Assembly: GCF_003781945.1 (NCBI RefSeq)
Contig: NZ_RJJW01000004.1
Span: 152,824-216,823 of the forward strand
Direction of reading: 5' to 3'
DNA length: 64,000 nt
Source: Halorubrum sp. CSM-61
GTDB taxonomy: Archaea; Halobacteriota; Halobacteria; Halobacteriales; Haloferacaceae
Numbering within the stretch: the stretch's first letter is position 1; every line of letters starts with the position of its first letter. Positions 1 through 64,000 of this stretch are shown one piece after another. A model generated the notes under the pieces. That model did not search any database. It saw only the letters and a list, made by a program, of their open reading frames with translations, and had not been told where the DNA came from. The position numbers and the translations under genes were made by a program.

Positions 1-991
1 GATGGCCCAGAACGGGACGTACCGTCACCAGATCATGCCGTACCCGGACCGCTGGGACTACATCTCGGCGGGCCTGCTCAACGAGTTCGCGTACGCCCGC
101 GCGGCCGAGGACCTCGCCGACATCGAGGTCCCCGAGTACGCGCAGGTCATCCGCACGATGGGCGCCGAGATGTCTCGGATCGCCGCGCACATGCTCGCGC
201 TCGCCACGTTCGCGCTCGACATCAACGGCGACTTCACGGCGACGTTCATGTACGCCATCAACGACCGCGAGCGCGTGCAGAACCTCTTGGAGGACCTGAC
301 GGGCCAGCGGCTGATGTTCAACTACTTCCGGCTCGGCGGCGTCGTCTGGGACCTCCCGGAGCCGCGCGAGGAGTTCTTCTCGAAGACCCGGGACTTCCTC
401 GACCAGCTCCCGGAGTCGATCGAGGAGTACCACAACCTCATCACCTCCAACGAGATCTTCCAGATGCGGACGATCGACACCGGCGTCCTCCCGCCGGAGG
501 TCGCGAAGAACTACGGCGCGACCGGTCCCGTCGCCCGCGGCTCGGGCGTCGACTACGACCTGCGCCGCGACGACCCGTACGGCTACTACGACGAGCTCGA
601 CTGGGACGTGGTCACGGAGGACGGCTGCGACAACTTCAGCCGCCTGCTCGTCCGAATGCGCGAGGTCGAGGAGTCCGCGAAGATCATCGAGCAGTGCGTC
701 GATCTGCTCGAGGACTGGCCCGAAGACGAGCGGAACATCCAGGCGAACGTGCCGCGCACGCTGCGCCCGGACGACGACACCGAGATCTACCGCGCCGTCG
801 AGGGCGCGAAGGGCGAGCTCGGCATCTACATCCGCTCGGACGGCACGGACAAGCCGGCGCGGTTCAAGATCCGGTCGCCGTGCTTCTCGAACCTCCAGAC
901 GCTCCCGGAGATGGCGAACGGGGAGTACATCCCCGACGTCGTCGCCGCGCTCGGTAGCCTGGACATCGTTCTCGGGGAGGTGGACCGCTGA
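1..991 (+). CDS. nuoD: NADH-quinone oxidoreductase subunit D (probably fused CD), 3' part
   Basis: This is the C-terminal part of the 49-kDa-type subunit of complex I, which lies in the hydrophilic arm and helps form the quinone site. About 329 residues are visible and the frame is open to the window edge. The ATG at position 2 is therefore an internal methionine, not the true start. The family segments around GPVARGSGVDYDLRRDDPY and FKIRSPCFSNLQ are typical of NuoD; in many haloarchaea NuoC and NuoD are one polypeptide. The stop codon overlaps the nuoH start by one base, so the two are in one operon. Confidence 0.93.
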   Translation, partial: MAQNGTYRHQIMPYPDRWDYISAGLLNEFAYARAAEDLADIEVPEYAQVIRTMGAEMSRIAAHMLALATFALDINGDFTATFMYAINDRERVQNLLEDLTGQRLMFNYFRLGGVVWDLPEPREEFFSKTRDFLDQLPESIEEYHNLITSNEIFQMRTIDTGVLPPEVAKNYGATGPVARGSGVDYDLRRDDPYGYYDELDWDVVTEDGCDNFSRLLVRMREVEESAKIIEQCVDLLEDWPEDERNIQANVPRTLRPDDDTEIYRAVEGAKGELGIYIRSDGTDKPARFKIRSPCFSNLQTLPEMANGEYIPDVVAALGSLDIVLGEVDR

Positions 992-2064
992 TGGGGACGG
1001 CGCCCGCACAGCTGTTCCCCGAGTTCCTCGTCGACACGTTCGGCCTCCCGGGCGTGCTGGGCGAGGTCGTCGCCTCGCTGATCGGAGCGGCGGTCGTCGC
1101 CAACATCATCCTCGCGTTCTCCGGCGTCGCCGGACCGTGGGCGAAACGGAAGATCACGGCGGCGTTCACCGACCGGATCGCGGTCGACCGGATCGGCCCC
1201 TTCGGGCTGCTCATCATCCCGGCTTCGGCGGTCCAGCTGCTCGCGAAGGAGCTCATCATCCCCGAGGGAGTCGACCGCCCGACGTGGGACATCGCTCCGA
1301 TCCTCCTGCCGGCGTCGGCGATGCTCGGCTTCTCCGTGATCCCGATGGGCCAGATCGGCCCGCTGAACATCCACCTCGCCGACCCCGAAGTCGGGTTGGC
1401 GCTGGTGTTCGCGTTCGCCTCCATCGCCTCCGTCTCGCTGGTGATGGCCGGCTACGCGTCGAACAACAAGTACTCGCTGCTCGGCGGGCTCCGCGCCGTC
1501 GCGCAGAACCTCGCGTACGAGATCCCGCTCATCGTCACCGCGATGTCGGTCGTGATCTTCGCGGGGACGCTCCAGATAAGCGGCGTCGTCGGGGCGCAGA
1601 CGGAGACGCTCGCGACGGTCGCCGGGTTCGATATCCCGGCGTGGTTCGCGTTCGTGAACCCGTTCGCGTTCGTGCTGTTCCTCACGGCGAACTTAGCGGA
1701 GATCGGTCGGAACCCGTTCGACATCCCCGAGGCGCCGACGGAGATCGTCGGGGGGTACCAGACGGAGTACTCCTCGGCGTACTTCGTTCTGTTCTACCTC
1801 GGCGAGTTCGTCCATATCTTCCTCGGCGGCGCGATCCTGTCCGTCGTGTTCCTCGGTGGCGCGTCCGGTCCGGGCCCGGAGAGCATCAGCTTCATCTGGT
1901 TCGTGGTGAAGGTCTGGGGCTTCTTCCTGTTCACGCAGTGGGCCCGCGCGGCGATTCCCCGCGTCCGGATCGATCAGCTGATCGAGATCGGATGGAAGGG
2001 AATGCTGGTGCTGTCGTTCGCGAACCTGGTGCTCACGGCCGTAATCGTGGGGGTGATCGCGTAA
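991..2064 (+). CDS. nuoH: NADH-quinone oxidoreductase subunit H
   Basis: NuoH is the membrane subunit that joins the hydrophilic arm of complex I to the membrane arm and forms part of the quinone channel. The 357 residues contain about eight hydrophobic segments. The family stretch EIGRNPFDIPEAPTEIVGG, around residues 234-252, holds conserved acidic residues of the E-channel. The length is normal for the family. The ATG overlaps the nuoD stop (TGATG) and nuoI starts one base after the TAA, which indicates translational coupling. Confidence 0.96.
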   Translation: MGTAPAQLFPEFLVDTFGLPGVLGEVVASLIGAAVVANIILAFSGVAGPWAKRKITAAFTDRIAVDRIGPFGLLIIPASAVQLLAKELIIPEGVDRPTWDIAPILLPASAMLGFSVIPMGQIGPLNIHLADPEVGLALVFAFASIASVSLVMAGYASNNKYSLLGGLRAVAQNLAYEIPLIVTAMSVVIFAGTLQISGVVGAQTETLATVAGFDIPAWFAFVNPFAFVLFLTANLAEIGRNPFDIPEAPTEIVGGYQTEYSSAYFVLFYLGEFVHIFLGGAILSVVFLGGASGPGPESISFIWFVVKVWGFFLFTQWARAAIPRVRIDQLIEIGWKGMLVLSFANLVLTAVIVGVIA

Positions 2065-2065
2065 C

Positions 2066-2527
2066 ATGATCGGACTCATGAAATCCATGGCGACGACGAT
2101 GAAGCACGCGCTCGACGGGAAGACGTTCACCGTGGAGTACCCGGAGGAGGCGCCCGAAGTCAGCCCGCGCTTCCGCGGTGTCCACAAGTTCAGCCAGGAG
2201 CGGTGCATCTGGTGCCGGCAGTGCGAGAACGTCTGCCCGAACGACACGATCCAGATCGTGCAGGACGAGCAGCGCAACGGCGAGCAGTACAACCTCCACA
2301 TCGGGCAGTGCATCTACTGCCGGCTGTGCGAGGAGGTCTGCCCCGTCGACGCCATCCTGCTGACGCAGAACTTCGAGTTCACCGCGGACACGAAGGACGA
2401 CTTCGTGTTCAACAAAGAACAGCTCAAGAACGTCCCGTGGTACAAGGGAATCGACCCGCTTGAATCCCGGAACCCCGATCGCGGCGCGTGGATCGGGGAG
2501 GGAGACGGCGAGATCGACTACCAGTAA
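2066..2527 (+). CDS. nuoI: NADH-quinone oxidoreductase subunit I (2x[4Fe-4S])
   Basis: This is the 8Fe ferredoxin-like subunit that passes electrons through the hydrophilic arm of complex I. The 153 residues contain two complete C-x2-C-x2-C-x3-C-P motifs, CIWCRQCENVCP and CIYCRLCEEVCP, enough for two [4Fe-4S] clusters. The N- and C-terminal extensions are acidic. The first ATG, one base after nuoH, is used here; further methionines follow within 13 codons and cannot be excluded. A 49-base gap with an AGGAG-like site separates it from nuoJ1. Confidence 0.95.
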   Translation: MIGLMKSMATTMKHALDGKTFTVEYPEEAPEVSPRFRGVHKFSQERCIWCRQCENVCPNDTIQIVQDEQRNGEQYNLHIGQCIYCRLCEEVCPVDAILLTQNFEFTADTKDDFVFNKEQLKNVPWYKGIDPLESRNPDRGAWIGEGDGEIDYQ

Positions 2528-2576
2528 CGGGTGCGTCTCGAAATCTTCAAAGGGACTCTCATAGGAGACACACACA

Positions 2577-2843
2577 ATGGTTTATGCTACCATCGCGTTC
2601 GGGCTGTTCGCCGCGGTCACGCTGGCGTTCGGCCTCGGGGTCGTCCTGGCGCGCGACGTGTTCCACGCCGCGTTGCTTCTGGGCGGTGCCCTGACGAGCG
2701 TCGCGGTGCACTACGTGATGCTGCAGGCGGAGTTCATCGCCGCCATGCAGATCCTCGTCTACGTGGGCGGGGTCTTGATTCTCGTCACGTTCGCCGTGAT
2801 GCTCACGCGATCGGACACGGAAACGGAGGTGAATAGCGCGTGA
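2577..2843 (+). CDS. nuoJ1: NADH-quinone oxidoreductase subunit J, N-terminal half
   Basis: This 88-residue membrane protein corresponds to the first half of bacterial NuoJ and has three hydrophobic segments. The stretch MQILVYVGGVLILVTFAVML is the typical NuoJ third helix with its conserved glycines. NuoJ is a single protein in most bacteria; here it is split over two overlapping genes, an arrangement familiar from haloarchaeal nuo operons. The stop overlaps the GTG of the next gene by four bases (GTGA), so the halves are probably made in equal amounts. Confidence 0.92.
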   Translation: MVYATIAFGLFAAVTLAFGLGVVLARDVFHAALLLGGALTSVAVHYVMLQAEFIAAMQILVYVGGVLILVTFAVMLTRSDTETEVNSA

Positions 2844-3196
2844 GTAACGACGACTCCCGGAGCCGCGGGCGTCTCGTGCCCGCAGTCGCGGTCGGACTCC
2901 TGTTCGCGGTACTGGCGCTGACGGTGCTGTCGGCGGACTTCGGCGAGGTCGCCGCGTTTCCGGCCGACGCGTCGATCGTCCACAACATCGGGTACGCCCT
3001 CTTCAACCTCGGCGAGTACGAGCTCGGCTCGGTTCCGGCCGAGGGGTTCCTCGCGGCGTTTCTGATCGCGGCGGTCGCGCTCGACGTGGCCGTCGACGGG
3101 GCGGTCTACCTGGCGAAACGCGAGGAGGACGGCTCCATCGTCGCCGCGGTGGGCGAGGCGCTCACCGACGGCGGGCGCGAGGGGGGTGAGCGGTAA
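2840..3196 (+). CDS. nuoJ2: NADH-quinone oxidoreductase subunit J, C-terminal half
   Basis: This 118-residue membrane protein matches the second half of NuoJ by position and topology. It has a hydrophobic segment at the N terminus (LVPAVAVGLLFAVLALTVL) and another around residues 65-85, separated by a loop. It starts at a GTG inside the stop of nuoJ1, and its TAA overlaps the nuoK ATG by one base. Sequence conservation is lower than in other complex I subunits, so the assignment rests mainly on the operon context. Confidence 0.87.
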   Translation: MSNDDSRSRGRLVPAVAVGLLFAVLALTVLSADFGEVAAFPADASIVHNIGYALFNLGEYELGSVPAEGFLAAFLIAAVALDVAVDGAVYLAKREEDGSIVAAVGEALTDGGREGGER

Positions 3197-3516
3197 TGAC
3201 CGCCGTCGCCTCTTCGATCCCGCCCGAGTGGTACCTGCTGCTCGCCGCCGCCGTGTTCTGTATCGGCCTGTTCGGCGTGCTCACCCGAAACGACGCGCTG
3301 TACTTCCTGATGAGCATCGAGCTCATGATGAACGCCGCGAACATCAACTTCGTCGCGTTCGCGCTGTACTACGGCGACCTCACGGGACAGGTGTTCGCGT
3401 TGTTCGTCATCGCGCTCGCGGCCGCGGAGGTCGCGATCGGGATCGGCATCATCCTCGTGTTGTACCGCAACTTCGGCGTCACCGACGTGACCGTTCCAAC
3501 GGAGATGAGGTGGTAA
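3196..3516 (+). CDS. nuoK: NADH-quinone oxidoreductase subunit K
   Basis: NuoK is a small membrane-arm subunit of complex I that contributes two acidic residues to the proton channels. The 106 residues have three transmembrane helices. The family stretch FLMSIELMMNAANINFVAF carries one conserved membrane glutamate, and the second lies in AAAEVAIGIGIIL. Length and order between nuoJ and nuoL are standard. The next gene begins one base after the stop. Confidence 0.96.
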   Translation: MTAVASSIPPEWYLLLAAAVFCIGLFGVLTRNDALYFLMSIELMMNAANINFVAFALYYGDLTGQVFALFVIALAAAEVAIGIGIILVLYRNFGVTDVTVPTEMRW

Positions 3517-3517
3517 C

Positions 3518-5560
3518 ATGATAGACGTGTTCTCATACGTTCCGGCGATCGTTCTCCTCCCGTTCTTCTCGTTCCTGATCGCTCTCGGTGTCGGGAGGTA
3601 CCTCCCGAAGGGCGGCGCCTTCGGCGGCATCGCGGCGACGGCGGGGTCGTTCCTGCTCTCGCTGTGGGTGCTCGCGACGGTGGCGGGCGGGGAAGCGGCG
3701 AACCGCACGCTCTACACGTGGGCGAGCGCGGGCGGCATCGGACCGACGGACGTCGAGCTGTCCTTCGGGATCCTGATCGACCCGCTGTCGGCGCTCATGC
3801 TCGTCATCGTGACGCTCGTGGCGCTTCTAGTCCACGTGTTCTCGCTCGGCTACATGAACGACGAGGGCGAGACGGGCCTCCCCCGGTACTACGCCGGGCT
3901 CGGCCTGTTCACGGCCTCGATGCTCGGCTTCGTCGTCGCCGACAACCTGCTGATGGCGTTCATGTTCTTCGAGCTGGTCGGGCTCTGCTCGTACCTGCTC
4001 ATCGGCTTCCACTTCCGAGAGCCCGGCCCGCCGTCGGCGGCGAAGAAGGCGTTCCTCGTCACGCGGTTCGGGGACTACTTCTTCCTGATCGGCGTCGTCG
4101 CCGTGATCGCGACGTTCGGCACCGCGCAGTTCGCGGGGAGCGAGTCGTTCCCCGCGCTCGCCGACGCCGCGCTCAACGGCTCCGGGTCGGTCGCGTGGAC
4201 GCCCGGCGGCGTCGAACTGCAGACGTGGCTGACGGTCGTCGGCCTGCTCGTGCTGGGCGGCGTCGTCGGGAAGTCCGCGCAGTTCCCGCTGCACACGTGG
4301 CTCCCCGACGCGATGGAGGGCCCGACGCCCGTCTCCGCGCTCATCCACGCCGCGACGATGGTGGCGGCCGGCGTCTACCTCGTCGCGCGCATGTACGGGT
4401 TCTACGCGCTGACGCCGACGACGCTCGCGGTGATCGCCTTCATCGGCGGCTTCACCGCGCTGTTCGCGGCGACGATGGGACTCGTGAAGGACGAACTGAA
4501 GCAGGTGCTCGCGTACTCCACCATCTCGCAGTACGGCTACATGATGCTCGCGCTCGGCGCGGGCGGGTACGTGGCCGCGGTCTTCCACCTGACCACCCAC
4601 GCCTTCTTCAAGGCGCTGCTGTTCCTCGGCGCCGGTGCGGTGATCATCGCGATGCACCACAACGAGGACATGTGGGACATGGGCGGGCTGAAATCGAAGA
4701 TGCCCGTCACGTACTACACCTTCCTGGCCGGGTCGCTGGCGCTCGCGGGCATCTTCCCGTTCGCCGGCTTCTGGTCGAAAGACGAGATCCTCTACGAGGC
4801 GCTCGTCCACGGGCTCAACGACCCGCTGCTGCTCGGCGGTTACCTGATGGGCCTGCTCGCGGTGCCCGTCACCGCCTTCTACACCTTCCGGATGGTGTTC
4901 CTGACGTTCCACGGCGAGCCGCGGAGCGACACCGCACGCGACCCCGAGCCCGTTCGCTGGAACGTGAAGGGGCCGCTGACCGTGCTGGGCGCGCTCGCGG
5001 TCGTCACCGGCTTCATCAACATGGTGCCGGTCCAGAAGGTCCTCGGACTGGAAGGGATCGACCTGCTTCACCTCTGGCTCGACAACCACTGGGGCGGAAT
5101 CGAGGGGCTCTCCTCGCACCACTACGGCGACATCGGGCCGTACAGTAGCGGGTACCTCGTCGGCGGCGAGGTCGGCACCGTCCTCGTCGGCGCGGTCGTC
5201 TCGCTCGGCCTGGCGCTGGCCGGCCTCGCGGTCGCCTGGCGGCTCTACAACGTTCCGTCGCCGACGGAGCACACGGCGAAGCTCGGCGGGATCAAAGACG
5301 TGCTGTACAACAACTACTACTTGGACGAACTGCAGGTATGGCTCGCGTATCGCACGGAGGACGTCGCCGGCGGCGCTAACACCTTCGATCAGGGAATCAT
5401 CGACGGCGTCGTCAACGGCGTCTCGTCGGTGAGTCTCTTCGGCGGCGGTCGGGTCCGCCGGCTCCAGAGCGGCGTGGTCTCGCAGTACGCCACGCTGCTC
5501 ACGCTGGGGCTCGTCGCGCTGCTTCTCGCGCTCGGCGTGACCGGGGGGTGGTTCCTGTGA
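3518..5560 (+). CDS. nuoL: NADH-quinone oxidoreductase subunit L (antiporter-like)
   Basis: NuoL is the distal proton-pumping, Mrp-antiporter-like subunit of the complex I membrane arm. The 680 residues contain about 15-16 hydrophobic helices. Family motifs include FFELVGLCSYLLIGF (helix-5 glutamate), HTWLPDAMEGPTPVSALIHA and KDELKQVLAYSTISQYGYMM with the conserved channel lysine. The C terminus extends into the long lateral helix region expected for NuoL. The TGA overlaps the nuoM ATG. Confidence 0.96.
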   Translation: MIDVFSYVPAIVLLPFFSFLIALGVGRYLPKGGAFGGIAATAGSFLLSLWVLATVAGGEAANRTLYTWASAGGIGPTDVELSFGILIDPLSALMLVIVTLVALLVHVFSLGYMNDEGETGLPRYYAGLGLFTASMLGFVVADNLLMAFMFFELVGLCSYLLIGFHFREPGPPSAAKKAFLVTRFGDYFFLIGVVAVIATFGTAQFAGSESFPALADAALNGSGSVAWTPGGVELQTWLTVVGLLVLGGVVGKSAQFPLHTWLPDAMEGPTPVSALIHAATMVAAGVYLVARMYGFYALTPTTLAVIAFIGGFTALFAATMGLVKDELKQVLAYSTISQYGYMMLALGAGGYVAAVFHLTTHAFFKALLFLGAGAVIIAMHHNEDMWDMGGLKSKMPVTYYTFLAGSLALAGIFPFAGFWSKDEILYEALVHGLNDPLLLGGYLMGLLAVPVTAFYTFRMVFLTFHGEPRSDTARDPEPVRWNVKGPLTVLGALAVVTGFINMVPVQKVLGLEGIDLLHLWLDNHWGGIEGLSSHHYGDIGPYSSGYLVGGEVGTVLVGAVVSLGLALAGLAVAWRLYNVPSPTEHTAKLGGIKDVLYNNYYLDELQVWLAYRTEDVAGGANTFDQGIIDGVVNGVSSVSLFGGGRVRRLQSGVVSQYATLLTLGLVALLLALGVTGGWFL

Positions 5561-7089
5561 TGATCGAAGCCCTCATCGGGTTCACGTTCGCGGCCGCGCT
5601 CCTCGTGCTGCTCGCCCCGAACGCCTGGGCGGGCCGGCTGGCGTTCGCGCTCAGCCTGCTTCCGTTCGCCGGATCGCTGTACCTCTGGTCCGGGTTCGAG
5701 AGCGCCGGCAACGCCCTCACGGGCGGCGAGATCGCGTACGCGACCCAGATCGAGTGGCTGGAGGTCGGCGGCCGGACCGTGTCGTGGTTCGTCGGCGTCG
5801 ACGGGATCAGCCTCCCGCTCGTCGTGCTCACGACGTTCCTCGTCCCGCTCGCGATCGTGAGCGCGTGGACGCCGATCGACGACCGACAGAGCCAGTTCTA
5901 CGGGCTCATGCTGTTCATGGAGGCGAACCTGCTCGGCGTGTTCACCGCGCTCGACTTCTTCCTCTGGTTCGTCTTCTGGGAGGCCGTCCTGGTGCCGATG
6001 TACTTCCTCATCGGCATCTGGGGCGGACCCCGCCGGAAGTACGCCGCGATCAAGTTCTTCGTCTACACGAACGCGGCCTCGCTGCTGATGTTCATCGGAT
6101 TCATGTCGCTGACGTTCGCGCTCGGCGACTCCGCGAGCTCGTTCGCGCTGCCGGAGATCACGGGAGCGATCGCCGACGGCGGCCTCGGGTCGTGGTTCGG
6201 TATCGCTCCCGGGACGATCGCGATGGGCGCGTTCCTCGCGATGTTCCTCGGGTTCGCGGTGAAGGTACCGATCGTTCCGTTCCACACGTGGCTCCCGGAC
6301 GCCCACGTGGAGGCGCCGACGCCGGTGTCGGTGCTCCTGGCGGGCGTGCTCCTGAAGATGGGGACGTACGCGCTGCTCCGGTTCAACTTCACGATGCTTC
6401 CGGACCAGGCGTCCGCGCTCGCGATCCCGATCGCGGCCATCGCGGTCATCAGCGTCATCTACGGCGCGATGTTGGCGCTGGCCCAGAAGGACCTCAAGCG
6501 GATCGTCGCGTACTCCTCCGTCTCGTCGATGGGGTACGTCATTCTCGGACTGATCGCCTTCACCGAGTACGGCGTCGGCGGCGCGACCTTCCAGATGGTC
6601 GCGCACGGCCTCATCTCGGGGCTGATGTTCATGGCGGTCGGCGTCATCTACAACGCGACGCACACGCGGATGGTCGGCGACATGTCCGGCATGGCCGACC
6701 GGATGCCCGTCGCGGTGGGCATCCTCGTCGCCGGCGCGTTCGGGTACATGGGGCTCCCGTTGATGGCCGGCTTCGCCGGTGAGTTCTTCATCTTCGTGGG
6801 CTCCTTTGCCGCCCCGGCGCTGCCGTACGCGCCGATATTCACGGCGCTCGCGATGTTCGGTATCGTCATCGTCGCCGGCTACCTGCTGTCGGCGATGCAG
6901 AGCACGCTGTTCGGGCCCTATGAGCTCGAAACCGACTACGAGGTCGGTCCCGCGCCGTTCCACGACGTCGCCCCGCTCGCGGTGCTTCTGGTGGCGATCA
7001 TCGTGCTCGGCGTGGCGCCCGACATCTTCTTCGAGATGATCCGTGACGCCGCCGTTCCCGTGGTCGAGGGGGTGACTCTCAATGGTTAA
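5560..7089 (+). CDS. nuoM: NADH-quinone oxidoreductase subunit M (antiporter-like)
   Basis: NuoM is the central antiporter-like proton-pumping subunit. The 509 residues have about 14 hydrophobic helices and the family motifs FWEAVLVPMYFLIGIWGG and FHTWLPDAHVEAPTPVSVLL, plus the lysine motif KDLKRIVAYSSVSSMGYV. In-frame GTG codons lie 3-12 bases upstream. The ATG at 5560 is chosen because it overlaps the nuoL stop and follows a G-rich ribosome-binding stretch at 5541-5549. The 3' end overlaps nuoN by eight bases. Confidence 0.95.
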   Translation: MIEALIGFTFAAALLVLLAPNAWAGRLAFALSLLPFAGSLYLWSGFESAGNALTGGEIAYATQIEWLEVGGRTVSWFVGVDGISLPLVVLTTFLVPLAIVSAWTPIDDRQSQFYGLMLFMEANLLGVFTALDFFLWFVFWEAVLVPMYFLIGIWGGPRRKYAAIKFFVYTNAASLLMFIGFMSLTFALGDSASSFALPEITGAIADGGLGSWFGIAPGTIAMGAFLAMFLGFAVKVPIVPFHTWLPDAHVEAPTPVSVLLAGVLLKMGTYALLRFNFTMLPDQASALAIPIAAIAVISVIYGAMLALAQKDLKRIVAYSSVSSMGYVILGLIAFTEYGVGGATFQMVAHGLISGLMFMAVGVIYNATHTRMVGDMSGMADRMPVAVGILVAGAFGYMGLPLMAGFAGEFFIFVGSFAAPALPYAPIFTALAMFGIVIVAGYLLSAMQSTLFGPYELETDYEVGPAPFHDVAPLAVLLVAIIVLGVAPDIFFEMIRDAAVPVVEGVTLNG

Positions 7090-8593
7090 CACGCTACCGC
7101 AGATAGCGGCGCTGTTGCCCGTCTTCCTGCTCGCGTTCACCGGGCTCGCGCTGCTTTTAGTCGACACGATCAGTCCCGACGCGCGGTCGAACACCTCGAT
7201 GGCCGTCGTCGGCGCGCTCGGGTCGCTCGCCGCGCTCGCGGCGAGCGTCTGGTTGGTCGTTTCCGGCACCGGGAGCGGCGACACCGGCGGCGCGATCACC
7301 CTGTTCGCCGAGGCGATCAAGGTGGACACATTGGCATTGTTCTTCACCGCCATCTTCGCGTCCGTGACGGCGCTGGTCGTGGTCGCGGCCCACGACTACT
7401 TCCACGATCACAAGAGTCCGGCGGCGTTCTACTCGCTGACGCTGTTCGCGGCGACCGGGATGGGGCTGCTCGCGGCCGCGAACTCCCTCGCGGTCGTCTT
7501 CGTCGCCCTCGAGATGGTGTCGCTGCCGTCGTACGTCTTGGTGGCGTACCTCAAGCGCGACCGGGGGAGCGTCGAGGCGGGGATGAAGTACTTCCTCGTC
7601 GGCGCGCTCTCCTCGGCGATCTTCCTGTTCGGGATCTCGCTGGTGTACGCGGCGACCGGGTCGCTTCTGTTCGGCGGCGTCGCCGAGGGGATCGGCTCGC
7701 TCGACGGTCTCGCCGGCGTCGCCGGTCTCGGGATCGTGATGATCATCGGTGGTGTCGCGTACAAGACCGCCTCCGTCCCGTTCCACTTCTGGGCGCCGGA
7801 GGCGTACGAGGGCGCGCCCGCGCCCGTGAGCGCGTTCCTCTCGTCCGCCTCGAAGGCGGCCGGCTTCGTGGTCGCGTTCCGCCTCTTCACCGAGGCGTTC
7901 CCGGTGGGGGCGTCGCTCGCCGCCGGCATCGACTGGGTGCTGGCGTTCGGAATCTTGGCGGCCGTGACGATGACGCTCGGTAACTTCGCGGCGGCGGTTC
8001 AGGAGGAGGTCAAGCGGATGCTCGCGTACTCCTCCATCGGGCACGCGGGCTACGTGCTCATCGGCGTCGCGGCGCTGTCGCAGGACGGCGGCGCGAACGG
8101 CGCCGTGATGGGCGCCGCGATGGCGCACCTGCTCGTCTACGGGTTCATGAACACCGGCGCGTTCCTCTTCGTCGCGATGGCGGAGCGGTGGGGCGTCGGC
8201 CGGACCTTCGAGGACTACGCCGGGCTCGCGCGGCGCGCGCCCGTCGCCTCGACGGCGATGGCCGTGTTCATGTTCTCGCTCGCCGGGCTCCCGCCCTTCG
8301 CCGGGTTCTTCTCGAAGTACTTCCTGTTCATGGGCGCCATCGACAACGGCTTCCTGTGGCTGGCGGCGTTCGGCGCCGTCAACAGCGTCGTCTCGCTGTA
8401 CTACTACAGCAGAGTCGTGAAGGCGCTGTTCATCGACGACCCCGCGTCGTCGAGCTCGCTGGACGCGATCGACGTGCGGCCGACCGGGCTGTACGCCGCG
8501 GTCGTGTTCGCGGCTGTCGCGACCGTGCTGCTCTTGCCCGGCTTCGGACCGGTCATCGAGACCGCCGAGGCCGCGGCGTCGGCGCTGTTCTAG
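7082..8593 (+). CDS. nuoN: NADH-quinone oxidoreductase subunit N (antiporter-like)
   Basis: NuoN is the third antiporter-like subunit, next to NuoK. The 503 residues have about 14 helices and contain FVALEMVSLPSYVLVAYLKR (helix-5 glutamate), FHFWAPEAYEGAPAPVSAFL and EEVKRMLAYSSIGHAGYVL. It is the last gene of the visible nuo operon. A 100-base gap follows before an unrelated small gene. No nuoE, nuoF or nuoG is seen here, which fits haloarchaeal complex I, whose electron donor is not settled. Confidence 0.95.
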   Translation: MVNTLPQIAALLPVFLLAFTGLALLLVDTISPDARSNTSMAVVGALGSLAALAASVWLVVSGTGSGDTGGAITLFAEAIKVDTLALFFTAIFASVTALVVVAAHDYFHDHKSPAAFYSLTLFAATGMGLLAAANSLAVVFVALEMVSLPSYVLVAYLKRDRGSVEAGMKYFLVGALSSAIFLFGISLVYAATGSLLFGGVAEGIGSLDGLAGVAGLGIVMIIGGVAYKTASVPFHFWAPEAYEGAPAPVSAFLSSASKAAGFVVAFRLFTEAFPVGASLAAGIDWVLAFGILAAVTMTLGNFAAAVQEEVKRMLAYSSIGHAGYVLIGVAALSQDGGANGAVMGAAMAHLLVYGFMNTGAFLFVAMAERWGVGRTFEDYAGLARRAPVASTAMAVFMFSLAGLPPFAGFFSKYFLFMGAIDNGFLWLAAFGAVNSVVSLYYYSRVVKALFIDDPASSSSLDAIDVRPTGLYAAVVFAAVATVLLLPGFGPVIETAEAAASALF

Positions 8594-8693
8594 CGCTCCG
8601 ACGCGCCCTCGCGGCGCTTCGGGCCCGCTTTCACTACCCGGCTCTCCTTCCGGTATCCGCAGGTATTAGCGCGTCCGCCGCTTCCGTCGAACC

Positions 8694-9008
8694 GTGAGCA
8701 GAACCCGGACTTACCGCTGCCTGAACTGCCTCGAACACACGGTGACTCGCGAGTTCGACACCTCTCACCTGTCGGTGACGTGTCCGAACTGCGAGTCGTT
8801 CGAGCGGTTCGTCAACGAGGCGGTGTACGAGCAGTTCCGGGCGTTCGAGGGGTCGCCGCCGGCGGAACTCGACTGGGACCGGCTCGACCGGACCGAGAAG
8901 CTCGTCGTCGCGGAGCGGCTCGCCCGCTCGACGAAGACGATCGAGGACTTCACCGTCGTCGAAGGAGAGGCGACGGCCGAGGAAGGAGAGGCGACGGCCG
9001 GGGACTGA
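8694..9008 (+). CDS. Small CxxC-containing (zinc-ribbon-like) haloarchaeal protein
   Basis: This 104-residue acidic protein starts at GTG, the first in-frame start after the AGGTATTAGCGC promoter-like stretch at 8660-8671. Two CxxC pairs, CLNC near residues 9-12 and CPNC near residues 30-33, form a probable treble-clef or zinc-ribbon site. The remainder is charged and predicted helical. The C terminus ends in two copies of a short EGEATAEE-like repeat. The role is unknown; a nucleic-acid-binding or regulatory role is only a guess from the zinc site. It converges on the gar1 gene with one base between the stop codons. Confidence 0.78.
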   Translation: MSRTRTYRCLNCLEHTVTREFDTSHLSVTCPNCESFERFVNEAVYEQFRAFEGSPPAELDWDRLDRTEKLVVAERLARSTKTIEDFTVVEGEATAEEGEATAGD

Positions 9009-9009
9009 G

Positions 9010-9237
9010 TCAGCGCGCGTACAGCTTCCCGCCGACGAGCGCAGCGAGGTCGTCGTCGCTCGGCGTCACCGCGACGTAGGGACGCTCGACGGGGCCGAAC
9101 ACGTCGACGACGCGCCCGACCGTCGCGAGCGACTCGTCGACCACGGACGAGCCGATCCGCGGCGGCTCCGCGCCCGCCTCGGCGCGCGCGATGGCGAGCC
9201 CGCCGGCGGTCCGGACGACGGTGCCGACGCGGCGCAT
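9010..9237 (-). CDS. gar1: H/ACA RNA-protein complex subunit Gar1
   Basis: Gar1 is a small beta-barrel protein of the H/ACA guide RNP, which makes pseudouridines in rRNA and tRNA together with Cbf5, Nop10 and L7Ae. The 75 residues begin MRRVGTVV and contain the barrel pattern with GRVVDVFGPVERPYVAV, a typical Gar1 segment. A longer open frame exists but overlaps srp19, so the ATG at 9237 is the sensible start. It lies two bases downstream of the srp19 stop and is probably cotranscribed with it; this srp19-gar1 pairing is common in archaea. Confidence 0.88.
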   Translation of the reverse strand: MRRVGTVVRTAGGLAIARAEAGAEPPRIGSSVVDESLATVGRVVDVFGPVERPYVAVTPSDDDLAALVGGKLYAR

Positions 9238-9239
9238 CG

Positions 9240-9518
9240 TCACTCCCGGATGACCCCGAGGTAGGCGGCGATCGCCTGCACGAGGTCGTTTTTCGCGGTG
9301 TCTTCGGTGCCTCGGACGACCACCGCGCCTCGCGGTTCGAACTCCCGGGAGTAGGTTTTCTCGCGTTCGATCACCGCGTCGTAGCCGACCTGTTGGACGG
9401 CCTTCGCGATCTCGTCGACGGTGGGCTCTTCGATCGCGAGGTCCATCGGGACGCGGCGCCCCTCCGACCGCGATCGGTCGGCGTCGAAGTACGCGGGATA
9501 GACGACGTTCTCGACCAT
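9240..9518 (-). CDS. srp19: Signal recognition particle 19 kDa protein
   Basis: SRP19 binds helices 6 and 8 of 7S RNA and allows SRP54 to assemble, so it acts in co-translational targeting of membrane proteins. The 92 residues begin [20 protein letters not shown], matching the conserved N terminus of archaeal SRP19 that ends in the RR-V-P segment. The pattern [20 protein letters not shown] follows. The length is normal for archaea. The gene follows the histidine kinase gene by 51 bases on the same strand and precedes gar1 by two. Confidence 0.92.
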
Positions 9519-9569
9519 ATACCGGAGAGGCGAGCGCGCGGCGTAAGGTCGTTTCGGACCCCGGCGCGC

Positions 9570-11453
9570 TCACGACGTCTTGAACTCGAACCGGGCGCCC
9601 CCGGAGTCGCCGGCGAGCGCGCGCACCTCCCAGCCGTGCGCGTCGGCGATCCGCTCCGTGATCGCGAGCCCGAGGCCCGTCCCGTTCTCCTCGGTCGTGA
9701 ACCCGCTCTCGAACACGCGGTCGCGCTCGCCTTCGGGAAGCCCGCGACCGTCGTCCTCGACGAAGAAGCCGTTTCCAGACTCCCCGTCGCCGCCGCGGAA
9801 CGCCGCCTTCCCAACGCGCACCGTAAGCGGGCCGTCGCTGGCACCGCCGTCTCTGGAACGACCGTGTTCCACACTGTTCCGGAACACGTTCTCCAAGAGC
9901 TCTCGCGTCCGAGTCGCGTTCGCGTCGATCGTCACGTCACCGTCGACGACGAGCTCGACGTCGCCGGTGTCGACGCTCCCCCACGCGTCCCTCGCGATCG
10001 CCTCGATCGAGACGGAGCTCGTCTCGCCGACCGACTCCCCCTGTCGGGCCAGCGAGAGCAGGTCGCCGACGAGCTCGTCCATGCGGTCCAGCGCCTCGGC
10101 CGCCGTTTCGAGGTGGTCCGGCTCACCGGTCTCGGCCGCGAGGTCGACGTACCCTTCCGCGACGGAGAGCGGGTTCCGAAGGTCGTGCGAGACGATGCTC
10201 GCGAACTCGTCGAGCCGCTCGTTCTGGCGTTCCAACGCCGCCTCGCGCTCGCGCCGGTCCGTCACGTCCGTGTAGATAGCGTACCCCGAGACGTTCTCGG
10301 CGTCGAGCCGGATCGGCACGACGTGGAGGATGAAGTGTCTGGGGCCGTCCGCGGTCTCGCGGGTCACCTCTCGCCTGACGTTTTCGCCGCGCTGGAGACG
10401 TTCGTTGAGCTCCGTGGCCTCGGACTCGGCATCGTCGGTGGGGGGAACGATGAAGTCGTCGACGGACTCGCCGACCACGCGCTCGGCGTCGTAGCCGAAC
10501 GTCTCCTCGAACGCGTCGTTGACCCGGTGAACGATCGGCTCGCCGTCGACGTAGTCGTAGGCGATCGCCGGGTCGGGGACGTTCGAGAACAGCGCGAGCA
10601 GGTGATCGCGTTCCGTCCGGAGCGCCTCGTCGGTGCGGATCCGGTCGAGCGTCTCCTCGACGTGGGACGCGAGCAGCTCCGCCAGCCGCCGGTCGTCCGC
10701 GTCGAACCCCTCCTCGTCGGTCGCCAGCTGAAGGACCGTGTCGTCGCCGACCGGGAGCGAGAGGAGGGTCCGGTAGGGGACCGCCTCCGCCGCCCGGGAC
10801 TCGACCACCGGCTCGCCGGTCTCGACGGCGGTCCCGACGGAGCCCCGACCGACGCGGACGCGGTCGCAGTCCCCGACCGAGACGTCCGACGAGGTCGCGA
10901 TCGGTTCGACCCACTCCCCGTCGCGGACGCCGACGACGCAGTGATATCGCGGGAACACCTCGTCGGCGACGGCGATCGCGGTTCGGTGGGCCGCCTCGAC
11001 GGATCTGACCGACGCGAGCCGGGTCACCTCCGCGTTGAGCTGCTCGATCCGCGACGGCGTACGCGCCGGGTCGTCCCGGTCGAGTCCCGGCTCCGCGCGG
11101 GACGCGAGCCAGCGGAGCGTCGCGTCGAGGTCCGCAGGCGCGGTCGCGATCGCGTCGACGAGGGGATCGGTCGCGACCGGTGAGGCAGGGTCGTCGATGA
11201 GTGCGACCACGCGGCAGAACCGGTCGCGCTCGCGGACCGCGTCGAGCCCCGCGGCGTCGAGGACGACGGCCACGTCCGCCGCCGCGAGGTCTTCGTCGCC
11301 GGGCCTCGGAGGGGCGGCGTCGCCGACGGTCGCAGAGGAGGCGTCGAACCCGATCAGCGCGTCGGCCACGTCGACCGCCTCCTCCGCGTCTCCGGCGAGG
11401 ACGAGAACGGACGCCCGCCCTCTCGGCTCGGTGTTCACGATGCCGATAGACAC
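9570..11453 (-). CDS. Histidine kinase with GAF and PAS sensor domains
   Basis: This is a cytoplasmic sensor histidine kinase of 627 residues. The order is an N-terminal receiver-like region (about 1-115), a GAF-like region around residues 140-290, a PAS domain around 300-400 ([20 protein letters not shown]), HisKA with phospho-acceptor [14 protein letters not shown], and a HATPase domain with [25 protein letters not shown] and GTGLGLAI. No transmembrane segment is visible. The open frame continues upstream to 11594, but GTG 11453 is chosen because a TTTATCC box lies about 20 bases before it, giving a leaderless start. It is divergent from alaS and upstream of srp19. Confidence 0.9.
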
Positions 11454-11462
11454 AACTGGAGC

Positions 11463-11480
11463 GCGGATAAATTTTCCTCT
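11463..11480 (-). promoter_or_regulatory. TATA-like promoter of the histidine kinase gene
   Basis: On the minus strand the AT-rich stretch GGAAAATTTATCC lies about 20-30 bases before GTG 11453. It is the only AT-rich patch in the region and supports a leaderless start there. The core may be somewhat closer to the start than usual, so the exact start is not certain. Confidence 0.5.
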
Positions 11481-11577
11481 CGTCGTCGGTTTTTCTGAGG
11501 TAGGGACCGACATGTCGGAAGCGAGAGGCGCGTTCTCTCCCCGAACGCGGCCGAAGCGGTCGCGAGACACCCCGGAA

Positions 11578-11587
11578 CCCTTTTGGA
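11578..11587 (+). promoter_or_regulatory. TATA-like promoter of alaS
   Basis: CCCTTTTGGA lies 24-33 bases before the alaS ATG, at the distance expected for a leaderless archaeal promoter. The same CTTTTG-type box recurs before the citrate synthase, purB and acyl-CoA dehydrogenase genes in this window. Confidence 0.55.
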
Positions 11588-11610
11588 GGAACACGGGTCA
11601 CGTTCCAGTA

Positions 11611-14391
11611 ATGAGCGATCTCGAAGCGGAGTACCGCCTCGACTACTTCGAGGAGGAAGGGTTCGAGCGGAAGGAGTGCCCCTCCTGTGGCGCGCACTTC
11701 TGGACGCGCGACCCCGACCGCGAACTGTGCGGCGAGCCCCCCTGCGAGGACTACAGCTTCATCGACGATCCGGGCTTCCCGGAGGCCCACTCCCTCTCGG
11801 AGATGCGGGAGGCGTTCCTCTCCTTCTTCGAGGAGCACGGCCACGAGCGGATCGACCCGTACCCGGTCGCCGCGAACCGCTGGCGCGACGACGTGCTCCT
11901 GACGCAGGCGTCGATCTACGACTTCCAGCCGCTCGTCACGTCGGGCCAGACCCCGCCGCCGGCGAACCCCCTCACCATCTCGCAACCCTGCATCCGGATG
12001 CAGGACATCGACAACGTCGGCAAGACGGGCCGGCACACGATGGCCTTCGAGATGATGGCCCACCACGCGTTCAACACGCGCGAGGAGGTCGACGAGGGCG
12101 AGTACGCCTACCACGGCGAGGTGTACTGGAAAGACGAGACGGTCGAGTACTGCGACGAGCTGTTCGAGAGTCTGGGCGCGGATCTGGAGGAGATCACCTA
12201 CATCGAGGACCCGTGGGTCGGCGGCGGAAACGCCGGTCCCGCGATCGAGGTCATCTACAAGGGCGCCGAGCTGGCGACGCTCGTCTTCATGTGTATGGAG
12301 CGGGACCCCGACGGCGACTACGAGATGAAGGACGGGCACACGTACTCGTTCATGGACACGTACATCGTCGACACCGGGTACGGGCTCGAGCGGTGGACGT
12401 GGATGAGTCAGGGGACCGCGACGGTGTACGAGGCGGTCTACCCCGACGCGATCGACTTCCTGAAGGAGAACGCGGGGATCGAACGCACGGAGGAGGAACG
12501 GGAACTGGTCCACCGCGCCGCGAAGCTCTCCGGTCGGCTCGACATCGACGACGTCGACGACGTGGAGGACGCCCGCGGCGAGATCGCAGACCGGCTCGAC
12601 GTCGACGTCGACCGGCTCCGCGAGCTCGTCGAACCGCTCGAATCGATCTACGCGATCGCCGACCACTCGCGGACGCTCGCGTACATGTTCGGCGACGGGA
12701 TCGTCCCCTCGAACGTCGGGACCGGCTACCTCGCCCGGATGGTGCTGCGGCGCACGAAGCGGCTCGTCGACGAGGTCGGCGTCGACGCCCCGCTCGACGA
12801 GTTAGTCGACATGCAGGCCGAGCGGCTCGGCTACGAGAACCGCGACACGATCCGCGAGATCGTCCGCACCGAGGAGCGGAAGTACCGCAAGACGCTCGAG
12901 CGCGGCTCCCGGAAGGTGGAGTCGCTCGCGGACGAGTACGCCGGCACGGGCGAGCCGATCCCCACGGAGGCGCTCTTGGAGCTGTACGACTCCCACGGCA
13001 TCCAGCCCGACATGGTCGCCGACATCGCCGCCGAGCGCGGCGCGACCGTCGACGTGCCCGACGACTTCTACGCGCTCGTCGCCGACCGCCACGAGGAGGA
13101 GGACGGCGAGGACGCGGGGGAGGACCGCGACGACCGCTTCGGCGACCTCCCCGAGACGGAGAAGCTGTTCTACGACGACCAGGGCCGCACCGAGTTCGAG
13201 GCGGTCGTCCTCGACGTGTTCGAGCGCGACGAGGGGTACGACGTGGTCTTGGACCAGACGATGTTCTACCCGGAGGGCGGCGGCCAGCCGGCCGACAGGG
13301 GCCAGCTCACGGCCGGCGAGACGACCGTCGACGTGGTCGACGTCCAGGAGCGCGACGGCGTCGTGCTCCACCGCACCGACGCCGACCCGGGCAAGGGGGA
13401 GTTCGTCAAGGGCCAGGTCGACGGCGACCGCCGCGACCGGCTCCGCGCGCACCACACGGCGACCCACCTGATCGGCCACGCGGCCCGCGAGGTGCTCGGC
13501 GATCACGTCCGGCAGGCGGGCGCCCAGAAGGGGATCGACTCTTCCCGCCTCGACGTGCGCCACTTCGAGCGGATCACCCGCGAGCAGGTCAAAGAGATCG
13601 AACGCGTCGCCAACGAGCTCGTCCGCGACGACGTGCCGGTCAAACAGGAGTGGCCCGACCGCAACGAGGCGGAGGCCGAGCACGGCTTCGACCTCTACCA
13701 GGGGGGCGTCCCGCCGGGAACGAACGTCCGTCTGATCCACGTCGGCGACGCCGACGTGCAGGCCTGCGCCGGCACCCACGCCGAGCGCACCGGCGAGATC
13801 GGCGCGGTGAAGGTGCTGAAGACGGAGCCGGTCCAGGACGGCGTCGAGCGGATCGTGTTCGCCGCGGGCGGCGCGGCGATCGAGGCGACCCAGCGCACGG
13901 AGGACGCGCTGTACGACGCCGCCGACGCGCTCGACGTCGACCCGCTCGACGTGCCCGAGACGGCCGAGCGGTTCTTCGACGAGTGGAAGGCGCGGGGCAA
14001 GGAGATCGAGTCGCTCAAAGAGGAGCTGGCGGCGGCTCGCGCCTCCGGCGGCGCCGACGCCGAGGAGGTCGACGTCGGCGGCGTCACCGCGGTGATCCAA
14101 CGGCTCGACGGCGACGCCGACGAGCTGCGCGCGACCGCCAACGCCCACGTCGACGACGGGAAGGTCGCGGTCGTCGGCAGCGGGGCGGGCGGCTCCGCGA
14201 GCTTCGTGGTCGGCGTCCCCGACGGCGTCGACGTGAACGCCGGGCAGGTGGTCTCGGAGCTCGCCGGCCGCGTCGGCGGCGGCGGCGGCGGTCCGCCGGA
14301 CTTCGCGCAGGGCGGCGGCCCGGACGGGGACGCGCTCGACGACGCCCTGGCGGCGGCGCCGGACGTGCTCCGCAGCCTCCAGGAGGCCTGA
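11611..14391 (+). CDS. alaS: Alanyl-tRNA synthetase, archaeal type
   Basis: AlaRS charges tRNA-Ala with alanine. The 926 residues begin with an archaeal N-terminal zinc-type module (CPSCGAHFW) and the class II catalytic core. The DHHA2/editing region follows with zinc ligands [10 protein letters not shown] and [14 protein letters not shown], and then a C-terminal oligomerisation/C-Ala domain ending in Gly-rich [19 protein letters not shown]. The length is typical for archaea. The reading frame continues upstream, but the ATG at 11611 follows a CTTTTGG box. A tRNA-Ala gene is in the same window near 58.7 kb. Confidence 0.96.
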
Positions 14392-14412
14392 CGACTGCCC
14401 CCCGAGTCCGCT

Positions 14413-15219
14413 ATGCCACGCGCGAACAACGCCGGCGTCGAGGTCCGGTACGAGGTGGACGCTCCGGACGCCGGCGACCCCGACGAGGCGGTCGTGTTCT
14501 GCGGCGACGTGGGGCTGGGCGCGTGGCAGTTCGGCTGGCAACACGCCGCGCTCGCGGGCCCGCACACGGTGATCACGCCCGAGACGCGCGGCGTCGGTCG
14601 ATCAGACGCGCCGCCGGGACCGTACACGGTCGAGGAGCTCGCGAGCGACGTGGACGCGGTGTGTTCCGCGGAGGGAATCAGGAACGCCCATCTCGTCGGG
14701 TACGGGCTCGGCGGGATGGTCGCACTCGCGTACGCGCTCGCGTCGTCGCGCCCGGCGAGCCTCTCGGTCGTCGGGACGCCGCCCGCGGGCGACGCCTACA
14801 ACCCCGACGGGGTGTGGGCCGACCCGTCGACGCCGGCGGCCGTGAAGGGGTCGCTGAACGGGCTGCTCTCGGAGTCGTTCCGGGAGACGCATCCCGACGT
14901 GTGCTCGCGGATCGTCGAGTGGCGGCTCGGCGAGGACGCCGACCGCGAGACGTTCGAGGCCCACCGCGCCGCGGTCGAGGGGTTCGACGTCTCGGACCGG
15001 CTGTACGAGCTCACGACGCCGACCCTCGTCGTCCACGGCACGGAGGACGCCGCGTGCCCGAAGACGGCGGCGGAGGGGCTCGCGAAGGGGCTCCCGCGCG
15101 GAGAGCTCCGCTCGGTCGCGGGCGCGCGCCACCTCGTCGGCGTGGAGGCGTCCGCCGCGGTCAACGACGCGCTCGTCGGCTGGCTCGCGGAACACGCCGC
15201 GGACCCCTTCTCGGAGTGA
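14413..15219 (+). CDS. Alpha/beta hydrolase fold protein lacking the nucleophile serine
   Basis: This 268-residue protein has the alpha/beta hydrolase pattern. The oxyanion and cap elements include TRGVGRSDAPPGPYT near residues 58-72, the candidate acid aspartate is in VVHGTEDAACP and the candidate histidine in AGARHLVG. The nucleophile elbow, normally G-x-S-x-G, reads GYGLGG, with glycine (GGG codon, 14704-14706) where the catalytic serine should be. It may be a non-enzymatic fold member or use a different chemistry. It follows alaS by 21 bases and may be cotranscribed. The substrate is unknown. Confidence 0.82.
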   Translation: MPRANNAGVEVRYEVDAPDAGDPDEAVVFCGDVGLGAWQFGWQHAALAGPHTVITPETRGVGRSDAPPGPYTVEELASDVDAVCSAEGIRNAHLVGYGLGGMVALAYALASSRPASLSVVGTPPAGDAYNPDGVWADPSTPAAVKGSLNGLLSESFRETHPDVCSRIVEWRLGEDADRETFEAHRAAVEGFDVSDRLYELTTPTLVVHGTEDAACPKTAAEGLAKGLPRGELRSVAGARHLVGVEASAAVNDALVGWLAEHAADPFSE

Positions 15220-15312
15220 GCGGGGCCCGGGTCGGGGAGCCGCCGCTCGCTAACGCCGGTAGCGCTTCCCGACGTCGCAACCGTTTTGCCTCGCCGCGTC
15301 TCAGGGTGTCCA

Positions 15313-16029
15313 ATGACACGGCTTCGGTTCGCGCTGCTGAACGCCGCCCACGAGGGCGCGAACACCCGCCGGAACTTCCGGCGGGAGCTCGACGCCGACC
15401 TCGTCGAGTTCTCGGCCAGCGAGGGCCACCTCCCCGACCACACCGAGTTCGACGGGGTCGTGGTCACCGGATCGCGCTCGTCGGTCTACTGGGACGAGGC
15501 GTGGATCCCGCCGCTCGTCGACTACGTCCGCGAGGCCGCGGCGGCCGGCCTCCCGGTGCTCGGCGTCTGTTACGGTCACCAAGTGCTCGCGGAGGCGCTG
15601 GGCGGGCGCGTCGCCGGGATGGACGAGTTCGAGATCGGATACAACGAGGTGCGCCGCCGCGGCGACGACGAGCTGTTCGCGGGGATCGACGAGGAGTTCA
15701 CCGTCTTCACGACCCACGGCGACGCCGTCGTGGAGCTCCCGCCGGGCGCGACCCTGCTCGCCGAGAACGACCACGGGGTCCACGCGTTCCGGGACGGCCA
15801 CTGCTGGGGCGTCCAGTTCCACCCCGAGTACGACCTCGAGTCGGCGCGTGACGTCACGGAGGGGAAACGCGAGCGCCTCGGCGACGCCCGCGTCGACGCG
15901 GTGCTGGCCGAGATCACGCCCGACGCCTACGAGGCTGCTTGCGAGGTGAAGCCCCTGTTCAACAACTTCGTCGCGTACGCCCGCCGGCTGAAGGCCGACC
16001 GGGGAGCGGTCGCGGCGGCCGACGACTGA
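15313..16029 (+). CDS. Class I glutamine amidotransferase domain protein
   Basis: This is a stand-alone GMP-synthase-like glutaminase of 238 residues. The nucleophile elbow GVCYGHQVLAEALGG carries the catalytic cysteine, and GVQFHPEYD supplies the histidine and glutamate of the triad. The substrate and acceptor are unknown; such proteins are often annotated as type 1 glutamine amidotransferases. No synthetase partner is adjacent. The ATG at 15313 follows a CGTTTTGCC box about 30 bases upstream. A start nine codons earlier is possible but would lie on that box. Confidence 0.88.
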   Translation: MTRLRFALLNAAHEGANTRRNFRRELDADLVEFSASEGHLPDHTEFDGVVVTGSRSSVYWDEAWIPPLVDYVREAAAAGLPVLGVCYGHQVLAEALGGRVAGMDEFEIGYNEVRRRGDDELFAGIDEEFTVFTTHGDAVVELPPGATLLAENDHGVHAFRDGHCWGVQFHPEYDLESARDVTEGKRERLGDARVDAVLAEITPDAYEAACEVKPLFNNFVAYARRLKADRGAVAAADD

Positions 16030-16126
16030 TCGGTCGCCCGTCGCGGCGCGGCGAGCGATCGTCTCGCCCCGCGCCGCCGTGTCGTCGCCGACAGCTACTT
16101 CTCTCGCGAGCGTCTCTCACTACGCA

Positions 16127-16720
16127 ATGATCGTTCGACGAGCGAGGGTGCTTCTGGATCGGGTCCGATCCGAGCTCCACCGTTCGTTCACCGACGAGTT
16201 CACGTCCCACGAAACGGCCGGAAGCTTCTCGCTCGGCGTGTTCATCACGATGCTTCCGACCCTCGGGACGGGGCTACTCGCCTTCGTCGTGCTCGCGTGG
16301 GCGATCGACCGGATCAATAAGGTCGCGATGTTCGCGTCCGTGATCGTGTTCAACCCCGTGGTGAAGTGGGGCGTGTACGGCACCAGCTTCACGCTCGGGA
16401 CGGTGATCCTCGGTCCCGTCCCCGGCGTGTCGCCCTCGTCGGTGTCGCTGTCGGCGGGGCCGGCCATCGTGACGCGGCTCGTCGTCGGCAACCTGATCCT
16501 CGCGGTCGCCGCCGCCGGGGCGAGCTACGTCGTCTCTCACCGGATCGTCGCGGCGTACGAGCGCCGAGAGGTCGGCGTCGTCGACGCGGTGACGGGCGCC
16601 GTCGGCGCCGATGGGGACGGGGCGGGCGATTCCGACGACCCCGACCGATCCGAGACCGCCGAGACCGCCGGGACCGCGGGCGGCGCGAGCGATCCGAAGG
16701 CCGCCGACTCCCCCGAGTGA
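16127..16720 (+). CDS. DUF2062-type membrane protein
   Basis: This protein of about 197 residues has an N-terminal amphipathic region and membrane helices (FSLGVFITMLPTLGTGLLAF, VAMFASVIVFNPVVKWGVYG, LVVGNLILAVAAAGASYVV) that match the DUF2062 family, found as a membrane module in bacteria and archaea. The C terminus is a low-complexity acidic tail rich in Asp, Thr, Ala and Gly. The ATG at 16127 places the start just before the conserved basic segment; an upstream GTG/ATG extension to 16079 is possible. The function is unknown. Confidence 0.8.
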   Translation: MIVRRARVLLDRVRSELHRSFTDEFTSHETAGSFSLGVFITMLPTLGTGLLAFVVLAWAIDRINKVAMFASVIVFNPVVKWGVYGTSFTLGTVILGPVPGVSPSSVSLSAGPAIVTRLVVGNLILAVAAAGASYVVSHRIVAAYERREVGVVDAVTGAVGADGDGAGDSDDPDRSETAETAGTAGGASDPKAADSPE

Positions 16721-16785
16721 CTACCCCACGGGTCGAACCCGCACGGGTCGAACACCCTTATACGGTTCCCGCCCGGACTCAGGGT

Positions 16786-18684
16786 ATGAACGTAGTACCG
16801 GACACCAGTGCGGTCGTGGACGGCCGCGTGTCCGAACGCGTCGAGGACGGGACCTACGCGGCGGCGACGGTGCTCGTCCCGGAGGCCGTCGTCGGCGAAC
16901 TGGAGTCGCAGGCCAACGACGGGCTCGAATCGGGGTGGGACGGGCTGAGCGAGCTCAAGCGGCTCGCCGACCTCGCCGACGAGGGGACGATCGAGCTTGA
17001 GTACGTCGGCGAACGCGCCGACGGCGACGCCCGATCGCACGCCCACGAGGGCGACGTGGACGCGCTGATCCGCGACATCGCCGCCGACCGCGACGCCACG
17101 CTCCTCTCCAGCGATATCGTGCAGGCCGAGGTCGCCCGCGCGAAGGGGATCGGCGTCGAGTACGTCGAGCCGGTCGCCCGCGGCGTCGTCGACGAGCTGC
17201 CGATCCAGCACTTTTTCACCGACGAGACGATGTCGGTCCACCTCAAGACGGGGACGAAACCGAAGGCGAAGCGCGGCGCCCTCGGCGAGATGCGGTACGA
17301 GGTCATCGACGAGACGGAGACGAGCGAAGAGCAGATGCGCGAGTGGGCCACCGGCATCGTCGACCTGGCGCGGCAGTCCAACGAGGGGTTCATCGAGCTC
17401 TCCGACGACGGGATGGACATCGTCCAGTTCCGCAACTACCGGATCGCGGTCGCGCGCCCGCCGTTCGCGGACGGGATCGAGATCACGGCCGTCAGACCGA
17501 TCGCGAAGACGACGCTCGACGACTACGAGTTCGCCGACGAGCTCCGCGAGCGGTTCAAAGAGCGGAAGCGCGGCGTGCTCATCTCCGGGTCGCCGGGCGC
17601 CGGGAAGTCGACGTTCGCGCAGGCGGTCGCGGAGTTCCTTTCGGACAGCGACTACGCGGTCAAGACGATGGAGAAGCCGCGCGACCTGCAGGTCGGACCG
17701 GAGATCACCCAGTACGGCGCGCTCGGCGGCGAGATGGAGAACACGGCCGACTCCCTCCTCTTAGTCCGCCCCGACTACACCATCTACGACGAGGTCCGGA
17801 AGACGAACGACTTCGAGGTGTTCTCGGACATGCGGATGGCCGGCGTCGGGATGGTCGGCGTCGTCCACGCGTCGCGCGCCATCGACGCGCTCCAGCGGCT
17901 CGTCGGCCGGGTCGAGCTCGGGATGATCCCCCAGATCGTCGACACCGTCGTCTACATCGAGGCCGGCGAGGTCCACACCGTCTACGACGTGACCACCGAG
18001 GTGAAGGTGCCCGCGGGGCTCACCGCCGAGGACCTCGCGCGCCCGGTGATCCAGGTGTCGAACTTCGAGACGGGCCGGCCGGAGTACGAGATCTACACGT
18101 TCAACCGGCAGGTCGTCACGGTCCCGCTCAACGAGGACGGCGGCGAGGCCGAGAGCGAGACGGGCGTCGGCCGGATCGCCAAACAGGAGATCGAACGCGA
18201 GATCAAGTCGGTCGCGCACGGCCACGTCGACGTCGAGCTCACGGGGAACGACGGGGCTGTCGTGTACGTCTCCGAGGGCGACATCGGCACGGTCATCGGC
18301 AAGGGCGGCGGTCGGATCAGCGACATCGAGAACCGACTCGGGATCGAGATCGACGTCCGCACCCACGACGAGAAGCCGGGCGGTCGCGGGGGCGGCTCCG
18401 GCGGCGGTCGCGGCGCGAACGGGCAAGACGACGGTCGCGGCGGACAGGTCGGCGAGGAACGCGGCATCGTCGTGACTCCGGAGATCACCTCTCGGCACGT
18501 CGTCATCGACGTCGACGCCGGGGTGGGCGAGACGGTGGAGGTGCGCGCGGACGGCGAGTACCTGTTCACCGCCACCGTCGGCCGCGGGGGCGAGGTGCAG
18601 GTGTCCCGCGGCTCCGCGATCGCCGAGGAGCTGGAGGACGCGATCGACCGGAAGCGCACCGTGACGGTCGTGCCGGCCCGCTGA
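16786..18684 (+). CDS. PIN-domain / PilT-like ATPase with KH domain
   Basis: This is a 632-residue fusion. The N-terminal PIN ribonuclease-like domain (VVPDTSAVVDGR, then LLSSDIVQAE) carries acidic metal ligands. A PilT/VirB11-type ATPase follows, with Walker A GSPGAGKST near residue 267 and a Walker-B-like region near LLVRPDYTIYDEVRK. A KH RNA-binding domain follows (IGTVIGKGGGRISDIENRLG), then a Gly-rich linker and a C-terminal beta domain. It belongs to the archaeal PINc-VapC family ATPases, which probably act on RNA, although the substrate is not established. It is single-copy here with no antitoxin-like partner. A CACCCTTATACGG box lies about 28 bases upstream of the ATG. Confidence 0.9.
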   Translation: MNVVPDTSAVVDGRVSERVEDGTYAAATVLVPEAVVGELESQANDGLESGWDGLSELKRLADLADEGTIELEYVGERADGDARSHAHEGDVDALIRDIAADRDATLLSSDIVQAEVARAKGIGVEYVEPVARGVVDELPIQHFFTDETMSVHLKTGTKPKAKRGALGEMRYEVIDETETSEEQMREWATGIVDLARQSNEGFIELSDDGMDIVQFRNYRIAVARPPFADGIEITAVRPIAKTTLDDYEFADELRERFKERKRGVLISGSPGAGKSTFAQAVAEFLSDSDYAVKTMEKPRDLQVGPEITQYGALGGEMENTADSLLLVRPDYTIYDEVRKTNDFEVFSDMRMAGVGMVGVVHASRAIDALQRLVGRVELGMIPQIVDTVVYIEAGEVHTVYDVTTEVKVPAGLTAEDLARPVIQVSNFETGRPEYEIYTFNRQVVTVPLNEDGGEAESETGVGRIAKQEIEREIKSVAHGHVDVELTGNDGAVVYVSEGDIGTVIGKGGGRISDIENRLGIEIDVRTHDEKPGGRGGGSGGGRGANGQDDGRGGQVGEERGIVVTPEITSRHVVIDVDAGVGETVEVRADGEYLFTATVGRGGEVQVSRGSAIAEELEDAIDRKRTVTVVPAR

Positions 18685-18880
18685 TCCGGTCGGCTACCGA
18701 TCGGCGCTCCGAGTCGTCTATCGTCGCACCGGATCGCTGATCGTCGGGCTTCCCCGCCCGTCTCGGACGGGATCGCGAGAGTTCGTCAACGAGTCCCGCG
18801 AAAACCGGTCGACTGCGACGCCGTCGTCCGACGCTGACCGATTCGACGATCGTCGTGTGGATTCCTCCTGAAAGATAACG

Positions 18881-18890
18881 CTTTTTTGGT
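18881..18890 (+). promoter_or_regulatory. TATA-like promoter of citrate synthase gene
   Basis: CTTTTTTGGT lies about 21-30 bases before the ATG of the citrate synthase gene. The 226 bases between the PIN-ATPase and this gene hold no convincing open frame. Confidence 0.5.
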
Positions 18891-18910
18891 GGTGGTCGGA
18901 AGTTCAGGGC

Positions 18911-20059
18911 ATGTCAGACGAGTTAAAGCGCGGGCTCGAAGGCGTCCTCGTCGCGGAGTCGGATCTGAGCTACGTCGACGGCGAGGTCGGCAAGCTCGTG
19001 TACCGTGGGTACGACATCGAGGACCTCGCGCGCGGCGCGAGCTACGAAGAGGTGTTGTACCTCCTGTGGCACGGCTCGCTGCCGACCCGCGACGAGCTCG
19101 ACGACTTCGCCGCGGAGCTGGCCGCCGAGCGCGCCGTCGACGACGACGTGCTCGACGCCGTTCGGACGCTCGCCGACGCGGGCGAGCGCCCGATGGCCGC
19201 GCTGCGGACCGCGGTCTCGATGCTGTCCGCGTACGAGCCCGAGGGGGACGCGGACCCCGCGGACCTCGACGCGACGCTCCGGAAGGGCCGCCGGATAACG
19301 GCGAAGATCCCGACGGTCCTCGCGGCCTTCGAGCGCGCCCGACAGGGCGAAGAGCCGGTCGCGCCCGACCCGGACCTGTCGCACGCCGCGAACTTCCTCT
19401 ACATGCTCACCGGGACCGAGCCGGACGACGTGAGCGCCGAGACGTTCGACATGGCGCTGACGCTCCACGCCGACCACGGGTTCAACGCCTCGACGTTCAC
19501 GTCGATCGTGATCGGCTCGACGATGGCGGACGTGTACTCCGGCGTCACCGGCGGGATCGGCGCTCTCTCCGGTCCCCTCCACGGCGGCGCGAACCAGGAC
19601 GTGATGGAGGTGCTCCAGGAGGTCGACGCCTCCGACAAGGACCCCGTGCAGTGGGTGAAAGACGCCCGCGAGGAGGGGCGCCGCATCCCCGGCTTCGGCC
19701 ACCGCGTCTACAAGGTGAAAGACCCCCGCGCGAACATCCTCGAGGAGAAGCTCCGCGACCTCTCGGAGTCGTCCGGCGACACGAAGTGGCTCGACTACAC
19801 CACCGCGATCGAGGAGTACCTCACCGACCAGGGACTGCTCGAGAAGGGGATCGCCCCGAACGTCGACTTCTACTCCGGCTCCGTCTACGACTCGCTGGGC
19901 ATCCCGGTCGACATGTACACCCCCATCTTCGCGATGAGCCGCGCCGGCGGCTGGATCGCCCACATCGTCCAGTACCAGGAGGACAACCGCCTCATCCGCC
20001 CGCGGGCGCGATACACCGGTCCCAAGGACTCGGAGTTCGTCCCGATCGACGAGCGGTGA
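18911..20059 (+). CDS. citZ: Citrate synthase
   Basis: Citrate synthase condenses oxaloacetate and acetyl-CoA, the first step of the citric acid cycle. The 382 residues contain both active-site histidine regions, GPLHGGANQDVMEVL and GFGHRVYKVKDPRA, and the aspartate in NVDFYSGSVYDSLGIP. The length matches archaeal and Gram-positive type II-like short citrate synthases. The ATG is preceded by a TATA-like box at leaderless distance. It is monocistronic by position, converging on the M42 peptidase gene 65 bases away. Confidence 0.95.
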   Translation: MSDELKRGLEGVLVAESDLSYVDGEVGKLVYRGYDIEDLARGASYEEVLYLLWHGSLPTRDELDDFAAELAAERAVDDDVLDAVRTLADAGERPMAALRTAVSMLSAYEPEGDADPADLDATLRKGRRITAKIPTVLAAFERARQGEEPVAPDPDLSHAANFLYMLTGTEPDDVSAETFDMALTLHADHGFNASTFTSIVIGSTMADVYSGVTGGIGALSGPLHGGANQDVMEVLQEVDASDKDPVQWVKDAREEGRRIPGFGHRVYKVKDPRANILEEKLRDLSESSGDTKWLDYTTAIEEYLTDQGLLEKGIAPNVDFYSGSVYDSLGIPVDMYTPIFAMSRAGGWIAHIVQYQEDNRLIRPRARYTGPKDSEFVPIDER

Positions 20060-20124
20060 GGCGGCGACAGCGGTCCGGAAACGCGGTCTGACGTCGGCTC
20101 CCTTTTACCGCGCGTCCGTCGCGT

Positions 20125-21177
20125 CTACAGCGTGTAGTCGTGCTCGCCGGTCTCCGACTCCAGGAACGCCGTCAGCAGGTCGATCGTCGCGGCCACGTCG
20201 TCGCCGTCGGCGGTCTCGGTGACGGTGTGGAGGTACCGCGTCGGGATCGAGATCGCGCCGACGGGCTTCGCGCCCGCGGTGTTCTGGAACCCGGCGGTGT
20301 CGGTGCCGCCCGCGGGCAACACCTCGTGCTGGTGGTCGATCCCCGCCTCCTCGGCGACCGCGGTGAGCCGCCGGTGGACCTTCGGGCTGGTGATCACGGA
20401 GGAGTCCTTCAGCTTGACCGCGGTCCCCTCGCCGAGCTCCGTCACCGCGTCGGCCGCGTCGCCGATCTGGGGCACGTCGTTCGCGACGGTCACGTCTAAG
20501 GCGATCGCGAGGTCGGGGTCGATGTCGACGCCGAGCGCGGTCGCGCCGCGGAGCCCGACCTCCTCTTGGACCGTCGCCGCGAAGTGGACCGTCACGTCGG
20601 GGTCGTCGATCCGCTTCGCGGCCTCGAGCGTCGCGAACAGGCAGATCCGGTCGTCGAGCGCCTTCCCCGTGATCCGGTCGCCCATGCGGGTCGTCGTCTG
20701 GTCGAGGGTGACCAGGTCGCCGACGCCGACAAGCTCCTCGACCGTCTCGGCGTCGCGGCCCACGTCGATGTACACGTCGGAGACCGCGTCCTCTTTCTCC
20801 TTCTGCTCGTCCGTGAGGGTGTGGGGCGGGACGGAGCCGATGACGCCGGTGAGGTCCTCCTCACCGTGGACGGTGACGCGCTGGGCGCGCAGCACGCGGG
20901 CGTCGAACCCGCCGAGCGGATCGACTTGGACGAACCCCTCGTCGGTAACGTGACGGACCATGAAGCCGATCTCGTCCATGTGGGCCGCGACGGCGACCGA
21001 GTAGTCCGAGTCGCCCTCGATCGTGGCGACGACGTTGCCCATCGCGTCGGTGCGGACGCGGTCGGCGCGGTCGGCGAACTCGCGGCGGACGATCTCGCGG
21101 ACCTCGTCCTCGTACCCCGGGACGCCCCGGGCCTCGGTCAACTCGCACAGCAGGTCGTAATCGAACTCGAACGACAT
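20125..21177 (-). CDS. M42 family metallopeptidase
   Basis: This 350-residue protein belongs to the tetrahedral (TET) aminopeptidase/endoglucanase-like M42 family of cytoplasmic peptide-degrading enzymes with two metal ions. Ligand motifs visible are AAHMDEIGFMV, GKALDDRICLF (Asp bridging metals), the catalytic pair TVQEEVGLRGA and AGGTDTAGFQN. The start MSFEFDYDLL at 21177 is chosen because the upstream extension is low-complexity and overlaps the promoter region. It is transcribed divergently from the MTH865-like gene and converges with citrate synthase. Confidence 0.91.
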   Translation of the reverse strand: MSFEFDYDLLCELTEARGVPGYEDEVREIVRREFADRADRVRTDAMGNVVATIEGDSDYSVAVAAHMDEIGFMVRHVTDEGFVQVDPLGGFDARVLRAQRVTVHGEEDLTGVIGSVPPHTLTDEQKEKEDAVSDVYIDVGRDAETVEELVGVGDLVTLDQTTTRMGDRITGKALDDRICLFATLEAAKRIDDPDVTVHFAATVQEEVGLRGATALGVDIDPDLAIALDVTVANDVPQIGDAADAVTELGEGTAVKLKDSSVITSPKVHRRLTAVAEEAGIDHQHEVLPAGGTDTAGFQNTAGAKPVGAISIPTRYLHTVTETADGDDVAATIDLLTAFLESETGEHDYTL

Positions 21178-21352
21178 GGCTCCCCCTCGCGACCCAACCG
21201 ACAAAGTTCCGCAGGATCCGGAATTCGCCCCCGGTTTCCCGGTCCGACTCGGGTCGTCCCGTTCGCCCTCGTCCCGTTCGTCGTACAAGAACCCTCAACG
21301 AGTTTAGCGTTGTTCCGCAACGCTTTTGCGGTCGCTCTCGGGAAATACGTGC

Positions 21353-21610
21353 ATGACAGACGTGAAAGCGGAACTCCGCGAACAGTTCTTAGAGGCCTTC
21401 GGCGGCGCCGACTTCCCCGTCGAGAACCAGATGGACCTGGTCCCCGCGCTCCCGGACGGGCCGGCCACGAAGTTCGAGGCCGGCGACGTGAGCTTCACCG
21501 CGATGGAGATGGCCGCGAAGCTCGGCAGCGAGCAGGAGTTCCCCTACGACACCCCCGAGGAGCTCGTCGACGACATCATCGACGGGCTCGAAGCGAAGGG
21601 GATGATCTGA
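21353..21610 (+). CDS. MTH865-like small protein
   Basis: This 85-residue acidic helical protein resembles the archaeal MTH865 family, for which a structure but no clear function is known. Features include AELREQFLEAFGGADFPVEN at the N terminus and PYDTPEELVDDIIDGLEAKG at the C terminus. The ATG follows a CGCTTTTGCGG box about 30 bases upstream, so it is probably leaderless. It is a small, probably cytosolic protein with no cysteines. The assignment is by pattern memory and should be treated as moderate. Confidence 0.72.
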   Translation: MTDVKAELREQFLEAFGGADFPVENQMDLVPALPDGPATKFEAGDVSFTAMEMAAKLGSEQEFPYDTPEELVDDIIDGLEAKGMI

Positions 21611-21691
21611 CGCTCGGACGCGACTCTCCCTTCTCGAATCCGCCGTCGAACCCGCCGAGGGGTTGATACGCGCGGAGCCGTAACTGCGGGC

Positions 21692-22471
21692 GTGGTCGCC
21701 GAGCTCGTCCGTCTCCTGCCGCCGTGGGTCGCGTTGGGCCTCGCGCTCGGCGCCGTCGCCTCCGGGCTCGTCGCGCTCGCCTTCTACCTCGGGGACCGGT
21801 ACGTGCCCTCCCCGAGCGGCGGTGCCGGGAGGACCGGCCCGGGGAGCGCGGCCGGCGGACCCGACGGCGCGGGCGGCGCCGCTTCGGACCCGGCCGGCGA
21901 CGAGCGACGGCGGCGGGAGATCCGCGAGTACCTGCGGGCGATCGGCGAGTCGTTCCGCGAGGACCACGCGTTCGACGGCGTCTCGGTCCCCTTCTACCTC
22001 CCCGAGCGCGGGGTGGCCATCACGTTCGACGCGCACGACTACTTCAGACTGGAGGGCGAGGGCGTCTACGCGGTCCTCTGTGAACACGAGATGCCCGGCC
22101 GCGGGCTCGGTCGACGGCTCCCCTTCGACGTGACCGAGCCCGACTGGGCGAGGGGCGGGCGGTCCCAGAGGGCCGGACGGTCCGGGAGGACGAGCCGGCG
22201 CGTCGGCGGAGCCGGCCGCGCCGCCGGGAGGACCGCCCGAGCCGCTACCGCGGGCGGGCGCGATCCGGTGGCGGCCGCCTTCGCCGAGCTCGACGTGGCG
22301 ACCGACGCCGACGCCGCCGAGGTGAAACGCGCCTACCGCGAGCGCGTCAAAGAGACCCACCCGGATCAGGGCGGCGACGAGGAGGCGTTCCGGCGCGTCC
22401 GCGAGGCGTACGCGACCGCGCGCAACCACGTCGACGGGGACCGCGGCGTCCGCGAGCGCCCTTCGCGGTGA
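21692..22471 (+). CDS. Membrane-anchored J-domain protein
   Basis: This 259-residue protein starts at GTG. The N terminus has one transmembrane segment (WVALGLALGAVASGLVALAF). A long Gly/Ala/Arg linker region and a globular middle (residues about 70-150) follow, ending in a C-terminal J domain with the HPD motif (KETHPDQGGDEEAFRRV). The J domain is near the C terminus rather than the N terminus, so this is a type III-like DnaJ cochaperone, not DnaJ itself. The partner is presumably DnaK. The middle domain resembles the haloarchaeal pattern but I cannot name it. Confidence 0.83.
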   Translation: MVAELVRLLPPWVALGLALGAVASGLVALAFYLGDRYVPSPSGGAGRTGPGSAAGGPDGAGGAASDPAGDERRRREIREYLRAIGESFREDHAFDGVSVPFYLPERGVAITFDAHDYFRLEGEGVYAVLCEHEMPGRGLGRRLPFDVTEPDWARGGRSQRAGRSGRTSRRVGGAGRAAGRTARAATAGGRDPVAAAFAELDVATDADAAEVKRAYRERVKETHPDQGGDEEAFRRVREAYATARNHVDGDRGVRERPSR

Positions 22472-22505
22472 ACGCTTTTCCCGCTCCCGTGCTATGCGAT
22501 CGCAT

Positions 22506-23546
22506 ATGGAAGCCGCCAGGCTCCACGAGTACACCGACGACATGAGCGAGGGGCTCTCGATCGACGAGGTCGACCGGCCGACGGCGACCGGCGCGGCCGA
22601 CGTGATCGTCGAGGTCGAGGGCGCGGGGTGGTGCCAGACGGACAACCACATCATCGAGGGGATGTGGGCGGAGTACGTCCCCCAGGATCTTCCCATGACG
22701 CTCGGCCACGAGAACGCCGGAACCGTCGTCGAGACGGGCGAGGACGTGAATCTCGTCGCCGAGGGTGACCCGGTGATCTGTCACCCGGTCCAGACCTGCG
22801 GCACCTGTCGACCCTGCCGGCTCGGCGAGACGATGTACTGCGAGAACGACGCGTTCAACGGGCTCACCACCGACGGCGGCTTCGCCGAGTACCTCCACAC
22901 CAGCGAGCGCTCGGTGATCCCGCTGCCGTCCGGCGTCGAGCCGATCGACATCGCGCCCCACGCCGACGCCGGCATCACGGCGTACCACGCGGCGAAGAAG
23001 GCGGTCGCAGACCTCGATCCCGGCGACCACGCGGTCGTCATCGGCGTCGGCGGACTCGGACACATCGGGCTCCAGTGTCTCGACGCGATGAGCGCGGCGC
23101 GGATCACGGCGATCGATCTGAAGGAGTCAGCCTTGGACCTCGCCGAGAGGTACGGCGCCGACCACCTGATCAATCCGAAAGAGACCGACGTTCGGGAGGA
23201 GCTCGAGGCGATTACCGACGGGGCGGGCGCCGCGCAGGTGCTCGACTTCGTCGGTGAGGACGTGACCACCGCGTACGCGCCCGACGTCACCGCCGCCGGC
23301 GGCGACCATCACATCATCGGCTACGGCGGACACGTTCACGAGCCGGCGCAGGCGCTCGTGAACGGCGAGTTCTCCTTCGTCGGCAACATCGTCGGCCGGT
23401 ACGCGGAGCTCCAAGAGCTGGTCGCGCTCGTCGAGCAGGGCGACGTGGACCTACACACCAGCCGCTACGACCTCGGCGAGATCAACGCCGTCGCGGAGCG
23501 GCTCGAACGCGGCGAGATCGACGGGAGGGCCGTGATCACGCCCTGA
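22506..23546 (+). CDS. Zinc-dependent alcohol dehydrogenase, medium-chain
   Basis: This is an NAD(P)-dependent medium-chain dehydrogenase of 346 residues. The catalytic zinc region is GWCQTDNHIIEG and LGHENAGTVVE, and the structural zinc cysteines are in CGTCRPCRLGETMYC. The Rossmann nucleotide motif is VVIGVGGLGHIGLQC. Two in-frame ATGs, at 22494 and 22506, differ by four residues; the second fits the family N terminus MEAARLHEY. The substrate is unknown; alcohols or aldehydes are likely. It is separated by 34 bases from the J-domain gene. Confidence 0.92.
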   Translation: MEAARLHEYTDDMSEGLSIDEVDRPTATGAADVIVEVEGAGWCQTDNHIIEGMWAEYVPQDLPMTLGHENAGTVVETGEDVNLVAEGDPVICHPVQTCGTCRPCRLGETMYCENDAFNGLTTDGGFAEYLHTSERSVIPLPSGVEPIDIAPHADAGITAYHAAKKAVADLDPGDHAVVIGVGGLGHIGLQCLDAMSAARITAIDLKESALDLAERYGADHLINPKETDVREELEAITDGAGAAQVLDFVGEDVTTAYAPDVTAAGGDHHIIGYGGHVHEPAQALVNGEFSFVGNIVGRYAELQELVALVEQGDVDLHTSRYDLGEINAVAERLERGEIDGRAVITP

Positions 23547-23649
23547 GTCCCGGTTCGACCGCCGAGGCCGAGAGGTCGTCGCGTCGGAGACGCAAACCGA
23601 CGCTTCACCCACGGGAAGGACTTTACCACGCGTTTACGGACTTTCGGAT

Positions 23650-24132
23650 ATGGTTCCGTCTCTCCCGCCCGAGTTCGGCCCCTCGTCCCCGCGTCGGTGG
23701 GCGCTGCTCGCCGGCGCCTACGCGTTCGGCTGCGGCGCGGTCACGGCCCGCCTGCTGTCGGACGTGCTGCGCGTCTTCGTCGAGGTGATCGGTCTCCCGC
23801 CGTCCTTCCCGGTGCCCCTCCTCGCGGCGCCGGCGCTCCTCGTCGGGAGCGCGGTCTGGTGGCTGGTCGTCGAACGGAACGCGACGTACACGTACCCGGC
23901 CGGGGTCGCGTTCGGGACGCTCACGGCCCTCGTCACCGGGCTCGTCTGGACGGCCTGGTTCGTCGTCGTCTGGAGCGTCGATCTGCTCGCCGCCGGCCCT
24001 ACCCCGCTCCTCGTCGGACTCGTCCTCGCGCTCACGGCGGTCGCGGGGGCGCTCATCGGACCGCCGATACTCTTCCTCCGCCGGCGGAGCCGAGAGCGCT
24101 CGGACGCCGCCGCGACCGCTAACTCCTTGTGA
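23650..24132 (+). CDS. Four-helix membrane protein of unknown function
   Basis: This 160-residue protein has about four predicted transmembrane segments (around residues 17-35, 55-75, 85-110 and 120-145) and a basic, charged C-terminal tail (LRRRSRERSDAAATANS). No family is recognised. It is probably an integral membrane protein of the cytoplasmic membrane. The ATG at 23650 follows a GGACTTTCGG box about 15 bases before. It lies 22 bases before the E1-alpha-like gene on the same strand; whether they are cotranscribed is open. Confidence 0.7.
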   Translation: MVPSLPPEFGPSSPRRWALLAGAYAFGCGAVTARLLSDVLRVFVEVIGLPPSFPVPLLAAPALLVGSAVWWLVVERNATYTYPAGVAFGTLTALVTGLVWTAWFVVVWSVDLLAAGPTPLLVGLVLALTAVAGALIGPPILFLRRRSRERSDAAATANSL

Positions 24133-24154
24133 CCGCGGCGCACAGCGATCGCCC

Positions 24155-25357
24155 ATGGACGAGAACGGCGTCGGCTCCGCCGGTTCCCCTGACCCGTCTG
24201 GCTCCGCGACCGACCCGCTCGCCGACGAGGACCTCTACCGCGTGCTCGGGCCGGGCGGCAGTCCCCTCTCGGACGCCGCCGTCCCGGACCTGTCGGACGA
24301 GCGGTTCCGCGCGATCTACCGCGATCTGGTGATCACTCGCCGGTTCGACGAGCGCGCGGTGAGCCTCCAGCGACAGGGTCGAATCGGGACGTACGCGCCC
24401 TGCGCGGGGCAGGAGGGCTCGGCGGTCGGGTCGACGCACGCGCTCGCGGACCGGGACCTCATCTCCTACCAGTACCGCGAGCACGGGGCGATCGTCGTGC
24501 GGGATCTGCTCTCCGAGTACCTCCCCTACTGGATGGGCCACGAGTCGGGGACCGAGGCGATCGCCGAGGGCAACGTCTTCCCGCTGAACATCGGGATCGC
24601 GGCGCACCTCCCGCACGCGGTGGGAGCGGCGTGGGCGTTCGACTACCGGGACGAGGACCGGGTCGTCGCCGCGCACTTCGGCGGCGGCGCGACCAGCGAG
24701 AGCGACTTCCACGAGGCGATGAACTTCGCGGGCGTCTTCGACGCGCCGACCCTCTTCTGCTGTCACAACAACGGCTGGGCGATCTCGATCCCCGAGTCGC
24801 GGCAGACCGCGAGCGACACCTTCGCCGAGAAGGCGGCCGCCTACGGCTTCGAGGGCGTCCGCGTCGACGGGATGGACCCGCTCGCGAGCTACGCGGTCAC
24901 GGAGAAGGCCGCGGAGCGCGCGCGGGGCGGCGGTTCGGGAGACGGAGACGGAGACGGTTCTGAGGACCGAGACGGCTCGGCGGGCGACGACCCCCGCCCG
25001 GCCCTCATCGAGTTCGTGGAGTACCGGTTCGGCGCGCACACCACCGCCGACGACCCGACCGCCTACCGCGACCCCGACGCGGCGGACCCGTGGCGCGCGC
25101 TCGACCCCGTCGACCGCATGGAGGGGTTCCTGCGAGAGACCGGGCGAATCGACGACGAGGGCGTCGCCGCGGTCCGCGAGGAGGCCGACGAGGTGGTCGC
25201 CGAGGCGATCGAGTTCGCGGAGTCGGTCGAGCCCGACCCGGCCGACATGTTCGACCACGCGTACGCCGACCTTCCGCCCGAGATCCGTCGCCAGCGCGAC
25301 GAACTGCTCGCGGCCGTCGAGGAGCACGGTGAGGGGGCGTTCCGGCGGGAGGAGTAG
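24155..25357 (+). CDS. E1-alpha-like thiamine-pyrophosphate dehydrogenase subunit
   Basis: This 400-residue protein resembles the alpha subunit of pyruvate or branched-chain 2-oxoacid dehydrogenase E1. Recognisable segments are RIGTYAPCAGQEGSAVGS, YWMGHESGTEAIAEGN and SESDFHEAMNFAGVFDAP. It carries CHNNGWAISIPESRQT, the second half of the ThDP motif. The first half, normally GDGA, reads GGGA (residue 177, codon GGC at 24683-24685), so the Mg-coordinating aspartate is missing. A Gly/Asp-rich insertion follows near residue 260. No E1-beta, E2 or E3 gene is adjacent. It may be a degenerate paralogue with a non-catalytic role. Confidence 0.83.
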   Translation: MDENGVGSAGSPDPSGSATDPLADEDLYRVLGPGGSPLSDAAVPDLSDERFRAIYRDLVITRRFDERAVSLQRQGRIGTYAPCAGQEGSAVGSTHALADRDLISYQYREHGAIVVRDLLSEYLPYWMGHESGTEAIAEGNVFPLNIGIAAHLPHAVGAAWAFDYRDEDRVVAAHFGGGATSESDFHEAMNFAGVFDAPTLFCCHNNGWAISIPESRQTASDTFAEKAAAYGFEGVRVDGMDPLASYAVTEKAAERARGGGSGDGDGDGSEDRDGSAGDDPRPALIEFVEYRFGAHTTADDPTAYRDPDAADPWRALDPVDRMEGFLRETGRIDDEGVAAVREEADEVVAEAIEFAESVEPDPADMFDHAYADLPPEIRRQRDELLAAVEEHGEGAFRREE

Positions 25358-25381
25358 CGACGCCGGACGTCGCTCCGACGT

Positions 25382-26710
25382 TTATAAGTACCCGCCCGCC
25401 GCCTCGGCCGCCGTCCGCCCGCTCTCTAAGGCGCCCTGGATCGACGACCACTCCGTGTAGTCGCCGGCGAGGACGACCGGCCCCTCGGGGTCGTCGGGCT
25501 CGGGAAGGCCCGCGTGAACCCCCGGCGGCTGGGCGAACTGCGCGAACGGGATCCGGTGGGTGTCGACGGTCTCCAACCCGTCGAAGTCGCGGCCGGGGTA
25601 CCACGCCTCGAGGGCGTCGCGGACGTCGTCGCGGAGGCCGGCGGCCGGCCGGTCCAGCGGCGTCTCGCCGAGGAACGTCGCGGCGATCAGCGCGCGGTCG
25701 TCGGGGGCGTACTCGGGCGCGACCTCCGACATCGGGACCACCGCGTTCGGCGAGTCGTCCGCGGCGTTGAGCAGGATCCGCTCGCCCGTCTCGAACGACT
25801 CGCCCGCCGGGAGCGTGTACCACCCGGTGACGTTCGGGACGCCCTCGGTCGGGATCGACTCGACGTCCGTGAGGCGGCGCGCCTCCGGCGGAGTCGCCGC
25901 GACGACGACCGCGTCGGTCTCGTGAGTCGAGCCGTCCGCGAGCTCGACGGTCGCGCCCTCGGCGTCGCCGCGGCCGATCCGGAAGGGGATCCGGCCCTGG
26001 CCTGCGGTCCGCACCGACTCCACGTCCTCGCCCGCCTCGATCGTCACCCCGGCGTCGCGGGCGCGGTCGGCGAGCGCCTCCGGGATCGCCCGCATCCCCG
26101 CCGCGGGGACGCCGATCGCGCCGCGGCTCATCGCGCGGAACGTGTACTCGAAGACGTTCTTCGAAGTCGAGAGGCTCCGGTCGAGGGTGATCCCGCCGTA
26201 AAAGGGCTCGACGAAGTTGGTCACGTAGTCGTCGGCGAACCCCCATTTATAAAGGTACTCGCGGATCGACGCGTCGGGACCGGCGAAGAAGTCGTCCTCG
26301 CCGCGCTTCGCGAGGTCGTGTCGGAGCGCGAGCGTCCGAAGCTTGTCGGAGAAGGAGATCTCGTCGTTGCGGAGCGAGGCGACCGCGGCGCGGGGGTCGC
26401 GGAACGGGTCCGAGAGAACCGAGCGCGACCCCGGCCGGCAGATCGTCGCGCCGGGCGCGAACCGCCGGACGTCGAGGGCGTCGCCGACGTCACCCTCGTT
26501 GCCCACCTCCGCCGCGACCGCCGGGTAGCTTGTGAACAGCACCTGAAACCCCCGGTCGAGGGTGAACCCGTCGACGGTCTCGGTCCGGACCCGCCCCCCG
26601 ACCTCGGGCCGTCGCTCGTACAGCGTCACGTCCGCGCTCGCCTCGGCGAGCCGAGTCGCCGCGACGAGCCCAGCGAGCCCGCCGCCGACGACGGTGGCGT
26701 CTCCGTGCAT
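25382..26710 (-). CDS. FAD-dependent NAD(P) oxidoreductase / amine-oxidase-like protein
   Basis: This 442-residue protein has an N-terminal Rossmann FAD motif, VVGGGLAGLVAATRLAEA, followed by ERRPEVGGR, which is typical of the phytoene-desaturase/protoporphyrinogen-oxidase-like family. The C-terminal motif VVLAGDYTEWSSIQGALESG is also characteristic of that family (flavin-contacting end). The substrate is unknown; a membrane-lipid or carotenoid-type substrate is possible. The ATG at 26710 is at the start of the Rossmann motif; the open frame continues upstream without support. It converges on the E1-alpha-like gene. Confidence 0.86.
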   Translation of the reverse strand: MHGDATVVGGGLAGLVAATRLAEASADVTLYERRPEVGGRVRTETVDGFTLDRGFQVLFTSYPAVAAEVGNEGDVGDALDVRRFAPGATICRPGSRSVLSDPFRDPRAAVASLRNDEISFSDKLRTLALRHDLAKRGEDDFFAGPDASIREYLYKWGFADDYVTNFVEPFYGGITLDRSLSTSKNVFEYTFRAMSRGAIGVPAAGMRAIPEALADRARDAGVTIEAGEDVESVRTAGQGRIPFRIGRGDAEGATVELADGSTHETDAVVVAATPPEARRLTDVESIPTEGVPNVTGWYTLPAGESFETGERILLNAADDSPNAVVPMSEVAPEYAPDDRALIAATFLGETPLDRPAAGLRDDVRDALEAWYPGRDFDGLETVDTHRIPFAQFAQPPGVHAGLPEPDDPEGPVVLAGDYTEWSSIQGALESGRTAAEAAGGYL

Positions 26711-26889
26711 GGGTTTCCGTTCGGTCGGGGCGCTTATAAGCGGCCACGGCTCGATCCCGCTCGCCCGGCGCCGCCGGGATATTCTCACTCTCGATATTTT
26801 GAGGATCGGGTTTGAAGCCCTCCTCCCGTCGATCCGCACGCCATGGTCCGCGCACCGCGGTGCACGCCGAGACGCTGCGGACTCGGTGT

Positions 26890-26938
26890 GCGCCACGCGA
26901 CGGGGCAGAGCGGATCCGGAGCGCGCCACGCGACGGGG
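26890..26938. repeat. Two copies of a 16-bp motif
   Basis: GCGCCACGCGACGGGG occurs at 26890-26905 and 26923-26938, 33 bases apart, immediately before the ATG of the next gene. The motif resembles the unit of the larger array near 29.4 kb. Confidence 0.6.
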
Positions 26939-26943
26939 GACGC

Positions 26944-27396
26944 ATGAGCGACCCCGACGAGCGGTGGCTCTACTACGGCGCGGCCGCGACCCCGGTCGAC
27001 CGCCCCGATCAGACGTTCGGCTACGTCGACGACGACGAACACCCCCGGTTCGGGACGTTCCCGACCGCGTTCCTGAAACGCATCGACGTGTCGGTCGACG
27101 AGGAGCGCGGCCGGATCCTGCTCTCGGAGCTGGACCGTGACCTGTACCGGCGGTTCGGGAACGGGTTCGAGCGCGTCGACGTCGGGGTGCTCGCCGCCGA
27201 CCTCATCGCGGAGACGCTGTTCACGCCCGGCGAGGCGCGGATCGTCGTGCTTTACGGCTGGTTCGACATGGACCGCGAGACGGCGGCCGAGGCGCTCGAG
27301 ACGGACCCGGACGGCGTTGCCTCGCTGGTCGAGGAGATCCGGGACCGTCGGAAGCGGGCGGACCGGACGGCGACGGTTCGGTTCACGCCGGAGTAG
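26944..27396 (+). CDS. Haloarchaeal conserved protein, DUF5802-like
   Basis: This 150-residue acidic protein has no signal peptide or membrane segment. The N terminus PDERWLYYGAAATPVDRP and the middle segment ARIVVLYGWFDMDRETAAE are the most distinctive parts. I believe it belongs to a haloarchaeal DUF5802-like family, but the name is from memory and the function is unknown. The start is placed at the ATG that follows the two 16-bp repeats. An upstream extension to 26812 is possible, but it would run through these repeats. Confidence 0.72.
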   Translation: MSDPDERWLYYGAAATPVDRPDQTFGYVDDDEHPRFGTFPTAFLKRIDVSVDEERGRILLSELDRDLYRRFGNGFERVDVGVLAADLIAETLFTPGEARIVVLYGWFDMDRETAAEALETDPDGVASLVEEIRDRRKRADRTATVRFTPE

Positions 27397-27444
27397 CCGC
27401 GCCCGAGAGGGAAGCGATTAGTCGCCGCCGCCGAAAGGGCGGGT

Positions 27445-28671
27445 ATGGAGTCGACGGAGACGACGACGGCGTTCCGCGGGCTGGAGAGTCGCGCGTCGGG
27501 TCGCGTCCACGAGACGGCGGACCCGACGACCGTGTCGGCCGACGAGCGGGCGCGGGGGCTCGACCCCGCCTACGACTACGACGCGGTGGACCCCGAGGCG
27601 CTGCTGGACGGGCCGGAGGACGGCCCCGCCGGGACGGGCCGGGGCCACTGGCGCTTCGACGCGCTGCTCCCGTTCCCGGCCGACGCCGCGATCTCGGCCG
27701 GCGAGGGCGCCACTCCCCTCGTTCCGACGGAACGGCTCGCCGACGAGCTGGACGTCGACGCGGTGTACGTCAAAGACGAGGGCCGGAACCCGACCGGCAC
27801 CGTGCTCGACCGCGGGCTCTCGGTCGCGCTCACCGCGGTCGCGGCGCGGGCCGCGGAGGGACAGGACGTGGAGCCGCTCGCGTGCGCGAGCCCCGGAAAC
27901 GCCGGGCAGTCGATGGCGGCGTACGCGGGCCGGGCCGACCTGCGCTCGTACGCGTTCGTCCCCTCCCGGTGCGCGTTCTCGAACAAGGCGATGACCAACG
28001 TCCACGGCGGCGACATGCGCGTGGTCGGCGGGCGTTTCCCGGACGCGGTCGACGCGGTCGACGAACAGCTGGAGACGGAGTACACGGACCTCGGCGAGTT
28101 CGCGACGCCGTACCGCCACGACGGCGTGAAGACGCTCGCGTTCGAGCTGGTCGCCGACCTCGGCGACGCGCCGGACGCGGTCGTCGTACCCACGGGGTCC
28201 GGCGAGGTCGTCGCCGGGGTTTATAAGGGGTTCGCGGAGCTGGAGCGCGTCGGCGCGATCGACGCCGTCCCGAAGGTCGTCGCGGCGCAGGCGGCGGGCT
28301 GTGCGCCGATCGCGGCCGCGGTCGAGCGCGGCCTCGACGAGCCGGAGCCGTGGTCGACGCCCGACACGATCTGCGGCGAGCTGGAGATCGCCGACCCCGC
28401 TGGCGGCGCGGCCGCGGTCGAGGCGGTCCGGGAGAGCGGCGGCACCGCGGTGAGCGTCGCGGACGAGGACATCCTCGCGAGCGCGGTCGCGGTCGCGCAG
28501 AACGAGGTGATGGAGATGGGCGCCACCGGCGGGGCCGCGCCCGCCGGCGCGTGGGCGCTCGCGGAGAACGAGTTCTTCGACGGCGACGAGACGGTGGTCC
28601 TGATCAACAGCGACGCCGGGCTCAAAACGCCCGACGTGCTGCGCAGCCACCTGATGGGACAGGGGATTTAA
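27445..28671 (+). CDS. Threonine-synthase-like fold-type II PLP protein without the PLP lysine
   Basis: This 408-residue protein resembles threonine synthase (ThrC) over its length, with KDEGRNPTGT, CASPGNAGQSMAAY (phosphate loop) and VVVPTGSGEVVAGVYKG. In active ThrC the lysine of NPTGSFKDRG forms the Schiff base with PLP; here the segment is NPTGTVLDRG and residue 121 is leucine (CTC, 27805-27807). No other lysine sits at that place. The protein may bind PLP or a substrate without catalysis, or work as a paralogue with another role. A normal thrC may be elsewhere in the genome. A GCGATTAG box lies about 30 bases upstream. Confidence 0.85.
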   Translation: MESTETTTAFRGLESRASGRVHETADPTTVSADERARGLDPAYDYDAVDPEALLDGPEDGPAGTGRGHWRFDALLPFPADAAISAGEGATPLVPTERLADELDVDAVYVKDEGRNPTGTVLDRGLSVALTAVAARAAEGQDVEPLACASPGNAGQSMAAYAGRADLRSYAFVPSRCAFSNKAMTNVHGGDMRVVGGRFPDAVDAVDEQLETEYTDLGEFATPYRHDGVKTLAFELVADLGDAPDAVVVPTGSGEVVAGVYKGFAELERVGAIDAVPKVVAAQAAGCAPIAAAVERGLDEPEPWSTPDTICGELEIADPAGGAAAVEAVRESGGTAVSVADEDILASAVAVAQNEVMEMGATGGAAPAGAWALAENEFFDGDETVVLINSDAGLKTPDVLRSHLMGQGI

Positions 28672-28753
28672 GCCCGGCCCGGAGCCGGTCGGCGGGGCCG
28701 CCCGCGACGCCCCGCGGGGAACCGTTTTTACGTCGGCCCGCGTACGTGGATCC

Positions 28754-29344
28754 ATGTACGTCCGCGACGCCAAGAACCGTGACGAGGCGTGGTTACTGGA
28801 CGCGATCGAGCAGCTGGGGCTCGACGACGTCGCCTTCCGGTCACGGGACTACGTGATCGCGGTCGACGAGGAGTCGGGCGACCGGGCGGGGTTCGGCCGG
28901 CTCCGCCTGCATCGAGGCGACGACGAGGACGCCGAAAACCGGATCGAGCTCACCGGGATCGGTGTCCTTCCGGAGTGGCAGGGACGCGGCGTCGGCGCCC
29001 ACGTGGTCGAGCGCCTCGTCGACACCGCGGCCGCGGACCGGTTCGAGACGGTGTACGTGCTCACCGACCAGCCCGAGTACCTGACCCAGTTCGGCTTCGA
29101 GGAGGTGGACACCGACGACCTTCCGGAGGCGCTCTCGGACCGGCTCGCGGAGAAGCGCGAGTTCCTCGGCGGCGGCGTGGTCGGCCTCGAGCTCGCCGTC
29201 GACGACTTCGAGATGCCCGACCGGTTCCGCGAGGCGTTCAAGGCGGCCGAGCCGGCGGACGCCGCCGACGACACGTCGGAGTCGCCCGAGGACTTCGGGA
29301 TCGACCCCGACTCGGCCACCTACAAGTACGACACGGGGCGGTGA
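28754..29344 (+). CDS. GNAT family N-acetyltransferase
   Basis: This is a 196-residue acetyl-CoA-dependent N-acetyltransferase of the GNAT fold. Motif A is ELTGIGVLPEWQGRGVGAHVVE, including the R/Q-x2-G-x-G/A acyl-CoA phosphate loop, and FETVYVLTDQPEYLTQFGFE matches motif B. The C terminus is acidic. The substrate is unknown. A CGTTTTTACG box lies about 25 bases before the ATG. The stop codon lies inside the first unit of a 29-bp tandem array, so the gene end is tied to that array. Confidence 0.88.
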   Translation: MYVRDAKNRDEAWLLDAIEQLGLDDVAFRSRDYVIAVDEESGDRAGFGRLRLHRGDDEDAENRIELTGIGVLPEWQGRGVGAHVVERLVDTAAADRFETVYVLTDQPEYLTQFGFEEVDTDDLPEALSDRLAEKREFLGGGVVGLELAVDDFEMPDRFREAFKAAEPADAADDTSESPEDFGIDPDSATYKYDTGR

Positions 29345-29460
29345 GGCCCACGAGCGTGACACGGGGCGGTGAGGCGCCACGAGCGCGACGCGGGGCGGTG
29401 AGGCGCCACGAGCGCGACGCGGGGCGGTGAGGCGCCACGAGCGCGACGCGGGGCGGTGAG
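29341..29460. repeat. Tandem array of a 29-bp unit
   Basis: Three exact 29-bp units at 29369-29397, 29398-29426 and 29427-29455 are preceded by a diverged 28-bp unit at 29341-29368. A partial unit (GTGAG) follows. Each contains GAGGCGCCACGAGCGCGACG. The first copy starts at the last two bases of the GNAT stop codon. There are no spacers, so it is not a CRISPR. It is probably replication slippage. Confidence 0.85.
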
Positions 29461-29550
29461 ACGGATCACGACCCCGAGTCGATCCCGTTAGCACTCTCGA
29501 AACCCGATTATCGGGCCAGTAAAGTAATGCACGTCTCTCCAGCCGTCGGT

Positions 29551-30588
29551 ATGTCACAGAGATCGGGCCCTCCGACGTGGCTCGCGGGACAGCCGGGACT
29601 GACCGCGCTCGCCCTGTTGAGCAGTCTCCTCGTCCTGCTCGTCCTGCTGCCGTATCTGCAGTTCGCCCTGTTCGGCGTGGTTCTCGCGTACATCCTGTAC
29701 CCGGTCCAAGTGCGAGCCGAGGAGTACGTCAGGCCCACGGTCGCGGCGCTCGGAGTCGTCGTGGCCGCGTTGGTGTTCGTGTTGATCCCGATCATCTATC
29801 TCCTCACGATCGCCGTCCGACAGTCGCTCCGGGTCGTGAGCGCCGTCAGGGACGGGCAGTTCGACCTCGCGTCGATCGAGGGGCTCCTCGCGGATATCGG
29901 GTTCCGTGTCGACATCGCCACGCTGTACGAGTCGAACCAGGAGCGGATCGCGACGAGCCTCCAACAGGTCACGTCGGGGGCGATCGACCTCGTCGGGAGT
30001 CTGCCGGGGCTGTTCATCGGGCTGACTATCACGCTGTTCGTCCTCTTCGCACTGTTGCGCGACGGGGAACGGTTCGCGGCGTGGGTCCAGTGGGTGCTGC
30101 CGATCGACGACGATGTCTTAGGCGAGCTCCGCGAGGGGCTCGATCAGCTCATGTGGGCCTCGGTCGTCGGGAACGTCGCCGTCGCGGCCATTCAGGCGGT
30201 GCTGCTCGGCGTCGGGCTCGCGATCGCCGGCCTCCCCGCCGTGATCTTCCTCACGGTCGCCACGTTCGTGTTGACGCTGCTCCCCCTCGTCGGCTCGTTC
30301 GGGATCTGGATACCGGCCGCGGTGTATCTCGTCGCGGTCGGACGACCGGTCGCCGCCGCGGCGATAGCCGTGTACGGCCTGATCGTCACCTTCTCGGACA
30401 CGTACCTCCGTCCCGCGCTGATCGGTCGGACCGGCGCGTTCAACTCCACGACCATCGTCATCGGTATCTTCGGGGGGCTCGCCGTGTTCGGCGCAGTCGG
30501 CCTGTTCATCGGTCCCGTCGTCCTCGGCGGGGCGAAGCTCGTCCTCGACTGCTTCGCTCGGGCACACGCCGGCGAGTCGACCGCGTGA
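29551..30588 (+). CDS. AI-2E family transporter-like membrane protein
   Basis: This membrane protein has about 345 residues, eight or so hydrophobic helices and the AI-2E/PerM-like layout. Its two halves are separated by a soluble region around residues 90-145 (DGQFDLASIEGLLADIGFRV). The C-terminal part has a family-like GLFIGPVVLGGAKLVLDCF. Members act in diverse transport functions; the substrate is not known here. The start is ambiguous: ATG 29551 (MSQRSG) is used, and ATG 29527 (MHVSPAVG) is the alternative. A GATTATC stretch at 29506-29512 could be the promoter. Confidence 0.85.
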   Translation: MSQRSGPPTWLAGQPGLTALALLSSLLVLLVLLPYLQFALFGVVLAYILYPVQVRAEEYVRPTVAALGVVVAALVFVLIPIIYLLTIAVRQSLRVVSAVRDGQFDLASIEGLLADIGFRVDIATLYESNQERIATSLQQVTSGAIDLVGSLPGLFIGLTITLFVLFALLRDGERFAAWVQWVLPIDDDVLGELREGLDQLMWASVVGNVAVAAIQAVLLGVGLAIAGLPAVIFLTVATFVLTLLPLVGSFGIWIPAAVYLVAVGRPVAAAAIAVYGLIVTFSDTYLRPALIGRTGAFNSTTIVIGIFGGLAVFGAVGLFIGPVVLGGAKLVLDCFARAHAGESTA

Positions 30589-30658
30589 GCTCCGACCCCT
30601 CTGGCCTCCGACCGGTTCCGAACCGTCCATTTATTCGACCGCCGGTCGACGCCTCAGT

Positions 30659-31060
30659 ATGGATCTGATCGAGGCCGCGCGCGACGCGCTCGCCGACGCC
30701 CACGTCCCGTACTCCGAGTACCGCGTCGGCGCGGCGCTCCGGACCGCCGACGGCACCGTCTACACCGGCTGCAACATCGAGAACGCGAACTACTCCAACA
30801 GCCTCCACGCCGAGGAGGTCGCGCTCGCGGAGGCGGTGAAGGACGGCCACCGCGAGTTCGATCGGATCGCGGTCACGTCGGGCGTCCGCGACGGGGTCAC
30901 CCCCTGCGGGATGTGCCGGCAGTCGCTCGCGGAGTTCGCGGCCGACGACCTCGTCGTCGTCTGCGACGAGGGGGACGGCGAGATCGGCGAGTACACCCTC
31001 GGCGAGCTGCTCCCGAACACCATCTCGGAGGGGACGCTCGACGACGCGCGCGCGGAGTGA
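30659..31060 (+). CDS. cdd: Cytidine deaminase
   Basis: Cytidine deaminase converts cytidine or deoxycytidine to uridine in nucleoside salvage. The 133 residues contain the zinc and proton-shuttle motif LHAEEVAL, and the second zinc motif PCGMCRQSLAEF, both intact. The length is typical of the homotetrameric form. A CATTTATTCG box lies about 25 bases before the ATG. The uridine phosphorylase gene follows on the same strand 67 bases later, so the pair gives a two-step salvage route to uracil. Confidence 0.96.
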   Translation: MDLIEAARDALADAHVPYSEYRVGAALRTADGTVYTGCNIENANYSNSLHAEEVALAEAVKDGHREFDRIAVTSGVRDGVTPCGMCRQSLAEFAADDLVVVCDEGDGEIGEYTLGELLPNTISEGTLDDARAE

Positions 31061-31127
31061 GGCGCGGGAGAGGCCCCGAGCGACCGAGACGGAACTCCTT
31101 TTAAACGGCTCACCGAAGGGCGGAGAC

Positions 31128-31955
31128 ATGACCGACGACAGCGACAGGAGCGAGGACCCGAACGACGAGGTGGGGTACCACGTCGAGGTCGGCGAGGGCG
31201 ACGTCGCGGACGCCGTGCTCCTCCCCGGAAACCCCGAGCGCGTGGACAAGATCACGGCGCTGTGGGACGGCCACGAGGAGGTCGCGCGCCACCGCGAGTA
31301 CCGCACCGCGACCGGGACCTACGAGGGCGCGCCCATCTCCGTGACCTCCACCGGGATCGGCTCGCCGTCGGCCGCCATCGCGGTCGAGGAACTCGCGAGG
31401 GTCGGCGTCGACACGTTCATCCGGGTCGGCTCCTGCGGCGCGATCCAGCCGGGGATGGACGTGGGCGACCTGGTGATCACGACCGGCGCGGTCAGACAGG
31501 AGGGGACGAGCGACGAGTACGTCCGCGAGGACTACCCGGCCGCCGCCGACGGCGAGGTCGTCTCCGCGCTCGTCGCCGCCGCCGAGCGGCTCGGCCACGA
31601 CTACCACACCGGGGTGACGATGAGCGCCGACTCCTTCTACGCCGGGCAGGGACGCCCCGGGTTCGAGGGGTTCGAGGCGGCCGGCTCCGACGAGCTGGTC
31701 GAAGAGCTGCGGGACGCGAACGTGAAGAACATCGAGATGGAGGCGTCGGCGATCCTCACGATCGCGAACGTGTACGGGCTCCGCGCGGGCGCGGTCTGCT
31801 CCGTCTACGCGAACCGGGTCACCGGCGAGTTCCGCACCGAGGGCGAGTCGCGGGCGGCCGAGACCGCGAGCCTCGCCGTGACGCTCCTCGCGCGGATGGA
31901 CGAGGTCAAACGCGAGGCGGGCGCCGATCGCTGGCACGCCGGGCTCTCGCTTTGA
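31128..31955 (+). CDS. udp: Uridine phosphorylase family nucleoside phosphorylase
   Basis: The enzyme splits uridine (or a related nucleoside) with phosphate into base and ribose 1-phosphate. The 275 residues show AVLLPGNPERVDKIT near the N terminus (phosphate-binding region), SVTSTGIGSPSAAIAVEEL, RVGSCGAIQPGMDVGDLVI and the substrate segment NIEMEASAILTIANVY with its glutamate. Its position after cdd supports a pyrimidine-nucleoside role. A CCTTTTAAACGG box is about 20-31 bases upstream and supports the start. Confidence 0.92.
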   Translation: MTDDSDRSEDPNDEVGYHVEVGEGDVADAVLLPGNPERVDKITALWDGHEEVARHREYRTATGTYEGAPISVTSTGIGSPSAAIAVEELARVGVDTFIRVGSCGAIQPGMDVGDLVITTGAVRQEGTSDEYVREDYPAAADGEVVSALVAAAERLGHDYHTGVTMSADSFYAGQGRPGFEGFEAAGSDELVEELRDANVKNIEMEASAILTIANVYGLRAGAVCSVYANRVTGEFRTEGESRAAETASLAVTLLARMDEVKREAGADRWHAGLSL

Positions 31956-32050
31956 CGCCCTCCCCGCGCTGAAGCGCAAGGCTCTCTCCTCGATCCTCCG
32001 TAAGGCGGCGGTGCGAACGCCGATTAGTCCGAGATCATGTACGTTCCAAA

Positions 32051-32061
32051 GCGACTTTACC
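32051..32061 (+). promoter_or_regulatory. TATA-like promoter of the NDH-2 gene
   Basis: GACTTTACCCG lies 23-33 bases before the ATG of the NDH-2-like gene, a fitting leaderless promoter position. Confidence 0.5.
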
Positions 32062-32083
32062 CGCGGACTGCGGAAACGTACAC

Positions 32084-33265
32084 ATGACTACACAGGTCGT
32101 CGTCGTCGGTTCCGGCTACGCCGGAGCAGGTGCGGTGAAGGCGTTCGAAGACGAGGTCGGCGATGGCGAGGCCGAACTCACGTGGATCTCGGAGCAGGAT
32201 TACCACCTCGTTCTCCACGAGGTACACCGCGCGATCCGTAACCCCGCGGTCGCAGAGAAGATCACCATCCCGGTCGACGAGATCAAATCGTCCGAGTCGC
32301 AGTTCGTGGAGGGTCGCGTCGTCGACGTCGACACCGACGAACGCGTCGTCGAGACCGACGACGGGACGACCGTCGACTACGACTACCTCCTGCTCGGCGT
32401 CGGTTCCACGACCGCCTTCTTCGGTATCGAGGGGCTCGAGGAGAACGCCCACCAGCTCAAGAGCCTCGACGACGCGAAGGCGATCCACGAGGACGTGCGG
32501 TCGGCCGCCGCCGAGGCGACGCGGTCCGACCCGGTCGAGGTCATCGTCGGCGGCGCGGGCCTCTCCGGCATCCAGACCGCGGGCGAGATCGCGGAGTACC
32601 GCGACAAGCACCGCGCCCCGATCGACATCAAGCTCGTCGAGGGCCTCGACGAGGTCTTCCCCGGGAACGACCCGCAGATTCAGGGCGCGCTCCGTCAGCG
32701 GCTCGAGGACGCAGACATCGAGATCCTCACCGGTGACTTCATCTCGAAGGCCGACGAGGACGCGGTCTACCTCGGCGGCGGCGACGAGGAGGAGCCCGAG
32801 GAGCTCGCTTACGACGTGCTCATCTGGACCGGCGGCATCACGGGGCAGCCGGAGCTGGAGAACGTCGAGGTCGACAAGGACGAGCGATCGAACCGCGTCC
32901 ACGCCGACTCCGACTTCGCCACGAGCGACGACCGCGTGTTCGCCATCGGCGACACCGCCCTCGTCGAGCAGGGCGACGACGACGTGGCGCCGCCGACGGC
33001 GCAGGCCGCCTGGCAGGCCGCGGAGGTCGCCGGCGAGAACCTCGCGCGCGCCGCCCGCGGCGCGCCCCTCCAGTCGTGGGAACACACGGACAAGGGGACC
33101 GTCATCTCGGTCGGCGAGGACGCGGTCGCCCACGACGTGATGGGGATGCCGATCAAGACGTTCGGCGGTACTCCCGCGAAGCTGCTGAAGAAGTCCATCG
33201 CGGTGCGGTGGATCGCGAAGGTCTCCTCGACCGGGCGCGGCGTGAGCGCGTTCGGCGACATGTAG
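32084..33265 (+). CDS. NDH-2-type NAD(P)/FAD-dependent dehydrogenase
   Basis: This is a type II NADH dehydrogenase-like flavoprotein of 393 residues that probably passes electrons from NADH to quinone at the membrane without proton pumping. It has an FAD Rossmann motif VVVGSGYAGAGAVKAFE, a second NAD motif EVIVGGAGLSGIQTAGEIAE and the flavin motif VFAIGDTALVEQ. The C terminus is moderately hydrophobic. Together with the nuo operon this suggests two NADH-related entry points in one organism. Some members of this family are instead sulfide:quinone oxidoreductases; no clear cysteine pair favours that here. Confidence 0.87.
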   Translation: MTTQVVVVGSGYAGAGAVKAFEDEVGDGEAELTWISEQDYHLVLHEVHRAIRNPAVAEKITIPVDEIKSSESQFVEGRVVDVDTDERVVETDDGTTVDYDYLLLGVGSTTAFFGIEGLEENAHQLKSLDDAKAIHEDVRSAAAEATRSDPVEVIVGGAGLSGIQTAGEIAEYRDKHRAPIDIKLVEGLDEVFPGNDPQIQGALRQRLEDADIEILTGDFISKADEDAVYLGGGDEEEPEELAYDVLIWTGGITGQPELENVEVDKDERSNRVHADSDFATSDDRVFAIGDTALVEQGDDDVAPPTAQAAWQAAEVAGENLARAARGAPLQSWEHTDKGTVISVGEDAVAHDVMGMPIKTFGGTPAKLLKKSIAVRWIAKVSSTGRGVSAFGDM

Positions 33266-33397
33266 GATCGGAGCGATCGCGATCGACCCCGCGCATCTTT
33301 CTCTTTTAAGTCATCTCGGGATCCGTTACAACCCTATTCTTCAGACACGTCTTCAACTGAAACGGTCGGTCGATGAGACCTGCTTCCTGATCGATAG

Positions 33398-33825
33398 CGG
33401 GAGTGGGTATATCGAGATGGTGGCGTGGTTGTTTATAAGTGGTCGAGTGGCGTTGCTGTCGGCTGTTTATAAGTCGTCGACGGCGTTACGGTGACGACCT
33501 CCAAAGCCCCAGCCGCTGTGGGCGGCGCACGCTCGTTGCGCTCCTCAGTCGCTCGTTTCACTCGCTCCCTGCGGTGCTTACGTCGCCTGCGCCGCCCACA
33601 GCGGCTGCCCCTTTGAGTCCCACCCGACCGCACAGCCTCACGCCTCCCCAGCCTCGTCGCTGGCGGCTATCGCCGCCAGCGACTCCCTCGCGCGTGCTGC
33701 TCGGCCGCGAGGCGGCCTCGCAGGCACGCGCCACTGCGTTGTAGCTTTAAAAGCGATCATCGGCGTCACTCACGGTTGCTTTTAAATATTGAAGCGCGGA
33801 CGCCGATCTGCAATACCCACTCCCG
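33398..33825 (+). repeat. Dispersed structured element, copy A
   Basis: This 428-base non-coding element has two TTTATAAG boxes (33432 and 33466) and the leader ACCTCCAAAGCCCCAG at 33497. A perfect 19-bp inverted repeat follows, AGCCGCTGTGGGCGGCGCA (33511-33529) with its complement (33588-33606), enclosing a 58-nt loop. A conserved block (CCCCTTTGAGTCCCACCCG, GCCTCACGCCTCCCCAGCC) follows, then an 11-bp hairpin at 33657-33682 and another at 33704-33725. The ends carry a 13-bp inverted repeat, CGGGAGTGGGTAT (33398-33410) and its complement (33813-33825). It lies between convergent genes. The rest of 33266-34032 (33266-33397 and 33826-34032) shows no credible gene. Confidence 0.85.
33466..33473 (+). 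promoter_or_regulatory. TATA box of element copy A
   Basis: TTTATAAG lies 31 bases before the conserved ACCTCC leader. The same spacing is seen before copy B's leaders, so transcription of the element from about 33495 is likely. Confidence 0.6.
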
Positions 33826-34032
33826 TTCTCGCTCACCGCTGTATCTGTATATATTGGGTGTTCAGAGCGTATCTCCTGCTGAGGATTTCAACAAAGGCCG
33901 ATCCCAGCAGCGCGAGCGGTGATTCCGTCGACAGCGGCGCGATCAGGGAGCCCACCGTAAGCGACCGCGCTGGAGCTGTCCGTTAGTGAGTTCGCAAAGA
34001 GAAGAGGGCGGAACGGTGTCGTCGGCGAGACG

Positions 34033-34566
34033 TTAGTGCTCGGCGGGCTCGTCGGGCGCGCGCATGTCGTCGATCCGGAGGATGAGGATGTTCGCGGTGT
34101 CGTCTTTGCCGTCGACGGTCCCGTCGATGACGAGCTTCGAGAGGGGGGTCGGCCCGACGGTGACGGAGTCGCCCTCGTGGAAGTCGCGGACGGAGCCCTG
34201 CACGTGGATCTCGGCGCGGCAGAGCTCGGGGTGGTGGACGCTGGAGAGGTCGATCCCGTCGACGTTGACCCCCGTCACTTCCTCCCCCTCGTGGTAGATG
34301 GGGACGTCCGCCGGCTCCTCCATGCGCTGGATGTCGAGCGCCTCGTACGCGTTCGAGGTGGGCTTGTACCCGCCCTTCGGGCCCGGTACGCCCTCGACCA
34401 ACTGGAGGGCCTTCAGGCTCTGCATCTGGTTCCGGATCGTCCCCGGGTTGCGGTCGACCTCCTCGGCGATCGCCTCGCCTTTGACGGCGTCCTCCTGTTC
34501 CCCGTACAGGTTGATGAGGGCCGAGAGGATGCTTTTCTGACTCGACGTGAGCTCGATCGATGACAT
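34033..34566 (-). CDS. HTH transcriptional regulator, winged helix, Rrf2-like
   Basis: This is a 177-residue regulator. The N-terminal helix-turn-helix (about residues 9-75) has GEAIAEEVDRNPGTIRNQMQ as recognition region, and the wing follows near GPKGGYKPT. The C-terminal half (about 85-170) is a beta-rich domain with a single cysteine (HPELCRAE), so no Fe-S cluster pattern is visible. In haloarchaea such genes are often called Rrf2 family; that label is uncertain. A CATTTAAGCGGG box lies about 25-35 bases before the ATG, so the transcript is probably leaderless. The target is unknown. Confidence 0.82.
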   Translation of the reverse strand: MSSIELTSSQKSILSALINLYGEQEDAVKGEAIAEEVDRNPGTIRNQMQSLKALQLVEGVPGPKGGYKPTSNAYEALDIQRMEEPADVPIYHEGEEVTGVNVDGIDLSSVHHPELCRAEIHVQGSVRDFHEGDSVTVGPTPLSKLVIDGTVDGKDDTANILILRIDDMRAPDEPAEH

Positions 34567-34633
34567 AGGCGCGAATAGATGGCCGGCCCGCTTAAATGCG
34601 ATGGAAGCCCGTTATAAATGATCGTGTGGTTTC

Positions 34634-34849
34634 TCAGGATCGCCGAAGCCGACGGAGTCGAACGTACGCGATCGGGCTGGAGAGCGCCACGACGACGCCG
34701 ACGCCGATCAGCGCGAGCCCGAGGTCGCCGACGAAGAAGGCGACGGCGGCACCGACGAGTCCGATCGCGGCGCCGGTGAACGCGACTGCGATCATGGCGC
34801 CGATCGGTTCGAGGTCGGCCGGAGCGAAGTCGCCGTCGGAGCCGCTCAT
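34634..34849 (-). CDS. Small two-helix membrane protein
   Basis: This 71-residue protein has an acidic N terminus (MSGSDGDFAPADLEP) and two hydrophobic segments, MIAVAFTGAAIGLVGAAVAF and LGLALIGVGVVVALSSPIAYV. A basic Arg-rich tail follows (RLRRLRRS), consistent with a cytoplasmic end. The upstream reading frame extends to 34990 without homology support. The function is unknown. It is a plausible short gene upstream of the regulator (67 bases) and divergent from the arginase gene. Confidence 0.68.
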   Translation of the reverse strand: MSGSDGDFAPADLEPIGAMIAVAFTGAAIGLVGAAVAFFVGDLGLALIGVGVVVALSSPIAYVRLRRLRRS

Positions 34850-34970
34850 ACCCGCCGTTGGAGGGGCGAGGTGAAAACCGTGTGCGATCCCCTCTCCGCG
34901 CGATCTTCTCCTCGGGCGGGCGTCGGGGGAGACCCCACCTTTCAAGCGCCGCCGGGGCGCTCTCTCGGAC

Positions 34971-35876
34971 ATGACCACCGTCAGGATCATCGGCGTGCCG
35001 ACCGACTACGGGGCGAACCGACGCGGCGTGGACATGGGACCGTCGGCCATCCGCTACGCCGGACTGGCCGACCAGCTCGCGGGAGCGGGCGTCGAGACGG
35101 TCGACGCGGGCGACCTCGCGGTCCCCCGCGCCGAGGAGCGCGACCCGGACGCGGAGCCTCCACGCGACGGGGACGCGAAGTTCCTCCGCGAGACGGCCGA
35201 CGTCTGCCGCCGGCTCGCGGACGAGGTCGGCGGGGCGCTCGCCGAGGGGGAAGTGCCGCTCGCGCTCGGCGGGGACCACTCGATCGCCATCGGCTCGCTC
35301 GCCGGGTCCGCGCGGGACGCGGCGATCGGCGCGGTGTGGTTCGACGCTCACGCCGACCTCAACACGCCCGCGACGACGCCCTCCGGGAACGTCCACGGGA
35401 TGCCGCTCGCGGCCGCGCTCGGGCTCGGCGAGTTCGCGGGGTCGGACTGGGCGACCGCCCCCGGGCTCGACCCGGAGAACGTCGCGCTCGTCGGGCTGCG
35501 CTCCGTGGACGACGCGGAGATCGAGGTGATCCGCGACCACGGGTTCGCCGCCTACACGATGTCGGACATCGACGAGCGCGGGATCACGGACGTGACGGAG
35601 GAGGCGATGGCCGAGGCGGCCGCCGGCGTCGACGGGGTCCACGTCAGCCTCGACCTCGACTGGCTCGACCCGAAGGAGGCGCCCGGCGTCGGCACCCCGG
35701 TCCGCGGAGGCGCCACCTACCGGGAGGCCCACAGCGCGATGGAGTCCGTCGCCGAGAGCGACGCCGTCCGGTCGATGGAGCTCGTCGAGGTGAACCCGAC
35801 GCTGGACCAGCACAACGAGACCGCGGAGCTCGCGACGGAGCTCGCCGCGAGCGCGTTCGGGAAGCGAGTGCTGTGA
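34971..35876 (+). CDS. rocF: Arginase
   Basis: Arginase hydrolyses arginine to ornithine and urea. The 301 residues carry manganese-ligand motifs LALGGDHSIAIGS, VWFDAHADLNTP and SLDLDWLDPKEAPGVGTPV. The pattern around NTPATTPSGNVHGMPLA is arginase-like rather than agmatinase-like. All expected Asp and His ligands are present. A CACCTTTCAAGC box lies about 30 bases before the ATG. An agmatinase activity cannot be excluded from sequence alone, although I think arginase is more likely. Confidence 0.93.
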   Translation: MTTVRIIGVPTDYGANRRGVDMGPSAIRYAGLADQLAGAGVETVDAGDLAVPRAEERDPDAEPPRDGDAKFLRETADVCRRLADEVGGALAEGEVPLALGGDHSIAIGSLAGSARDAAIGAVWFDAHADLNTPATTPSGNVHGMPLAAALGLGEFAGSDWATAPGLDPENVALVGLRSVDDAEIEVIRDHGFAAYTMSDIDERGITDVTEEAMAEAAAGVDGVHVSLDLDWLDPKEAPGVGTPVRGGATYREAHSAMESVAESDAVRSMELVEVNPTLDQHNETAELATELAASAFGKRVL

Positions 35877-35903
35877 GTCCGTGGCTTCGGTCGGGAGTCC
35901 CGA

Positions 35904-36200
35904 TTAGGGGCTTCGGTCCAGTTGGTCGACGACGCGCTGTAAGTCCGCCTCGCGCTCGATCTCGCGCTTGATCTCCTCGCGGCGGCGGACCGCCGCGGAG
36001 TCGGCGTCGTACGCGCGCACGAACTCGGCGCGGGTGTGCTCGTCGAACGCGTGCCGGATCGCGAAGTAGCCGTCCGGGACGATCGTGCCGCACACCTTGC
36101 ACTCGTGGCGCTGGTGGCCGTTCGTCTGGTGGACGATGGCCGACTCCACGTCGTCGAAGGCGGCGTCGCAGCCGTCGATTCCGCACGTCCAGCGGGGCAT
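35904..36200 (-). CDS. Small zinc-finger-like haloarchaeal protein
   Basis: This 98-residue protein begins MPRWTCGIDGCDAAFDDVES and contains two finger-like units: C-x4-C with histidines in VHQTNGHQRH, and CKVCGTIVPDGYFAIRHAFDEH. A charged helical tail rich in Arg and Glu follows (VRRREEIKREIEREADLQ). Metal binding through Cys and His is likely; nucleic-acid binding is an inference. It lies between the convergent arginase gene and the divergent PHP gene. I remember similar haloarchaeal proteins but not a function. Confidence 0.72.
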   Translation of the reverse strand: MPRWTCGIDGCDAAFDDVESAIVHQTNGHQRHECKVCGTIVPDGYFAIRHAFDEHTRAEFVRAYDADSAAVRRREEIKREIEREADLQRVVDQLDRSP

Positions 36201-36363
36201 GTCATCCCGTCCCCGCCCCGAGGGATTAACGGTTTCCCCCGGCGACCGCCGTTCGGGATCCGCCGTTCTCCTCCCGAGCGCGACCGGCGCACCTCCCGAG
36301 GCGACGCCACCGGACTCGCCGTCGAACGATACGCCTTTGCTCGGTGACGAAAAACGCCCATCC

Positions 36364-37155
36364 GTGACTGGATCGAGAACGCGTGTCGACGCCCACGTGA
36401 AGGTGCTCGGCGACGACGTCGTGGCCCTCGCGAAGGAGCGAGGGATCGACGCGCTCGTGTACGCCCCGCACTTCACCCGCCTGCCGACGATCCGGCAGCG
36501 CGCGGCCCGGTTCTCCGACGGCGACCTGACCGTGGTCCCCGCGCGCGAGGTGTTCACCGGCGACTGGGGGAACCGGCGGCACATCCTCGTTCTCGGGTTG
36601 GACGACCCCGTCCCCGACTACATCACCTTCGAAGCGGCGATGGCCGAGGCCGACCGACAGGACGCGGCCGTCTTGGCGCCCCATCCGGGGTTCGCGACCA
36701 TCTCGCTCACCCGACCGGAGATCGAGGCCCACGGCGCCCGGATCGACGCGGTGGAGACGTACAACACGAAACTTCTCCCGCACCAGAACGCCCGGACGCG
36801 CCGGATCGCCGAGGCCACAGACCAGCCGGGGTTCGGCTCGTCGTACGCCCACCTCCCCGGCACCGTCGGCGAGGCGTGGACGGAGTTCGACGGCGACTTC
36901 GACGGCGTCGACGCGGTCGTCGAGGCCTTCCGCGAGGCGCGGCCCCGAACCGTCGTCCACCGCGGCGGGGCCGCCCACCAGCTCCGCGGGCTCGTGGAGT
37001 TCGCCCACCTCGCGTACGAGAACACGTGGGAGAAGCTCGACCGGCAGTTCCTCTCGGGCGACGAGCCGACCCTCCCGAGCAACGTCGCCTACGAGGGGCG
37101 GTTCAACGACGTGAGCGTCTACTCCGGGACGCTCTCCGACTACCGGCCGAACTAG
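36364..37155 (+). CDS. PHP-domain metal-dependent hydrolase
   Basis: This 263-residue protein starts at GTG 36364. The N-terminal segment RVDAHVKVLGDDVVALAKER and APHFTRLPTIRQRA match the PHP phosphoesterase family, although the first metal ligand pair H-x-H appears as D-x-H (DAHV). Other metal-ligand candidates are APHPGFATIS and the C-terminal GSSYAHLPGTVG. Its substrate may be a histidinol-phosphate- or nucleotide-like phosphate; this is unproven. The upstream frame reaches 36085 without support. It runs opposite to the preceding zinc-finger gene. Confidence 0.78.
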   Translation: MTGSRTRVDAHVKVLGDDVVALAKERGIDALVYAPHFTRLPTIRQRAARFSDGDLTVVPAREVFTGDWGNRRHILVLGLDDPVPDYITFEAAMAEADRQDAAVLAPHPGFATISLTRPEIEAHGARIDAVETYNTKLLPHQNARTRRIAEATDQPGFGSSYAHLPGTVGEAWTEFDGDFDGVDAVVEAFREARPRTVVHRGGAAHQLRGLVEFAHLAYENTWEKLDRQFLSGDEPTLPSNVAYEGRFNDVSVYSGTLSDYRPN

Positions 37156-37198
37156 GTCGCGGCCGCGGGCTCGGCGTTTTCTCGTACTCTCTGCCCCG

Positions 37199-37702
37199 TC
37201 AGATCCCGAGCCCCGCCGCCGCCTCGGAGGCGGCCGCCGAGAGGTCGAGATCGAGAGTCACGACGTAAGTGTGGATCGCCCAGAAGACCGCGAGCTCCAG
37301 CGCCGTGACGATCACGGTGACCAGGTCCGCGTACTTGCTGCTCGTCGTCACGCCCGTCGGCATCCCGTACTCCGTGTCCGACAGCGGGTGGAACAGCGCG
37401 ATCCCGCGGCGGCTCCCGACCACGTCGAGGAGGTAGTGGGTCAACACGCCGATCCAGACGTACTGGAGGTTGCCGAACACGAGCGGGTACGCGAGGAAGA
37501 TCCCGAGCACCGGGAGACTGTGGAGCGTCTTCCGGTGGCGGCCGAAGGCGGTGTCGACGTCGGGGAACAGCGCCCCCAACACGATCGGAACGGTGATCTC
37601 GGCGACGGTCCGCGCGGTGGCCGTACTGAGGCTCGGCTCGATGACGAACCCGAGCCCGAGCGCGAGCAGTAAGGCGTTGAGAACGTGACCCCGTTTGTTC
37701 AT
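37199..37702 (-). CDS. Membrane metal-dependent hydrolase (YdjM-like)
   Basis: This 167-residue membrane protein has four or five hydrophobic segments and histidine/aspartate motifs typical of the YdjM/LexA-regulated membrane-hydrolase group: MNKRGHVLNALLLALG at the N terminus, GALFPDVDTAFGRHRKTLHS and VWIGVLTHYLLDVVGS. The D-x-D and histidine pattern suggests metal binding; the substrate is unknown. The upstream frame to 38089 is unsupported. Divergent from the aminotransferase gene, it shares a 142-base intergenic region with it. Confidence 0.82.
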   Translation of the reverse strand: MNKRGHVLNALLLALGLGFVIEPSLSTATARTVAEITVPIVLGALFPDVDTAFGRHRKTLHSLPVLGIFLAYPLVFGNLQYVWIGVLTHYLLDVVGSRRGIALFHPLSDTEYGMPTGVTTSSKYADLVTVIVTALELAVFWAIHTYVVTLDLDLSAAASEAAAGLGI

Positions 37703-37844
37703 ACCTCCGGGTGGCCGGGGGCGCAGGTGAAACCACCGGATCGGAGAAGGCGGGGGTAAGACCGACATAACGCACGCAGGCGTTCCGCCGACCGGGGGAA
37801 AGGCCAGCCGAAAGAGCCACGGCGCCCGACGCCGAGCGACGGGT

Positions 37845-38966
37845 ATGGAGTACGAGGAGCCGAAGTTCTTCCACGTGATGCAGTACGCGGCCGGGGCCGA
37901 CGGGGACGTCATCGACATGGTGAGCGGCAACCCCGACTGGGAGCCGCCGGCCGCGCTGCGGGAGGCGCTCCGCGAGTACGCCGACCTCCCTCCCGAGGAG
38001 TTCCAGTACCCGCCCAGCGAGGGGCTGGTGGAGCTCCGCGAGGCGATCGCCGAGCGCCGGAACGTCGACCCCGACCGCGTCGTCGTCACGAACGGGACCG
38101 GCGAGGCGAACTACCTCGCGATGGCGCGCGCGTTCGAGCGCGGCGCGGGCGACGAGGCGTTGTTGATGGACCCCGTCTACCCCTACTACCCCGGCAAGAC
38201 GGACATGCTCGGCGGCGAGTCGACGCTCGTCCCGACGGAGCGCGACGGGAGCCTCGACGTCGACGCGATCCGGGAGGCCGCGAGCGAGGACACCGCGCTC
38301 GTCGTCCTGAACACGCCGAACAACCCGACGGGAGCGATATACGACCTCGACGCGATCCGCGAGGTCGTCGAGATTGCGGAGGCGGTCGACGCCCTCGTGA
38401 TGGTCGACGAGGTGTACGACCACTTCGACCTGACCGGCGAGTTCGAGTCGGCACTGACGCTGGAGTCGGAGCGGGTGCTCGTCACCAGCGGGTTCTCGAA
38501 GTCGATGGCGATCACGGGGTTTCGGGTCGGGTACGGGATCTTCCCGGAGGTGCACGTCGGCGACGCCAAGACGCGGCACATGCTCGTGAACGTCGCCGGG
38601 GCGCGCCCCTCGCAGTACGCGGTCCACCACGCGCTCGCGGAGACGCCGCCGGAGTACTACGCGGAGGCCCGCGACTTACTCTCCGAGCGGGTCGACGCCT
38701 TCACCGACGCGCTCGACGCGGCCGGCGCCGAGTACACCCGTCCGGAGGGGGCGTTCTACGTGCTCGCGCGCTTCGACGGCTTCCCCGGCACGATGGCCAA
38801 CGTCAAGCGCCTGATCGACGAGGCCGGCGTTGCCGGGATGCCGGGCGAGGCGTTCGGCACCGCCCGCGAGGAGTGGATCCGGTTCGCCCTCGTGACGCCT
38901 CGGACCGTCGAGGCCGCGGAGCGCCTCGCCGACTACTTCGGCGACGATGCCCCAGACCCGCGATGA
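37845..38966 (+). CDS. Class I/II PLP-dependent aminotransferase
   Basis: This 373-residue fold-type I aminotransferase resembles aspartate/alanine aminotransferases. Visible motifs are VVTNGTGEANYLAMA (phosphate-binding start), VLNTPNNPTGAIYDL, VMVDEVYDHFD (aspartate contacting PLP) and SGFSKSMAITGFRVGY with the PLP lysine and the arginine. The substrate may be aspartate, alanine or an aromatic amino acid; I cannot say. The stop overlaps the start of the thioesterase gene (ATGA), indicating translational coupling. Confidence 0.93.
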   Translation: MEYEEPKFFHVMQYAAGADGDVIDMVSGNPDWEPPAALREALREYADLPPEEFQYPPSEGLVELREAIAERRNVDPDRVVVTNGTGEANYLAMARAFERGAGDEALLMDPVYPYYPGKTDMLGGESTLVPTERDGSLDVDAIREAASEDTALVVLNTPNNPTGAIYDLDAIREVVEIAEAVDALVMVDEVYDHFDLTGEFESALTLESERVLVTSGFSKSMAITGFRVGYGIFPEVHVGDAKTRHMLVNVAGARPSQYAVHHALAETPPEYYAEARDLLSERVDAFTDALDAAGAEYTRPEGAFYVLARFDGFPGTMANVKRLIDEAGVAGMPGEAFGTAREEWIRFALVTPRTVEAAERLADYFGDDAPDPR

Positions 38967-39499
38967 CCGGCGGCGAGGGCGACGAGGACGACGGGGGCGG
39001 CGGAAGCGACGGAGACGACGAAGGCGACATCCTCGACTACTTCAACCGGAGCCCGTACCGCGATCTGCTCGACATCGAGGTGACGGAGGCCGCCGACGGG
39101 CGCGCCGCGGGTCGACTACGGTTCGGCGAGAAGCACTCCTCGAACCGCCGGCGGGCGATCGCGCAGGGCGGCGTCGCCTTCTCGCTGGCCGACAGCGTCG
39201 CCGGCGCGGCCGCGACTGCGCTGGCCGGGTTCCCGACGCCCACGATCGACTTCCGGATCGACTACCTCGCGCCCGCGACCGACGACCTCGTCGCGACCGC
39301 CGAGGTAGTCAGAGAAGGCGGCGAGACCGCCGTCGTCGACGTGGAGGTCGTCCAGCCCGAGGGCGACGCAGATGAGTATTTAAACGAACCCCGGAACCGA
39401 GCCGACGCCGACGACAGGACGGTCGCCGTCGGCAGAGGCGTTTATAAGACGAGCGACCTCCCGGACGACGCGCCGTGGGACCTCGATCAGGGAAAGTAA
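38963..39499 (+). CDS. PaaI-like hotdog thioesterase
   Basis: This 178-residue hotdog-fold thioesterase resembles PaaI acyl-CoA thioesterases. The acidic N-terminal extension (about 22 residues rich in Asp and Gly) is followed by YFNRSPYRDLLDIEVTEA. The hotdog helix region is RAIAQGGVAFSLADSVAGAA and the strand is PTIDFRIDYLAPATDDLVA. The substrate is unknown. The gene begins inside the aminotransferase stop codon. Its stop codon is immediately followed by element copy B. Confidence 0.9.
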   Translation: MTGGEGDEDDGGGGSDGDDEGDILDYFNRSPYRDLLDIEVTEAADGRAAGRLRFGEKHSSNRRRAIAQGGVAFSLADSVAGAAATALAGFPTPTIDFRIDYLAPATDDLVATAEVVREGGETAVVDVEVVQPEGDADEYLNEPRNRADADDRTVAVGRGVYKTSDLPDDAPWDLDQGK

Positions 39500-39860
39500 G
39501 AACCGCGGTGGCGTGCGCCTGCGAGCGCCCATCGGGCGCGAGCAGCCCGCACGAGGGAGTCGGGCGTCCGGAGCGAAGCGGAGGGCGCCCGACGAGGCTG
39601 GGGAGGCGTGAGGCTGCGGTTGCGGAGCGGTCGGGTGGGACTCAAAGGGGCAGCCGCGAGGGCGAAGCACGCTGCAGCAAGCACCGCAGCGAGGGAGCGA
39701 TAGCGACTGAGCGAGGCGCGCAGCAAAGCGAGCGAGCCGTCGCGGCTGGGGCTTTGGAGGTGTTCACCGCCGATCTGCAGTCAACCGTTTATAAATGAGC
39801 GGCTGGGGCTTTGGAGGTGTTCGCCGTGGATCCGTCAGTAACCGCTTATAAGCAATCGTT
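39500..39860 (-). repeat. Dispersed structured element, copy B (minus strand)
   Basis: Read on the minus strand, the element has two successive promoter-plus-leader units. The first has GCTTATAAGC (39843-39852) and a leader at 39801-39825; the second has TTTATAAA (39788-39795) and the leader at 39740-39768. A stem with arms AGCCGCGA/TCGCGGCT (39740-39747, 39652-39659) encloses 80 nt. The conserved CCCCTTTGAGTCCCACCCG block, an imperfect hairpin at 39562-39594 and the hairpin GCGCCC-GATGGGCGC follow. It abuts the stop codon of the thioesterase gene and is convergent with the FAD reductase gene. Confidence 0.82.
39788..39795 (-). promoter_or_regulatory. TATA box of element copy B
   Basis: On the minus strand TTTATAAA lies about 30 bases before the conserved leader of copy B. 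A second box, GCTTATAAGC, serves the duplicated leader further upstream. Confidence 0.55.
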
Positions 39861-39880
39861 TAAACCGTCTCAAACCACCT

Positions 39881-40525
39881 CTAGCCGAAGTTTTCGACCT
39901 TCGCGGCGTCGGCGTCGCCGCCGGCGGCCTCGACCGCGGCCTCGGCGTCGGCCACCAGATCGGCGAAGCCGTACACGAAGACGGTCTCGCCCTCGCTCCC
40001 CGTCAGCGCCTCGGCGACCGCGTCGTCGAGGTTCTCGTCCGCGTCGAGCAGATACACGGCCGCTCCGCGCTCCTCCAGCGCGTCCAGCCGGTCCGCGTGC
40101 GACACGTCGTCGTCGCGGTAGACGACCGCGGCCTCGGCGCCGTCGTCGAGCGCGCGCTCCGCGATGGCGACCGCCGGGCCGACGCCGGGGCCGCCCGCGA
40201 TCACGACCGCCCGCGGCTCGCCGTCGTAGTGCTGGTCGCCGAACGGCCCGGAGAGGGTCATCTCCGTGCCGGCCTCGGCGTCGGCGAGGAACGCGGAGAA
40301 CTCGCCGCCCTCCTCGGGGTCGATGCCGACCGTCACCTCGAAGGTGTCGCCGACGGTCGGCGACGAGAGGGTGTAGAAGCGCGCGACCGACTCGCCGTCG
40401 ATCTCGGTGCCGAGCTTGACGAACTGCCCGGGCTCGGCGTCGAACCCGTCGGGCGCGTCGAACCGGAGGGCGTACGTGTCGCGGCCGACCGTCTCGACCG
40501 AGCTGACCGTCGCTGTCGTGTCCAT
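39881..40525 (-). CDS. FAD/NAD-binding ferredoxin-reductase-like protein
   Basis: This 214-residue protein has the FAD and NAD(P) domains of the ferredoxin-NADP reductase superfamily. The flavin region is GQFVKLGTEIDGESVARFYT, with the R-x-Y-S/T motif as RFYT, and the NAD region contains GGPGVGPAVAIAERAL. No iron-sulfur motif is seen, so it is a simple reductase unit. The electron acceptor is unknown. The long open frame reaches 41038, but the ATG at 40525 is the start that fits the fold. Confidence 0.85.
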   Translation of the reverse strand: MDTTATVSSVETVGRDTYALRFDAPDGFDAEPGQFVKLGTEIDGESVARFYTLSSPTVGDTFEVTVGIDPEEGGEFSAFLADAEAGTEMTLSGPFGDQHYDGEPRAVVIAGGPGVGPAVAIAERALDDGAEAAVVYRDDDVSHADRLDALEERGAAVYLLDADENLDDAVAEALTGSEGETVFVYGFADLVADAEAAVEAAGGDADAAKVENFG

Positions 40526-40928
40526 GACCACGATCCGACCGGGAGACACAAACGTGTTCCCGTCGGCGTCGGTGCTGCCCGTGTCGAAACCGGCGGACCC
40601 TCGGCGATCGGATTCGAGCCGAACGCGGGCGTCGGATCGGGCGCGCCCGCAGTCCGGCCTGCACCCGGACAACAGGCTCGCCCGAGCCCGAGCCCGGGAC
40701 CGGATCCGAGCGTCGCCGTTATCGGTTCGACGTTCGTCGAAATTGTCGACGACGATATGGGTCGATCGTGAGAGATTCGAAAAACGTTCGTCCACTATAC
40801 GTGATATATATCCGTACTCAATCGCCGGTAGCGACAATATTCGCGAAAAACACAATGAACGTTCAGAAATGGATCGGTAGCTCCTTCCAGAAGTCTTTTG
40901 ATGAGTCCGGCGAAAGCCCCCGTATAGC
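40526..40928. other. Intergenic region before korA (no gene seen)
   Basis: About 400 bases lie between the divergent FAD reductase and korA genes. Reading both strands I see no credible gene. The last 130 bases are AT-rich (GATATATATCC near 40802 and TCTTTTGATG near 40895), suitable for korA promoters; the second is at the leaderless distance from the korA ATG. The first 250 bases are GC-rich without recognisable repeats. Confidence 0.6.
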
Positions 40929-42686
40929 ATGGCTGCGGACTTCAATTGGGCCGTCGGCGGGGAGGCCGGTGACGGCATCGACTCGACCGGGAAGATCTTC
41001 GCGCAAGCGCTCTCTCGGGCGGGTCGACACGTGTTCACGTCGAAGGACTTCGCCTCGCGGATCCGAGGCGGCTACACCGCCTACAAGGTGCGAACCTCCG
41101 TCGACAAGGTACAGAGCGTCGTCGATCGGCTGGACGTCCTCATCGCGTTGACGCCCCGGACCATCGAGGAGAACCTCGATGAGCTCCACGAGGGCTCGGT
41201 GATCATCTACGACGGCGAGCGGACCACGATGCAGGACGTGGAGATCCCCGACGGGATGATCGGGATCGACGTCCCGCTCAAGCGGCTCGCCGAGGAGGCC
41301 GGCGGGGCGATCATGCGGAACGTCGTCGCGCTCGGCGCGGCCTGCGAGGTCGCCGAGTTCCCCATCGAGAACCTCGACTCCGCGCTGGAGAAGAAGTTCG
41401 GAGACAAGGGCCAGAAGCTCGTCGACAACAACAAGGAGGCCGCCCGCGCGGGCCAGTCGTACGTCGACGAGGAGTACGACCACGAGTTCGACTACGACTT
41501 AGAGACCACCGACGAGGACTACGTCCTCCTCAACGGTGACGAGGCCATCGGGATGGGCGCCATCGCGGCGGGCTGCCGCTTCTACGCCGGCTACCCGATC
41601 ACGCCCGCGACCGACGTGATGACGTACCTCACGGGCCGGATCGAGCGCTACGGCGGCCACGTGGTGCAGGCGGAAGACGAGCTGTCCGCGATCAACATGG
41701 CGCTCGGCGCCGCCCGCGGGGGCGCGCGGTCGATGACCGCCACCTCCGGCCCCGGGATCGACCTGATGACCGAGACGTTCGGGCTCATCGCGACCTCGGA
41801 GACGCCGCTGGTCATCTGTAACGTGATGCGCTCGGGCCCCTCGACCGGGATGCCGACGAAACAGGAACAGGGCGACCTGAATCAGATGCTGTACGGCGGC
41901 CACGGCGAGGTCCCCCGGTTCGTGCTCGCGCCGACGACGATTGCGGAGTGCTTCTGGAAGACCGTCGAGGCGTTCAACCTCGCCGAGAAGTACCAGCTCC
42001 CCGTCTACCTCACCGCCGACCTCTCGATGGCGGTCACCGAGCAGACGTTCTCCCCGGACACCTTCGACATGGACGAGGTGGAGATCGACCGCGGCAACGT
42101 CGTCGACGAGACGACGATCGACGACCACATGAGCGAGTCGGGCGGCTTCCAGCCCCACGAGCTCACCGACGACGGGATCTCGCCGCGGGCGTTCCCCGGC
42201 ACCGCCGACGGCGCGCACATGTCCACCGGCCTCGAGCACGACGAGCAGGGGCGCCGGACCGAGGACACGGAGATGCGCGTCGAACAGGTCGACAAGCGCA
42301 ACCGGAAGGTCGAGACGGCCCGTGAGCGCGAGGACTGGAGCCCGCGCGAGTTCGGCGACGAGGACGCGGACACCCTCGTGGTCACGTGGGGGTCGAACGA
42401 GGGCGCGCTCGCCGAGGCCGTCGAGTTCCTCGCCGAGGACGGACTCGACGTGCGGGTCCTCTCGGTCCCGTACATCTTCCCGCGGCCGGACCTGTCCGAG
42501 GACGTGGCGGCGGCGGAGAACGTCGTCGTCGTGGAGTGCAACGAGCAGGGGCAGTTCGCGGACCTGGTCGAACACGACGTGTTAGCGCGCGTCGATCGGA
42601 TTAACAAGTACAACGGCGTGCGATTCAAGGCCGACGAACTCGCAGAGGACATCAAGGCGACCCTCGCGGAGGGGGTGGAGGCGTAA
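40929..42686 (+). CDS. korA: 2-oxoacid:ferredoxin oxidoreductase alpha subunit (gamma-alpha fusion)
   Basis: The enzyme oxidises 2-oxoacids (pyruvate or 2-oxoglutarate) to acyl-CoA and reduces ferredoxin. The 585 residues form a fused gamma-alpha chain. The gamma domain starts AADFNWAVGGEAGDGIDSTG, and the alpha domain has GCRFYAGYPITPATDVMTYL and TSGPGIDLMTETFGL. The start is at 40929. The TAA is three bases before korB. It is the main route for oxidative decarboxylation in haloarchaea, so it functionally overlaps with any E1-type complex. Substrate preference cannot be read from the sequence. Confidence 0.94.
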   Translation: MAADFNWAVGGEAGDGIDSTGKIFAQALSRAGRHVFTSKDFASRIRGGYTAYKVRTSVDKVQSVVDRLDVLIALTPRTIEENLDELHEGSVIIYDGERTTMQDVEIPDGMIGIDVPLKRLAEEAGGAIMRNVVALGAACEVAEFPIENLDSALEKKFGDKGQKLVDNNKEAARAGQSYVDEEYDHEFDYDLETTDEDYVLLNGDEAIGMGAIAAGCRFYAGYPITPATDVMTYLTGRIERYGGHVVQAEDELSAINMALGAARGGARSMTATSGPGIDLMTETFGLIATSETPLVICNVMRSGPSTGMPTKQEQGDLNQMLYGGHGEVPRFVLAPTTIAECFWKTVEAFNLAEKYQLPVYLTADLSMAVTEQTFSPDTFDMDEVEIDRGNVVDETTIDDHMSESGGFQPHELTDDGISPRAFPGTADGAHMSTGLEHDEQGRRTEDTEMRVEQVDKRNRKVETAREREDWSPREFGDEDADTLVVTWGSNEGALAEAVEFLAEDGLDVRVLSVPYIFPRPDLSEDVAAAENVVVVECNEQGQFADLVEHDVLARVDRINKYNGVRFKADELAEDIKATLAEGVEA

Positions 42687-42689
42687 CCA

Positions 42690-43553
42690 ATGAGCTCAGA
42701 CATTCGATTCACCGACTTCAAGTCCGACAAGCAGCCGACGTGGTGCCCGGGATGCGGCGACTTCGGCACCATGAACGGGATGATGAAGGCCCTCGCGGAG
42801 ACGGGCAACGACCCCGACAACACCTTCGTCGTCGCCGGCATCGGCTGTTCCGGCAAGATCGGCACGTACATGCACAGCTACGCGCTCCACGGCGTTCACG
42901 GGCGCGCGCTCCCGGTCGGGACCGGCGTCAAGATGGCGCGGCCCGACATCGAAGTGATGGTCGCCGGCGGCGACGGCGACGGCTACTCCATCGGCGCGGG
43001 CCACTTCGTCCACGCCGTCCGGCGGAACGTCGACATGACGTACGTCGTGATGGACAACCGCATCTACGGGCTGACGAAGGGGCAGGCCTCGCCCACCTCC
43101 CGCGAGGACTTCGAGACCTCGACGAGCCCCGAGGGCCCCAAACAGCCCCCGGTCAACCCGCACGCGCTGGCGCTGGCGTCGGGCGCGACGTTCATCGCGC
43201 AGTCGTTCTCCTCGGACGCGCTCCGCCATCAGGAGATCATCCAGAAGGCGGTCGAACACGACGGGTTCGGCTTCGTGAACGTCTACTCGCCGTGCGTGAC
43301 GTTCAACGACGTGGACACCTACGACTACTTCCGCGACTCGCTGGTCGACCTGAAGGAGGAGGACCACGACCCCAGCGACAAGGAGGCCGCCAAGGACGTC
43401 ATCTTCGACGACGAGACCGAACACCAGGGGATCATCTACCAGGACGAGGACTCGGTGCCGTACCACGAGCGTCACGGCGTCGACGAGGACATGTCCGTCA
43501 TCCCGGACGGAGCCCCCGAGGGCGCGACTGACCTCGTCCGCGAGTTCTACTGA
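42690..43553 (+). CDS. korB: 2-oxoacid:ferredoxin oxidoreductase beta subunit
   Basis: This is the thiamine-pyrophosphate-binding beta subunit of the KorAB complex, 287 residues. It contains CPGCGDFGTMNGMMKAL and GIGCSGKIGTYMHSY, with cysteines for a [4Fe-4S] cluster. The ThDP-Mg motif is GGDGDGYSIGAGHF followed by DNRIYGLTKGQASPTS. Motifs are intact, unlike those of the E1-alpha-like gene. It begins three bases after korA, so they are one operon. Confidence 0.95.
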   Translation: MSSDIRFTDFKSDKQPTWCPGCGDFGTMNGMMKALAETGNDPDNTFVVAGIGCSGKIGTYMHSYALHGVHGRALPVGTGVKMARPDIEVMVAGGDGDGYSIGAGHFVHAVRRNVDMTYVVMDNRIYGLTKGQASPTSREDFETSTSPEGPKQPPVNPHALALASGATFIAQSFSSDALRHQEIIQKAVEHDGFGFVNVYSPCVTFNDVDTYDYFRDSLVDLKEEDHDPSDKEAAKDVIFDDETEHQGIIYQDEDSVPYHERHGVDEDMSVIPDGAPEGATDLVREFY

Positions 43554-43746
43554 ACCGTCCTGAGCGCGGATACCGGCTCTCCGTTCCGCGCTCCGATCGC
43601 GATCGCTTCCGTCGATTGACGACGGTTCACCGACGGGGACATTCCGACCTCAACGGATCGTCAAAATCCGGCGACCCAGCCGGCTCACGGCCGGTTTGCG
43701 ACCGTTTTCAGCAAGCCTAATTACGTGGGTCCGTATTCACGGGTAT

Positions 43747-44982
43747 ATGGTTGATCGCTACGACGTCGTGATCGCGGGTGCCGGACCGGCGGGCGCCCAG
43801 TGCGCTCGCGACCTGGCGACGCGAGACTACGACGTCGTCGTTCTCGAAACGGAGCCGGAAGCCGAGTTCCCCCGCCAGAGCAACAAGTCGACCGCCGGGA
43901 CGTTCCCGTCGATGATGTCCTCCTTCGGGATCCCCGACGACGTGGTGATGTCGTACACCGACGACGTCGTGTTGGAGTCGCCCAACAGCCACTACAAGAG
44001 CTACCAGCCCGGCGCGGTGTTGGAGTTCGCCGACTTCAAGCGGTTCCTCGTCGAGGACGGGCGCGAGAACGGCGCCGAATACCGGTTCGACTCACGGGTC
44101 TCCCGACCGATCCTCGACGACGACGGCGTCATCGAAGGGGTCCGATACGACGGCGACGAGGAGGTGTACGGCGAGGTGGTCGTCGACGCCACCGGTCCCG
44201 CGGCGCCGATCGCGAGCGCGCTCGACGTGGTCGACCTCGAACGCGAGAACCAGGCGATCGGCATCGAGTACGAGATGGAGGGCGTCGAGATGAACCACCC
44301 GGAGTACGCCGACCTGCGCCGGGCGATGATGCTCCGGCTCGACCACGACATCGCGCCCGGCGGCTACTCGTGGATCTTCGCCACCGGCGAGGACACCGCG
44401 AAGGTCGGGATCTGTTACATCCAGAACGACCGCCACCGCGAGTTCGCCGAGGAGGGCCAGACCGTCGACGGCTACCTCGACGCGTGGGTCGACCGCGACC
44501 CCCGCTTCGCCGACGCCGAGAAGATCGACGGGAAGGTCCACCGCGGCTCCGCGCACATCCAGATGCCCGACCAGATGCACACCGACCGGTTCCTCGCGAT
44601 CGGCGACACGGTCCCCTCCATCGACCCGCTGTGGGGCGAGGGGATCCACAAGGGGATGAAGTCGGCCCGCGCCGCGGCGGCCACCGTCGACCGGTGTCTC
44701 ACCGATTCGGAGCGCCGCCTCGACGCCGAGAGCCTCGCCGTCTACGAGCGACTCTGGCACCGCGACGTGGCGCCCCGGATGAAGTCTCGGTTGATGCTCA
44801 CCCGACTGCTGTACCTCGCGCCCAACGAGCGCTACGACCGGTTCATGCGCGACCTCCGGGGGGCCGAGGAGAACACGCTCGAGAAGGCGAACCGGGGCGA
44901 GAAGGCGTCGATGGCGAAGCTGCTCCACCTCTCCGACATCCCGCTGTTGGCGAAGTTCGCACGCGAGCAGTTGGGGTCGTAG
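43747..44982 (+). CDS. Geranylgeranyl reductase family FAD-dependent oxidoreductase
   Basis: This 411-residue flavoprotein resembles archaeal digeranylgeranylglycerophospholipid reductases, which saturate isoprenoid chains of membrane lipids. The N-terminal FAD motif is VVIAGAGPAGAQCARDL, followed by KSTAGTFPSMMSSFGIP. The C-terminal flavin motif is FLAIGDTVPSIDPLWGEGIH. The substrate could be lipid or another isoprenoid. A CCTAATTACG box at 43716-43725 precedes the ATG by about 22-31 bases. It lies downstream of korB but has its own promoter. Confidence 0.87.
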   Translation: MVDRYDVVIAGAGPAGAQCARDLATRDYDVVVLETEPEAEFPRQSNKSTAGTFPSMMSSFGIPDDVVMSYTDDVVLESPNSHYKSYQPGAVLEFADFKRFLVEDGRENGAEYRFDSRVSRPILDDDGVIEGVRYDGDEEVYGEVVVDATGPAAPIASALDVVDLERENQAIGIEYEMEGVEMNHPEYADLRRAMMLRLDHDIAPGGYSWIFATGEDTAKVGICYIQNDRHREFAEEGQTVDGYLDAWVDRDPRFADAEKIDGKVHRGSAHIQMPDQMHTDRFLAIGDTVPSIDPLWGEGIHKGMKSARAAAATVDRCLTDSERRLDAESLAVYERLWHRDVAPRMKSRLMLTRLLYLAPNERYDRFMRDLRGAEENTLEKANRGEKASMAKLLHLSDIPLLAKFAREQLGS

Positions 44983-45028
44983 TCGCCGGACTCGTCGCGC
45001 CCGAGACCGACGCGCCGACCTCCAGAAC

Positions 45029-45038
45029 TGTTTTGTCC
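45029..45038 (+). promoter_or_regulatory. TATA-like promoter of acyl-CoA dehydrogenase gene
   Basis: TGTTTTGTCC lies 22-31 bases before the ATG, at leaderless spacing. It is the same CTTTTG-like class as the alaS promoter. Confidence 0.5.
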
Positions 45039-45059
45039 GGCGGTTTCCCACTAACGATC

Positions 45060-46223
45060 ATGCTCGACTACGTGGGACTGGAGGCGGACCTCGGCGAGGA
45101 GGAGCGGCTCATCCGCGACACGGCGCGGGAGTTCGTCGACGAGCGGGTGCGTCCCGACATCGGCGATCACTTTCAGGCGGGGACGTTCCCGACGGAGCTG
45201 ATCGAGGGGATGGGCGAGATGGGGTTCTACGCCCCGAACCTCGACGGGTACGGCCTCCCGAACGTGTCCGAGACGGCGTACGGTATCCTGATGCAGGAGC
45301 TGGAGGCGTGCGACTCCGGGCTCCGGTCGATGGCGAGCGTGCAGGGCGCCTTAGTGATGTACCCGATCCACGCCTACGGCAGCGACGACCAGAAGGAGCG
45401 GTGGTTGCCGGCGCTCGGCGAGGGCGAGGCGGTCGGTTGCTTCGGGCTGACGGAGCCGGACCACGGCTCGAATCCGTCGGCGATGGAGACGCGGGCCGAG
45501 CGGGACGGCGACGAGTACGTCCTCGACGGCACGAAGACGTGGATCACGAACGCGCCGATCGCCGACGTGGCGGTGGTCTGGGCGCGCGAGACGTCCGCCG
45601 AGGGAAGTCCCGTCCGCGGGTTCCTCGTCGAGACCGACCGCGACGGCGTGACCACGAACGAGATCGACGACAAGCTCTCGCTGCGCGCGTCGATCACCGG
45701 CGAGGTCAGCCTGCAGGGCGTACGCGTCCCCGAGGAGAACGTCCTCCCCGGCGTGTCGGGGATGAAGGGACCGCTCTCGTGTCTCACGCAGGCTCGCTTC
45801 GGGATCGCGTGGGGCGCGGTGGGCGCCGCGCGGGACTGCTTCGAACAGGCGCGCGAGTACGCGCTCGACCGCGACCAGTTCGGCGGCCCGATCGCCCGGT
45901 TCCAGCTCCAACAGGGGAAGCTCGCGGAGATGGCCACCCAGATCACCACCGCCCAACTGCTCGCGTACCGGCTCGCGGAGCTGAAGGAGCGCGGCGATCT
46001 CACCCCGCAGCACGTCTCGATGGCGAAGCGGAACAACGTCCGCACGGCGCGCGACCAGTCGCGGATCGCCCGGGAGATGCTCGGCGGCAACGGCATCACG
46101 ACCGACTACTCGCCGATGCGCCACATGGCGAACATGGAGACGGTGTACACCTACGAGGGGACCCACGACATCCACACGCTCGTGCTCGGCGAGGACCTGA
46201 CCGGGATCGCGGCCTACGAGTAG
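45060..46223 (+). CDS. Acyl-CoA dehydrogenase (glutaryl-CoA-dehydrogenase-like)
   Basis: This 387-residue flavin acyl-CoA dehydrogenase shows FGLTEPDHGSNPSAMETRAE and LDGTKTWITNAPIADVAV (FAD and substrate segments). The C-terminal region METVYTYEGTHDIHTLVLGE holds the catalytic glutamate. The YEGTHDIH pattern is typical of glutaryl-CoA dehydrogenase-like members. No electron-transfer flavoprotein gene is seen nearby. Substrate and chain length are unknown. The start follows a TATA-like box at leaderless distance. Confidence 0.92.
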   Translation: MLDYVGLEADLGEEERLIRDTAREFVDERVRPDIGDHFQAGTFPTELIEGMGEMGFYAPNLDGYGLPNVSETAYGILMQELEACDSGLRSMASVQGALVMYPIHAYGSDDQKERWLPALGEGEAVGCFGLTEPDHGSNPSAMETRAERDGDEYVLDGTKTWITNAPIADVAVVWARETSAEGSPVRGFLVETDRDGVTTNEIDDKLSLRASITGEVSLQGVRVPEENVLPGVSGMKGPLSCLTQARFGIAWGAVGAARDCFEQAREYALDRDQFGGPIARFQLQQGKLAEMATQITTAQLLAYRLAELKERGDLTPQHVSMAKRNNVRTARDQSRIAREMLGGNGITTDYSPMRHMANMETVYTYEGTHDIHTLVLGEDLTGIAAYE

Positions 46224-46329
46224 CCGGTTCGACGCGCGATCCGACGCTCACTGTCGGCCGACGTTCACCGAAACCCACCCGTTTAATGCGACGTGACCAG
46301 TGGTACGCTACCAAGAACCGTGATACGCG

Positions 46330-47490
46330 ATGGATGACGTGGAACTGTCCGAGGACGACGCCCTGCGCCGGATGTACCGGATCACCGCGGAGCAGGAGCG
46401 ATCGTTCGAGGACAAGCTCCCGGATCTGCTCGATCTGGGCTGCGTGTACCTCGGGGTCGAGACCGGCTTTCTCACCGAGATCGACGGCGACACCCAGCTG
46501 ATCGTGGCCGCGAGCGGCGATCACGAGCTGCTCCAGCCGGGACGAAGCTGTCCGCTGTCGAAGGCGTACTGCAGGAAGACCGTCGATGTCGAGGGCGCGC
46601 TGACCGTCCAGCACGCGCGCGTCGAGGGGTGGGAGAAGGACGCCGCCTACGAGGAGTTCGGCCTGGAGACGTACATCGGCGCGAAGGTCGTCGTCAACCG
46701 CGAGGTGTACGGCACCTTCTGTTTCGCGGACACCGAGGCGCGCGATCGGCCCTTCTCCGAGGACGAGGAGACGTTCGTGGAGCTGATGGCCCAGTGGGTG
46801 AGCTACGAGATCTTCCAGCAGCGGGCCACCGAGCGGATGCAGAACCAGCGCGACCAGCTGGAGGAGTTCACCCGCGTCGTCTCCCACGACATCCGGAACC
46901 CGCTGGGCATCGTCGACGGCTACCTCGACATGGCCGAAGCGACGGGGGACCCCGAGCACTTCGAGCGGTGCCGCGACGCGATCGGCCGGATCGAGGCGCT
47001 GATCGACGACCTGCTGTTCCTCACCCGCGAGGGGCAGACGATCGGGGGCCGCGAGGAGATCCGGATCGACGAGCTCGCCGAGGAGTGCTGGTCGTTCGTG
47101 AACGCGACCCACGCAACCCTCGAAGTGGAGACCGACCGCGTCGTGTTGGGCGACTGGAGCCGGCTCCAGCAGGTGTTCGAGAACCTGTTTCGGAACAGCG
47201 TGGAGCACGGCGGCGCGGAGGTGACGATCCGCGTCGGCGACCTGGAGGGCGGCGACGGCGTCTACGTCGAGGACGACGGCGCGGGGATCCCTGAAGCGGA
47301 GCGCGATGAGGTGTTCGTCGACGGGTTCACCACCGCCGAGTCCGGGACGGGACTCGGGTTAACGATCATCCAACAGGTCGTCTCGGCGCACGGCTGGGAG
47401 GTGTCCGTCACCGAGAGCGAGGCGGGCGGCGCTCGCTTCGAGATCCGGGGGATGGAGCCGGTCGAGTCGGGGACGGACGGTAGCGAGTAG
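46330..47490 (+). CDS. Histidine kinase with GAF-like sensor domain
   Basis: This 386-residue soluble kinase has a GAF domain around residues 30-170 (LLDLGCVYLGVETGFLTEID). HisKA is around 180-240 with the acceptor FTRVVSHDIRNPLGIVDGYL. The ATPase domain has [31 protein letters not shown] and SGTGLGLTII. No transmembrane segment is predicted and no response regulator is adjacent. The stop codon is followed at once by element copy C. The signal it senses is unknown; the GAF domain might bind a small ligand. Confidence 0.9.
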   Translation: MDDVELSEDDALRRMYRITAEQERSFEDKLPDLLDLGCVYLGVETGFLTEIDGDTQLIVAASGDHELLQPGRSCPLSKAYCRKTVDVEGALTVQHARVEGWEKDAAYEEFGLETYIGAKVVVNREVYGTFCFADTEARDRPFSEDEETFVELMAQWVSYEIFQQRATERMQNQRDQLEEFTRVVSHDIRNPLGIVDGYLDMAEATGDPEHFERCRDAIGRIEALIDDLLFLTREGQTIGGREEIRIDELAEECWSFVNATHATLEVETDRVVLGDWSRLQQVFENLFRNSVEHGGAEVTIRVGDLEGGDGVYVEDDGAGIPEAERDEVFVDGFTTAESGTGLGLTIIQQVVSAHGWEVSVTESEAGGARFEIRGMEPVESGTDGSE

Positions 47491-48052
47491 CCGTTTATAA
47501 GTCGGATTTGGCGTTGCTGTCGGCTGTTTATACGTGATCGACGACGCGCTGAACACCTCCAAAGCCCCAGTCGCCAGCGGCTTTGCCGCCGGCTGCCCGT
47601 GGCGCGTGGCGCCTCGCTGCCGCTCGCTTATATGTGACTGCTAACAGCGGATCGACGACGAGGACCTCCAAAGCCCCAGCCGCGAGGCGGGCGCACGCTC
47701 GCTGCGCGCTTCAGTCGCTCGCGCTGCTCGCTCCTTGCAGTGCTTACATCGCCTGCGCCCGCCTCGCGGCTGTCCCTTTGAGTCCCGCCCCGCACGGTAC
47801 CGCAGCCTCACACCTCCCCAGCCTCGCGGTTCGCGCTCTTCGAGCGCTCACCGCGTCCAGCGAGGGACCGAAGGTCCCTCTGGCAGCCGGCGCGTAGCGC
47901 CGGCGACCTCGCGCGGCGCTCCTCGCGGCCGCCTTCGGCGGCCACTCGGAGGCGCGCGCCACCGCATCGTTCTTTATAAGGGACCGTCGCTGGCGCTCAC
48001 GATCGTTTAAATACTGGATCGTTACTGTCGATCTGCAACACCTACTCCCACG
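47491..48052 (+). repeat. Dispersed structured element, copy C
   Basis: It starts right after the kinase stop codon with CCGTTTATAAG. A truncated leader (ACACCTCCAAAGCCCCAG near 47553) is followed by a second complete one (ACCTCCAAAGCCCCAGCCG near 47664). The arm AGCCGCGAGGCGGGCGCA (47678-47695) pairs perfectly with its complement (47754-47771), enclosing exactly 58 nt. The conserved block at 47772-47824 follows, then hairpins at 47862-47880, 47886-47904 and 47927-47943 and a nested hairpin at 47825-47855. A 24-base upstream block, TGGCGTTGCTGTCGGCTG plus TTTATA, is shared with copy A. The remaining bases up to 48144 show no gene. Confidence 0.83.
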
Positions 48053-48144
48053 ATCGAGGAGTGGCCCTCAGCGATCGGCTCTTTCCGCGAAATCGCCCGA
48101 AAAATGGGAGCTCAGCGCCGTCGTCGCGGACGGAACGGCCGCCG

Positions 48145-49752
48145 TCAGTCGTGCCGGAAGCAGCGCGAGCCGGTAAAGGCCATCGCCATGTCGTGTTCGT
48201 CGGCCGCGGCGATCACGTCCTCGTCGTTGACGGAGCCGCCGGGCTGGACCACGGCCTCGATCCCGGCCGCCGCCGCCTCCTCGATCGCGTCCGGGAACGG
48301 GAAGAAGGCGTCAGAGGCCATCACCGCGCCCTCGGCGGACTTCCCGTCGGCGTCCTTCTCCGCCTTCATCGCCGCGAGCGTGACGGCGTCGACGCGGGAC
48401 ACCTGTCCCGTCCCGACCCCGACCGTCTCCGTGCCGGTCGCGAACAGGATCCCGTTCGATTTCACGTGTTTGAGCGTCTTCCACGCGAACACCATCGTCT
48501 CCAGCTGCTCGTCGGTGGGTTCGCGCTCGGTGACCACGTCGAGGTCGGCGGCGGTCGGCGACTGCAGGTCCCGCTCCTGTACGAGGCGACCGCCGACGAC
48601 CGGCTTCTCCGTGAAGCGCTCGGAGAAGCGCTCCGCGCCCTCGCCGAGGGGACCGGCGTCGAGCACGCGGAGGTTCTTCTTCTCTCGGAGCACGTCGAGC
48701 GCGCTCTCGGTGTAGCCGGGCGCGACGACGACCTCCTTGAAGGAGTCGACGACCGCGTCGGCGGTGTCGGCGTCGCACTCGCGGTTCAGGGCGACGATGC
48801 CGCCGAACGCGGACTTCGCGTCGGTCCGCAGCGCGCGGTCGTACGCGTCGGCCAGCGTGTCGCTGGTGGCGCAGCCGGCCGGGTTCGTGTGCTTGATCAC
48901 GGCGGCCGCGGGCTCGTCGAACTCCTTGACCAAGTTGAGGGCGGCGTCGGCGTCGTTGTAGTTGTTGTACCCCATCCCCTTCGCGCCGGGGTTCAGCTGG
49001 GGCGCGTCGACGACGCTCGCCTCCTCGCAGCCGTCGTCGACGTAGAGCGCGGCGTCCTGATGGGGGTTCTCGCCGTACCGCAGCGTATCGGCGCGCTCCT
49101 CGGAGACGAACCGCCGCTCGGGGAAGTCGCCCCCGGTGTCGCCGTCGACGGTCACGTTCACGGGCGTATCGTCGTCACCGCCGCGCTCGATCGTCACTCG
49201 GTCCTCCGCGAACCACCGCACCGCCCGCGGGTACGCCGCGAACTCGGCGTCGTGAAGCACGCGCTCTTTCAGCGCGTCGGCGTCGTCGTTCTCGTAGACG
49301 GGCACCGGCTCCTGGGTCACGATCGGACCGGCGTCGACCTCCTCGGTGACGACGTGGACGGTGCAGCCGGTGGTGCGGACGCCGGCGTCGAGCACCTGCT
49401 CGTGGGCGTCGGTTCCGGGAAACGCGGGTAAAAGCGAGGGGTGAACGTTCAGCGTCGCGGGGACCCGATCGAGGAACTCGTCCGTCAGGACGCGCATGTA
49501 TCCGTCCAGACAGACGAGATCGAAGTCGTACCCCGCGAGCCGGTCTACGATCCGTCGCTCGTGTGACTCGCGCGACTCGCCCTCCTCGCGCTCGACGACC
49601 TCGGTGGGGATCCGTCGCTCGGTGGCGGCCTCTAACGCGGGCGCCTGTTCGCGGTTGGTCAGGACGACCGACAGCTCCGCGCCCCCCGGCGCGGCGTCGG
49701 CGATGTGTCTGAGGTTCCGTCCCCGGTTGCTCGCGAGTCCGGCGATCTTCAT
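48145..49752 (-). CDS. purNH: Fused GAR transformylase / AICAR transformylase
   Basis: This 535-residue protein covers two steps of purine synthesis that transfer formyl groups. The N-terminal part (about 1-190) is PurN-like, with MKIAGLASNRGRNLRHIADA and LNVHPSLLPAFPGTDAHEQV. The C-terminal part (about 210-535) is the AICAR transformylase domain of PurH, with LRYGENPHQDAALYV, VIKHTNPAGCATSDTL and the terminal FTGSRCFRHD. The IMP cyclohydrolase domain of bacterial PurH is absent, so cyclisation must be done by another protein such as PurO. The much longer open frame upstream to 51471 is antisense to purB and spurious. It is divergent from purB. Confidence 0.9.
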   Translation of the reverse strand: MKIAGLASNRGRNLRHIADAAPGGAELSVVLTNREQAPALEAATERRIPTEVVEREEGESRESHERRIVDRLAGYDFDLVCLDGYMRVLTDEFLDRVPATLNVHPSLLPAFPGTDAHEQVLDAGVRTTGCTVHVVTEEVDAGPIVTQEPVPVYENDDADALKERVLHDAEFAAYPRAVRWFAEDRVTIERGGDDDTPVNVTVDGDTGGDFPERRFVSEERADTLRYGENPHQDAALYVDDGCEEASVVDAPQLNPGAKGMGYNNYNDADAALNLVKEFDEPAAAVIKHTNPAGCATSDTLADAYDRALRTDAKSAFGGIVALNRECDADTADAVVDSFKEVVVAPGYTESALDVLREKKNLRVLDAGPLGEGAERFSERFTEKPVVGGRLVQERDLQSPTAADLDVVTEREPTDEQLETMVFAWKTLKHVKSNGILFATGTETVGVGTGQVSRVDAVTLAAMKAEKDADGKSAEGAVMASDAFFPFPDAIEEAAAAGIEAVVQPGGSVNDEDVIAAADEHDMAMAFTGSRCFRHD

Positions 49753-49920
49753 ACCTGTTGGGTCCGACCGATCGCGTATATCGATTGCGGTCCGTCGCGG
49801 CAGTATGTTCACGTTCACGGATAAATCGCGCCCAAGTTGCCGATAGAGAGCGAGAACGGATCCACGTCCGTGCGTCTCCCCATCGACACGCTTTTGCTGG
49901 CTCCGGCGGCAGTCGCGGAC
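49753..49920. promoter_or_regulatory. Shared promoter region of purNH and purB
   Basis: The 168 bases between the divergent purine genes include CGATATACGCG for purNH (near 49776-49786, minus strand) and CGCTTTTGCTGG for purB (about 22-33 bases before its ATG). A common regulator is plausible; no clear palindromic operator is recognised. Confidence 0.5.
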
Positions 49921-51411
49921 ATGACCGACGCCGACGACACACCGGACGACGACGCGCCGGCCGACGACGCGCCGGCCGACGAACCGATCCCCGGGCTGTC
50001 GCGCTCGGACTCCCTCGCGGCGGTGTCCCCGCTCGACGGGCGGTACGCCTCCCGGACCGCGCCGCTGTCCCCGTACGCGAGCGAGGCCGCGCTCATGCGC
50101 GCCCGGGCCCGCGTCGAGGTCGAGTACCTGATCGAACTGGCCGCGCTCGACGCGACCCCGATCGCGCTCGACGACGACGCCGAGGCGGCCCTCCGCGCTA
50201 TCTACGAGGAGTTCTCCGCCGAGGACGCTCGCCTCGTTAAGGCGCTGGAGGTCGAGGGCGCCGAGGGATACGACGCGACCAACCACGACGTGAAGGCGGT
50301 CGAGTACTTCCTGCGGGTCCGGATCGACGGGCTGGAGGAATCGGGGACGATCGCCGACGGCGAGGCGATGTACCCGTGGATCCACTTCGGGCTCACGAGC
50401 GAGGACGTGAACAACCTCGCGCACCGGCTCCTGGTGAAGGCGGCCGTGAGCGACGTGATCGTGCCCGCGATCCGCGAGGTCCGAGACGCGCTCGCCGACC
50501 TCGCGCGGGAGCACCGCGACGCGCCCATGCTGGCGCGCACCCACGGCCAGCCCGCGACGCCGACGACGTTCGGCAAGGAGATGGCCGTGTACGCCTCGCG
50601 GCTCGGCCGCGCGCTCGGGCGGGTCGTCGTCGCGAACGGCGACCTCTCCGGCAAGCTCGCGGGCGCCTCGGGCACCTACGCCGCCCACGACGCGGCCTAC
50701 CCCGAGGTCGACTGGCCCGCCTTCGCCGAGTCGTTCGTGCGCGGACTCGATCTGGAGCACACGCCGCTCGCGACGCAGGTGAACCCCTGCGACGACCTGG
50801 CGGCGCTGTTCGACGCGCTGCGCGGCGTCAACAACGTCCTGCTCGATCTGGATCTCGACGCGTGGCTGTACGTCTCCGACCGCTACCTCGGCCAGCGGAC
50901 CGTGGAGGGCGAGACCGGCTCCTCGACGATGCCGCACAAGGTGAACCCGATCGACTTCGAGAACAGCGAGGGGAACCTCTCGAAGGCGAACTCGGATCTG
51001 GTCTTCCTCGCCGACTACGTGACGACCTCGCGGCTCCAGCGCGACCTCTCCGACTCGACGGTCAAGCGCAACGTGGGCGCCGCGCTCGCCCACTGTCTGA
51101 TCGGCTACTCGAAGGTCGGCGACGGGCTCGACACGGTCGTTCCGAACGAGACCGTCATGCGCGAGGAGCTGGCCGAGACGCCCGAGGTGATCGGCGAGGC
51201 CGTCCAGACGATCCTCCGCCGCGAGGGCGACACGGGCGCCTACGAGCGCGTGAAGGACCTCACGCGGGGGAAGCGCGTCACCCTCGACGACTTTCGCGAC
51301 CTCTTCGACGACCTCGACGTCGACGAGGGCGTCCGCGAGGAGCTGAAGGCGCTGACCCCGGCGAGCTACGTCGGCGTCGCCGACGAGCTGGTCGACGAGA
51401 TCGACGAGTAG
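49921..51411 (+). CDS. purB: Adenylosuccinate lyase
   Basis: The enzyme works at two steps of purine synthesis, cleaving fumarate from SAICAR and from adenylosuccinate. It has 496 residues with an acidic N-terminal tail of about 25 residues (DDAPADDAPADE). The family motifs AAVSPLDGRYASR, MLARTHGQPATPTTFGKE and the signature loop GSSTMPHKVNPIDFENSEGN are intact. Start MTDADDT at 49921; a longer open frame exists. It faces purNH, which fits coordinated purine synthesis. Confidence 0.95.
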   Translation: MTDADDTPDDDAPADDAPADEPIPGLSRSDSLAAVSPLDGRYASRTAPLSPYASEAALMRARARVEVEYLIELAALDATPIALDDDAEAALRAIYEEFSAEDARLVKALEVEGAEGYDATNHDVKAVEYFLRVRIDGLEESGTIADGEAMYPWIHFGLTSEDVNNLAHRLLVKAAVSDVIVPAIREVRDALADLAREHRDAPMLARTHGQPATPTTFGKEMAVYASRLGRALGRVVVANGDLSGKLAGASGTYAAHDAAYPEVDWPAFAESFVRGLDLEHTPLATQVNPCDDLAALFDALRGVNNVLLDLDLDAWLYVSDRYLGQRTVEGETGSSTMPHKVNPIDFENSEGNLSKANSDLVFLADYVTTSRLQRDLSDSTVKRNVGAALAHCLIGYSKVGDGLDTVVPNETVMREELAETPEVIGEAVQTILRREGDTGAYERVKDLTRGKRVTLDDFRDLFDDLDVDEGVREELKALTPASYVGVADELVDEIDE

Positions 51412-51473
51412 GCCGCGGGGGAGCTCGCGGACCGCCACAAGAGGTTTACTCGTCGCGAGAGCAGGTCCCACCG

Positions 51474-51812
51474 ATGCCCTCCGACAACGACGAGGAGACG
51501 GAGTACTCCGTCTTCGGCGACGAACCGAACGACGAGTGGGCCGACGCGGGAGACGGCGACCGCGCCGATCCCGACTCTGCTCGAACGGGAGACGAGTCCG
51601 GGTCGCTGGCGGCCGGAGACGGCGACGGCTGCCCGAAGTGCGGACACGAGGAGACGGAGACCGACGAGATCGCGACGAGCGGCACCGGTCTCACCAAGAT
51701 GTTCGACGTCCAGAACCGCACGTTCGTCGTGGTCTCGTGTGCGAACTGCGGCTACTCGGAGCTGTACAAGGGGCAGTCGACGGGGAACGCGATCGACTTC
51801 TTCGTCGGATAG
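51474..51812 (+). CDS. Zinc-ribbon protein with acidic N terminus
   Basis: This 112-residue protein has an acidic, low-complexity N-terminal half (about residues 1-50) and a C-terminal zinc ribbon: CPKCGHEETETDEI, then CANCGYSELYKGQ. The four cysteines at C-x2-C and C-x2-C probably bind zinc. The fold resembles nucleic-acid-binding zinc ribbons; a role is not known. The ATG at 51474 is preceded by GCAGGTCCCACCG. The gene follows purB by 62 bases on the same strand. Confidence 0.78.
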   Translation: MPSDNDEETEYSVFGDEPNDEWADAGDGDRADPDSARTGDESGSLAAGDGDGCPKCGHEETETDEIATSGTGLTKMFDVQNRTFVVVSCANCGYSELYKGQSTGNAIDFFVG

Positions 51813-51907
51813 ACGCCCGAGACGCGGGCAGAACGACCCCTTTGAGCCTTCGTGGTCCGCCGATGGCGACCGATTTATGTCGACCGAGGGAAACGTTTCG
51901 ACCGCAC

Positions 51908-52801
51908 ATGGTCTCCCTCCGTTCCCCCTCTGCCCTCCCGATCGTCGGCGTCCTCGTCGACGGCCGGACGTACAGACACCTGTTGTACCTCCTGATAGCG
52001 ATCCCCCTCGGGTTCGTCTACTGGACGCTGTTCTCGTTCGGGTTCGCCTTCGGGCTCCTGCTCTCCGTGGTGCTCGTCGGGCTCGTCATCCTGCTGGCGA
52101 CGCTGATCGGCGCCCGGATCGCCGCCGGCTTTGAGCGCTGGCTCGCCAACCGGCTGTTGGGGACGGACCTCGACCGGTACGACGACGTGCCCGCCGAGGC
52201 GGACGGCGCGGTCGCGGGCGTCAGGAAGTACGTCGAGGCGGCGTCGACGTGGCGGGGCGTCGGCTTCCTCTCGCTGAAGTTCCTCGTCACCGCCCTCGCG
52301 TTCGTCCCCCTGATCGCGCTCGCGAACGGGGTCCCGCTCCTCTTCGCCCCGCTTCGATATCCCCACGTGGCGAACTTCGGGGAGTCGAACGGGGAGCCGG
52401 TGACGTGGGCGATCGACACGCTCCCCGAGTCGGTTTTGGCGGTCGCGATCGGACTCGTCGCGGTGCTCGCGGCGCTCCACGTCACGAACCTCGTCGCGTA
52501 CGTCTGCCGGCAGATGGCGACCGCGCTGCTCGGGGAGCCGCGAACGGACGAGGAGGCGGCAGTCGAGGAGCCGGCGGCCGACGACGCGGTGACGATCGAC
52601 GACGGTGCGGCGGAGAGCGACGACGGTGCGGCGGAGAGCGACGACGGTGCAGCGGAGAGCGACGGAGAACCGGCGGACGAGGCGGTCGACGACGCCGAGC
52701 CCGCCGACCACCCGGCGCCCGAATCTGACGAGTTTATCCCGGCGGACGCGGTCGAACCGGACTCGGACGGGGACTCGGCCCGGACGGAAGACCGCTCCTG
52801 A
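51908..52801 (+). CDS. Membrane protein, sensor-domain-like
   Basis: This 297-residue protein has about four to five hydrophobic helices (around residues 22-65, 115-140 and 175-200), resembling the membrane sensor-like domain of haloarchaeal proteins. The C-terminal quarter is acidic and low-complexity. A seven-residue unit DDGAAES occurs three times, encoded by three exact 21-bp repeats (52598-52660). The function is unknown. It lies 95 bases after the zinc-ribbon gene. Confidence 0.75.
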   Translation: MVSLRSPSALPIVGVLVDGRTYRHLLYLLIAIPLGFVYWTLFSFGFAFGLLLSVVLVGLVILLATLIGARIAAGFERWLANRLLGTDLDRYDDVPAEADGAVAGVRKYVEAASTWRGVGFLSLKFLVTALAFVPLIALANGVPLLFAPLRYPHVANFGESNGEPVTWAIDTLPESVLAVAIGLVAVLAALHVTNLVAYVCRQMATALLGEPRTDEEAAVEEPAADDAVTIDDGAAESDDGAAESDDGAAESDGEPADEAVDDAEPADHPAPESDEFIPADAVEPDSDGDSARTEDRS

Positions 52802-52873
52802 TCCGCCGAGGGCGCGGGAAGTTCTCGCCTCCGCCCCCGGAGCGCTTATTCTCGTGCGACCGTCAGGGCCGGT

Positions 52874-53530
52874 ATGGCTCCGACGCTCGTCGCCGCCGCC
52901 GTCGGCGCGTTGCTGGCGGCTGCCCTGTTGGGCGCGGCGTTCGACCGGCGTTCGGTCGCGGTCGTCGTCGCGGCCGCGGTCGCCCCCGATCTCGACGCGG
53001 TCGCGAGCCTCGTCGTGCCGGGCGCGACGAACGCGCTTCTCCACACCCTCTGGCTCCCGCTGGTGGCGGCGGGCGCGCTCTACTGGGACACCGTCGCGGC
53101 CGATAAGTCCCGGTTCCGCGCCCGGTTCGGATGGCGCGGCGCGCGGGTCGCGTGGGTCGCGCTCGCGGCGTTCCTCGTCGCCGGCATCGGGACGGACCTG
53201 TTCGGCGCTGCGGGGGCGAACCTGCTGTATCCCGTCCACGACGCCTACTACCGGATCGACGGACGGCTCGTGCTCTCGACACAGGAGGGGATCGTCCAGA
53301 CGTTCGTCGCGCTCGGCGCGGACGGGCCCGGGACCCTCCCGCTGGAGACGGTCGGGACGACCGCCTCGCACGCGATCCCGACGTTCGCGAACCCCGACGG
53401 GCGGCCGGGACTCACGCTCGGGGGCGACCGCGAACTGTCGCTCGTCCGGAGCGGGTGGCAGCTCGTCGTCGTCGCGGCCGCGGTCGCGACGCTCGCGGTC
53501 CGGTTCGGGCGGCGAGAGGTGACCGAGTAA
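52874..53530 (+). CDS. Membrane protein, metal-dependent-hydrolase-like paralogue 1
   Basis: This 218-residue membrane protein has a first hydrophobic hairpin (VAAAVGALLAAALLGAAF) and the acidic motif VAVVVAAAVAPDLDAVASLV near residues 28-47. The soluble middle segment contains DAYYRIDGRLVLSTQEGIVQ. A C-terminal helix ends it. The D-x-D pattern and layout are like the following gene and similar to the YdjM-like gene at 37.2 kb. The stop overlaps the next ATG by one base, so the pair is coupled. The function is unknown. Confidence 0.75.
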   Translation: MAPTLVAAAVGALLAAALLGAAFDRRSVAVVVAAAVAPDLDAVASLVVPGATNALLHTLWLPLVAAGALYWDTVAADKSRFRARFGWRGARVAWVALAAFLVAGIGTDLFGAAGANLLYPVHDAYYRIDGRLVLSTQEGIVQTFVALGADGPGTLPLETVGTTASHAIPTFANPDGRPGLTLGGDRELSLVRSGWQLVVVAAAVATLAVRFGRREVTE

Positions 53531-54210
53531 TGCCCTCGACCGTCGTCCACTCCGGGTTCGCGCTGTTGCTCGCGGTCGCGCTGCTCGGCGACTACTACGA
53601 CCGCCGGGCGCTCGCGGCCCTGCTCGTCGTGTTAGTGCTCCCCGAGGCCGACAGCTTCCTCGGGCCGATCATGCCCGGCGCCCACCGATCGGTCGGGCAC
53701 AACCTCGTCTTTCCCGCGGTCGGCGCGCTGCTCCTGTACTACGACACCCGCGTTCGGGACCGGTCGCTGGTCCGCGACCGGCTCTCCGACCGATGGGTCG
53801 CGGTCGCGTGGGTGGCGATCTTCGTGCACGTCTTCGCGCACGTCGCGCTCGACTGGACCCACCTCGACGGGGTGAACCTCCTCTGGCCGCTTCGGGACGA
53901 GTTCTTCGCGCTCGACGGCGAGATCCTGCTCTCGACCGCAGACGGGTTCGTGCAGACCTTCGTCGACGTGCGGGTCGACCCGGAGACGGGCGCGCGGAGC
54001 GTCGACGCCGGAACGACGGGATCGACCGAGACGGTCCACGTCAACAACCCGGTCGAGCCGCGGGACCCGGATATCGTCACCGAGGAGCCGGTAGACCGGC
54101 GCTTCCCGATCGCTAACGGCGGCTGGCGGCTCTACCTGATCGGGGTGGGTCTCTTCGCGCTCGTCGCGAGGCGGTTTCAGGGATCGGGGGCGGATGTCGA
54201 CGTGGAGTGA
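53530..54210 (+). CDS. Membrane protein, metal-dependent-hydrolase-like paralogue 2
   Basis: This 226-residue membrane protein is homologous to the preceding gene. N-terminal helices surround VVHSGFALLLAVALLG and VVLVLPEADSFLGPIM. A histidine-rich region AHRSVGHNLVFPAVGALLLY and HVFAHVALDWTHLDG suggests a metal site. Like its partner it has the LDGEILLSTADGFVQTFVDV segment. The arrangement suggests a tandem duplication followed by divergence. The gene ends just before the lower-GC island. Confidence 0.78.
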   Translation: MPSTVVHSGFALLLAVALLGDYYDRRALAALLVVLVLPEADSFLGPIMPGAHRSVGHNLVFPAVGALLLYYDTRVRDRSLVRDRLSDRWVAVAWVAIFVHVFAHVALDWTHLDGVNLLWPLRDEFFALDGEILLSTADGFVQTFVDVRVDPETGARSVDAGTTGSTETVHVNNPVEPRDPDIVTEEPVDRRFPIANGGWRLYLIGVGLFALVARRFQGSGADVDVE

Positions 54211-54498
54211 CTACGGGGAACCTCGTTCCAGTCGCCTCGTTATCGTCTTCTCGGCGCCAGAGTGGTGAAGAGGAAGCAGTTCTCCGCGCGTTGGCCCTCG
54301 ATCGGAGAGAGGGTGTCAGTCACCTCGTTCATGTGGCTGTTAGGCCGACGATCGGAGAAGGAACGCAATCGTCGTCGAAAACCACTCCATCACGTATCAT
54401 TTCAGCTATGACTTTCGTTGGAGTATATATGCGAAATCGTGTATATTCCGGATGGTGTGGGGATACGCTTATTTGAGGATGTTATCTACAATTAATAA
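54211..54498. other. Start of lower-GC island, no gene seen
   Basis: These 288 bases have visibly lower GC than the left flank, and no supported open frame is found. AT-rich motifs near 54420-54498 (TTGGAGTATATATGCG, CAATTAATAAATG) could act as promoters of the following small gene. Confidence 0.55.
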
Positions 54499-54717
54499 AT
54501 GAGTGACATCGAAGAAGCAGTTCTTGTCGCTGTTGGTAACACTGTCTCCAAGAAAGCGATAGAGTGGGTACAGAGCCGCGGCCCAGATTTCTCTGAGACA
54601 GACTGGAAGCAGACAGCAGGACCGGTCCTAAGACAAGTCCGTGCTTCCCACGAGCAGTTTAGAACTGGATATCAGGATAAGAATGTCAATCGGAATGACT
54701 TACAACCGATCGCATGA
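54499..54717 (+). CDS. Small hypothetical protein in island
   Basis: This 72-residue protein begins MSDIEEAVLVAVGNTVSKKA and has no cysteines or membrane segment. It is preceded by CAATTAATAA, a possible TATA-like box immediately before the ATG, so the true start could differ. Codon use is AT-richer than in the flanking genes, in keeping with horizontal transfer. No family is recognised. The small size makes expression uncertain. Confidence 0.55.
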   Translation: MSDIEEAVLVAVGNTVSKKAIEWVQSRGPDFSETDWKQTAGPVLRQVRASHEQFRTGYQDKNVNRNDLQPIA

Positions 54718-54735
54718 CGGCGCAGAGCAGCACGG

Positions 54736-55485
54736 TCAAAGACCGTAGAGATCCTGAAGATCTTCGTGTTCTGGCAGGAGTTCTTTTTCGAGCAGGAAGT
54801 TTCGGTATCTCTCATTCTGTTGTTTACGCCTTTCCTCTACATCTTGGATATGCGCTGTTGCTTGTTTCGCCTCGTTTACTTCATCACAAAAGGTGTCGCG
54901 CATTTCTATCATCTGATCGATATTATGCTCTATGACAGCTTGGTACTGCTGGGGGTGCTGTGCAGTTTTCAGCCATTCGTGCGTTTTACCGTACGCTTTT
55001 ATCTCGTGGTCCATCATTATCGCGTACGTTTCAGGCGGCCCCCCGGAGCTAGCGAACTGCACCACGTGCAAGGCCTCGTGGTAGAGGAGAATTCGCCAAT
55101 AGACCTTTTCGAGAATAGTATTTTCTCCCAGCTGAGGGTCCGGACACTGGACGTAGACCTCGGTTGAGGAGTTGGTCCACGCTTGGAGATTGGAGGTTTT
55201 CATCTCTTGGTGTGGGTGCCTGTATTTCCACTTGATCGTCACACCTCGCATCAGGTTCCGACGGGGAAGCTGCGGAAGGAGGTCGCTCCACGCGGCTCTC
55301 GCCCTGTGAACGAACGGTGGTTCCTCGCTGGTTGCCTTGTACCCCTCGGTGACGGGATCGCAGGTGGTCGTCGGAACGGACTCAGTACTCCGACTGTCGT
55401 CGAGTACCCGATCCGCCGGCTCGTCGACCGCGCGGTCACCACCTTCGAGGACATCCGTGCGCTCCGCCTCTTTGTTGCCGCTCAT
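54736..55485 (-). CDS. Putative HExxH metallopeptidase of the island
   Basis: This 249-residue protein has an acidic N terminus, a central domain and a charged helical C terminus. Residues 136-140 read HEALH (codons 55080-55066) within LLYHEALHVVQFASSGG, a zincin-like HExxH motif. A downstream acidic residue in MMDHEIKAYGKT, 21 residues later, could be the third ligand. The pattern recalls DUF4157-type HE..HVVQ proteins; this is only similarity in a short segment. It starts two bases after the stop of the 615-residue gene and is probably cotranscribed. The substrate is unknown. Confidence 0.68.
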   Translation of the reverse strand: MSGNKEAERTDVLEGGDRAVDEPADRVLDDSRSTESVPTTTCDPVTEGYKATSEEPPFVHRARAAWSDLLPQLPRRNLMRGVTIKWKYRHPHQEMKTSNLQAWTNSSTEVYVQCPDPQLGENTILEKVYWRILLYHEALHVVQFASSGGPPETYAIMMDHEIKAYGKTHEWLKTAQHPQQYQAVIEHNIDQMIEMRDTFCDEVNEAKQATAHIQDVEERRKQQNERYRNFLLEKELLPEHEDLQDLYGL

Positions 55486-55487
55486 CG

Positions 55488-57335
55488 CTAGTCCGACCCT
55501 TCCTTATCTCCGGCCTCCTCGCGCTGTTGCGGGTGCGGGTGGTTCGACAGGCGACTCACGAGATCTGTGCGTTCCTCGTCGTTGTCGCGGACCGCCGAGT
55601 TAGCGATCTCGTCCAACTCCGCTTTGGCCCGGCTGCCCGCGACCTCCACCTCCCGCCGCTCAACCTCGAGCCCTTGTAACTGCTCCGCGTACTCGTCCAA
55701 TGCGGTGCTCGTACCCAACAACGATTCCACCATAACACCATCAGTCCGCATGGAGTTTTTCGTCGCCGACATGATGATACCCGGCACCCAGATCTCGGTT
55801 CCAGTAATTGGGTCGCTGTACGATGAGGTCTTCTCGGAGCGTACCCGGTGATACCTGTTGTCCTCGTCTATCTCACGTTCCTCGATGAAGTCGTCGTGCA
55901 GGTTCCCCTCGTGGTCGAGAATACTGCCAAGCGAGTCATGAATGTCTGTCCGCACTCGGTCACGCTGGTCCGTTTTCACGTAGGTTTCCAGGAGTGAGTC
56001 GAGTTCCGGCAAGGTAACTTCGTCACGAGATTCGGTAAAGCCGTTGAAGAAGGCGACGCGCACATCCACCAGGCTTGAGATGGTGATGAACTCCTGGTTC
56101 ATCTGCCGAAACACGAAGTTCAGGGTGCGGCTGAGATTGATGTTCTCGATCTTGCGTTCGGTGGACCTCTCTTCCTCTTCGATTTCCCGTGATTCGTAGC
56201 TCGTGTCCACTTCGACCTCGCGCTTTGCCGACGCCTTCTGAGCGTGTTTGTCGGTCGCAGTCGTCGAATTCTTCGCAAACTCCTCGCGTGCGGAATTCGT
56301 CCCGCCTTTCACACCAGCGTCCATGTTCGCGGAACCCCACCCCCAGCTCGCGTTGGCCTCTGCGTTCGAGTGATATTTGAAGCTCTTTTCGTAGTCCTCT
56401 TTACTGGATTGTTCGTTCTCAATCGTCCGTTCGAAATCAGTGGCACTCTCTTCAGTGAAGGAATCGAGGATGCTGGACGCCTCTGTTCGTTCTTTTTCTG
56501 ATTTTCGGAACGTCCTGATCGAGATCGTCGTCCGCTCGCCGGGAAGCAGGCTGAACGTCTGAATGACTTTTCCGGCGCCGTACGAGCCCAGATAGGACGC
56601 GAGCCGGTAGGTCTCGACGAGCAGAAGCGACGGTTCGACTTCGGTAGTCCTATCGATGGTTCGGGGGCTTATCGTTCCGTACATCGAACTGTAGAAGGCC
56701 AACTCCTTCCCCATTTTTTTCGTTTCTACTATTTCTTGGGCACTGAGTGACTGCAACGCTTCACTCACGGGGCGATCGGTCTCGAGACTCAATGGTGACT
56801 TTTCGGAGAAGCGGAGTTTTCCCGATCTGACCCGTGCGTTCGGGAGGATGTGCTTGTCGGCAAACCCGCTTTTCATGGACCGTTTGACTTGCGCTTCGAT
56901 CTCCTCGTCGCTCATCTGAGACACGTCGATACGGAGAGGCTGGACTGTCCCATCTTCGCCACCCGGAAGGGACGGTCCACCGGGAAACCTCGGGTCGTCC
57001 GGATTTATCGGCTTCCCGGGAAACCTTGGATCCTCCGGTGGTTCAGGGTCGGGTTCGTCCGGGGGCTCGGGATCGGGTTCGTCCGGAGGTTCAGGATCCG
57101 GTTCATCTGGGGGTTCGGGGTCCTCGTCGTCTGGGGGCCCAGAGTTATCGTCGTCCGGTGGCACAGGGGCCGGTTCGGGACGCCCCCAAGCAGCGGGGGA
57201 GAATAGATCTTCATCGTACTCGAGCTCGATGAAGTTCTTCCCGAAATAGATTGCCGGCTGTGGGATGTCGTAGCTGAGTATCGGTGCTCTTCCACCCGGT
57301 TCCAGCTGAATCAGCGGTTCGTTGTTATTCGACAT
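55488..57335 (-). CDS. 615-residue island protein with proline/acid repeats and coiled coil
   Basis: A short N-terminal region (residues 1-50) is followed by a Pro/Asp/Glu-rich segment with repeats of PEPPDEPD (about 50-103) and a Pro/Gly linker. A large conserved-looking domain (about 190-480) includes LLPGERTTISIRTFRKSEKE, ASWGWGSANMDAGVKGG and LNFVFRQMNQEFITISSLVD. A charged coiled-coil-like C terminus follows (about 545-582). There is no signal peptide and no membrane segment. I have seen this middle-domain pattern in bacterial proteins of unknown role. Upstream, an AT-rich TATTAAAATAAAT box at 57343-57355 serves the start. Confidence 0.75.
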   Translation of the reverse strand: MSNNNEPLIQLEPGGRAPILSYDIPQPAIYFGKNFIELEYDEDLFSPAAWGRPEPAPVPPDDDNSGPPDDEDPEPPDEPDPEPPDEPDPEPPDEPDPEPPEDPRFPGKPINPDDPRFPGGPSLPGGEDGTVQPLRIDVSQMSDEEIEAQVKRSMKSGFADKHILPNARVRSGKLRFSEKSPLSLETDRPVSEALQSLSAQEIVETKKMGKELAFYSSMYGTISPRTIDRTTEVEPSLLLVETYRLASYLGSYGAGKVIQTFSLLPGERTTISIRTFRKSEKERTEASSILDSFTEESATDFERTIENEQSSKEDYEKSFKYHSNAEANASWGWGSANMDAGVKGGTNSAREEFAKNSTTATDKHAQKASAKREVEVDTSYESREIEEEERSTERKIENINLSRTLNFVFRQMNQEFITISSLVDVRVAFFNGFTESRDEVTLPELDSLLETYVKTDQRDRVRTDIHDSLGSILDHEGNLHDDFIEEREIDEDNRYHRVRSEKTSSYSDPITGTEIWVPGIIMSATKNSMRTDGVMVESLLGTSTALDEYAEQLQGLEVERREVEVAGSRAKAELDEIANSAVRDNDEERTDLVSRLSNHPHPQQREEAGDKEGSD

Positions 57336-57651
57336 CTATTTGTATTTATTTTAATACAGCATAAACATTATCTCGATATTATCGACAGTACCGATACGAA
57401 ACCTGTTGTGAACTGGTTATTGTATGTATAGTTCGTAGCCGCTGCTTACCCCGGCTGATCGCCCATCACGTTCCGGACTGTTCGAGGATCTAATAGTGGT
57501 CGCTCTGGAGTACCACGAAGGACGATTCCGAATCTGCTAGAGCGGAAAGATCTGTATCTAAACAAGTTCGAACTAAGCGAGTAGATTGTACAGGTTTGCC
57601 CTCCTACAGTCCCACAGAAAGCTTATAACATCCGATTGTTGATGAATTATA
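57336..57651. other. AT-rich intergenic region in island
   Basis: These 316 bases are AT-rich and lie between divergent genes. They hold likely promoters: TATTAAAATAAAT for the minus-strand gene (near 57343-57355) and GCTTATAACA for the plus-strand gene (near 57619). No supported gene or repeat is seen. Confidence 0.6.
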
Positions 57652-58469
57652 ATGAATCGGAGGAAACTACTTGCTACGGCAGGATCTGGGCTACTTGCTG
57701 GGATTGCAGGATGTGGTTCTGACAGCGGGGATCCAACGGATACGAATCCGCCGGGAGAGAAATCAGAAATTCAACTGAAACCACCGCAGGCAGACTTACC
57801 AGACGGTTGGGAGTTGAAAACCCCTGATACAGAGCCTCATGTACTACTAGAGGATTCCAGCTATGGGCTCGACTACACGGCAATCGGACACAATAGGCGG
57901 TACGAAGATATGGAACTCCGAGAGCGAGTCCGAGAAGAATTATTTGGCCGGTTCGATAGGCCTCTTGTCGTCGGTTTTGCCTCCCACGTCAAGCTCGAAG
58001 TGCTTGGTGGTAGTGTGACTGAGTCAATCGTAGTTCAGGCAACAGACAAGATCCAAAATAAGGCTGAATCAATATTTCAGACAAAAATAGAAGAATTCGG
58101 GCTTCAGGACATCTCGAAAGACGGAACTTACCAACACCAAGGAAGCCGTTCACCGAGTGAATTTCAAAAATTCACAGGAACTATCCTGTAGAGTCTGTCG
58201 AAATTGAGGATGTGGATATACCAAACGTTGAGGAAGAGAGCTTCACATTAGAGTCTGGACAGCTCGATGTTACGGGGCTTCTTAGTACTCATCGCCAAGA
58301 TAGCGCCATTTTGATCACGGGTGGAGTGTTCCCGAGTGAGAACTATATTCGTTCAAAGAACTGGGACATTACGGGTGGTGTTCATCTGGACTTGACAGTA
58401 GATCTGGGACTAAATTCGAATATACACCGGTCGGATATCGTGAATTTCGCTCAGAACGTCCACGTCTAA
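57652..58469 (+). pseudogene. Frameshifted Tat-type lipoprotein gene
   Basis: The N-terminal part (179 residues, ending at TAG 58189) begins MNRRKLLATAGSGLLAGIAGC. This is a twin-arginine signal followed by a lipobox ending in Cys, so it should be an exported lipoprotein. A second frame (58182-58469) continues with YPVESVEIEDVDIPNVEE and encodes the rest. The sequence near 58177-58184 reads GGAACTATCC; one T restored after GGAACT would join FTGT to YPVES. It therefore looks like one gene of about 270 residues broken by a single-base deletion. No family is recognised. Confidence 0.78.
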
Positions 58470-58583
58470 CCGCTAATCTTCGCGCCTACACAGTACCACG
58501 GGTTTGTCTGGATGCGATTCTCTTGTTTGGCGTAGAGAAGGATGCTTCTCTCGTTTAGCAACCCTCGTTATGGCGGAGAAATC

Positions 58584-58600
58584 GGAGTGGACTCGCGGGG
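58584..58600. repeat. 17-bp direct repeat of tRNA-Ala 3' end, att-like
   Basis: GGAGTGGACTCGCGGGG at 58584-58600 is identical to 58663-58679, which covers the 3' end of the tRNA-Ala gene. Such repeats are typical attachment-site copies. The 62 bases between them hold an 8-bp inverted repeat, GGTCCCGT and ACGGGACC. Confidence 0.6.
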
Positions 58601-58662
58601 GTCCCGTGAGCGCAGCGAACGGGACCAAGCGAGGGAACGACTGAACGAGCGAAGCGAGTGAA

Positions 58663-58679
58663 GGAGTGGACTCGCGGGG
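58663..58679. repeat. 17-bp direct repeat, copy in tRNA-Ala
   Basis: This copy overlaps the last 13 bases of the tRNA gene (58667-58679). Together with the copy at 58584 it marks a probable integration site. No integrase gene is found in the window. Confidence 0.6.
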
Positions 58680-58738
58680 ATTTGAACCCCGGGCCTTCCC
58701 CGTGCCAGGGGGATGATCTACCACTGATCTACGAGCCC
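58667..58738 (-). tRNA. tRNA-Ala (anticodon GGC)
   Basis: Folded by eye on the minus strand: acceptor stem GGGCTCG/CGAGTCC with a G3-U70 pair (the alanine identity element), D arm GATC...GATC, anticodon stem TCCCC/GGGGA with loop CTGGCAC (anticodon GGC), T stem CGGGG/CCCCG with loop TTCAAAT, and discriminator A. Its 72 bases have no encoded CCA and no intron. A TTAATATATCC box (58765-58775) lies about 27-37 bases upstream of the 5' end. Confidence 0.95.
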
Positions 58739-58764
58739 TCGTACGCATCCATTCGTTCCCCGCT

Positions 58765-58775
58765 GGATATATTAA
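58765..58775 (-). promoter_or_regulatory. TATA box of tRNA-Ala
   Basis: On the minus strand TTAATATATCC lies 27-37 bases before the tRNA 5' end, a normal archaeal TATA position. Confidence 0.65.
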
Positions 58776-58820
58776 GGCCTTCGACTCGGGGACACCGCCG
58801 ACACCGACTCCCACACGCGC

Positions 58821-59402
58821 TCAGATCCGCGCGGAATCGACGTACACGTCGAGGTCGACGTCGCGCGTCGAGTCCTCGAGGTCGCGCACGGCGCGCTCGA
58901 CGACGCGCTCGGCCTCGCCCCTTATGAGGGGAATCGCCTTCTTCAGCACCCAGTCGAACGAGACGAGGGCGGGGAGATCGATCGCGTCGGAGCTCGCCGA
59001 GCCGGGATCGAACTCGACTTCGAGCGCGACCTCGCACGGGTCGTCGGTCGGGTCTCCTCGGGTGTCGGCGTCTGTGTCGCCGTCGGCGTCTGCGCCGTCT
59101 GGATCTCCGCCCGCCTCCGCCGGCGTCACTCGCCAACACCCGCCGGCGTCGATGTCCTTCGTGATCTCCCAGTCGATCCGCTCGGGCGGCTCGACGCCGG
59201 TGACCTCCGAGTGTGCGGTGTACGAAATCTTCCACCACGCGAACCGAAGCGCGTAGCGGGTTCCCGGCCCGCCTTCCCCTTCGAGGGTCCGGACCTCTCG
59301 CAGGTACTCCGAGTAGTCGGCGTACCGCGGGAAGTCGAGCAGGAACGCGTACACGTCTTCCGGGTCGGCGTACACCTCCGTGCTCACGACGAGTTCGTCC
59401 AC
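58821..59402 (-). CDS. SRPBCC / START-fold protein (RatA-like)
   Basis: This 193-residue protein starts MDELVVSTEVYADPEDVYAF and has the SRPBCC pattern (FPRYADYSEYLREVRTLEG, then hydrophobic strand FAWWKISYTAHSEV). It probably has a hydrophobic ligand pocket as in coenzyme-Q-binding COQ10/RatA relatives. A low-complexity Asp/Gly/Thr-rich insertion around residues 98-118 interrupts the fold. The C terminus is charged. The role is unknown; lipid or quinone binding is possible. It is transcribed away from the ABC exporter gene, with element copy D between. Confidence 0.82.
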   Translation of the reverse strand: MDELVVSTEVYADPEDVYAFLLDFPRYADYSEYLREVRTLEGEGGPGTRYALRFAWWKISYTAHSEVTGVEPPERIDWEITKDIDAGGCWRVTPAEAGGDPDGADADGDTDADTRGDPTDDPCEVALEVEFDPGSASSDAIDLPALVSFDWVLKKAIPLIRGEAERVVERAVRDLEDSTRDVDLDVYVDSARI

Positions 59403-59856
59403 GGAGGTGAATTCGGGTGGCCCCTATTAAGCAGTCCGCCGATCGGATGTGGAGATGGATGTTTCTGAGACAGTCATTTGATCGCTGGTGAACACCTCCA
59501 AAGCCCCAGCCGTTCTCGGCTCCCACAGCTCGCTGCGCTCCTCAGTCGCTCGCGTTGCTCACTCCTTGCGGTGCTTGCGTCGCTGGGGTTCGCCGAGAAC
59601 GGCTGCCCCTTTGAGTCCCACCCGACCGCAACCGCAGCCTCACGCCTCCCCAGCCTCGCCGCGGCCGCCAGAGGCGGCCGCGGGCTCCCTCGCACGCGCT
59701 CCTCGCGGTCGCCACTGGCGACCGCTCGGAGGCGCGCGCCGACCGCACGGCATTGATAAGCGATCGACGCTCTGGCTGCGCTCGCCCGCTCGCTCGGGAC
59801 CCGGAACGGGCCGCCGAAGCCGTCGGATACATGGGCTTCGCCGCGCTCGTACGCCC
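59403..59856. other. Intergenic region holding element copy D
   Basis: These 454 bases lie between the SRPBCC gene and the ABC exporter. Bases 59490-59752 are copy D of the structured element. The first 87 bases and the last 104 show no gene. The ABC gene start is preceded by CGCTCGTACGCCC without a clear TATA box. Confidence 0.6.
59490..59752 (+). repeat. Dispersed structured element, copy D
   Basis: The leader AACACCTCCAAAGCCCCAG (59491-59509) precedes the arm AGCCGTTCTCGGC (59508-59520), which pairs with GCCGAGAACGGCT (59592-59604). CCCA/TGGG (59522-59525, 59584-59587) extends the stem, leaving exactly 58 nt between the inner arms. The conserved block CTGCCCCTTTGAGTCCCACC (59603-59622) follows, then an 11-bp hairpin (59659-59669, 59673-59683) and a 10-bp hairpin (59705-59714, 59716-59725). 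Unlike the other copies, no clear TTTATAAG box is seen upstream; CATTTGATCG near 59475 is the nearest candidate. Confidence 0.83.
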
Positions 59857-61926
59857 ATGGCCGCCGACGACCGCAACGCCTTCGAAGTGTACCGCGACCG
59901 GGTCGATCGGCCCCTCCTGCGGCTGTTCCGCGAGTACGGCGCCCCCGAGGCGCACTGGCTCGTGATCGGGATGGCCGCGAACGTCGTCGCCCGCGTCGCG
60001 GGACTGGTCCCGCCGGTCGTGCTCGGCGTCGCCATCGACGCCGTCTTCACGGGGAATGGCCCCTACACCCTCCCGATCGTCCCGGACGCGTGGCTCCCGA
60101 CCGCGGGACCGGCGCAGTTCCGGCTCTCGGTCGCGCTCATCGTCGGGTCGTTCCTCGTCACGGGCGTGTTCACGTACGTCTACGGCATCGCCGCGAACAA
60201 CTTCGCCCACCGCGTGATGCACTCGGTACGGACCGACTCCTTCGACCAGATGCAGCGGCTCGACATGACCTTCTTCGACGACAAACAGACCGGCGAGGTG
60301 ATGAGCGTCCTCAACAACGACGCCTCGAACCTGGAGGTATTCCTGGACAACGCGCTCCAGAACTCCGCGCGCCTCGGCGTGATGGTCGTCGGTATCGCGG
60401 GCGTCCTCTTCTACTACAACCACGAGCTCGCGGTGGTCACCCTCTCGGCCATCCCGCTGATGATCCTCTTCACGCTGTGGTTCATGCGGGCGGTCGAGCC
60501 GCGGTACGTCGCCCAGCGCTCCGTCGTCGGCGACCTCAACACCGCCCTCGAAAACGCGCTCTCGGGCGTCGAGCTCGTGAAGACCTCCAACACCGAGGCC
60601 CACGAGAGCGACCGCGTCGAGACCGCCTCGAAGCAGTACTTCGAGCGCACGATGTCGATCCTCCGGCTCAACTTCGTCTACCGGCCGGGGATGGAGCTGT
60701 TCGCGGGGCTCGCGTTCGCCGCCACGTTCGCGGTCGGCGGGTACTGGCTCTCCGCGGGGCCGCCGGGCCCCTTCTCGACGACGCTCACGGTGGGGACGTT
60801 CGTCACGTTCGTCCTCCTGACCCAGCAGTTCGTCGCGCCGCTCGCGGAGGTGTCCAACATCATCGACCAGTACGAGAACGCGAAGGCCTCCTGCGAGCGC
60901 GTCTTCGGCCTCCGGGACATCCCGATCCGGATCACCGACGACGACGACGCGAGCGACCTCGGCGGCGGGAACGACGCCGACGCCGATGCCGCCGCCGACC
61001 CCGACCACGGCGGCGTCGCCGGCGCGGTCGAGTACGACGACGTCTCCTTCGCCTACGCGGAGAACGCCCTCGTCGACCCCGAGGACGCCGACGAGGAGGT
61101 TATCCGGAACGTCTCCTTCGAGGCCGATCCCGGCGACACCGTCGCCCTCGTGGGACCGACCGGCGCCGGCAAGTCCACCCTCCTCAAGCTCCTCCTCCGG
61201 CTGTACGACGCGACCGAGGGCGCGGTCCGCGTCGACGGTCACGACGTGCGGGACGTCACCGTCGAGAGCCTCCGGTCGAACGTGGGCTACGTCGCGCAGG
61301 ACACCACGCTGTTCGACGGCACCATCGCCGAGAACATCCGGTACGGGCGGTTCACGGGGGCCGACACCGAGAGCGAAGGCGGAGCCGCTGGCGAGACTAA
61401 GGTCCGCGAGCGCGTGATCGAGGCCGCGAAGGCCGCCGAGGCCCACGAGTTCATTGACTCGCTGCCCGACGGCTACGACACGCGGATCGGCGAGCAAGGG
61501 GTGAAGCTCTCCGGGGGCCAGCGCCAGCGCGTCGCCATCGCGCGGGTCGTCCTCCAGGACCCCGCAATCTTGATCCTCGACGAGGCGACCTCCGCGGTCG
61601 ACACCGAGACGGAGATGCTGATCCAGCGCTCGCTCGACGAACTGGCGGCCGACCGCACGACCTTCGTCATCGCCCACCGCCTCTCGACGGTGACCGACGC
61701 GGACCTGACGCTCGTGTTGGAGGACGGCGCGGTCGTCGAGCGCGGCACCCACGACGGGCTCCTCGACGCCGACGGCCTTTACGCCAAGCTCTGGGGCGTG
61801 CAGGCCGGCGAGATCGACGAGCTCCCCGAGGAGTTCGTCGAGCGCGCCCGCGAGCGACACGTCGACCGCGCGGTCGAGCGGGCGATCGAGGAGGGGAGCG
61901 TCGAGAGCGAGACACTCGACGACTGA
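59857..61926 (+). CDS. ABC exporter: fused membrane and ATPase domains
   Basis: This 689-residue half-transporter has a six-helix membrane domain (about 1-340) and a C-terminal ATPase with Walker A GPTGAGKST, signature KLSGGQRQRVAIA and Walker B AILILDEATSAVD. The H-loop is present (FVIAHRLSTVTDADL). A low-complexity linker rich in Gly/Asp/Ala lies around residue 370. The layout is that of MsbA/BmrA-type exporters; the substrate is unknown. It functions as a homodimer or heterodimer. The start MAADDRNAFEVYRDR at 59857 is chosen because the upstream frame lies in element copy D. Confidence 0.91.
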   Translation: MAADDRNAFEVYRDRVDRPLLRLFREYGAPEAHWLVIGMAANVVARVAGLVPPVVLGVAIDAVFTGNGPYTLPIVPDAWLPTAGPAQFRLSVALIVGSFLVTGVFTYVYGIAANNFAHRVMHSVRTDSFDQMQRLDMTFFDDKQTGEVMSVLNNDASNLEVFLDNALQNSARLGVMVVGIAGVLFYYNHELAVVTLSAIPLMILFTLWFMRAVEPRYVAQRSVVGDLNTALENALSGVELVKTSNTEAHESDRVETASKQYFERTMSILRLNFVYRPGMELFAGLAFAATFAVGGYWLSAGPPGPFSTTLTVGTFVTFVLLTQQFVAPLAEVSNIIDQYENAKASCERVFGLRDIPIRITDDDDASDLGGGNDADADAAADPDHGGVAGAVEYDDVSFAYAENALVDPEDADEEVIRNVSFEADPGDTVALVGPTGAGKSTLLKLLLRLYDATEGAVRVDGHDVRDVTVESLRSNVGYVAQDTTLFDGTIAENIRYGRFTGADTESEGGAAGETKVRERVIEAAKAAEAHEFIDSLPDGYDTRIGEQGVKLSGGQRQRVAIARVVLQDPAILILDEATSAVDTETEMLIQRSLDELAADRTTFVIAHRLSTVTDADLTLVLEDGAVVERGTHDGLLDADGLYAKLWGVQAGEIDELPEEFVERARERHVDRAVERAIEEGSVESETLDD

Positions 61927-61962
61927 GGCGGTCGACCCGGCTGAAAAGCGAACCGCGCGGAA

Positions 61963-64000
61963 TCAGTCGTCGCTCGACGCCTGCCCGGTCGCGTCCGACT
62001 CGGCGCCGGGAACCGCCGCGGCGGGCTCCGGCGGCTCCGCGCGCACGTCGGCGCCCTTCCCCTCGGCGATGACCTCGGCGTAGGCGTCGGGGAAGACGCG
62101 GACGAAGTCGTCGAGCGCGGCGGTCCAGTCGTCGAGCAGCTCTGCCGCGCGGTCGCTGTCGGTGTACGCGTGATGGTTCTCGACGAGCCGGCGGAGCATG
62201 CGCTCGTCGGACTCTTCGAGGGTCTCCGAGACCGACACCATCCCGCGGTTGACGCGGTCGGCGAACCGGTCGTCGGGGTCGTACACGTACGCGACGCCGC
62301 CGGACATCCCGGCCGCGAAGTTCCGACCGGTGTCGCCGAGCACGGCGACGACCCCGCCGGTCATGTACTCGCAGCCGTGGTCGCCGACGCCCTCGACGAC
62401 CGCCTTCACGCCGGAGTTGCGGACGCCGAACCGCTCGCCGGCGACGCCGTTGACGTACACCTCGCCGTCGGTGGCGCCGTACAGCCCGACGTTGCCGGCG
62501 ACGACGTTCTCGGCGGGGTCGTAGCCGGCATCCTCGGGCGTGTTGATCACGATCCGACCGCCGGAGAGCCCCTTGCCGACGTAGTCGTTGGCGGCGCCGG
62601 ACAGCTCCATCGTGATCCCGGGCGCGAGGAACGCGCCGAAGCTCTGGCCGGCGTAGCCGTCGAACCGACAGGTGACGGTGTCGTCCGGGAGCCCGTCGCC
62701 GCCGTGCTCGGAGACGACGCGGTTCGAGAGGGTCGCGCCGATCGCGCGGTCGACGTTCTCGACGTCGCGGGTGAGCGCGACGGGCGCGCCGTCCTCGATG
62801 GCGGGGCTCGCCTCCTCGATGAGGTCCCAGTCGAGCAGGTCGTCGATGCCCGGGTGGTCCTGCTCGCGGGTCTTCGTGCGGGCGTCGCCCGCGGGCTCGG
62901 CGATGACCGCCGACAGGTCGAGGTGTTTGGCCTTCTCGTGGTCGGTCTCGCGCTGGGAGAGGAGCTCGGGGCGGCCGATGAACTCCTCGACCTCCGTGTA
63001 GCCGAGCTCGGCCATGATCTCCCGGAGCTCCTGCGCGATGAACGTCATGTAGTTGATGACGTGGTCCGGCTGGCCCGGGAAGCGCTGGCGGAGGTCCTCG
63101 CGCTGGGTCGCGACCCCGACCGGGCAGGTGTTCTCGTGGCACTGCCGCGCCATCACGCACCCGGCGGTGACGAGCGACGCGGTGCCGAACACGTACTCCT
63201 CGGCGCCCAAGGCGGCGGCGACCGCCACGTCGCGCCCGGTCTTGAGGCCGCCGTCGGCGGTGACGCGGATGCGGTCGCGCAGGCCGGTCGCGCGGAGCAT
63301 CTGGTTCGCCTCGGCGAGCCCGAGCTCCCACGGGAGCCCCGCGTTCTTGATCGACGTCTTCGGCGACGCGCCGGTCCCGCCGTCGTGGCCGGAGACGTGG
63401 ACCACGTCGGCGTTCGCCTTCGCGACGCCGGCCGCGATGGTGCCGATGCCGGCCTCGGAGACCAGCTTCACGTTGACGTCGGCGTCAGGGTTGGCGGCCT
63501 TCAGGTCGAAGATCAGCTGCTTGAGGTCCTCGATCGAGTAGATGTCGTGTTGCGGCGGCGGCGAGATGAGGCCGACGCCGGGGGTGGAACACCGGACGTG
63601 CGCGATCATCTCGTTGACCTTCTTCCCGGGGAGGTGGCCGCCCTCGCCGGGCTTCGACCCCTGCGCCATCTTGATCTGGAGCTCGTCGGCGCTCGCAAGG
63701 TACTCCGAGGTGACGCCGAACCGACCGGAGGCGACCTGCTTGACGTTACACTCCTTCTCGGTGTCGAACCGCTCCGGGGGCTCGCCGCCCTCGCCCGTGT
63801 TCGACTTCGCGCCGAGCCGGTTCATCGCGATCGCGTTGTTCTCGTGGGCCTCCGGCGAGATGCTCCCGAGGCTCATCGCGGCCGTCGAGAAGCGCTCCAC
63901 GATCGACTCGACCGGCTCGACCTCCTCGACCGGCACGGGGTCGCGGTCGGACTCGAACTCGAGGAGTCCGCGGAGCGTCTGGAGCTCCTCGGACTGGTCG
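61963..64000 (-). CDS. gltB: Glutamate synthase large subunit, 3' part
   Basis: GltB makes glutamate from glutamine and 2-oxoglutarate. The frame is open beyond the right edge, so the visible 679 residues are the C-terminal part of a protein that is normally about 1,500 residues. Present are the FMN/synthase domain ([40 protein letters not shown]), cysteines [18 protein letters not shown] for the 3Fe-4S cluster, and the C-terminal beta-helix domain with repeated glycines. The glutaminase domain lies outside. It converges with the ABC exporter gene. Confidence 0.95.

Follow-up and report, generated by a model that had tools for sequence, protein, structure and literature searches.

What keeps a threonine-synthase-like gene intact once the lysine that forms the Schiff base with PLP has gone? 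A gene in the window, by which we mean the whole 64,000-nucleotide stretch of DNA that was analysed, raises this question (Table 1). Its product belongs to the PALP family over the whole domain (PF00291, the sole Pfam match, at 7.6e-62 and 209.7 bits against a cut-off of 35), the solved structures closest to it are those of threonine synthases (2zsj at 2.5e-44), and its predicted model (pLDDT 95.9, pTM 0.94) superposes on B. subtilis threonine synthase with a Z score of 47.5 and an rmsd of 1.9 over 328 residues. The original prediction, that leucine takes the place of the Schiff-base lysine in a reading frame that is intact and long, stands in both respects: residue 121 aligns with Lys61 of the Thermus thermophilus (Tt) enzyme, and the frame is open throughout. 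The closest named relatives (95-96% identity) are Halorubrum species, and all the Halorubrum orthologues that were compared have Leu or Phe at site 121. Two Lys-bearing Halorubrum sequences (L089, L090) represent a separate paralogue, called B here, and are not orthologues of the window gene, which lies at locus A.

Table 1. Features of the lysine-less gene and of the region upstream of it
Feature	Position	Strand	Remarks
Divergent FAD oxidoreductase-like gene	25382..26929	-	Start uncertain, MHGDATVV taken as start; named by eye
150-residue ORF between the FAD gene and the lysine-less gene	26944-27396	+	No Pfam or NCBIfam match
Lysine-less threonine-synthase-like (PALP fold) protein	27445..28671	+	408 aa, open frame
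NPTGTVLDRG motif	27787..27816	+	NPTG[TS]FKDRG in Lys-bearing relatives
Leu121 codon CTC at the position of the PLP Schiff-base Lys (Tt Lys61)	27805..27807	+	
Part of second residue set: Asn185, Gly189, Arg197	27997..28035	+	Retained non-PLP residues
Degraded PLP phosphate loop, residues 250-255 (TGSGEV)	28192..28209	+	TGGGVG in Lys-bearing relatives
Part of second residue set: Pro306, Asp307, Gly311, Glu314	28360..28386	+	Each in 70/70 lysine-less rows
Retained C-terminal tail DVLRSHLMGQGI	28633..28668	+	Lost in Lys-bearing paralogue B

When haloarchaeal relatives were compared at this residue, as had been proposed, 87 of 248 family sequences had lysine and the other 161 had one or another of 13 replacements; the set is not independent, many species being present twice (as a named and an unnamed record) and Halorubrum being over-sampled. 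Beyond Halorubrum the replacements are Leu, Tyr, His, Ala, Val, Thr, Arg, Phe, Asp, Glu, Asn, Gly and Gln, with Ile seen as well. The orthologues with Leu or Phe and the 161 lysine-less sequences rule out chance or sequencing error as the source of Leu121. The count excludes 12 of 260 extracted sequences: six paralogues from the source genome G000 (L002, L003, L004, L094, L096, L097), one duplicate (L095) and five fragments or split genes (L070, L077, L092, L127, L129). With a Lys-bearing query at 1e-60, a family member was detected in 230 of 232 Halobacteria genomes, G037 and G194 being those without. A nucleotide-level search for the motif NPTG..[not K]DRG, restricted to codons starting with C, G or T, matched in 171 of 391 Halobacteria genomes, a rough figure because it misses codons beginning with A and includes a few chance matches; the reversed control pattern gave 0 among the matches listed. 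Two of 30 pattern loci (L105, L120) were not family members, and neither were L161 and L162 from the same list. Outside Halobacteria, where 148 genomes of the phylum were searched, homologues are at most 40% identical. Thirteen of the loci from this search were examined, 11 from outside Halobacteria and two from the Halobacteria genomes G044 and G045, and 10 of the 11 carry the residues of canonical threonine synthase (ThrC).

The lysine has not gone alone. The original prediction took the phosphate loop and other motifs to be retained, giving the picture of an intact active site with one odd residue, and on this point it was mistaken. The loop is GSGEV in the window protein against GGGVG in Lys-bearing relatives. 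Across the family GGGxG is intact in 84 of 87 sequences with Lys and in 1 of 161 without it, so that with 160 of 161 lysine-less loops broken (3 of 87 with Lys) the loop cannot be called retained. Almost every Lys-bearing row carries FKDRG, SAGNAGQ and PTGGGVG. L179, L242 and L244 keep Lys in a degraded site, and L081 has no Lys yet has the GGGxG loop. Further PLP contacts have decayed among the 113 family representatives. Asn152 of the GN motif (Tt Asn87), which we take to contact O3' of PLP, is found in 42/43 Lys-bearing and 42/70 lysine-less rows and is kept in the window protein, while Thr389 (Tt Thr317), presumably the partner of the PLP ring nitrogen, is found in 43/43 and 43/70 and is Ser in the window protein. 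Glu, an odd residue for a phosphate-binding loop, occupies position 254 in 30/70 lysine-less representatives. When pairs were corrected for phylogeny, loop loss went in the same direction in 4 of 7 and in the opposite direction in none (p 0.125, with few pairs).

Compensation within the protein is not apparent. No column of the family alignment gained Lys in the lysine-less rows, which rules out a substitute lysine elsewhere, and the 13 kinds of replacement at site 121 imply that no single residue takes over catalysis. Judged from sequence, PLP catalysis has very probably been lost in the window protein, which should be unable to make the usual Schiff-base link to PLP and has most likely ceased to bind the cofactor. 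In two sequences, L242 (genome G191) and L244 (G188), the lysine is kept (TVKDRG) and the phosphate loop is ruined (YPLDGT and YPLEGT), so decay of the PLP site can start elsewhere than at the lysine.

The proposal that the gene does not make threonine by the normal mechanism is probably correct, given the decayed PLP contacts, the lack of a new lysine column and a canonical ThrC orthologue in 232/232 genomes. The source genome encodes its own ThrC (300 bits against the TIGR00260 cut-off of 167.1), a paralogue only ~36% identical to the window protein, and an active threonine synthase is ruled out by the lost active-site residues together with this separate enzyme. The window protein shares with ThrC structures (PDB 6nmx, 1v7c, 2zsj, 2d1f; 30-34% identity) the whole fold, the domain order and the NPTG..DRG frame; unlike them it has no Schiff-base Lys, GSGEV in place of the GNAGN loop, Ser for Thr317 and no Asn154-Ser155 pair. 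Tt Asn154, Ser155 and Arg160, which we take to be the residues that hold the substrate phosphate, correspond to Glu218, Phe219 and Arg224, so only the Arg is kept. Asn154 and Ser155 are replaced even in Lys-bearing members of the family, so threonine synthesis was probably not the job of the Lys-bearing ancestor either. The best NCBIfam model for the window protein is NF006050 (PRK08197, 'threonine synthase'), at 248.9 bits and below the curated cut-off of 303; the Lys-bearing relatives L133 and L152, from which it differs by the loss of Lys and loop, exceed that cut-off with 379 and 368 bits. The name that annotation models give to Lys-bearing members is probably wrong, and it is unsafe for lysine-less ones. 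A newly gained ThrC that released the family from its duty does not explain the losses, since ThrC is present in 232/232 genomes whatever the state of the lysine. In H. volcanii, a mutant with an insertion in thrC3 (HVO_2969) grew only when Gly, Ser and Thr were supplied (PMC4300041); HVO_2969 could not be tied to either ThrC or the lysine-less family.

The lysine has been lost repeatedly. We built a tree from 116 rows, three of them outgroup, and 365 columns, leaving out the PLP motif columns and thinning rows at 84% identity within each residue state. On this tree, which is a quick one with long branches and on which transfer of a Lys-bearing gene could mimic some losses, the state of the lysine needs 8 changes, 7 of them forced by the starred branches. 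If loss is irreversible the number rises to 13, or to 9 with branches under 95 collapsed. Forcing the lysine-less rows into one clade costs 478 log-likelihood units, and a single ancient loss is rejected (p-AU 6e-49). There are close cases on either side: G189 (Thr) and G067 (Arg) lie among Lys-bearing rows, of f5 and f12 respectively, and the intact G197 sequence (L250) is nested with Ala-bearing f4 rows.

The lysine-less gene is nonetheless under constraint. Over 435 pairs of 30 Halorubrum orthologues the median dN/dS is 0.217; the value for paralogue B is 0.165 over 45 pairs. With a catalytic residue lost, a fold that is predicted to be kept and purifying selection, the window protein fits the sequence-based description of a pseudoenzyme of the PALP family. 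In G026 the gene is split, in G194 there is no match, and L070, L077, L127 and L129 are split in their records. The G333 orthologue (L282) has three in-frame stops and is likely a pseudogene of the lysine-less gene. The broken copies in G333 and G026 indicate that the gene is dispensable at least sometimes.

What the lysine-less proteins have kept is best seen beside what paralogue B has lost. At sites conserved in Lys-bearing locus A, lysine-less sequences have lost 10/24 in the PLP segments (site 121 included) against 22/159 elsewhere (Fisher p 0.0024; the boundaries of the PLP segments were chosen with the site table already in view). Paralogue B has lost 0/24 in these segments against 16/159 elsewhere, and of its 16 lost sites 11 show a conservation of at least 96% among the lysine-less rows. 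The second set of residues, found like the first by inspecting the alignment, comprises Asn185, Gly189, Val194, Arg197, Pro306, Asp307, Gly311, Glu314, Ser401, Met404 and Gly407; it stays conserved at 96% or more where the lysine is absent and has disappeared from Lys-bearing paralogue B, a loss that counts as one event because it is confined to one clade. The branch that decides between a derived and a basal position of B has 82% support. L292, from outside Halobacteria, matches the Lys-bearing family at most catalytic residues but not at the second set. Paralogue B occurs in part of Haloferacaceae and in one other genus. Both A and B were observed in 26 genomes; in 24 of these A has no Lys, and in the other 2 (G188, G191) its PLP loop is broken. 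The source genome and many others have a lysine-less A and no B, so B is not a general replacement for A.

A second role that needs no PLP is indicated by three things together: lysine-less proteins retain the second set, B has lost it, and selection is purifying. We therefore favour, with a probability of roughly 0.65, the reading that the window gene encodes a PLP-independent pseudoenzyme which keeps the second, haloarchaea-specific role of a once bifunctional protein; that the selected role was inherited from the ancestor is just as probable. According to this model, a Lys-bearing ancestor in Halobacteria, which we infer to have been bifunctional, would have combined a PLP reaction with a second role resting on other residues (Asn185, Arg197, Pro306-Asp307, Gly311, Glu314 and the C-terminal RSHLMG tail). 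The PLP role would have been lost in the lineage of the window gene and in many other haloarchaeal lineages with the second role still under selection, and paralogue B would have retained the PLP site without the second set, a course that resembles subfunctionalisation. A small acidic metabolite or a partner protein is the probable ligand of the old substrate cleft, with its conserved basic residues (Arg123, Arg175, Lys181, His187, Arg224), and the lysine-less protein would then act as a sensor or regulatory subunit. This last proposal, a sensor or regulator that binds a ligand or a partner, is a tentative one.

Among other explanations, the one that survives best, although we consider it unlikely, is that the protein is an enzyme which performs new, cofactor-free chemistry in the old cleft through Asp122, Arg123, Lys181, His187, Cys286 and Glu314. 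Such polar residues are present in 69-70/70 lysine-less rows, seemingly beyond the needs of folding, but nearly all are equally conserved in Lys-bearing locus A and hence did not arise with the loss of the lysine, and no residue has become fixed at site 121. Less likely again is that the protein serves, without catalysis of its own, as a subunit of a working PLP enzyme, canonical ThrC for instance. Dimers are common among fold type II enzymes, serine palmitoyltransferase offers a precedent in LCB1, which is without the Lys of its partner, and the presence of ThrC in 232/232 genomes means that a partner would always be at hand. However, the ThrC paralogue is distant at ~36% identity, no gene neighbourhood with thrC was seen in the loci compared, and B cannot be the general partner because the source genome is without it. 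That the protein is still a B6 enzyme, binding PLP or PMP non-covalently or through another lysine, is improbable. Lysines at 110, 181, 229 and 394 are largely conserved, and His, which serves in place of Lys in ColD, a fold type I enzyme, is among the replacements at site 121; these lysines are, however, the same as in normal threonine synthases, with none new, and the loss of the phosphate loop in all but one lysine-less sequence, the frequency of Glu254 and the variety at site 121 all speak against a retained cofactor. A decaying gene or an assembly artefact, to which the broken copies and split records might point, can be dismissed in view of 161 lysine-less sequences over many families and the low dN/dS in Halorubrum.

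The preferred reading, a pseudoenzyme with an inherited second role, has parallels in serine palmitoyltransferase LCB1 and ColD, which are likewise members of PLP families kept after loss of the lysine. These differ in belonging to fold type I, whereas here the loss has occurred many times and has left 13 replacement residues in the counted set. No lysine-less threonine synthase or fold-type-II pseudoenzyme was found described in the open papers searched, which do not cover most subscription journals. The wider proposal is that a near-universal haloarchaeal protein was bifunctional early, that its B6 chemistry was dropped at least 7 times with the haloarchaea-specific second role tightly selected, and that in some lineages a duplicate took the opposite course; we would give this even odds. 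If true, evolution would here have run the making of a pseudoenzyme several times over, as a natural experiment with replicates. As the same catalytic residue was lost repeatedly and others stayed fixed, the residues of the second role would be readable from the alignment and open to test, and since haloarchaea have genetic tools the question of that role can be put to a knock-out.

Gene neighbourhoods bear on orthology. The FAD oxidoreductase-like gene lies beside 17/40 Lys-bearing and 24/46 lysine-less representatives (those with 2300 bases upstream), and beside 0/8 of the paralogue-B rows among the 40. Because it flanks both Lys-bearing and lysine-less A genes, these can be regarded as positional orthologues where the FAD gene is present. 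Glycine-dehydrogenase-like and 6-phosphogluconate-dehydrogenase-like genes are found beside B, and a prenyl-glyceryl-phosphate-synthase-like gene beside f7 copies (all named by eye). No neighbour or fusion in the loci compared names the second role, the neighbours being named by eye from their sequences; the extra-long L145, L237 and L254 look like cases of too-early starts and were rejected as fusions. A conserved downstream row of genes, named by eye as a DtxR-like regulator and GDT1-like and LysE-like membrane proteins, was observed at eight loci (L072, L074, L079, L081, L133, L164, L216, L219). The small ORF immediately upstream of the lysine-less gene has a relative in only two named loci (L050, L073) and may be an orphan gene or an insertion.

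A final observation concerns the N-terminus, where the zinc-ribbon cysteines of the family (CxxC...CxxC) are gone in Halorubrum (27445-27570 in the window; L001, L047, L053, L059, L062). By a simple pattern, these cysteines are present in 31/33 Lys-bearing A rows, 10/10 B rows and 55/70 lysine-less rows, and from the counts by group the zinc ribbon seems to have been lost after the lysine.

Follow-up and report, generated by a model that had tools for sequence, protein, structure and literature searches.

What is the repeated, hairpin-forming element that recurs in this stretch of haloarchaeal DNA, which of its strands folds, and what has kept it paired while it multiplied? The window, 64,000 nucleotides of the Halorubrum sp. 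CSM-61 genome, had been described in a sequence-only reading as holding a four-copy, structured, non-coding element whose stems differ between copies and still pair.

Four copies in the window and the hairpin they share

The four copies, A to D, are present where they had been placed, and a covariance model recovers them with E-values of 1e-20 to 1e-25. The blocks common to them occur much more often than expected by chance. The block CCCCTTTGAGTCCC has 4 matches in the window at up to 2 mismatches (0.30 expected), and the leader has 6 at up to 3 mismatches (0.00 expected), because a second leader stands in tandem in both B and C. The end block has 4 exact matches, which are copies A–D, and 2 more with 2 mismatches (1.56 expected).

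The core hairpin of copy A lies at 33498–33625; its favoured folded strand is minus (it was first read on plus), and the model matches it on plus with 102.7 bits (E 2.5e-21). The fold has an energy of −67.1 kcal/mol on the plus strand (z −7.55) and −76.7 kcal/mol on the minus strand (z −8.27), with 0 of 200 shuffles as good in each case. As read from the sequence, the hairpin is contained in a TIR-bounded unit at 33398–33825, with CGGGAGTGGGTAT at 33398–33410 and its reverse complement ATACCCACTCCCG at 33813–33825; an exact match to the TIR pattern falls at window position 33394. A TTTATAA motif (33466–33472), of ambiguous direction given its palindromic core, stands 37 nt to the left of AAAG, and a slot hairpin, TCGCTGGCGG...CCGCCAGCGA, occupies 33657–33682. 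The arms of the slot hairpin vary among copies: 44 distinct versions were counted across the copies of this genome, and the whole sequence changes from copy to copy with pairing kept.

Copy B has its core hairpin at 39633–39760, favoured on plus (first read on minus; model match on minus, 101.9 bits, E 3.6e-21), and a second tandem leader on minus at 39800–39818, 57 nt from the first leader (39743–39761). The core hairpin of copy C, at 47665–47790, is favoured on minus (first read on plus; match on plus, 100.0 bits, E 9.8e-21); here the second leader, at 47555–47573 on plus, is followed by an inserted two-hairpin stretch. Copy D gives the highest score, 122.1 bits (E 1.1e-25), with a match on plus to a core hairpin at 59495–59623 that is again favoured on minus and was first read on plus. 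The extent that copy D has in common with many copies of this genome, 59487–59770, comprises the core plus right-hand hairpins; in BLAST comparisons with loci of the same genome, extents mostly start at 59480–59494 and end at 59740–59785.

The stem arms quoted for each copy pair perfectly, as had been claimed: 33511–33529 with 33588–33606 in A, 39747–39740 with 39659–39652 in B, 47678–47695 with 47754–47771 in C, and 59508–59520 with 59592–59604 in D. A loop of exactly 58 nt had been reported for A, C and D; this holds for A and C, but the loop of D measures 71 nt, and that of B, with the quoted arms, 80 nt. The basal helix also exists in the folds, but it carries a bulged base (CTC-C-AAAG / CTTTGAG).

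Taken over all copies, the folded repeat unit is ~130 nt long, and the invariant core within it, ~95 nt, forms a single imperfect hairpin composed of a GAAAG/CTTTC-type clamp, a 4-nt C-rich internal loop, a variable, perfectly paired stem and a variable tip. The internal-loop motif of the core is conserved (TCGCTGCG / GTGCTTGCGTCG) and arm lengths are rigid, one arm measuring 22–23 nt in 106 of 110 cores and the other 22–24 nt in 102 of 110. Nested two-hairpin modules found inside cores have unrelated arms and perfect pairing, and in one copy (L054) the interior of the hairpin is inverted.

Covariation and the folded strand

Cores were extracted from 80 of 100 copies of the window's genome (fetched out of 133 end-block matches) and from 70 of 142 other copies. 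Parsing succeeded for 110 of these 150, the remaining 40 being lost to a missing motif or a long loop; 99 were kept by arm length, and the 93 distinct cores among them were aligned on motifs only, without use of pairing. The APC-corrected G statistic was compared with 100 alignments simulated without structure on a maximum-likelihood tree. Fourteen column pairs exceeded the largest simulated value (86.2), a result that is to be read with the short alignment, the simple null and possible conversion between copies in mind. Thirteen of them are standard pairs in 85% or more of the sequences, and these all fit the nested diagonals of a single hairpin; the other, 27–71, is paired in 53% and separates subtypes. 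In the clamp, the window's genome has a C-G pair where other genera have G-C (52 and 41 of the 93 sequences, 100% paired; E 0.07). Changing sequence with kept pairing, the central observation of the sequence-only reading, is thus strongly significant against the tree-simulated null. It had been taken as the sign of a selected RNA or DNA structure. The significant covariation agrees with this; the pairing could be kept by selection on an RNA, by selection on single-stranded DNA, or by conversion between hairpin arms or between copies.

For counts across copies, + denotes the first-read orientation and − its opposite. The first-read strand had been presented as the folded molecule; we correct this, since mismatches, energies and internal loops all fit the opposite strand better, and we conclude with moderate confidence that − is the strand that folds. 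Mismatches in the outer stem (P2) were counted in those copies in which 7 or more of 11 positions are paired (60 of 100 from the window's genome and 95 of 142 others). On +, A.C outnumbers G.T by 55 to 16 (16 vs 5 in the window's genome, 39 vs 11 in the others). An A.C opposition on + is a G.T opposition on −, and the wobble-bearing strand is therefore −. When distinct position-types are counted the excess is smaller (6 vs 5 and 14 vs 7, respectively), and a control hairpin nearby shows the same tendency (6 vs 2), so that mutational bias or a longer folded strand may explain part of it. The − strand is lower in energy in 72 of 75 distinct cores from the window's genome and 64 of 70 others, an advantage that partly reflects which bases make up the conserved loops. 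G.A and A.A oppositions are frequent in the internal loops of this strand.

Copy number, spread and mobility

The restriction to four copies does not survive a wider search. A covariance model based on 18 copies of the window's genome and 41 of other genera, 59 in total, has at least 150 matches in this genome at E 1.6e-6 or better, where the leader is counted 119 times and the end block 133 times. Across 52 genomes of the genus the leader occurs 0 to 130 times per genome, with no exact leader in 3 of them. A 17-base signature, CCCCTTTSAGTCCCRCC, is present in 247 of the 391 class genomes, representing 61 of 86 genera; its reversed pattern, used as control, has 0 matches in them. The covariance model matched 29 of 196 genomes of the phylum, all 29 in the window's own order, and at the stricter filters of that search 4 listed genomes of the order gave no match. 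A contig scan returned at least 120 stretches; the carriers among the matches listed are all haloarchaeal and include Haloarcula, Natrinema, Haladaptatus, Halorussus and Natronococcus. The element is a dispersed, haloarchaea-specific family that extends through the class.

That it was not recognised as a known family is borne out for Rfam 15: neither the window nor 8 loci gave a match at gathering score. We found no description of the element in the openly searchable literature; one may exist in subscription papers or supplements. In open literature text, three papers contain one of its sequence blocks, and they deal with other organisms. Neither the main text of PMC2864571 nor the text searched of PMC3733652 holds a haloarchaeal name, and a description of the element was not met within the text searched of PMC3119063 and PMC3404096. 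A virus element was rejected as an explanation (5 stretches in viral contigs, no phage record), as was a plasmid element (4 plasmid records, with identity of 60–80%).

Within the window's genome, pairs of copies at different loci are nearly identical (99.4% over 501 nt, 99.8% over 475 nt and 99.1% over 445 nt), and identity ends at or just outside the TIR, ATCGATAGCGGGAGT...ACTCCCGCTATCGAT. The exact TIR pattern occurs 29 times in the genome, each time 70–324 nt from a core, and so marks part of the copies only (29 exact matches vs at least 150 cores). Near-identical copies that end in TIRs, together with variable copy number within the genus, show that the element has the behaviour of a repeat that is, or was until recently, mobile; the family spreads or has recently spread.

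Comparison of sites with those of relatives points the same way in part. For the site of copy A, loci were obtained from 30 of the 52 genomes (in L078 the locus stopped short of the right flank). No element match was found at 28 of 29 relatives' loci, and the remaining one, G045, has a 75% match in the intergenic region; in a further genome, G003, the match to the left gene continues as far as query position 881 and so enters the copy A element from its left end. At locus C, G014 and G028 have versions or remnants, as does G051 in inverted form, and orthologous C copies differ by symmetric changes that include one added base pair. At locus D, leader remnants are present in G017 and G028, and no leader was found in G014 and G004. 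No target duplication was seen at the compared sites A, C and D, where exact insertion points were not located. Insertion of copies is likely, and many copies may be old, given that their sites are shared in part with relatives.

Several enzymes that might mobilise the family were considered, and none emerged as the one that does so. PF01797 (Y1) was found in 41 of the 52 genus genomes; the 11 genomes without it hold 0, 4, 5, 8, 9, 21, 32, 41, 44, 46 and 71 leader copies, and the number of Y1 transposases does not correlate with copy number in genus genomes (rho 0.13, p 0.35). With no correlation, a simple dependence on Y1/RAYT mobilisation was rejected; a lost or distant enzyme could still have acted. 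SINE-like retro-copying by an RVT_1 reverse transcriptase was rejected because RVT_1 was found in 0 of 52 genus genomes (the search control was positive in 3 of 14 genomes). TnpB guide (omega) RNA was set aside as well, since TnpB genes are not adjacent to cores: the nearest is 903 nt from a core, 15 of the other 16 are at least 2.9 kb away, and one sits on a contig without a core. As for a parent transposon sharing the TIR, a search by exact pattern found none, all 29 matches being in core-bearing units.

Competing explanations and known systems

The copies are intergenic, in agreement with their description as non-coding. According to predictions from a simple home-made gene caller, 0 of 63 distinct copies from the window's genome and 1 of 137 from other genera, where contexts resemble the background, lie inside a gene. 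No recurrent neighbour protein family was detected among 728 predicted neighbours (the largest cluster covers 5 of 120 loci). Copies less than 400 nt apart face each other end block to end block in 12 of 12 pairs, 11 of them at 36–48 nt, in the manner of inverted doublets. TATA-like motifs occur at fixed flanking places in distinct copies of the window's genome (left 50 of 96, right 46 of 77, both 27), with a chance rate of ~0.004 per stretch; at the left place the motif is found in 0 of 137 copies from other genera. A promoter was therefore rejected as a feature of the family, the TATA-like motifs being confined to the window's genome.

On balance, we think it probable that these copies form a non-autonomous mobile repeat family of haloarchaea, built on a strand-specific folded hairpin. 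A trans-acting protein of the host or of the element would recognise the hairpin in single-stranded form, most probably on the strand opposite to that first read, and would copy or move it. Because such a protein would read shape and not sequence, the stems would be free to change. Some of the copies in the window's genus would have been packaged into the TIR unit of ~430–500 bp and would have gained the TATA-like motifs on both sides.

RNA-like traits, namely wobble asymmetry, G.A-rich internal loops, and a loop motif and arm lengths conserved across genera, would also suit a new family of trans-acting or RNP-forming ncRNAs made from the opposite strand and amplified, with spreading as a means of gene-copy multiplication, and the fixed TATA-like motifs of the window's genome favour it too. 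We hold this to be rather unlikely, as the left motif is missing from the other genera, gene context is not fixed, three genus genomes have no exact leader, and A.C and G.T differ little when counted as distinct position-types (20 vs 12), with the control hairpin leaning to the same side (6 vs 2). A related proposal, likewise doubtful, sees in the core an abundant and new class of structured RNA of archaea, transcribed from the opposite strand and carried on a selfish element that multiplies to more than 100 copies without reverse transcriptase or recognised transposase; in exchanges between genera the core could trade its interior domain but would keep its outer clamp.

That pairing is kept mainly by DNA processes, with no folded strand under selection, is improbable; such processes could be the arm-to-arm correction of long palindromes as they replicate, or gene conversion among copies. 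The nested modules with their unrelated arms and perfect pairing, the slot hairpin that still pairs after its sequence has fully changed, the inverted interior of L054 and the symmetric changes of the orthologous C copies, added base pair included, are all consistent with such processes; however, strand-symmetric conversion predicts neither the conserved motif nor rigid arms over 61 genera nor the strand bias. Convergent genes flank 37 of 61 placed copies in the window's genome, compared with 78 of 301 intergenic regions, which would suit an element that stops transcription or shapes chromosome architecture where such genes end. In other genera, however, the proportion (20 of 121 placed copies) is about that of the background (114 of 602), copy number drops to 0–1 in related genomes, and beside tandem genes there is no orientation preference (9 vs 8 and 25 vs 36), which makes this explanation very improbable.

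An element with this fold occurs in most of the genera sampled from an entire archaeal class, at up to ~150 copies, and has no Rfam entry. It offers unusually strong covariation data, a genus with 0 to 130 copies for association tests, and a route to the enzyme responsible for moving or binding it. Should it be transcribed, few structured RNA families known from archaea would be as numerous; should it act as DNA, shape-based recognition of long single-strand hairpins would be widespread in archaea without Y1 transposases.

In the best reading the family may work like REPINs or like the SMR and PATE repeats of Haloquadratum, to neither of which it could be assigned. REPINs, or REP-BIME repeats, of bacteria are mobilised by RAYT. 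The present family shares with them dispersed intergenic palindromes, a high and variable copy number and, in some genera, close inverted pairs; it differs in that its core of ~95–130 nt has several covarying helices, compared with the 20–40 bp given in the abstract of PMC3733652, and in that the number of Y1/RAYT-type genes does not track copies. Like the structured RNA families of Rfam 15 it has a conserved covarying fold; unlike them, it gives no match at gathering score. The TIR-bounded, non-coding unit of ~430–500 bp in part of the copies is MITE-like, but no parent transposon was found (29 of 29 exact TIR matches are near cores) and no target duplication was seen.

The SMRs, including HqIRS42, 43 and 55, and PATEs were compared by description only, as given in part of the text of PMC3119063. 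There, the SMRs of Haloquadratum walsbyi have TIRs unlike those of known transposons and no target duplication, and both SMR and PATE repeats, like the present element, are short, non-coding and without a transposase. SMR copies of one type are commonly more than 95% identical, whereas the present copies are not; PATEs have no TIR and have palindromes common to IS605-type elements (PMC3119063, in the same part). Here some copies have TIRs, and by the position of TnpB genes no IS605-type link was found. SMR-A also inserts inside the palindromes of PATEs (PMC3119063), an arrangement that, as described there, resembles the two-hairpin modules inside the present cores.

A tRNA gene in the window

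Across the whole 64,000-nt window, Rfam matched a single feature, a minus-strand tRNA gene (58667-58738).

Variant interiors of the hairpin core

Two-hairpin modules, each a pair of perfect hairpins, are nested in the cores of the folded repeat at loci L018, L020, L024, L032, L034, L037, L118, L137, L156, L170, and others. Linkers are conserved between modules (TGATGA/TCATCA, TGGC, and TGCC); the hairpin arms are unrelated in sequence and pair perfectly. We counted 16 nested modules in 100 copies from the window's own genome and 22 in 142 copies from other genera, chained modules entering these tallies more than once.

Cores at loci L115, L117, L123, L126, L172, L174, and L199 carry a differing interior, approximately GGTCGCTGAGCGACATATC...GATAGGGGTCGCTCAGACGAC, inside the usual outer clamp. 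These cores look as if their inner domain had been swapped for another. A single own-genome copy (L054) has its hairpin interior inverted between its arms.

Tandem leaders and facing copies

Copies from the window's genome have tandem units of ~57 nt, each comprising a TATA-like motif and the leader, a block shared by the copies; an example lies at 39743-39818 of the window. When leaders were counted up to 420 nt upstream of the 100 own-genome copies, one was found in 72, two in 20, three in 6, and four in 2. On a Halobaculum plasmid (L061, 3001-3476), two copies of the repeat face each other, and unrelated sequence of at least ~20 nt separates their right-hand parts.

What the first reader, a model, noticed from the sequence alone, without database searches (positions are those of the whole stretch)
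54736..57335. A two-gene unit of a putative HExxH protease and a large repeat protein
The 615-residue protein carries a Pro/Asp/Glu repeat segment, an LLPGERTTISIRTF-type domain and a coiled coil. It is followed two bases later by a protein with HEALH and a possible third ligand. The pair lies alone in a lower-GC island. The domain pairing suggests one functional system, for example a surface or secreted assembly with its processing protease, or an injection-like or toxin-related unit. I know no system with this pair in haloarchaea.
Basis: partly seen in the sequence, partly recalled or inferred. Interest (0 to 1): 0.72.

Follow-up and report, generated by a model that had tools for sequence, protein, structure and literature searches.

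The report
Carrier protein with swappable toxin partner
A salt-loving archaeon carries, on a recently inserted island, a two-gene unit in which a large 'carrier' protein that recurs across bacteria and archaea is paired with an interchangeable, toxin-like enzyme (here a probable zinc protease), which looks like an undescribed two-part delivery system for microbial weapons.

Summary
On the minus strand, a 615-aa gene (57335-55488) is followed 2 bp later by a 249-aa HEALH gene (55485-54736), on an inserted low-GC island beside a tRNA-Ala. The reading changes. The large protein belongs to a family unknown to Pfam and NCBIfam, found in Planctomycetota, Bacillota, Actinomycetota, Bacteroidota, Pseudomonadota, Lokiarchaeota and four haloarchaeal genomes. 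The small gene is one of many interchangeable cargoes. All 60 carriers with a usable partner are mutually homologous, while the partners fall into 46 clusters; two 98%-identical carriers have unrelated cargo. Cargoes include M15/M23/M74 peptidoglycan peptidases, Tae4, Ntox44, Fic and GH5; 7 of 50 carry HExxH (0.5 expected). Cargoes near the window's clade share a short N-terminal motif (L-x-N-[ST]-D-[RK]-V-L; cross-validated p about 4e-11). Some carriers hold Ig-like or lectin domains where the window has a Pro/Asp/Glu repeat, and carriers share a Ser/Thr/Gly-rich alternating hairpin of pore-forming type. Best reading: a two-component polymorphic effector system working like an A/B binary toxin. 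The modular architecture is shown; toxicity, docking, pore formation and export are inferred. The zincin fold remains unproven.

The parts
55488..57335 (-). Carrier gene, 615 aa (P0006), ATG start agrees with relatives
   Evidence: up to 52% identity to a Planctomycetes protein (L015)
57216..57320 (-). Conserved N-terminal patch of the carrier (residues 6-40, EPLIQLEPGGRAPILSYDIPQPAIYFGKNFIELEY)
   Evidence: alignment of relatives; strand 28-39 modelled with high confidence
57024..57179 (-). Pro/Asp/Glu repeat (residues about 53-104), in the N-terminal half where some other carriers hold Ig-like, laminin-G or lectin domains
   Evidence: four tandem 24-bp units; domains in relatives
56508..56549 (-). 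LLPGERTTISIRTF, family hallmark (residues 263-276; P265, G266, E267 invariant)
56280..56423 (-). Putative amphipathic membrane-insertion hairpin with flanks (residues 305-352, contains FKYHSNAEANASWGWGSANMDAGVKGG)
   Evidence: Ser/Thr/Gly fraction 0.37 against 0.21 elsewhere, alternation z mean 1.65 over 58 carriers
55587..55697 (-). C-terminal long helix of the carrier (residues 547-583), the 'coiled coil'
   Evidence: model
54736..55485 (-). Cargo gene, 249-aa putative zinc peptidase (P0007), no detectable relatives
55390..55464 (-). Putative docking region of the cargo (residues 8-32: ERTDVLEGGDRAVDEPADRVLDDSR), weak copies of the cargo N-terminal motif
   Evidence: scores 8.8, in-sample, and 3.9
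55066..55080 (-). HEALH (residues 136-140), putative zinc site
55003..55005 (-). E161 in DHEIKAYG, candidate third zinc ligand 21 residues after the second His
   Evidence: sequence only; not confirmed by structure
54205..58587 (.). Inserted segment (island) between a YdjM-family gene and the tRNA-Ala region
   Evidence: empty site of 104 bp in sister genome G349 (L108); other inserts at the same place in G342 and G004
58666..58738 (-). tRNA-Ala (GGC) next to the insertion hotspot

Best explanation
The unit is one haloarchaeal copy of a two-component polymorphic effector system. A conserved carrier protein is encoded just upstream of a swappable effector ('cargo') that most likely docks on it through a short N-terminal motif. 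Shown here: the carrier family, its wide distribution, the exchange of cargoes, the cargo motif in the window's part of the family, the variable binding-type domains of some carriers, and the recent insertion of the island. Inferred: after release from the producer by a non-Sec route (neither protein has a signal peptide; lysis or an unknown route), the carrier's variable N-terminal segment binds a target cell. The carrier oligomerises and inserts the Ser/Thr/Gly-rich hairpin as a beta-pore, and this lets the cargo across the target's outer barrier. In this window the cargo is probably a gluzincin-type zinc peptidase that cuts a protein of the target. So it works like an A/B binary toxin with many different A parts.
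For: Relatives across bacteria and archaea, none in viral contigs or phages. Downstream gene closely linked in most loci, frequently overlapping by 4 or 8 bp. 60 of 60 carriers mutually homologous, cargoes in 46 clusters of 60; carriers 98% (L080/L087), 88% (L062/L081) and 85% (L058/L066) identical with unrelated cargo. Cargo domains are effector-type: M15, M23, M74, Tae4, YkuD, Ntox44, Fic, M43, GH5. HExxH in 7 of 50 cargoes, 0.49 expected. Cargo N-terminal motif: 13 of 25 held-out cargoes in the top 5% of controls, p=3.6e-11; 0 of 25 in each of three negative controls; density 6.4 against 0.5 per 1000 aa (partly in-sample). Ig, laminin-G and lectin-like bacteriocin domains in some carriers. 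Hairpin composition and alternation. Weak Foldseek hits dominated by beta-pore-forming toxins. In Bacteroidota many cargo genes are followed by a secreted or lipoprotein gene, as expected of periplasmic immunity.
Against: No experiment. The fold match to pore-forming toxins is not significant (best E 0.076, TM-scores about 0.1), and AlphaFold shows helices around the putative hairpin. No export route is known. The docking motif was not found by the same test in the distant, mainly Bacteroidota set (1 of 27), and the window's own cargo ranks only at the top 11% of controls. The zincin fold of P0007 is unconfirmed (pLDDT 48). No immunity gene is seen beside the window pair.
Confidence: 0.62

Rival explanations
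1. The carrier is a tip protein, adaptor or loader for a contractile injection system (eCIS or T6SS-like) encoded elsewhere, and the small protein is its effector.
For: Cargo repertoire resembles T6SS effectors (Tae4, M15, M23, Ntox44); neither protein has a signal peptide; 15 of 50 carrier genomes have a PF06841 tube; haloarchaeal CIS toxins are known (PMC11566945); archaeal peptidoglycan hydrolases without a signal peptide are somewhat enriched in genomes with a phage sheath domain (PMC12352652).
Against: 35 of 50 carrier genomes, including the window's 99.95%-complete genome and G102 and G282, have no PF06841 tube; no CIS genes were noticed beside the carriers, though this was not tested systematically.
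Confidence: 0.15
2. The carrier is not a pore but a non-membrane scaffold, adhesin or chaperone that binds target surfaces and concentrates cargo enzymes there (for example a lysis-released antibacterial or degradative particle).
For: Ig, laminin-G and lectin domains; several cargoes act outside the cytoplasm (peptidoglycan hydrolases, GH5); fold match to pore-formers is not significant.
Against: Ser/Thr/Gly-rich alternating hairpin across 58 carriers; cargoes with intracellular-type activity (Fic, Ntox44) need entry.
Confidence: 0.18
3. One reading: secreted or surface assembly with its dedicated processing protease.
For: Adjacency and HEALH.
Against: In related loci the second gene is a non-homologous protein, mostly without a protease motif of this kind.
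Confidence: 0.03
4. An intracellular conflict module (toxin-antitoxin or anti-phage defence) with a variable effector.
For: Located on a hypervariable island; variable effectors.
Against: No PADLOC match of note; extracellular binding domains in some carriers; peptidoglycan hydrolases as cargo, including in an archaeon (L013).
Confidence: 0.02

Closest known systems
Polymorphic toxin systems (PMC3482391)
   Same: Conserved delivery part joined to exchangeable toxin domains, including Ntox44 and metallopeptidases; near-identical carriers with different toxins
   Different: Here the toxin is a separate downstream gene, not the C-terminus of one polypeptide; the carrier matches no known trafficking family and has no signal peptide
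Binary A/B toxins of the protective-antigen type (Binary_toxB) and Bin/Tpp toxins (own knowledge)
   Same: Two genes, a binding and putative pore part plus an enzyme part
   Different: No Pfam match of the carrier to any of them; far wider distribution including archaea; dozens of unrelated enzyme parts
eCIS and haloarchaeal T6SS-like CIS with toxin-immunity pairs (PMC11566945)
   Same: Haloarchaeal antagonism; overlapping kinds of effector
   Different: No tube gene in the window's genome
VARTIG modules of Thermococcales (PMC8416519)
   Same: Archaeal; large protein plus variable downstream genes; Ig domains
   Different: VARTIG is restricted to Thermococcales and defined by a hypervariable C-terminal Ig domain; here the variable domains are N-terminal and the core is conserved across bacteria and archaea (no direct sequence comparison was run)
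Archaeal antibacterial peptidoglycan hydrolases (PMC12352652)
   Same: An archaeon encodes a murein endopeptidase, as the cargo in L013
   Different: The two tested there, Woldo and Danwoldo, are stand-alone Tat-secreted enzymes; here the enzyme has no signal peptide and comes with a carrier

Membership tests
Polymorphic toxin system | Conserved delivery part with exchangeable toxin part | tested here: met
   60 homologous carriers, 46 cargo clusters; 98% identical carriers with unrelated cargo
Polymorphic toxin system | Known toxin domains among the exchangeable parts | tested here: met
   Ntox44, Tae4, Fic, M15, M23, M74
Polymorphic toxin system | Toxin fused to the C-terminus of the delivery protein | tested here: not met
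   separate ORF in the 60 loci analysed
Polymorphic toxin system | Cognate immunity gene | tested here: inconclusive
   secreted or lipoprotein gene after the cargo in many Bacteroidota loci, none beside the window pair
Known pore-forming or binary-toxin B family | Sequence match to such a family | tested here: not met
   no Pfam or NCBIfam match of the carrier core, no PDB sequence match
Known pore-forming or binary-toxin B family | Pore-former fold | tested here: inconclusive
   weak Foldseek hits mainly to pore-forming toxins, none significant
eCIS or T6SS cargo | Genome encodes a contractile tube | tested here: not met
   no PF06841 in G000, G102 or G282; sheath family not tested
Zincin metallopeptidase (cargo P0007) | HExxH motif | tested here: met
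   HEALH at 136-140
Zincin metallopeptidase (cargo P0007) | Zincin fold and third ligand | tested here: inconclusive
   single-sequence model pLDDT 48; no relatives for an alignment

The most novel reading that the evidence does not exclude
An undescribed class of binary translocating toxins: one beta-pore carrier family, spread over bacteria, Asgard archaea and haloarchaea and with a structural relative in a giant virus, that loads dozens of unrelated enzymes through a short linear motif and needs no multi-gene secretion machine.
Probability: 0.38. Interest if true: 0.92.

Novelty: new variant of a known kind. Interest (0 to 1): 0.78.

Why it matters
If right, it is a compact two-gene weapon-delivery system used by bacteria and archaea alike, whose carrier has gone unnamed. 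It would give haloarchaea without a contractile tube a way to deliver effectors, could explain some archaeal peptidoglycan hydrolases that lack signal peptides, and would let new toxins be found by looking directly downstream of the carrier. The cargo motif can be tested directly in laboratory strains.

Tried and rejected
Pfam, PHROGs, NCBIfam and PADLOC on the carrier or on both proteins: nothing useful; the weak MID_pPIWI_RE and baseplate hits to P0007 are below cut-off or marginal and were ignored. Viral origin: no relatives in viral contigs or phages. Relatives of P0007 in plasmids, phages, 293 order genomes and PDB: none credible. The matches in G290 and G028 to the Pro-rich stretch are low-complexity noise. 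Contractile-system dependence tested by PF06841: absent here. A first in-sample motif search overfitted and was replaced by cross-validation. The motif in the distant, mainly Bacteroidota set was not significant. Monophyly of the haloarchaeal carriers: disfavoured but not rejected (AU p 0.065). Foldseek of the P0007 model was not run because the model is too poor. About 15 loci whose mechanically chosen downstream ORF was not credible (contig ends, frameshifts, short or unrelated genes) were left out of the cargo statistics by eye. Partner ORFs were chosen mechanically (longest same-strand ORF starting within -60 to +260 bp), so a few partners may be wrong.

Full report
Observation. GC falls from about 0.70 to about 0.46-0.64 over 54.2-58.6 kb. 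The sister genome G349 is collinear on both sides and has 104 bp where the window has about 4,384 bp (54204 to 58588). At the same point G342 holds 2.3 kb and G004 6.5 kb of other DNA. A tRNA-Ala lies at the border in all three collinear relatives. The island is therefore a recent insertion in a hotspot. The carrier was found in 3 of 293 sampled genomes of the order, one of them the window's own, and in no other congener sampled; the weak G290 hit is only to the Pro-rich stretch.

The carrier family. The 615-aa protein matches no Pfam, PHROGs or NCBIfam model. A profile scan found 88 relatives (the best 80 were kept) in Planctomycetota, Zixibacteria, Bacteroidota, Bacillota, Actinomycetota, Cyanobacteriota, Gemmatimonadota, Pseudomonadota, Acidobacteriota, Lokiarchaeota and the haloarchaeon Salinigranum; one more lies on a Sinorhizobium plasmid. 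None were found in viral contigs or phage records. A structural search of predicted viral proteins gave one significant match, an uncharacterised 642-aa protein of the giant virus Yasminevirus (E 6e-7, probability 1.00). In a tree of the core, the window protein groups with a planctomycete and the bacillus Evansella (SH-aLRT 96), not with other haloarchaea. One haloarchaeal clade is disfavoured but not rejected (AU p 0.065). Interdomain transfer is likely but not proven.

The partner is swappable cargo. In 60 loci with a usable downstream ORF, all 1770 carrier pairs are detectably homologous, but the downstream proteins fall into 46 clusters. Carriers L080 and L087 are 98% identical and have unrelated downstream genes; so do L062 and L081 (88%) and L058 and L066 (85%). 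Identified cargo domains are peptidoglycan peptidases M15, M23 and M74, Tae4 amidase, an L,D-transpeptidase-like domain, Ntox44, Fic, M43, a GH5 glycosidase and a Hedgehog-type domain. One haloarchaeal relative (L013) carries a murein endopeptidase domain, although archaea have no murein (established knowledge). HExxH occurs in 7 of 50 non-redundant cargoes against 0.49 expected, each in a hydrophobic setting typical of zincins. The window's HEALH protein is one of these seven. It has no detectable relatives, and its single-sequence model is too poor to prove a zincin fold (pLDDT 47.7), though the predicted order of elements, helix-strand-strand-HExxH helix-helix, is compatible with one.

Docking motif. 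Cargoes near the window's carrier clade start with a short motif, consensus L-[AR]-N-[ST]-[DN]-[RK]-V-L-x-[ST]-x-A. In eight-fold cross-validation 13 of 25 held-out cargoes score in the top 5% of control N-termini from neighbouring ORFs (p=3.6e-11); three control groups gave 0 of 25. The window cargo has weak copies (LEGGDRAVDEPA, DEPADRVLDDSR). The distant, mainly Bacteroidota set does not show the motif by this test. Docking is my inference from a shared motif in otherwise unrelated proteins.

How the carrier may work. Some carriers hold Ig-like, laminin-G-like or lectin-like bacteriocin domains in the N-terminal half, where the window has a Pro/Asp/Glu linker. Across the 58 aligned carriers, a segment between two helices is rich in Ser, Thr and Gly (mean 0.37 against 0.21 elsewhere) with alternating hydrophobic residues (mean z 1.65 against shuffles), as in the membrane hairpins of beta-pore-forming toxins. 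The model (pLDDT 78.5, pTM 0.71) shows three long strands at 236-263, 405-430 and 520-540. The Foldseek list against solved structures is dominated by beta-pore-formers (Tpp80Aa1, Cry35, monalysin, aerolysin, BinAB, cholesterol-dependent cytolysins), but no match is significant (best E 0.076). Pore formation is therefore a lead, not a result.

Export and immunity. Neither protein has a signal peptide by hydropathy, and the same holds for nearly all relatives; the few hydrophobic N-termini mostly come from over-extended start codons. PF06841 tube genes are present in 15 of 50 carrier genomes but absent from the window's genome and from G102 and G282, so a contractile injector is not required in general. 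In many Bacteroidota loci the gene after the cargo overlaps or abuts it and encodes a secreted or lipoprotein product, as expected of periplasmic immunity proteins; the window has none on the same strand.

Known and new. The arrangement works like a polymorphic toxin system (PMC3482391) split into two genes, or like a binary A/B toxin with many A parts. It fails the sequence membership test for known binary and pore-forming families, and the tube test for contractile systems. Searches of the open literature turned up no description of this carrier; absence from this library is not proof. Verdict: a real, widespread and apparently undescribed carrier family with swappable effectors; its mechanism is not yet shown.

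Noticed in passing
window 57652-58469, + strand: Haloarchaeal-type lipoprotein gene in the same island, split by a frameshift into 179-aa and 85-aa reading frames; probably a broken gene, divergent from the carrier.
   Followed up: partly
window 54205-58587; L109:1981-4242; L111:1830-8302: Insertion hotspot between a YdjM-family gene and tRNA-Ala in this genus: nearly empty in G349, a lactate-permease-like gene in G342, several genes including a phytoene-desaturase-like oxidoreductase and a HExxH lipoprotein in G004 (names by eye).
   Followed up: partly
L013:10347-11894: Haloarchaeal genome G102 encodes a 516-aa cargo with a murein endopeptidase (M74) domain and no signal peptide; candidate archaeal antibacterial effector.
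   Followed up: partly
L030:10540-11103: Paenibacillus cargo with a strong Hedgehog N-terminal signalling domain match (E 3e-50) behind a carrier.
   Followed up: no
L045:9824-10084: Salinigranum carrier is followed by only an 87-aa ORF with a motif-like N-terminus, possibly a decayed cargo.
   Followed up: partly
L027:9616-11242; L087:1388-3498: Some loci appear to hold more than one cargo gene in tandem behind a single carrier.
   Followed up: no
BFVD A0A5K0U6Q4 (Yasminevirus), found from window 55488-57335: Uncharacterised giant-virus protein of 642 aa with a significant structural match to the carrier (E 6e-7).
   Followed up: no
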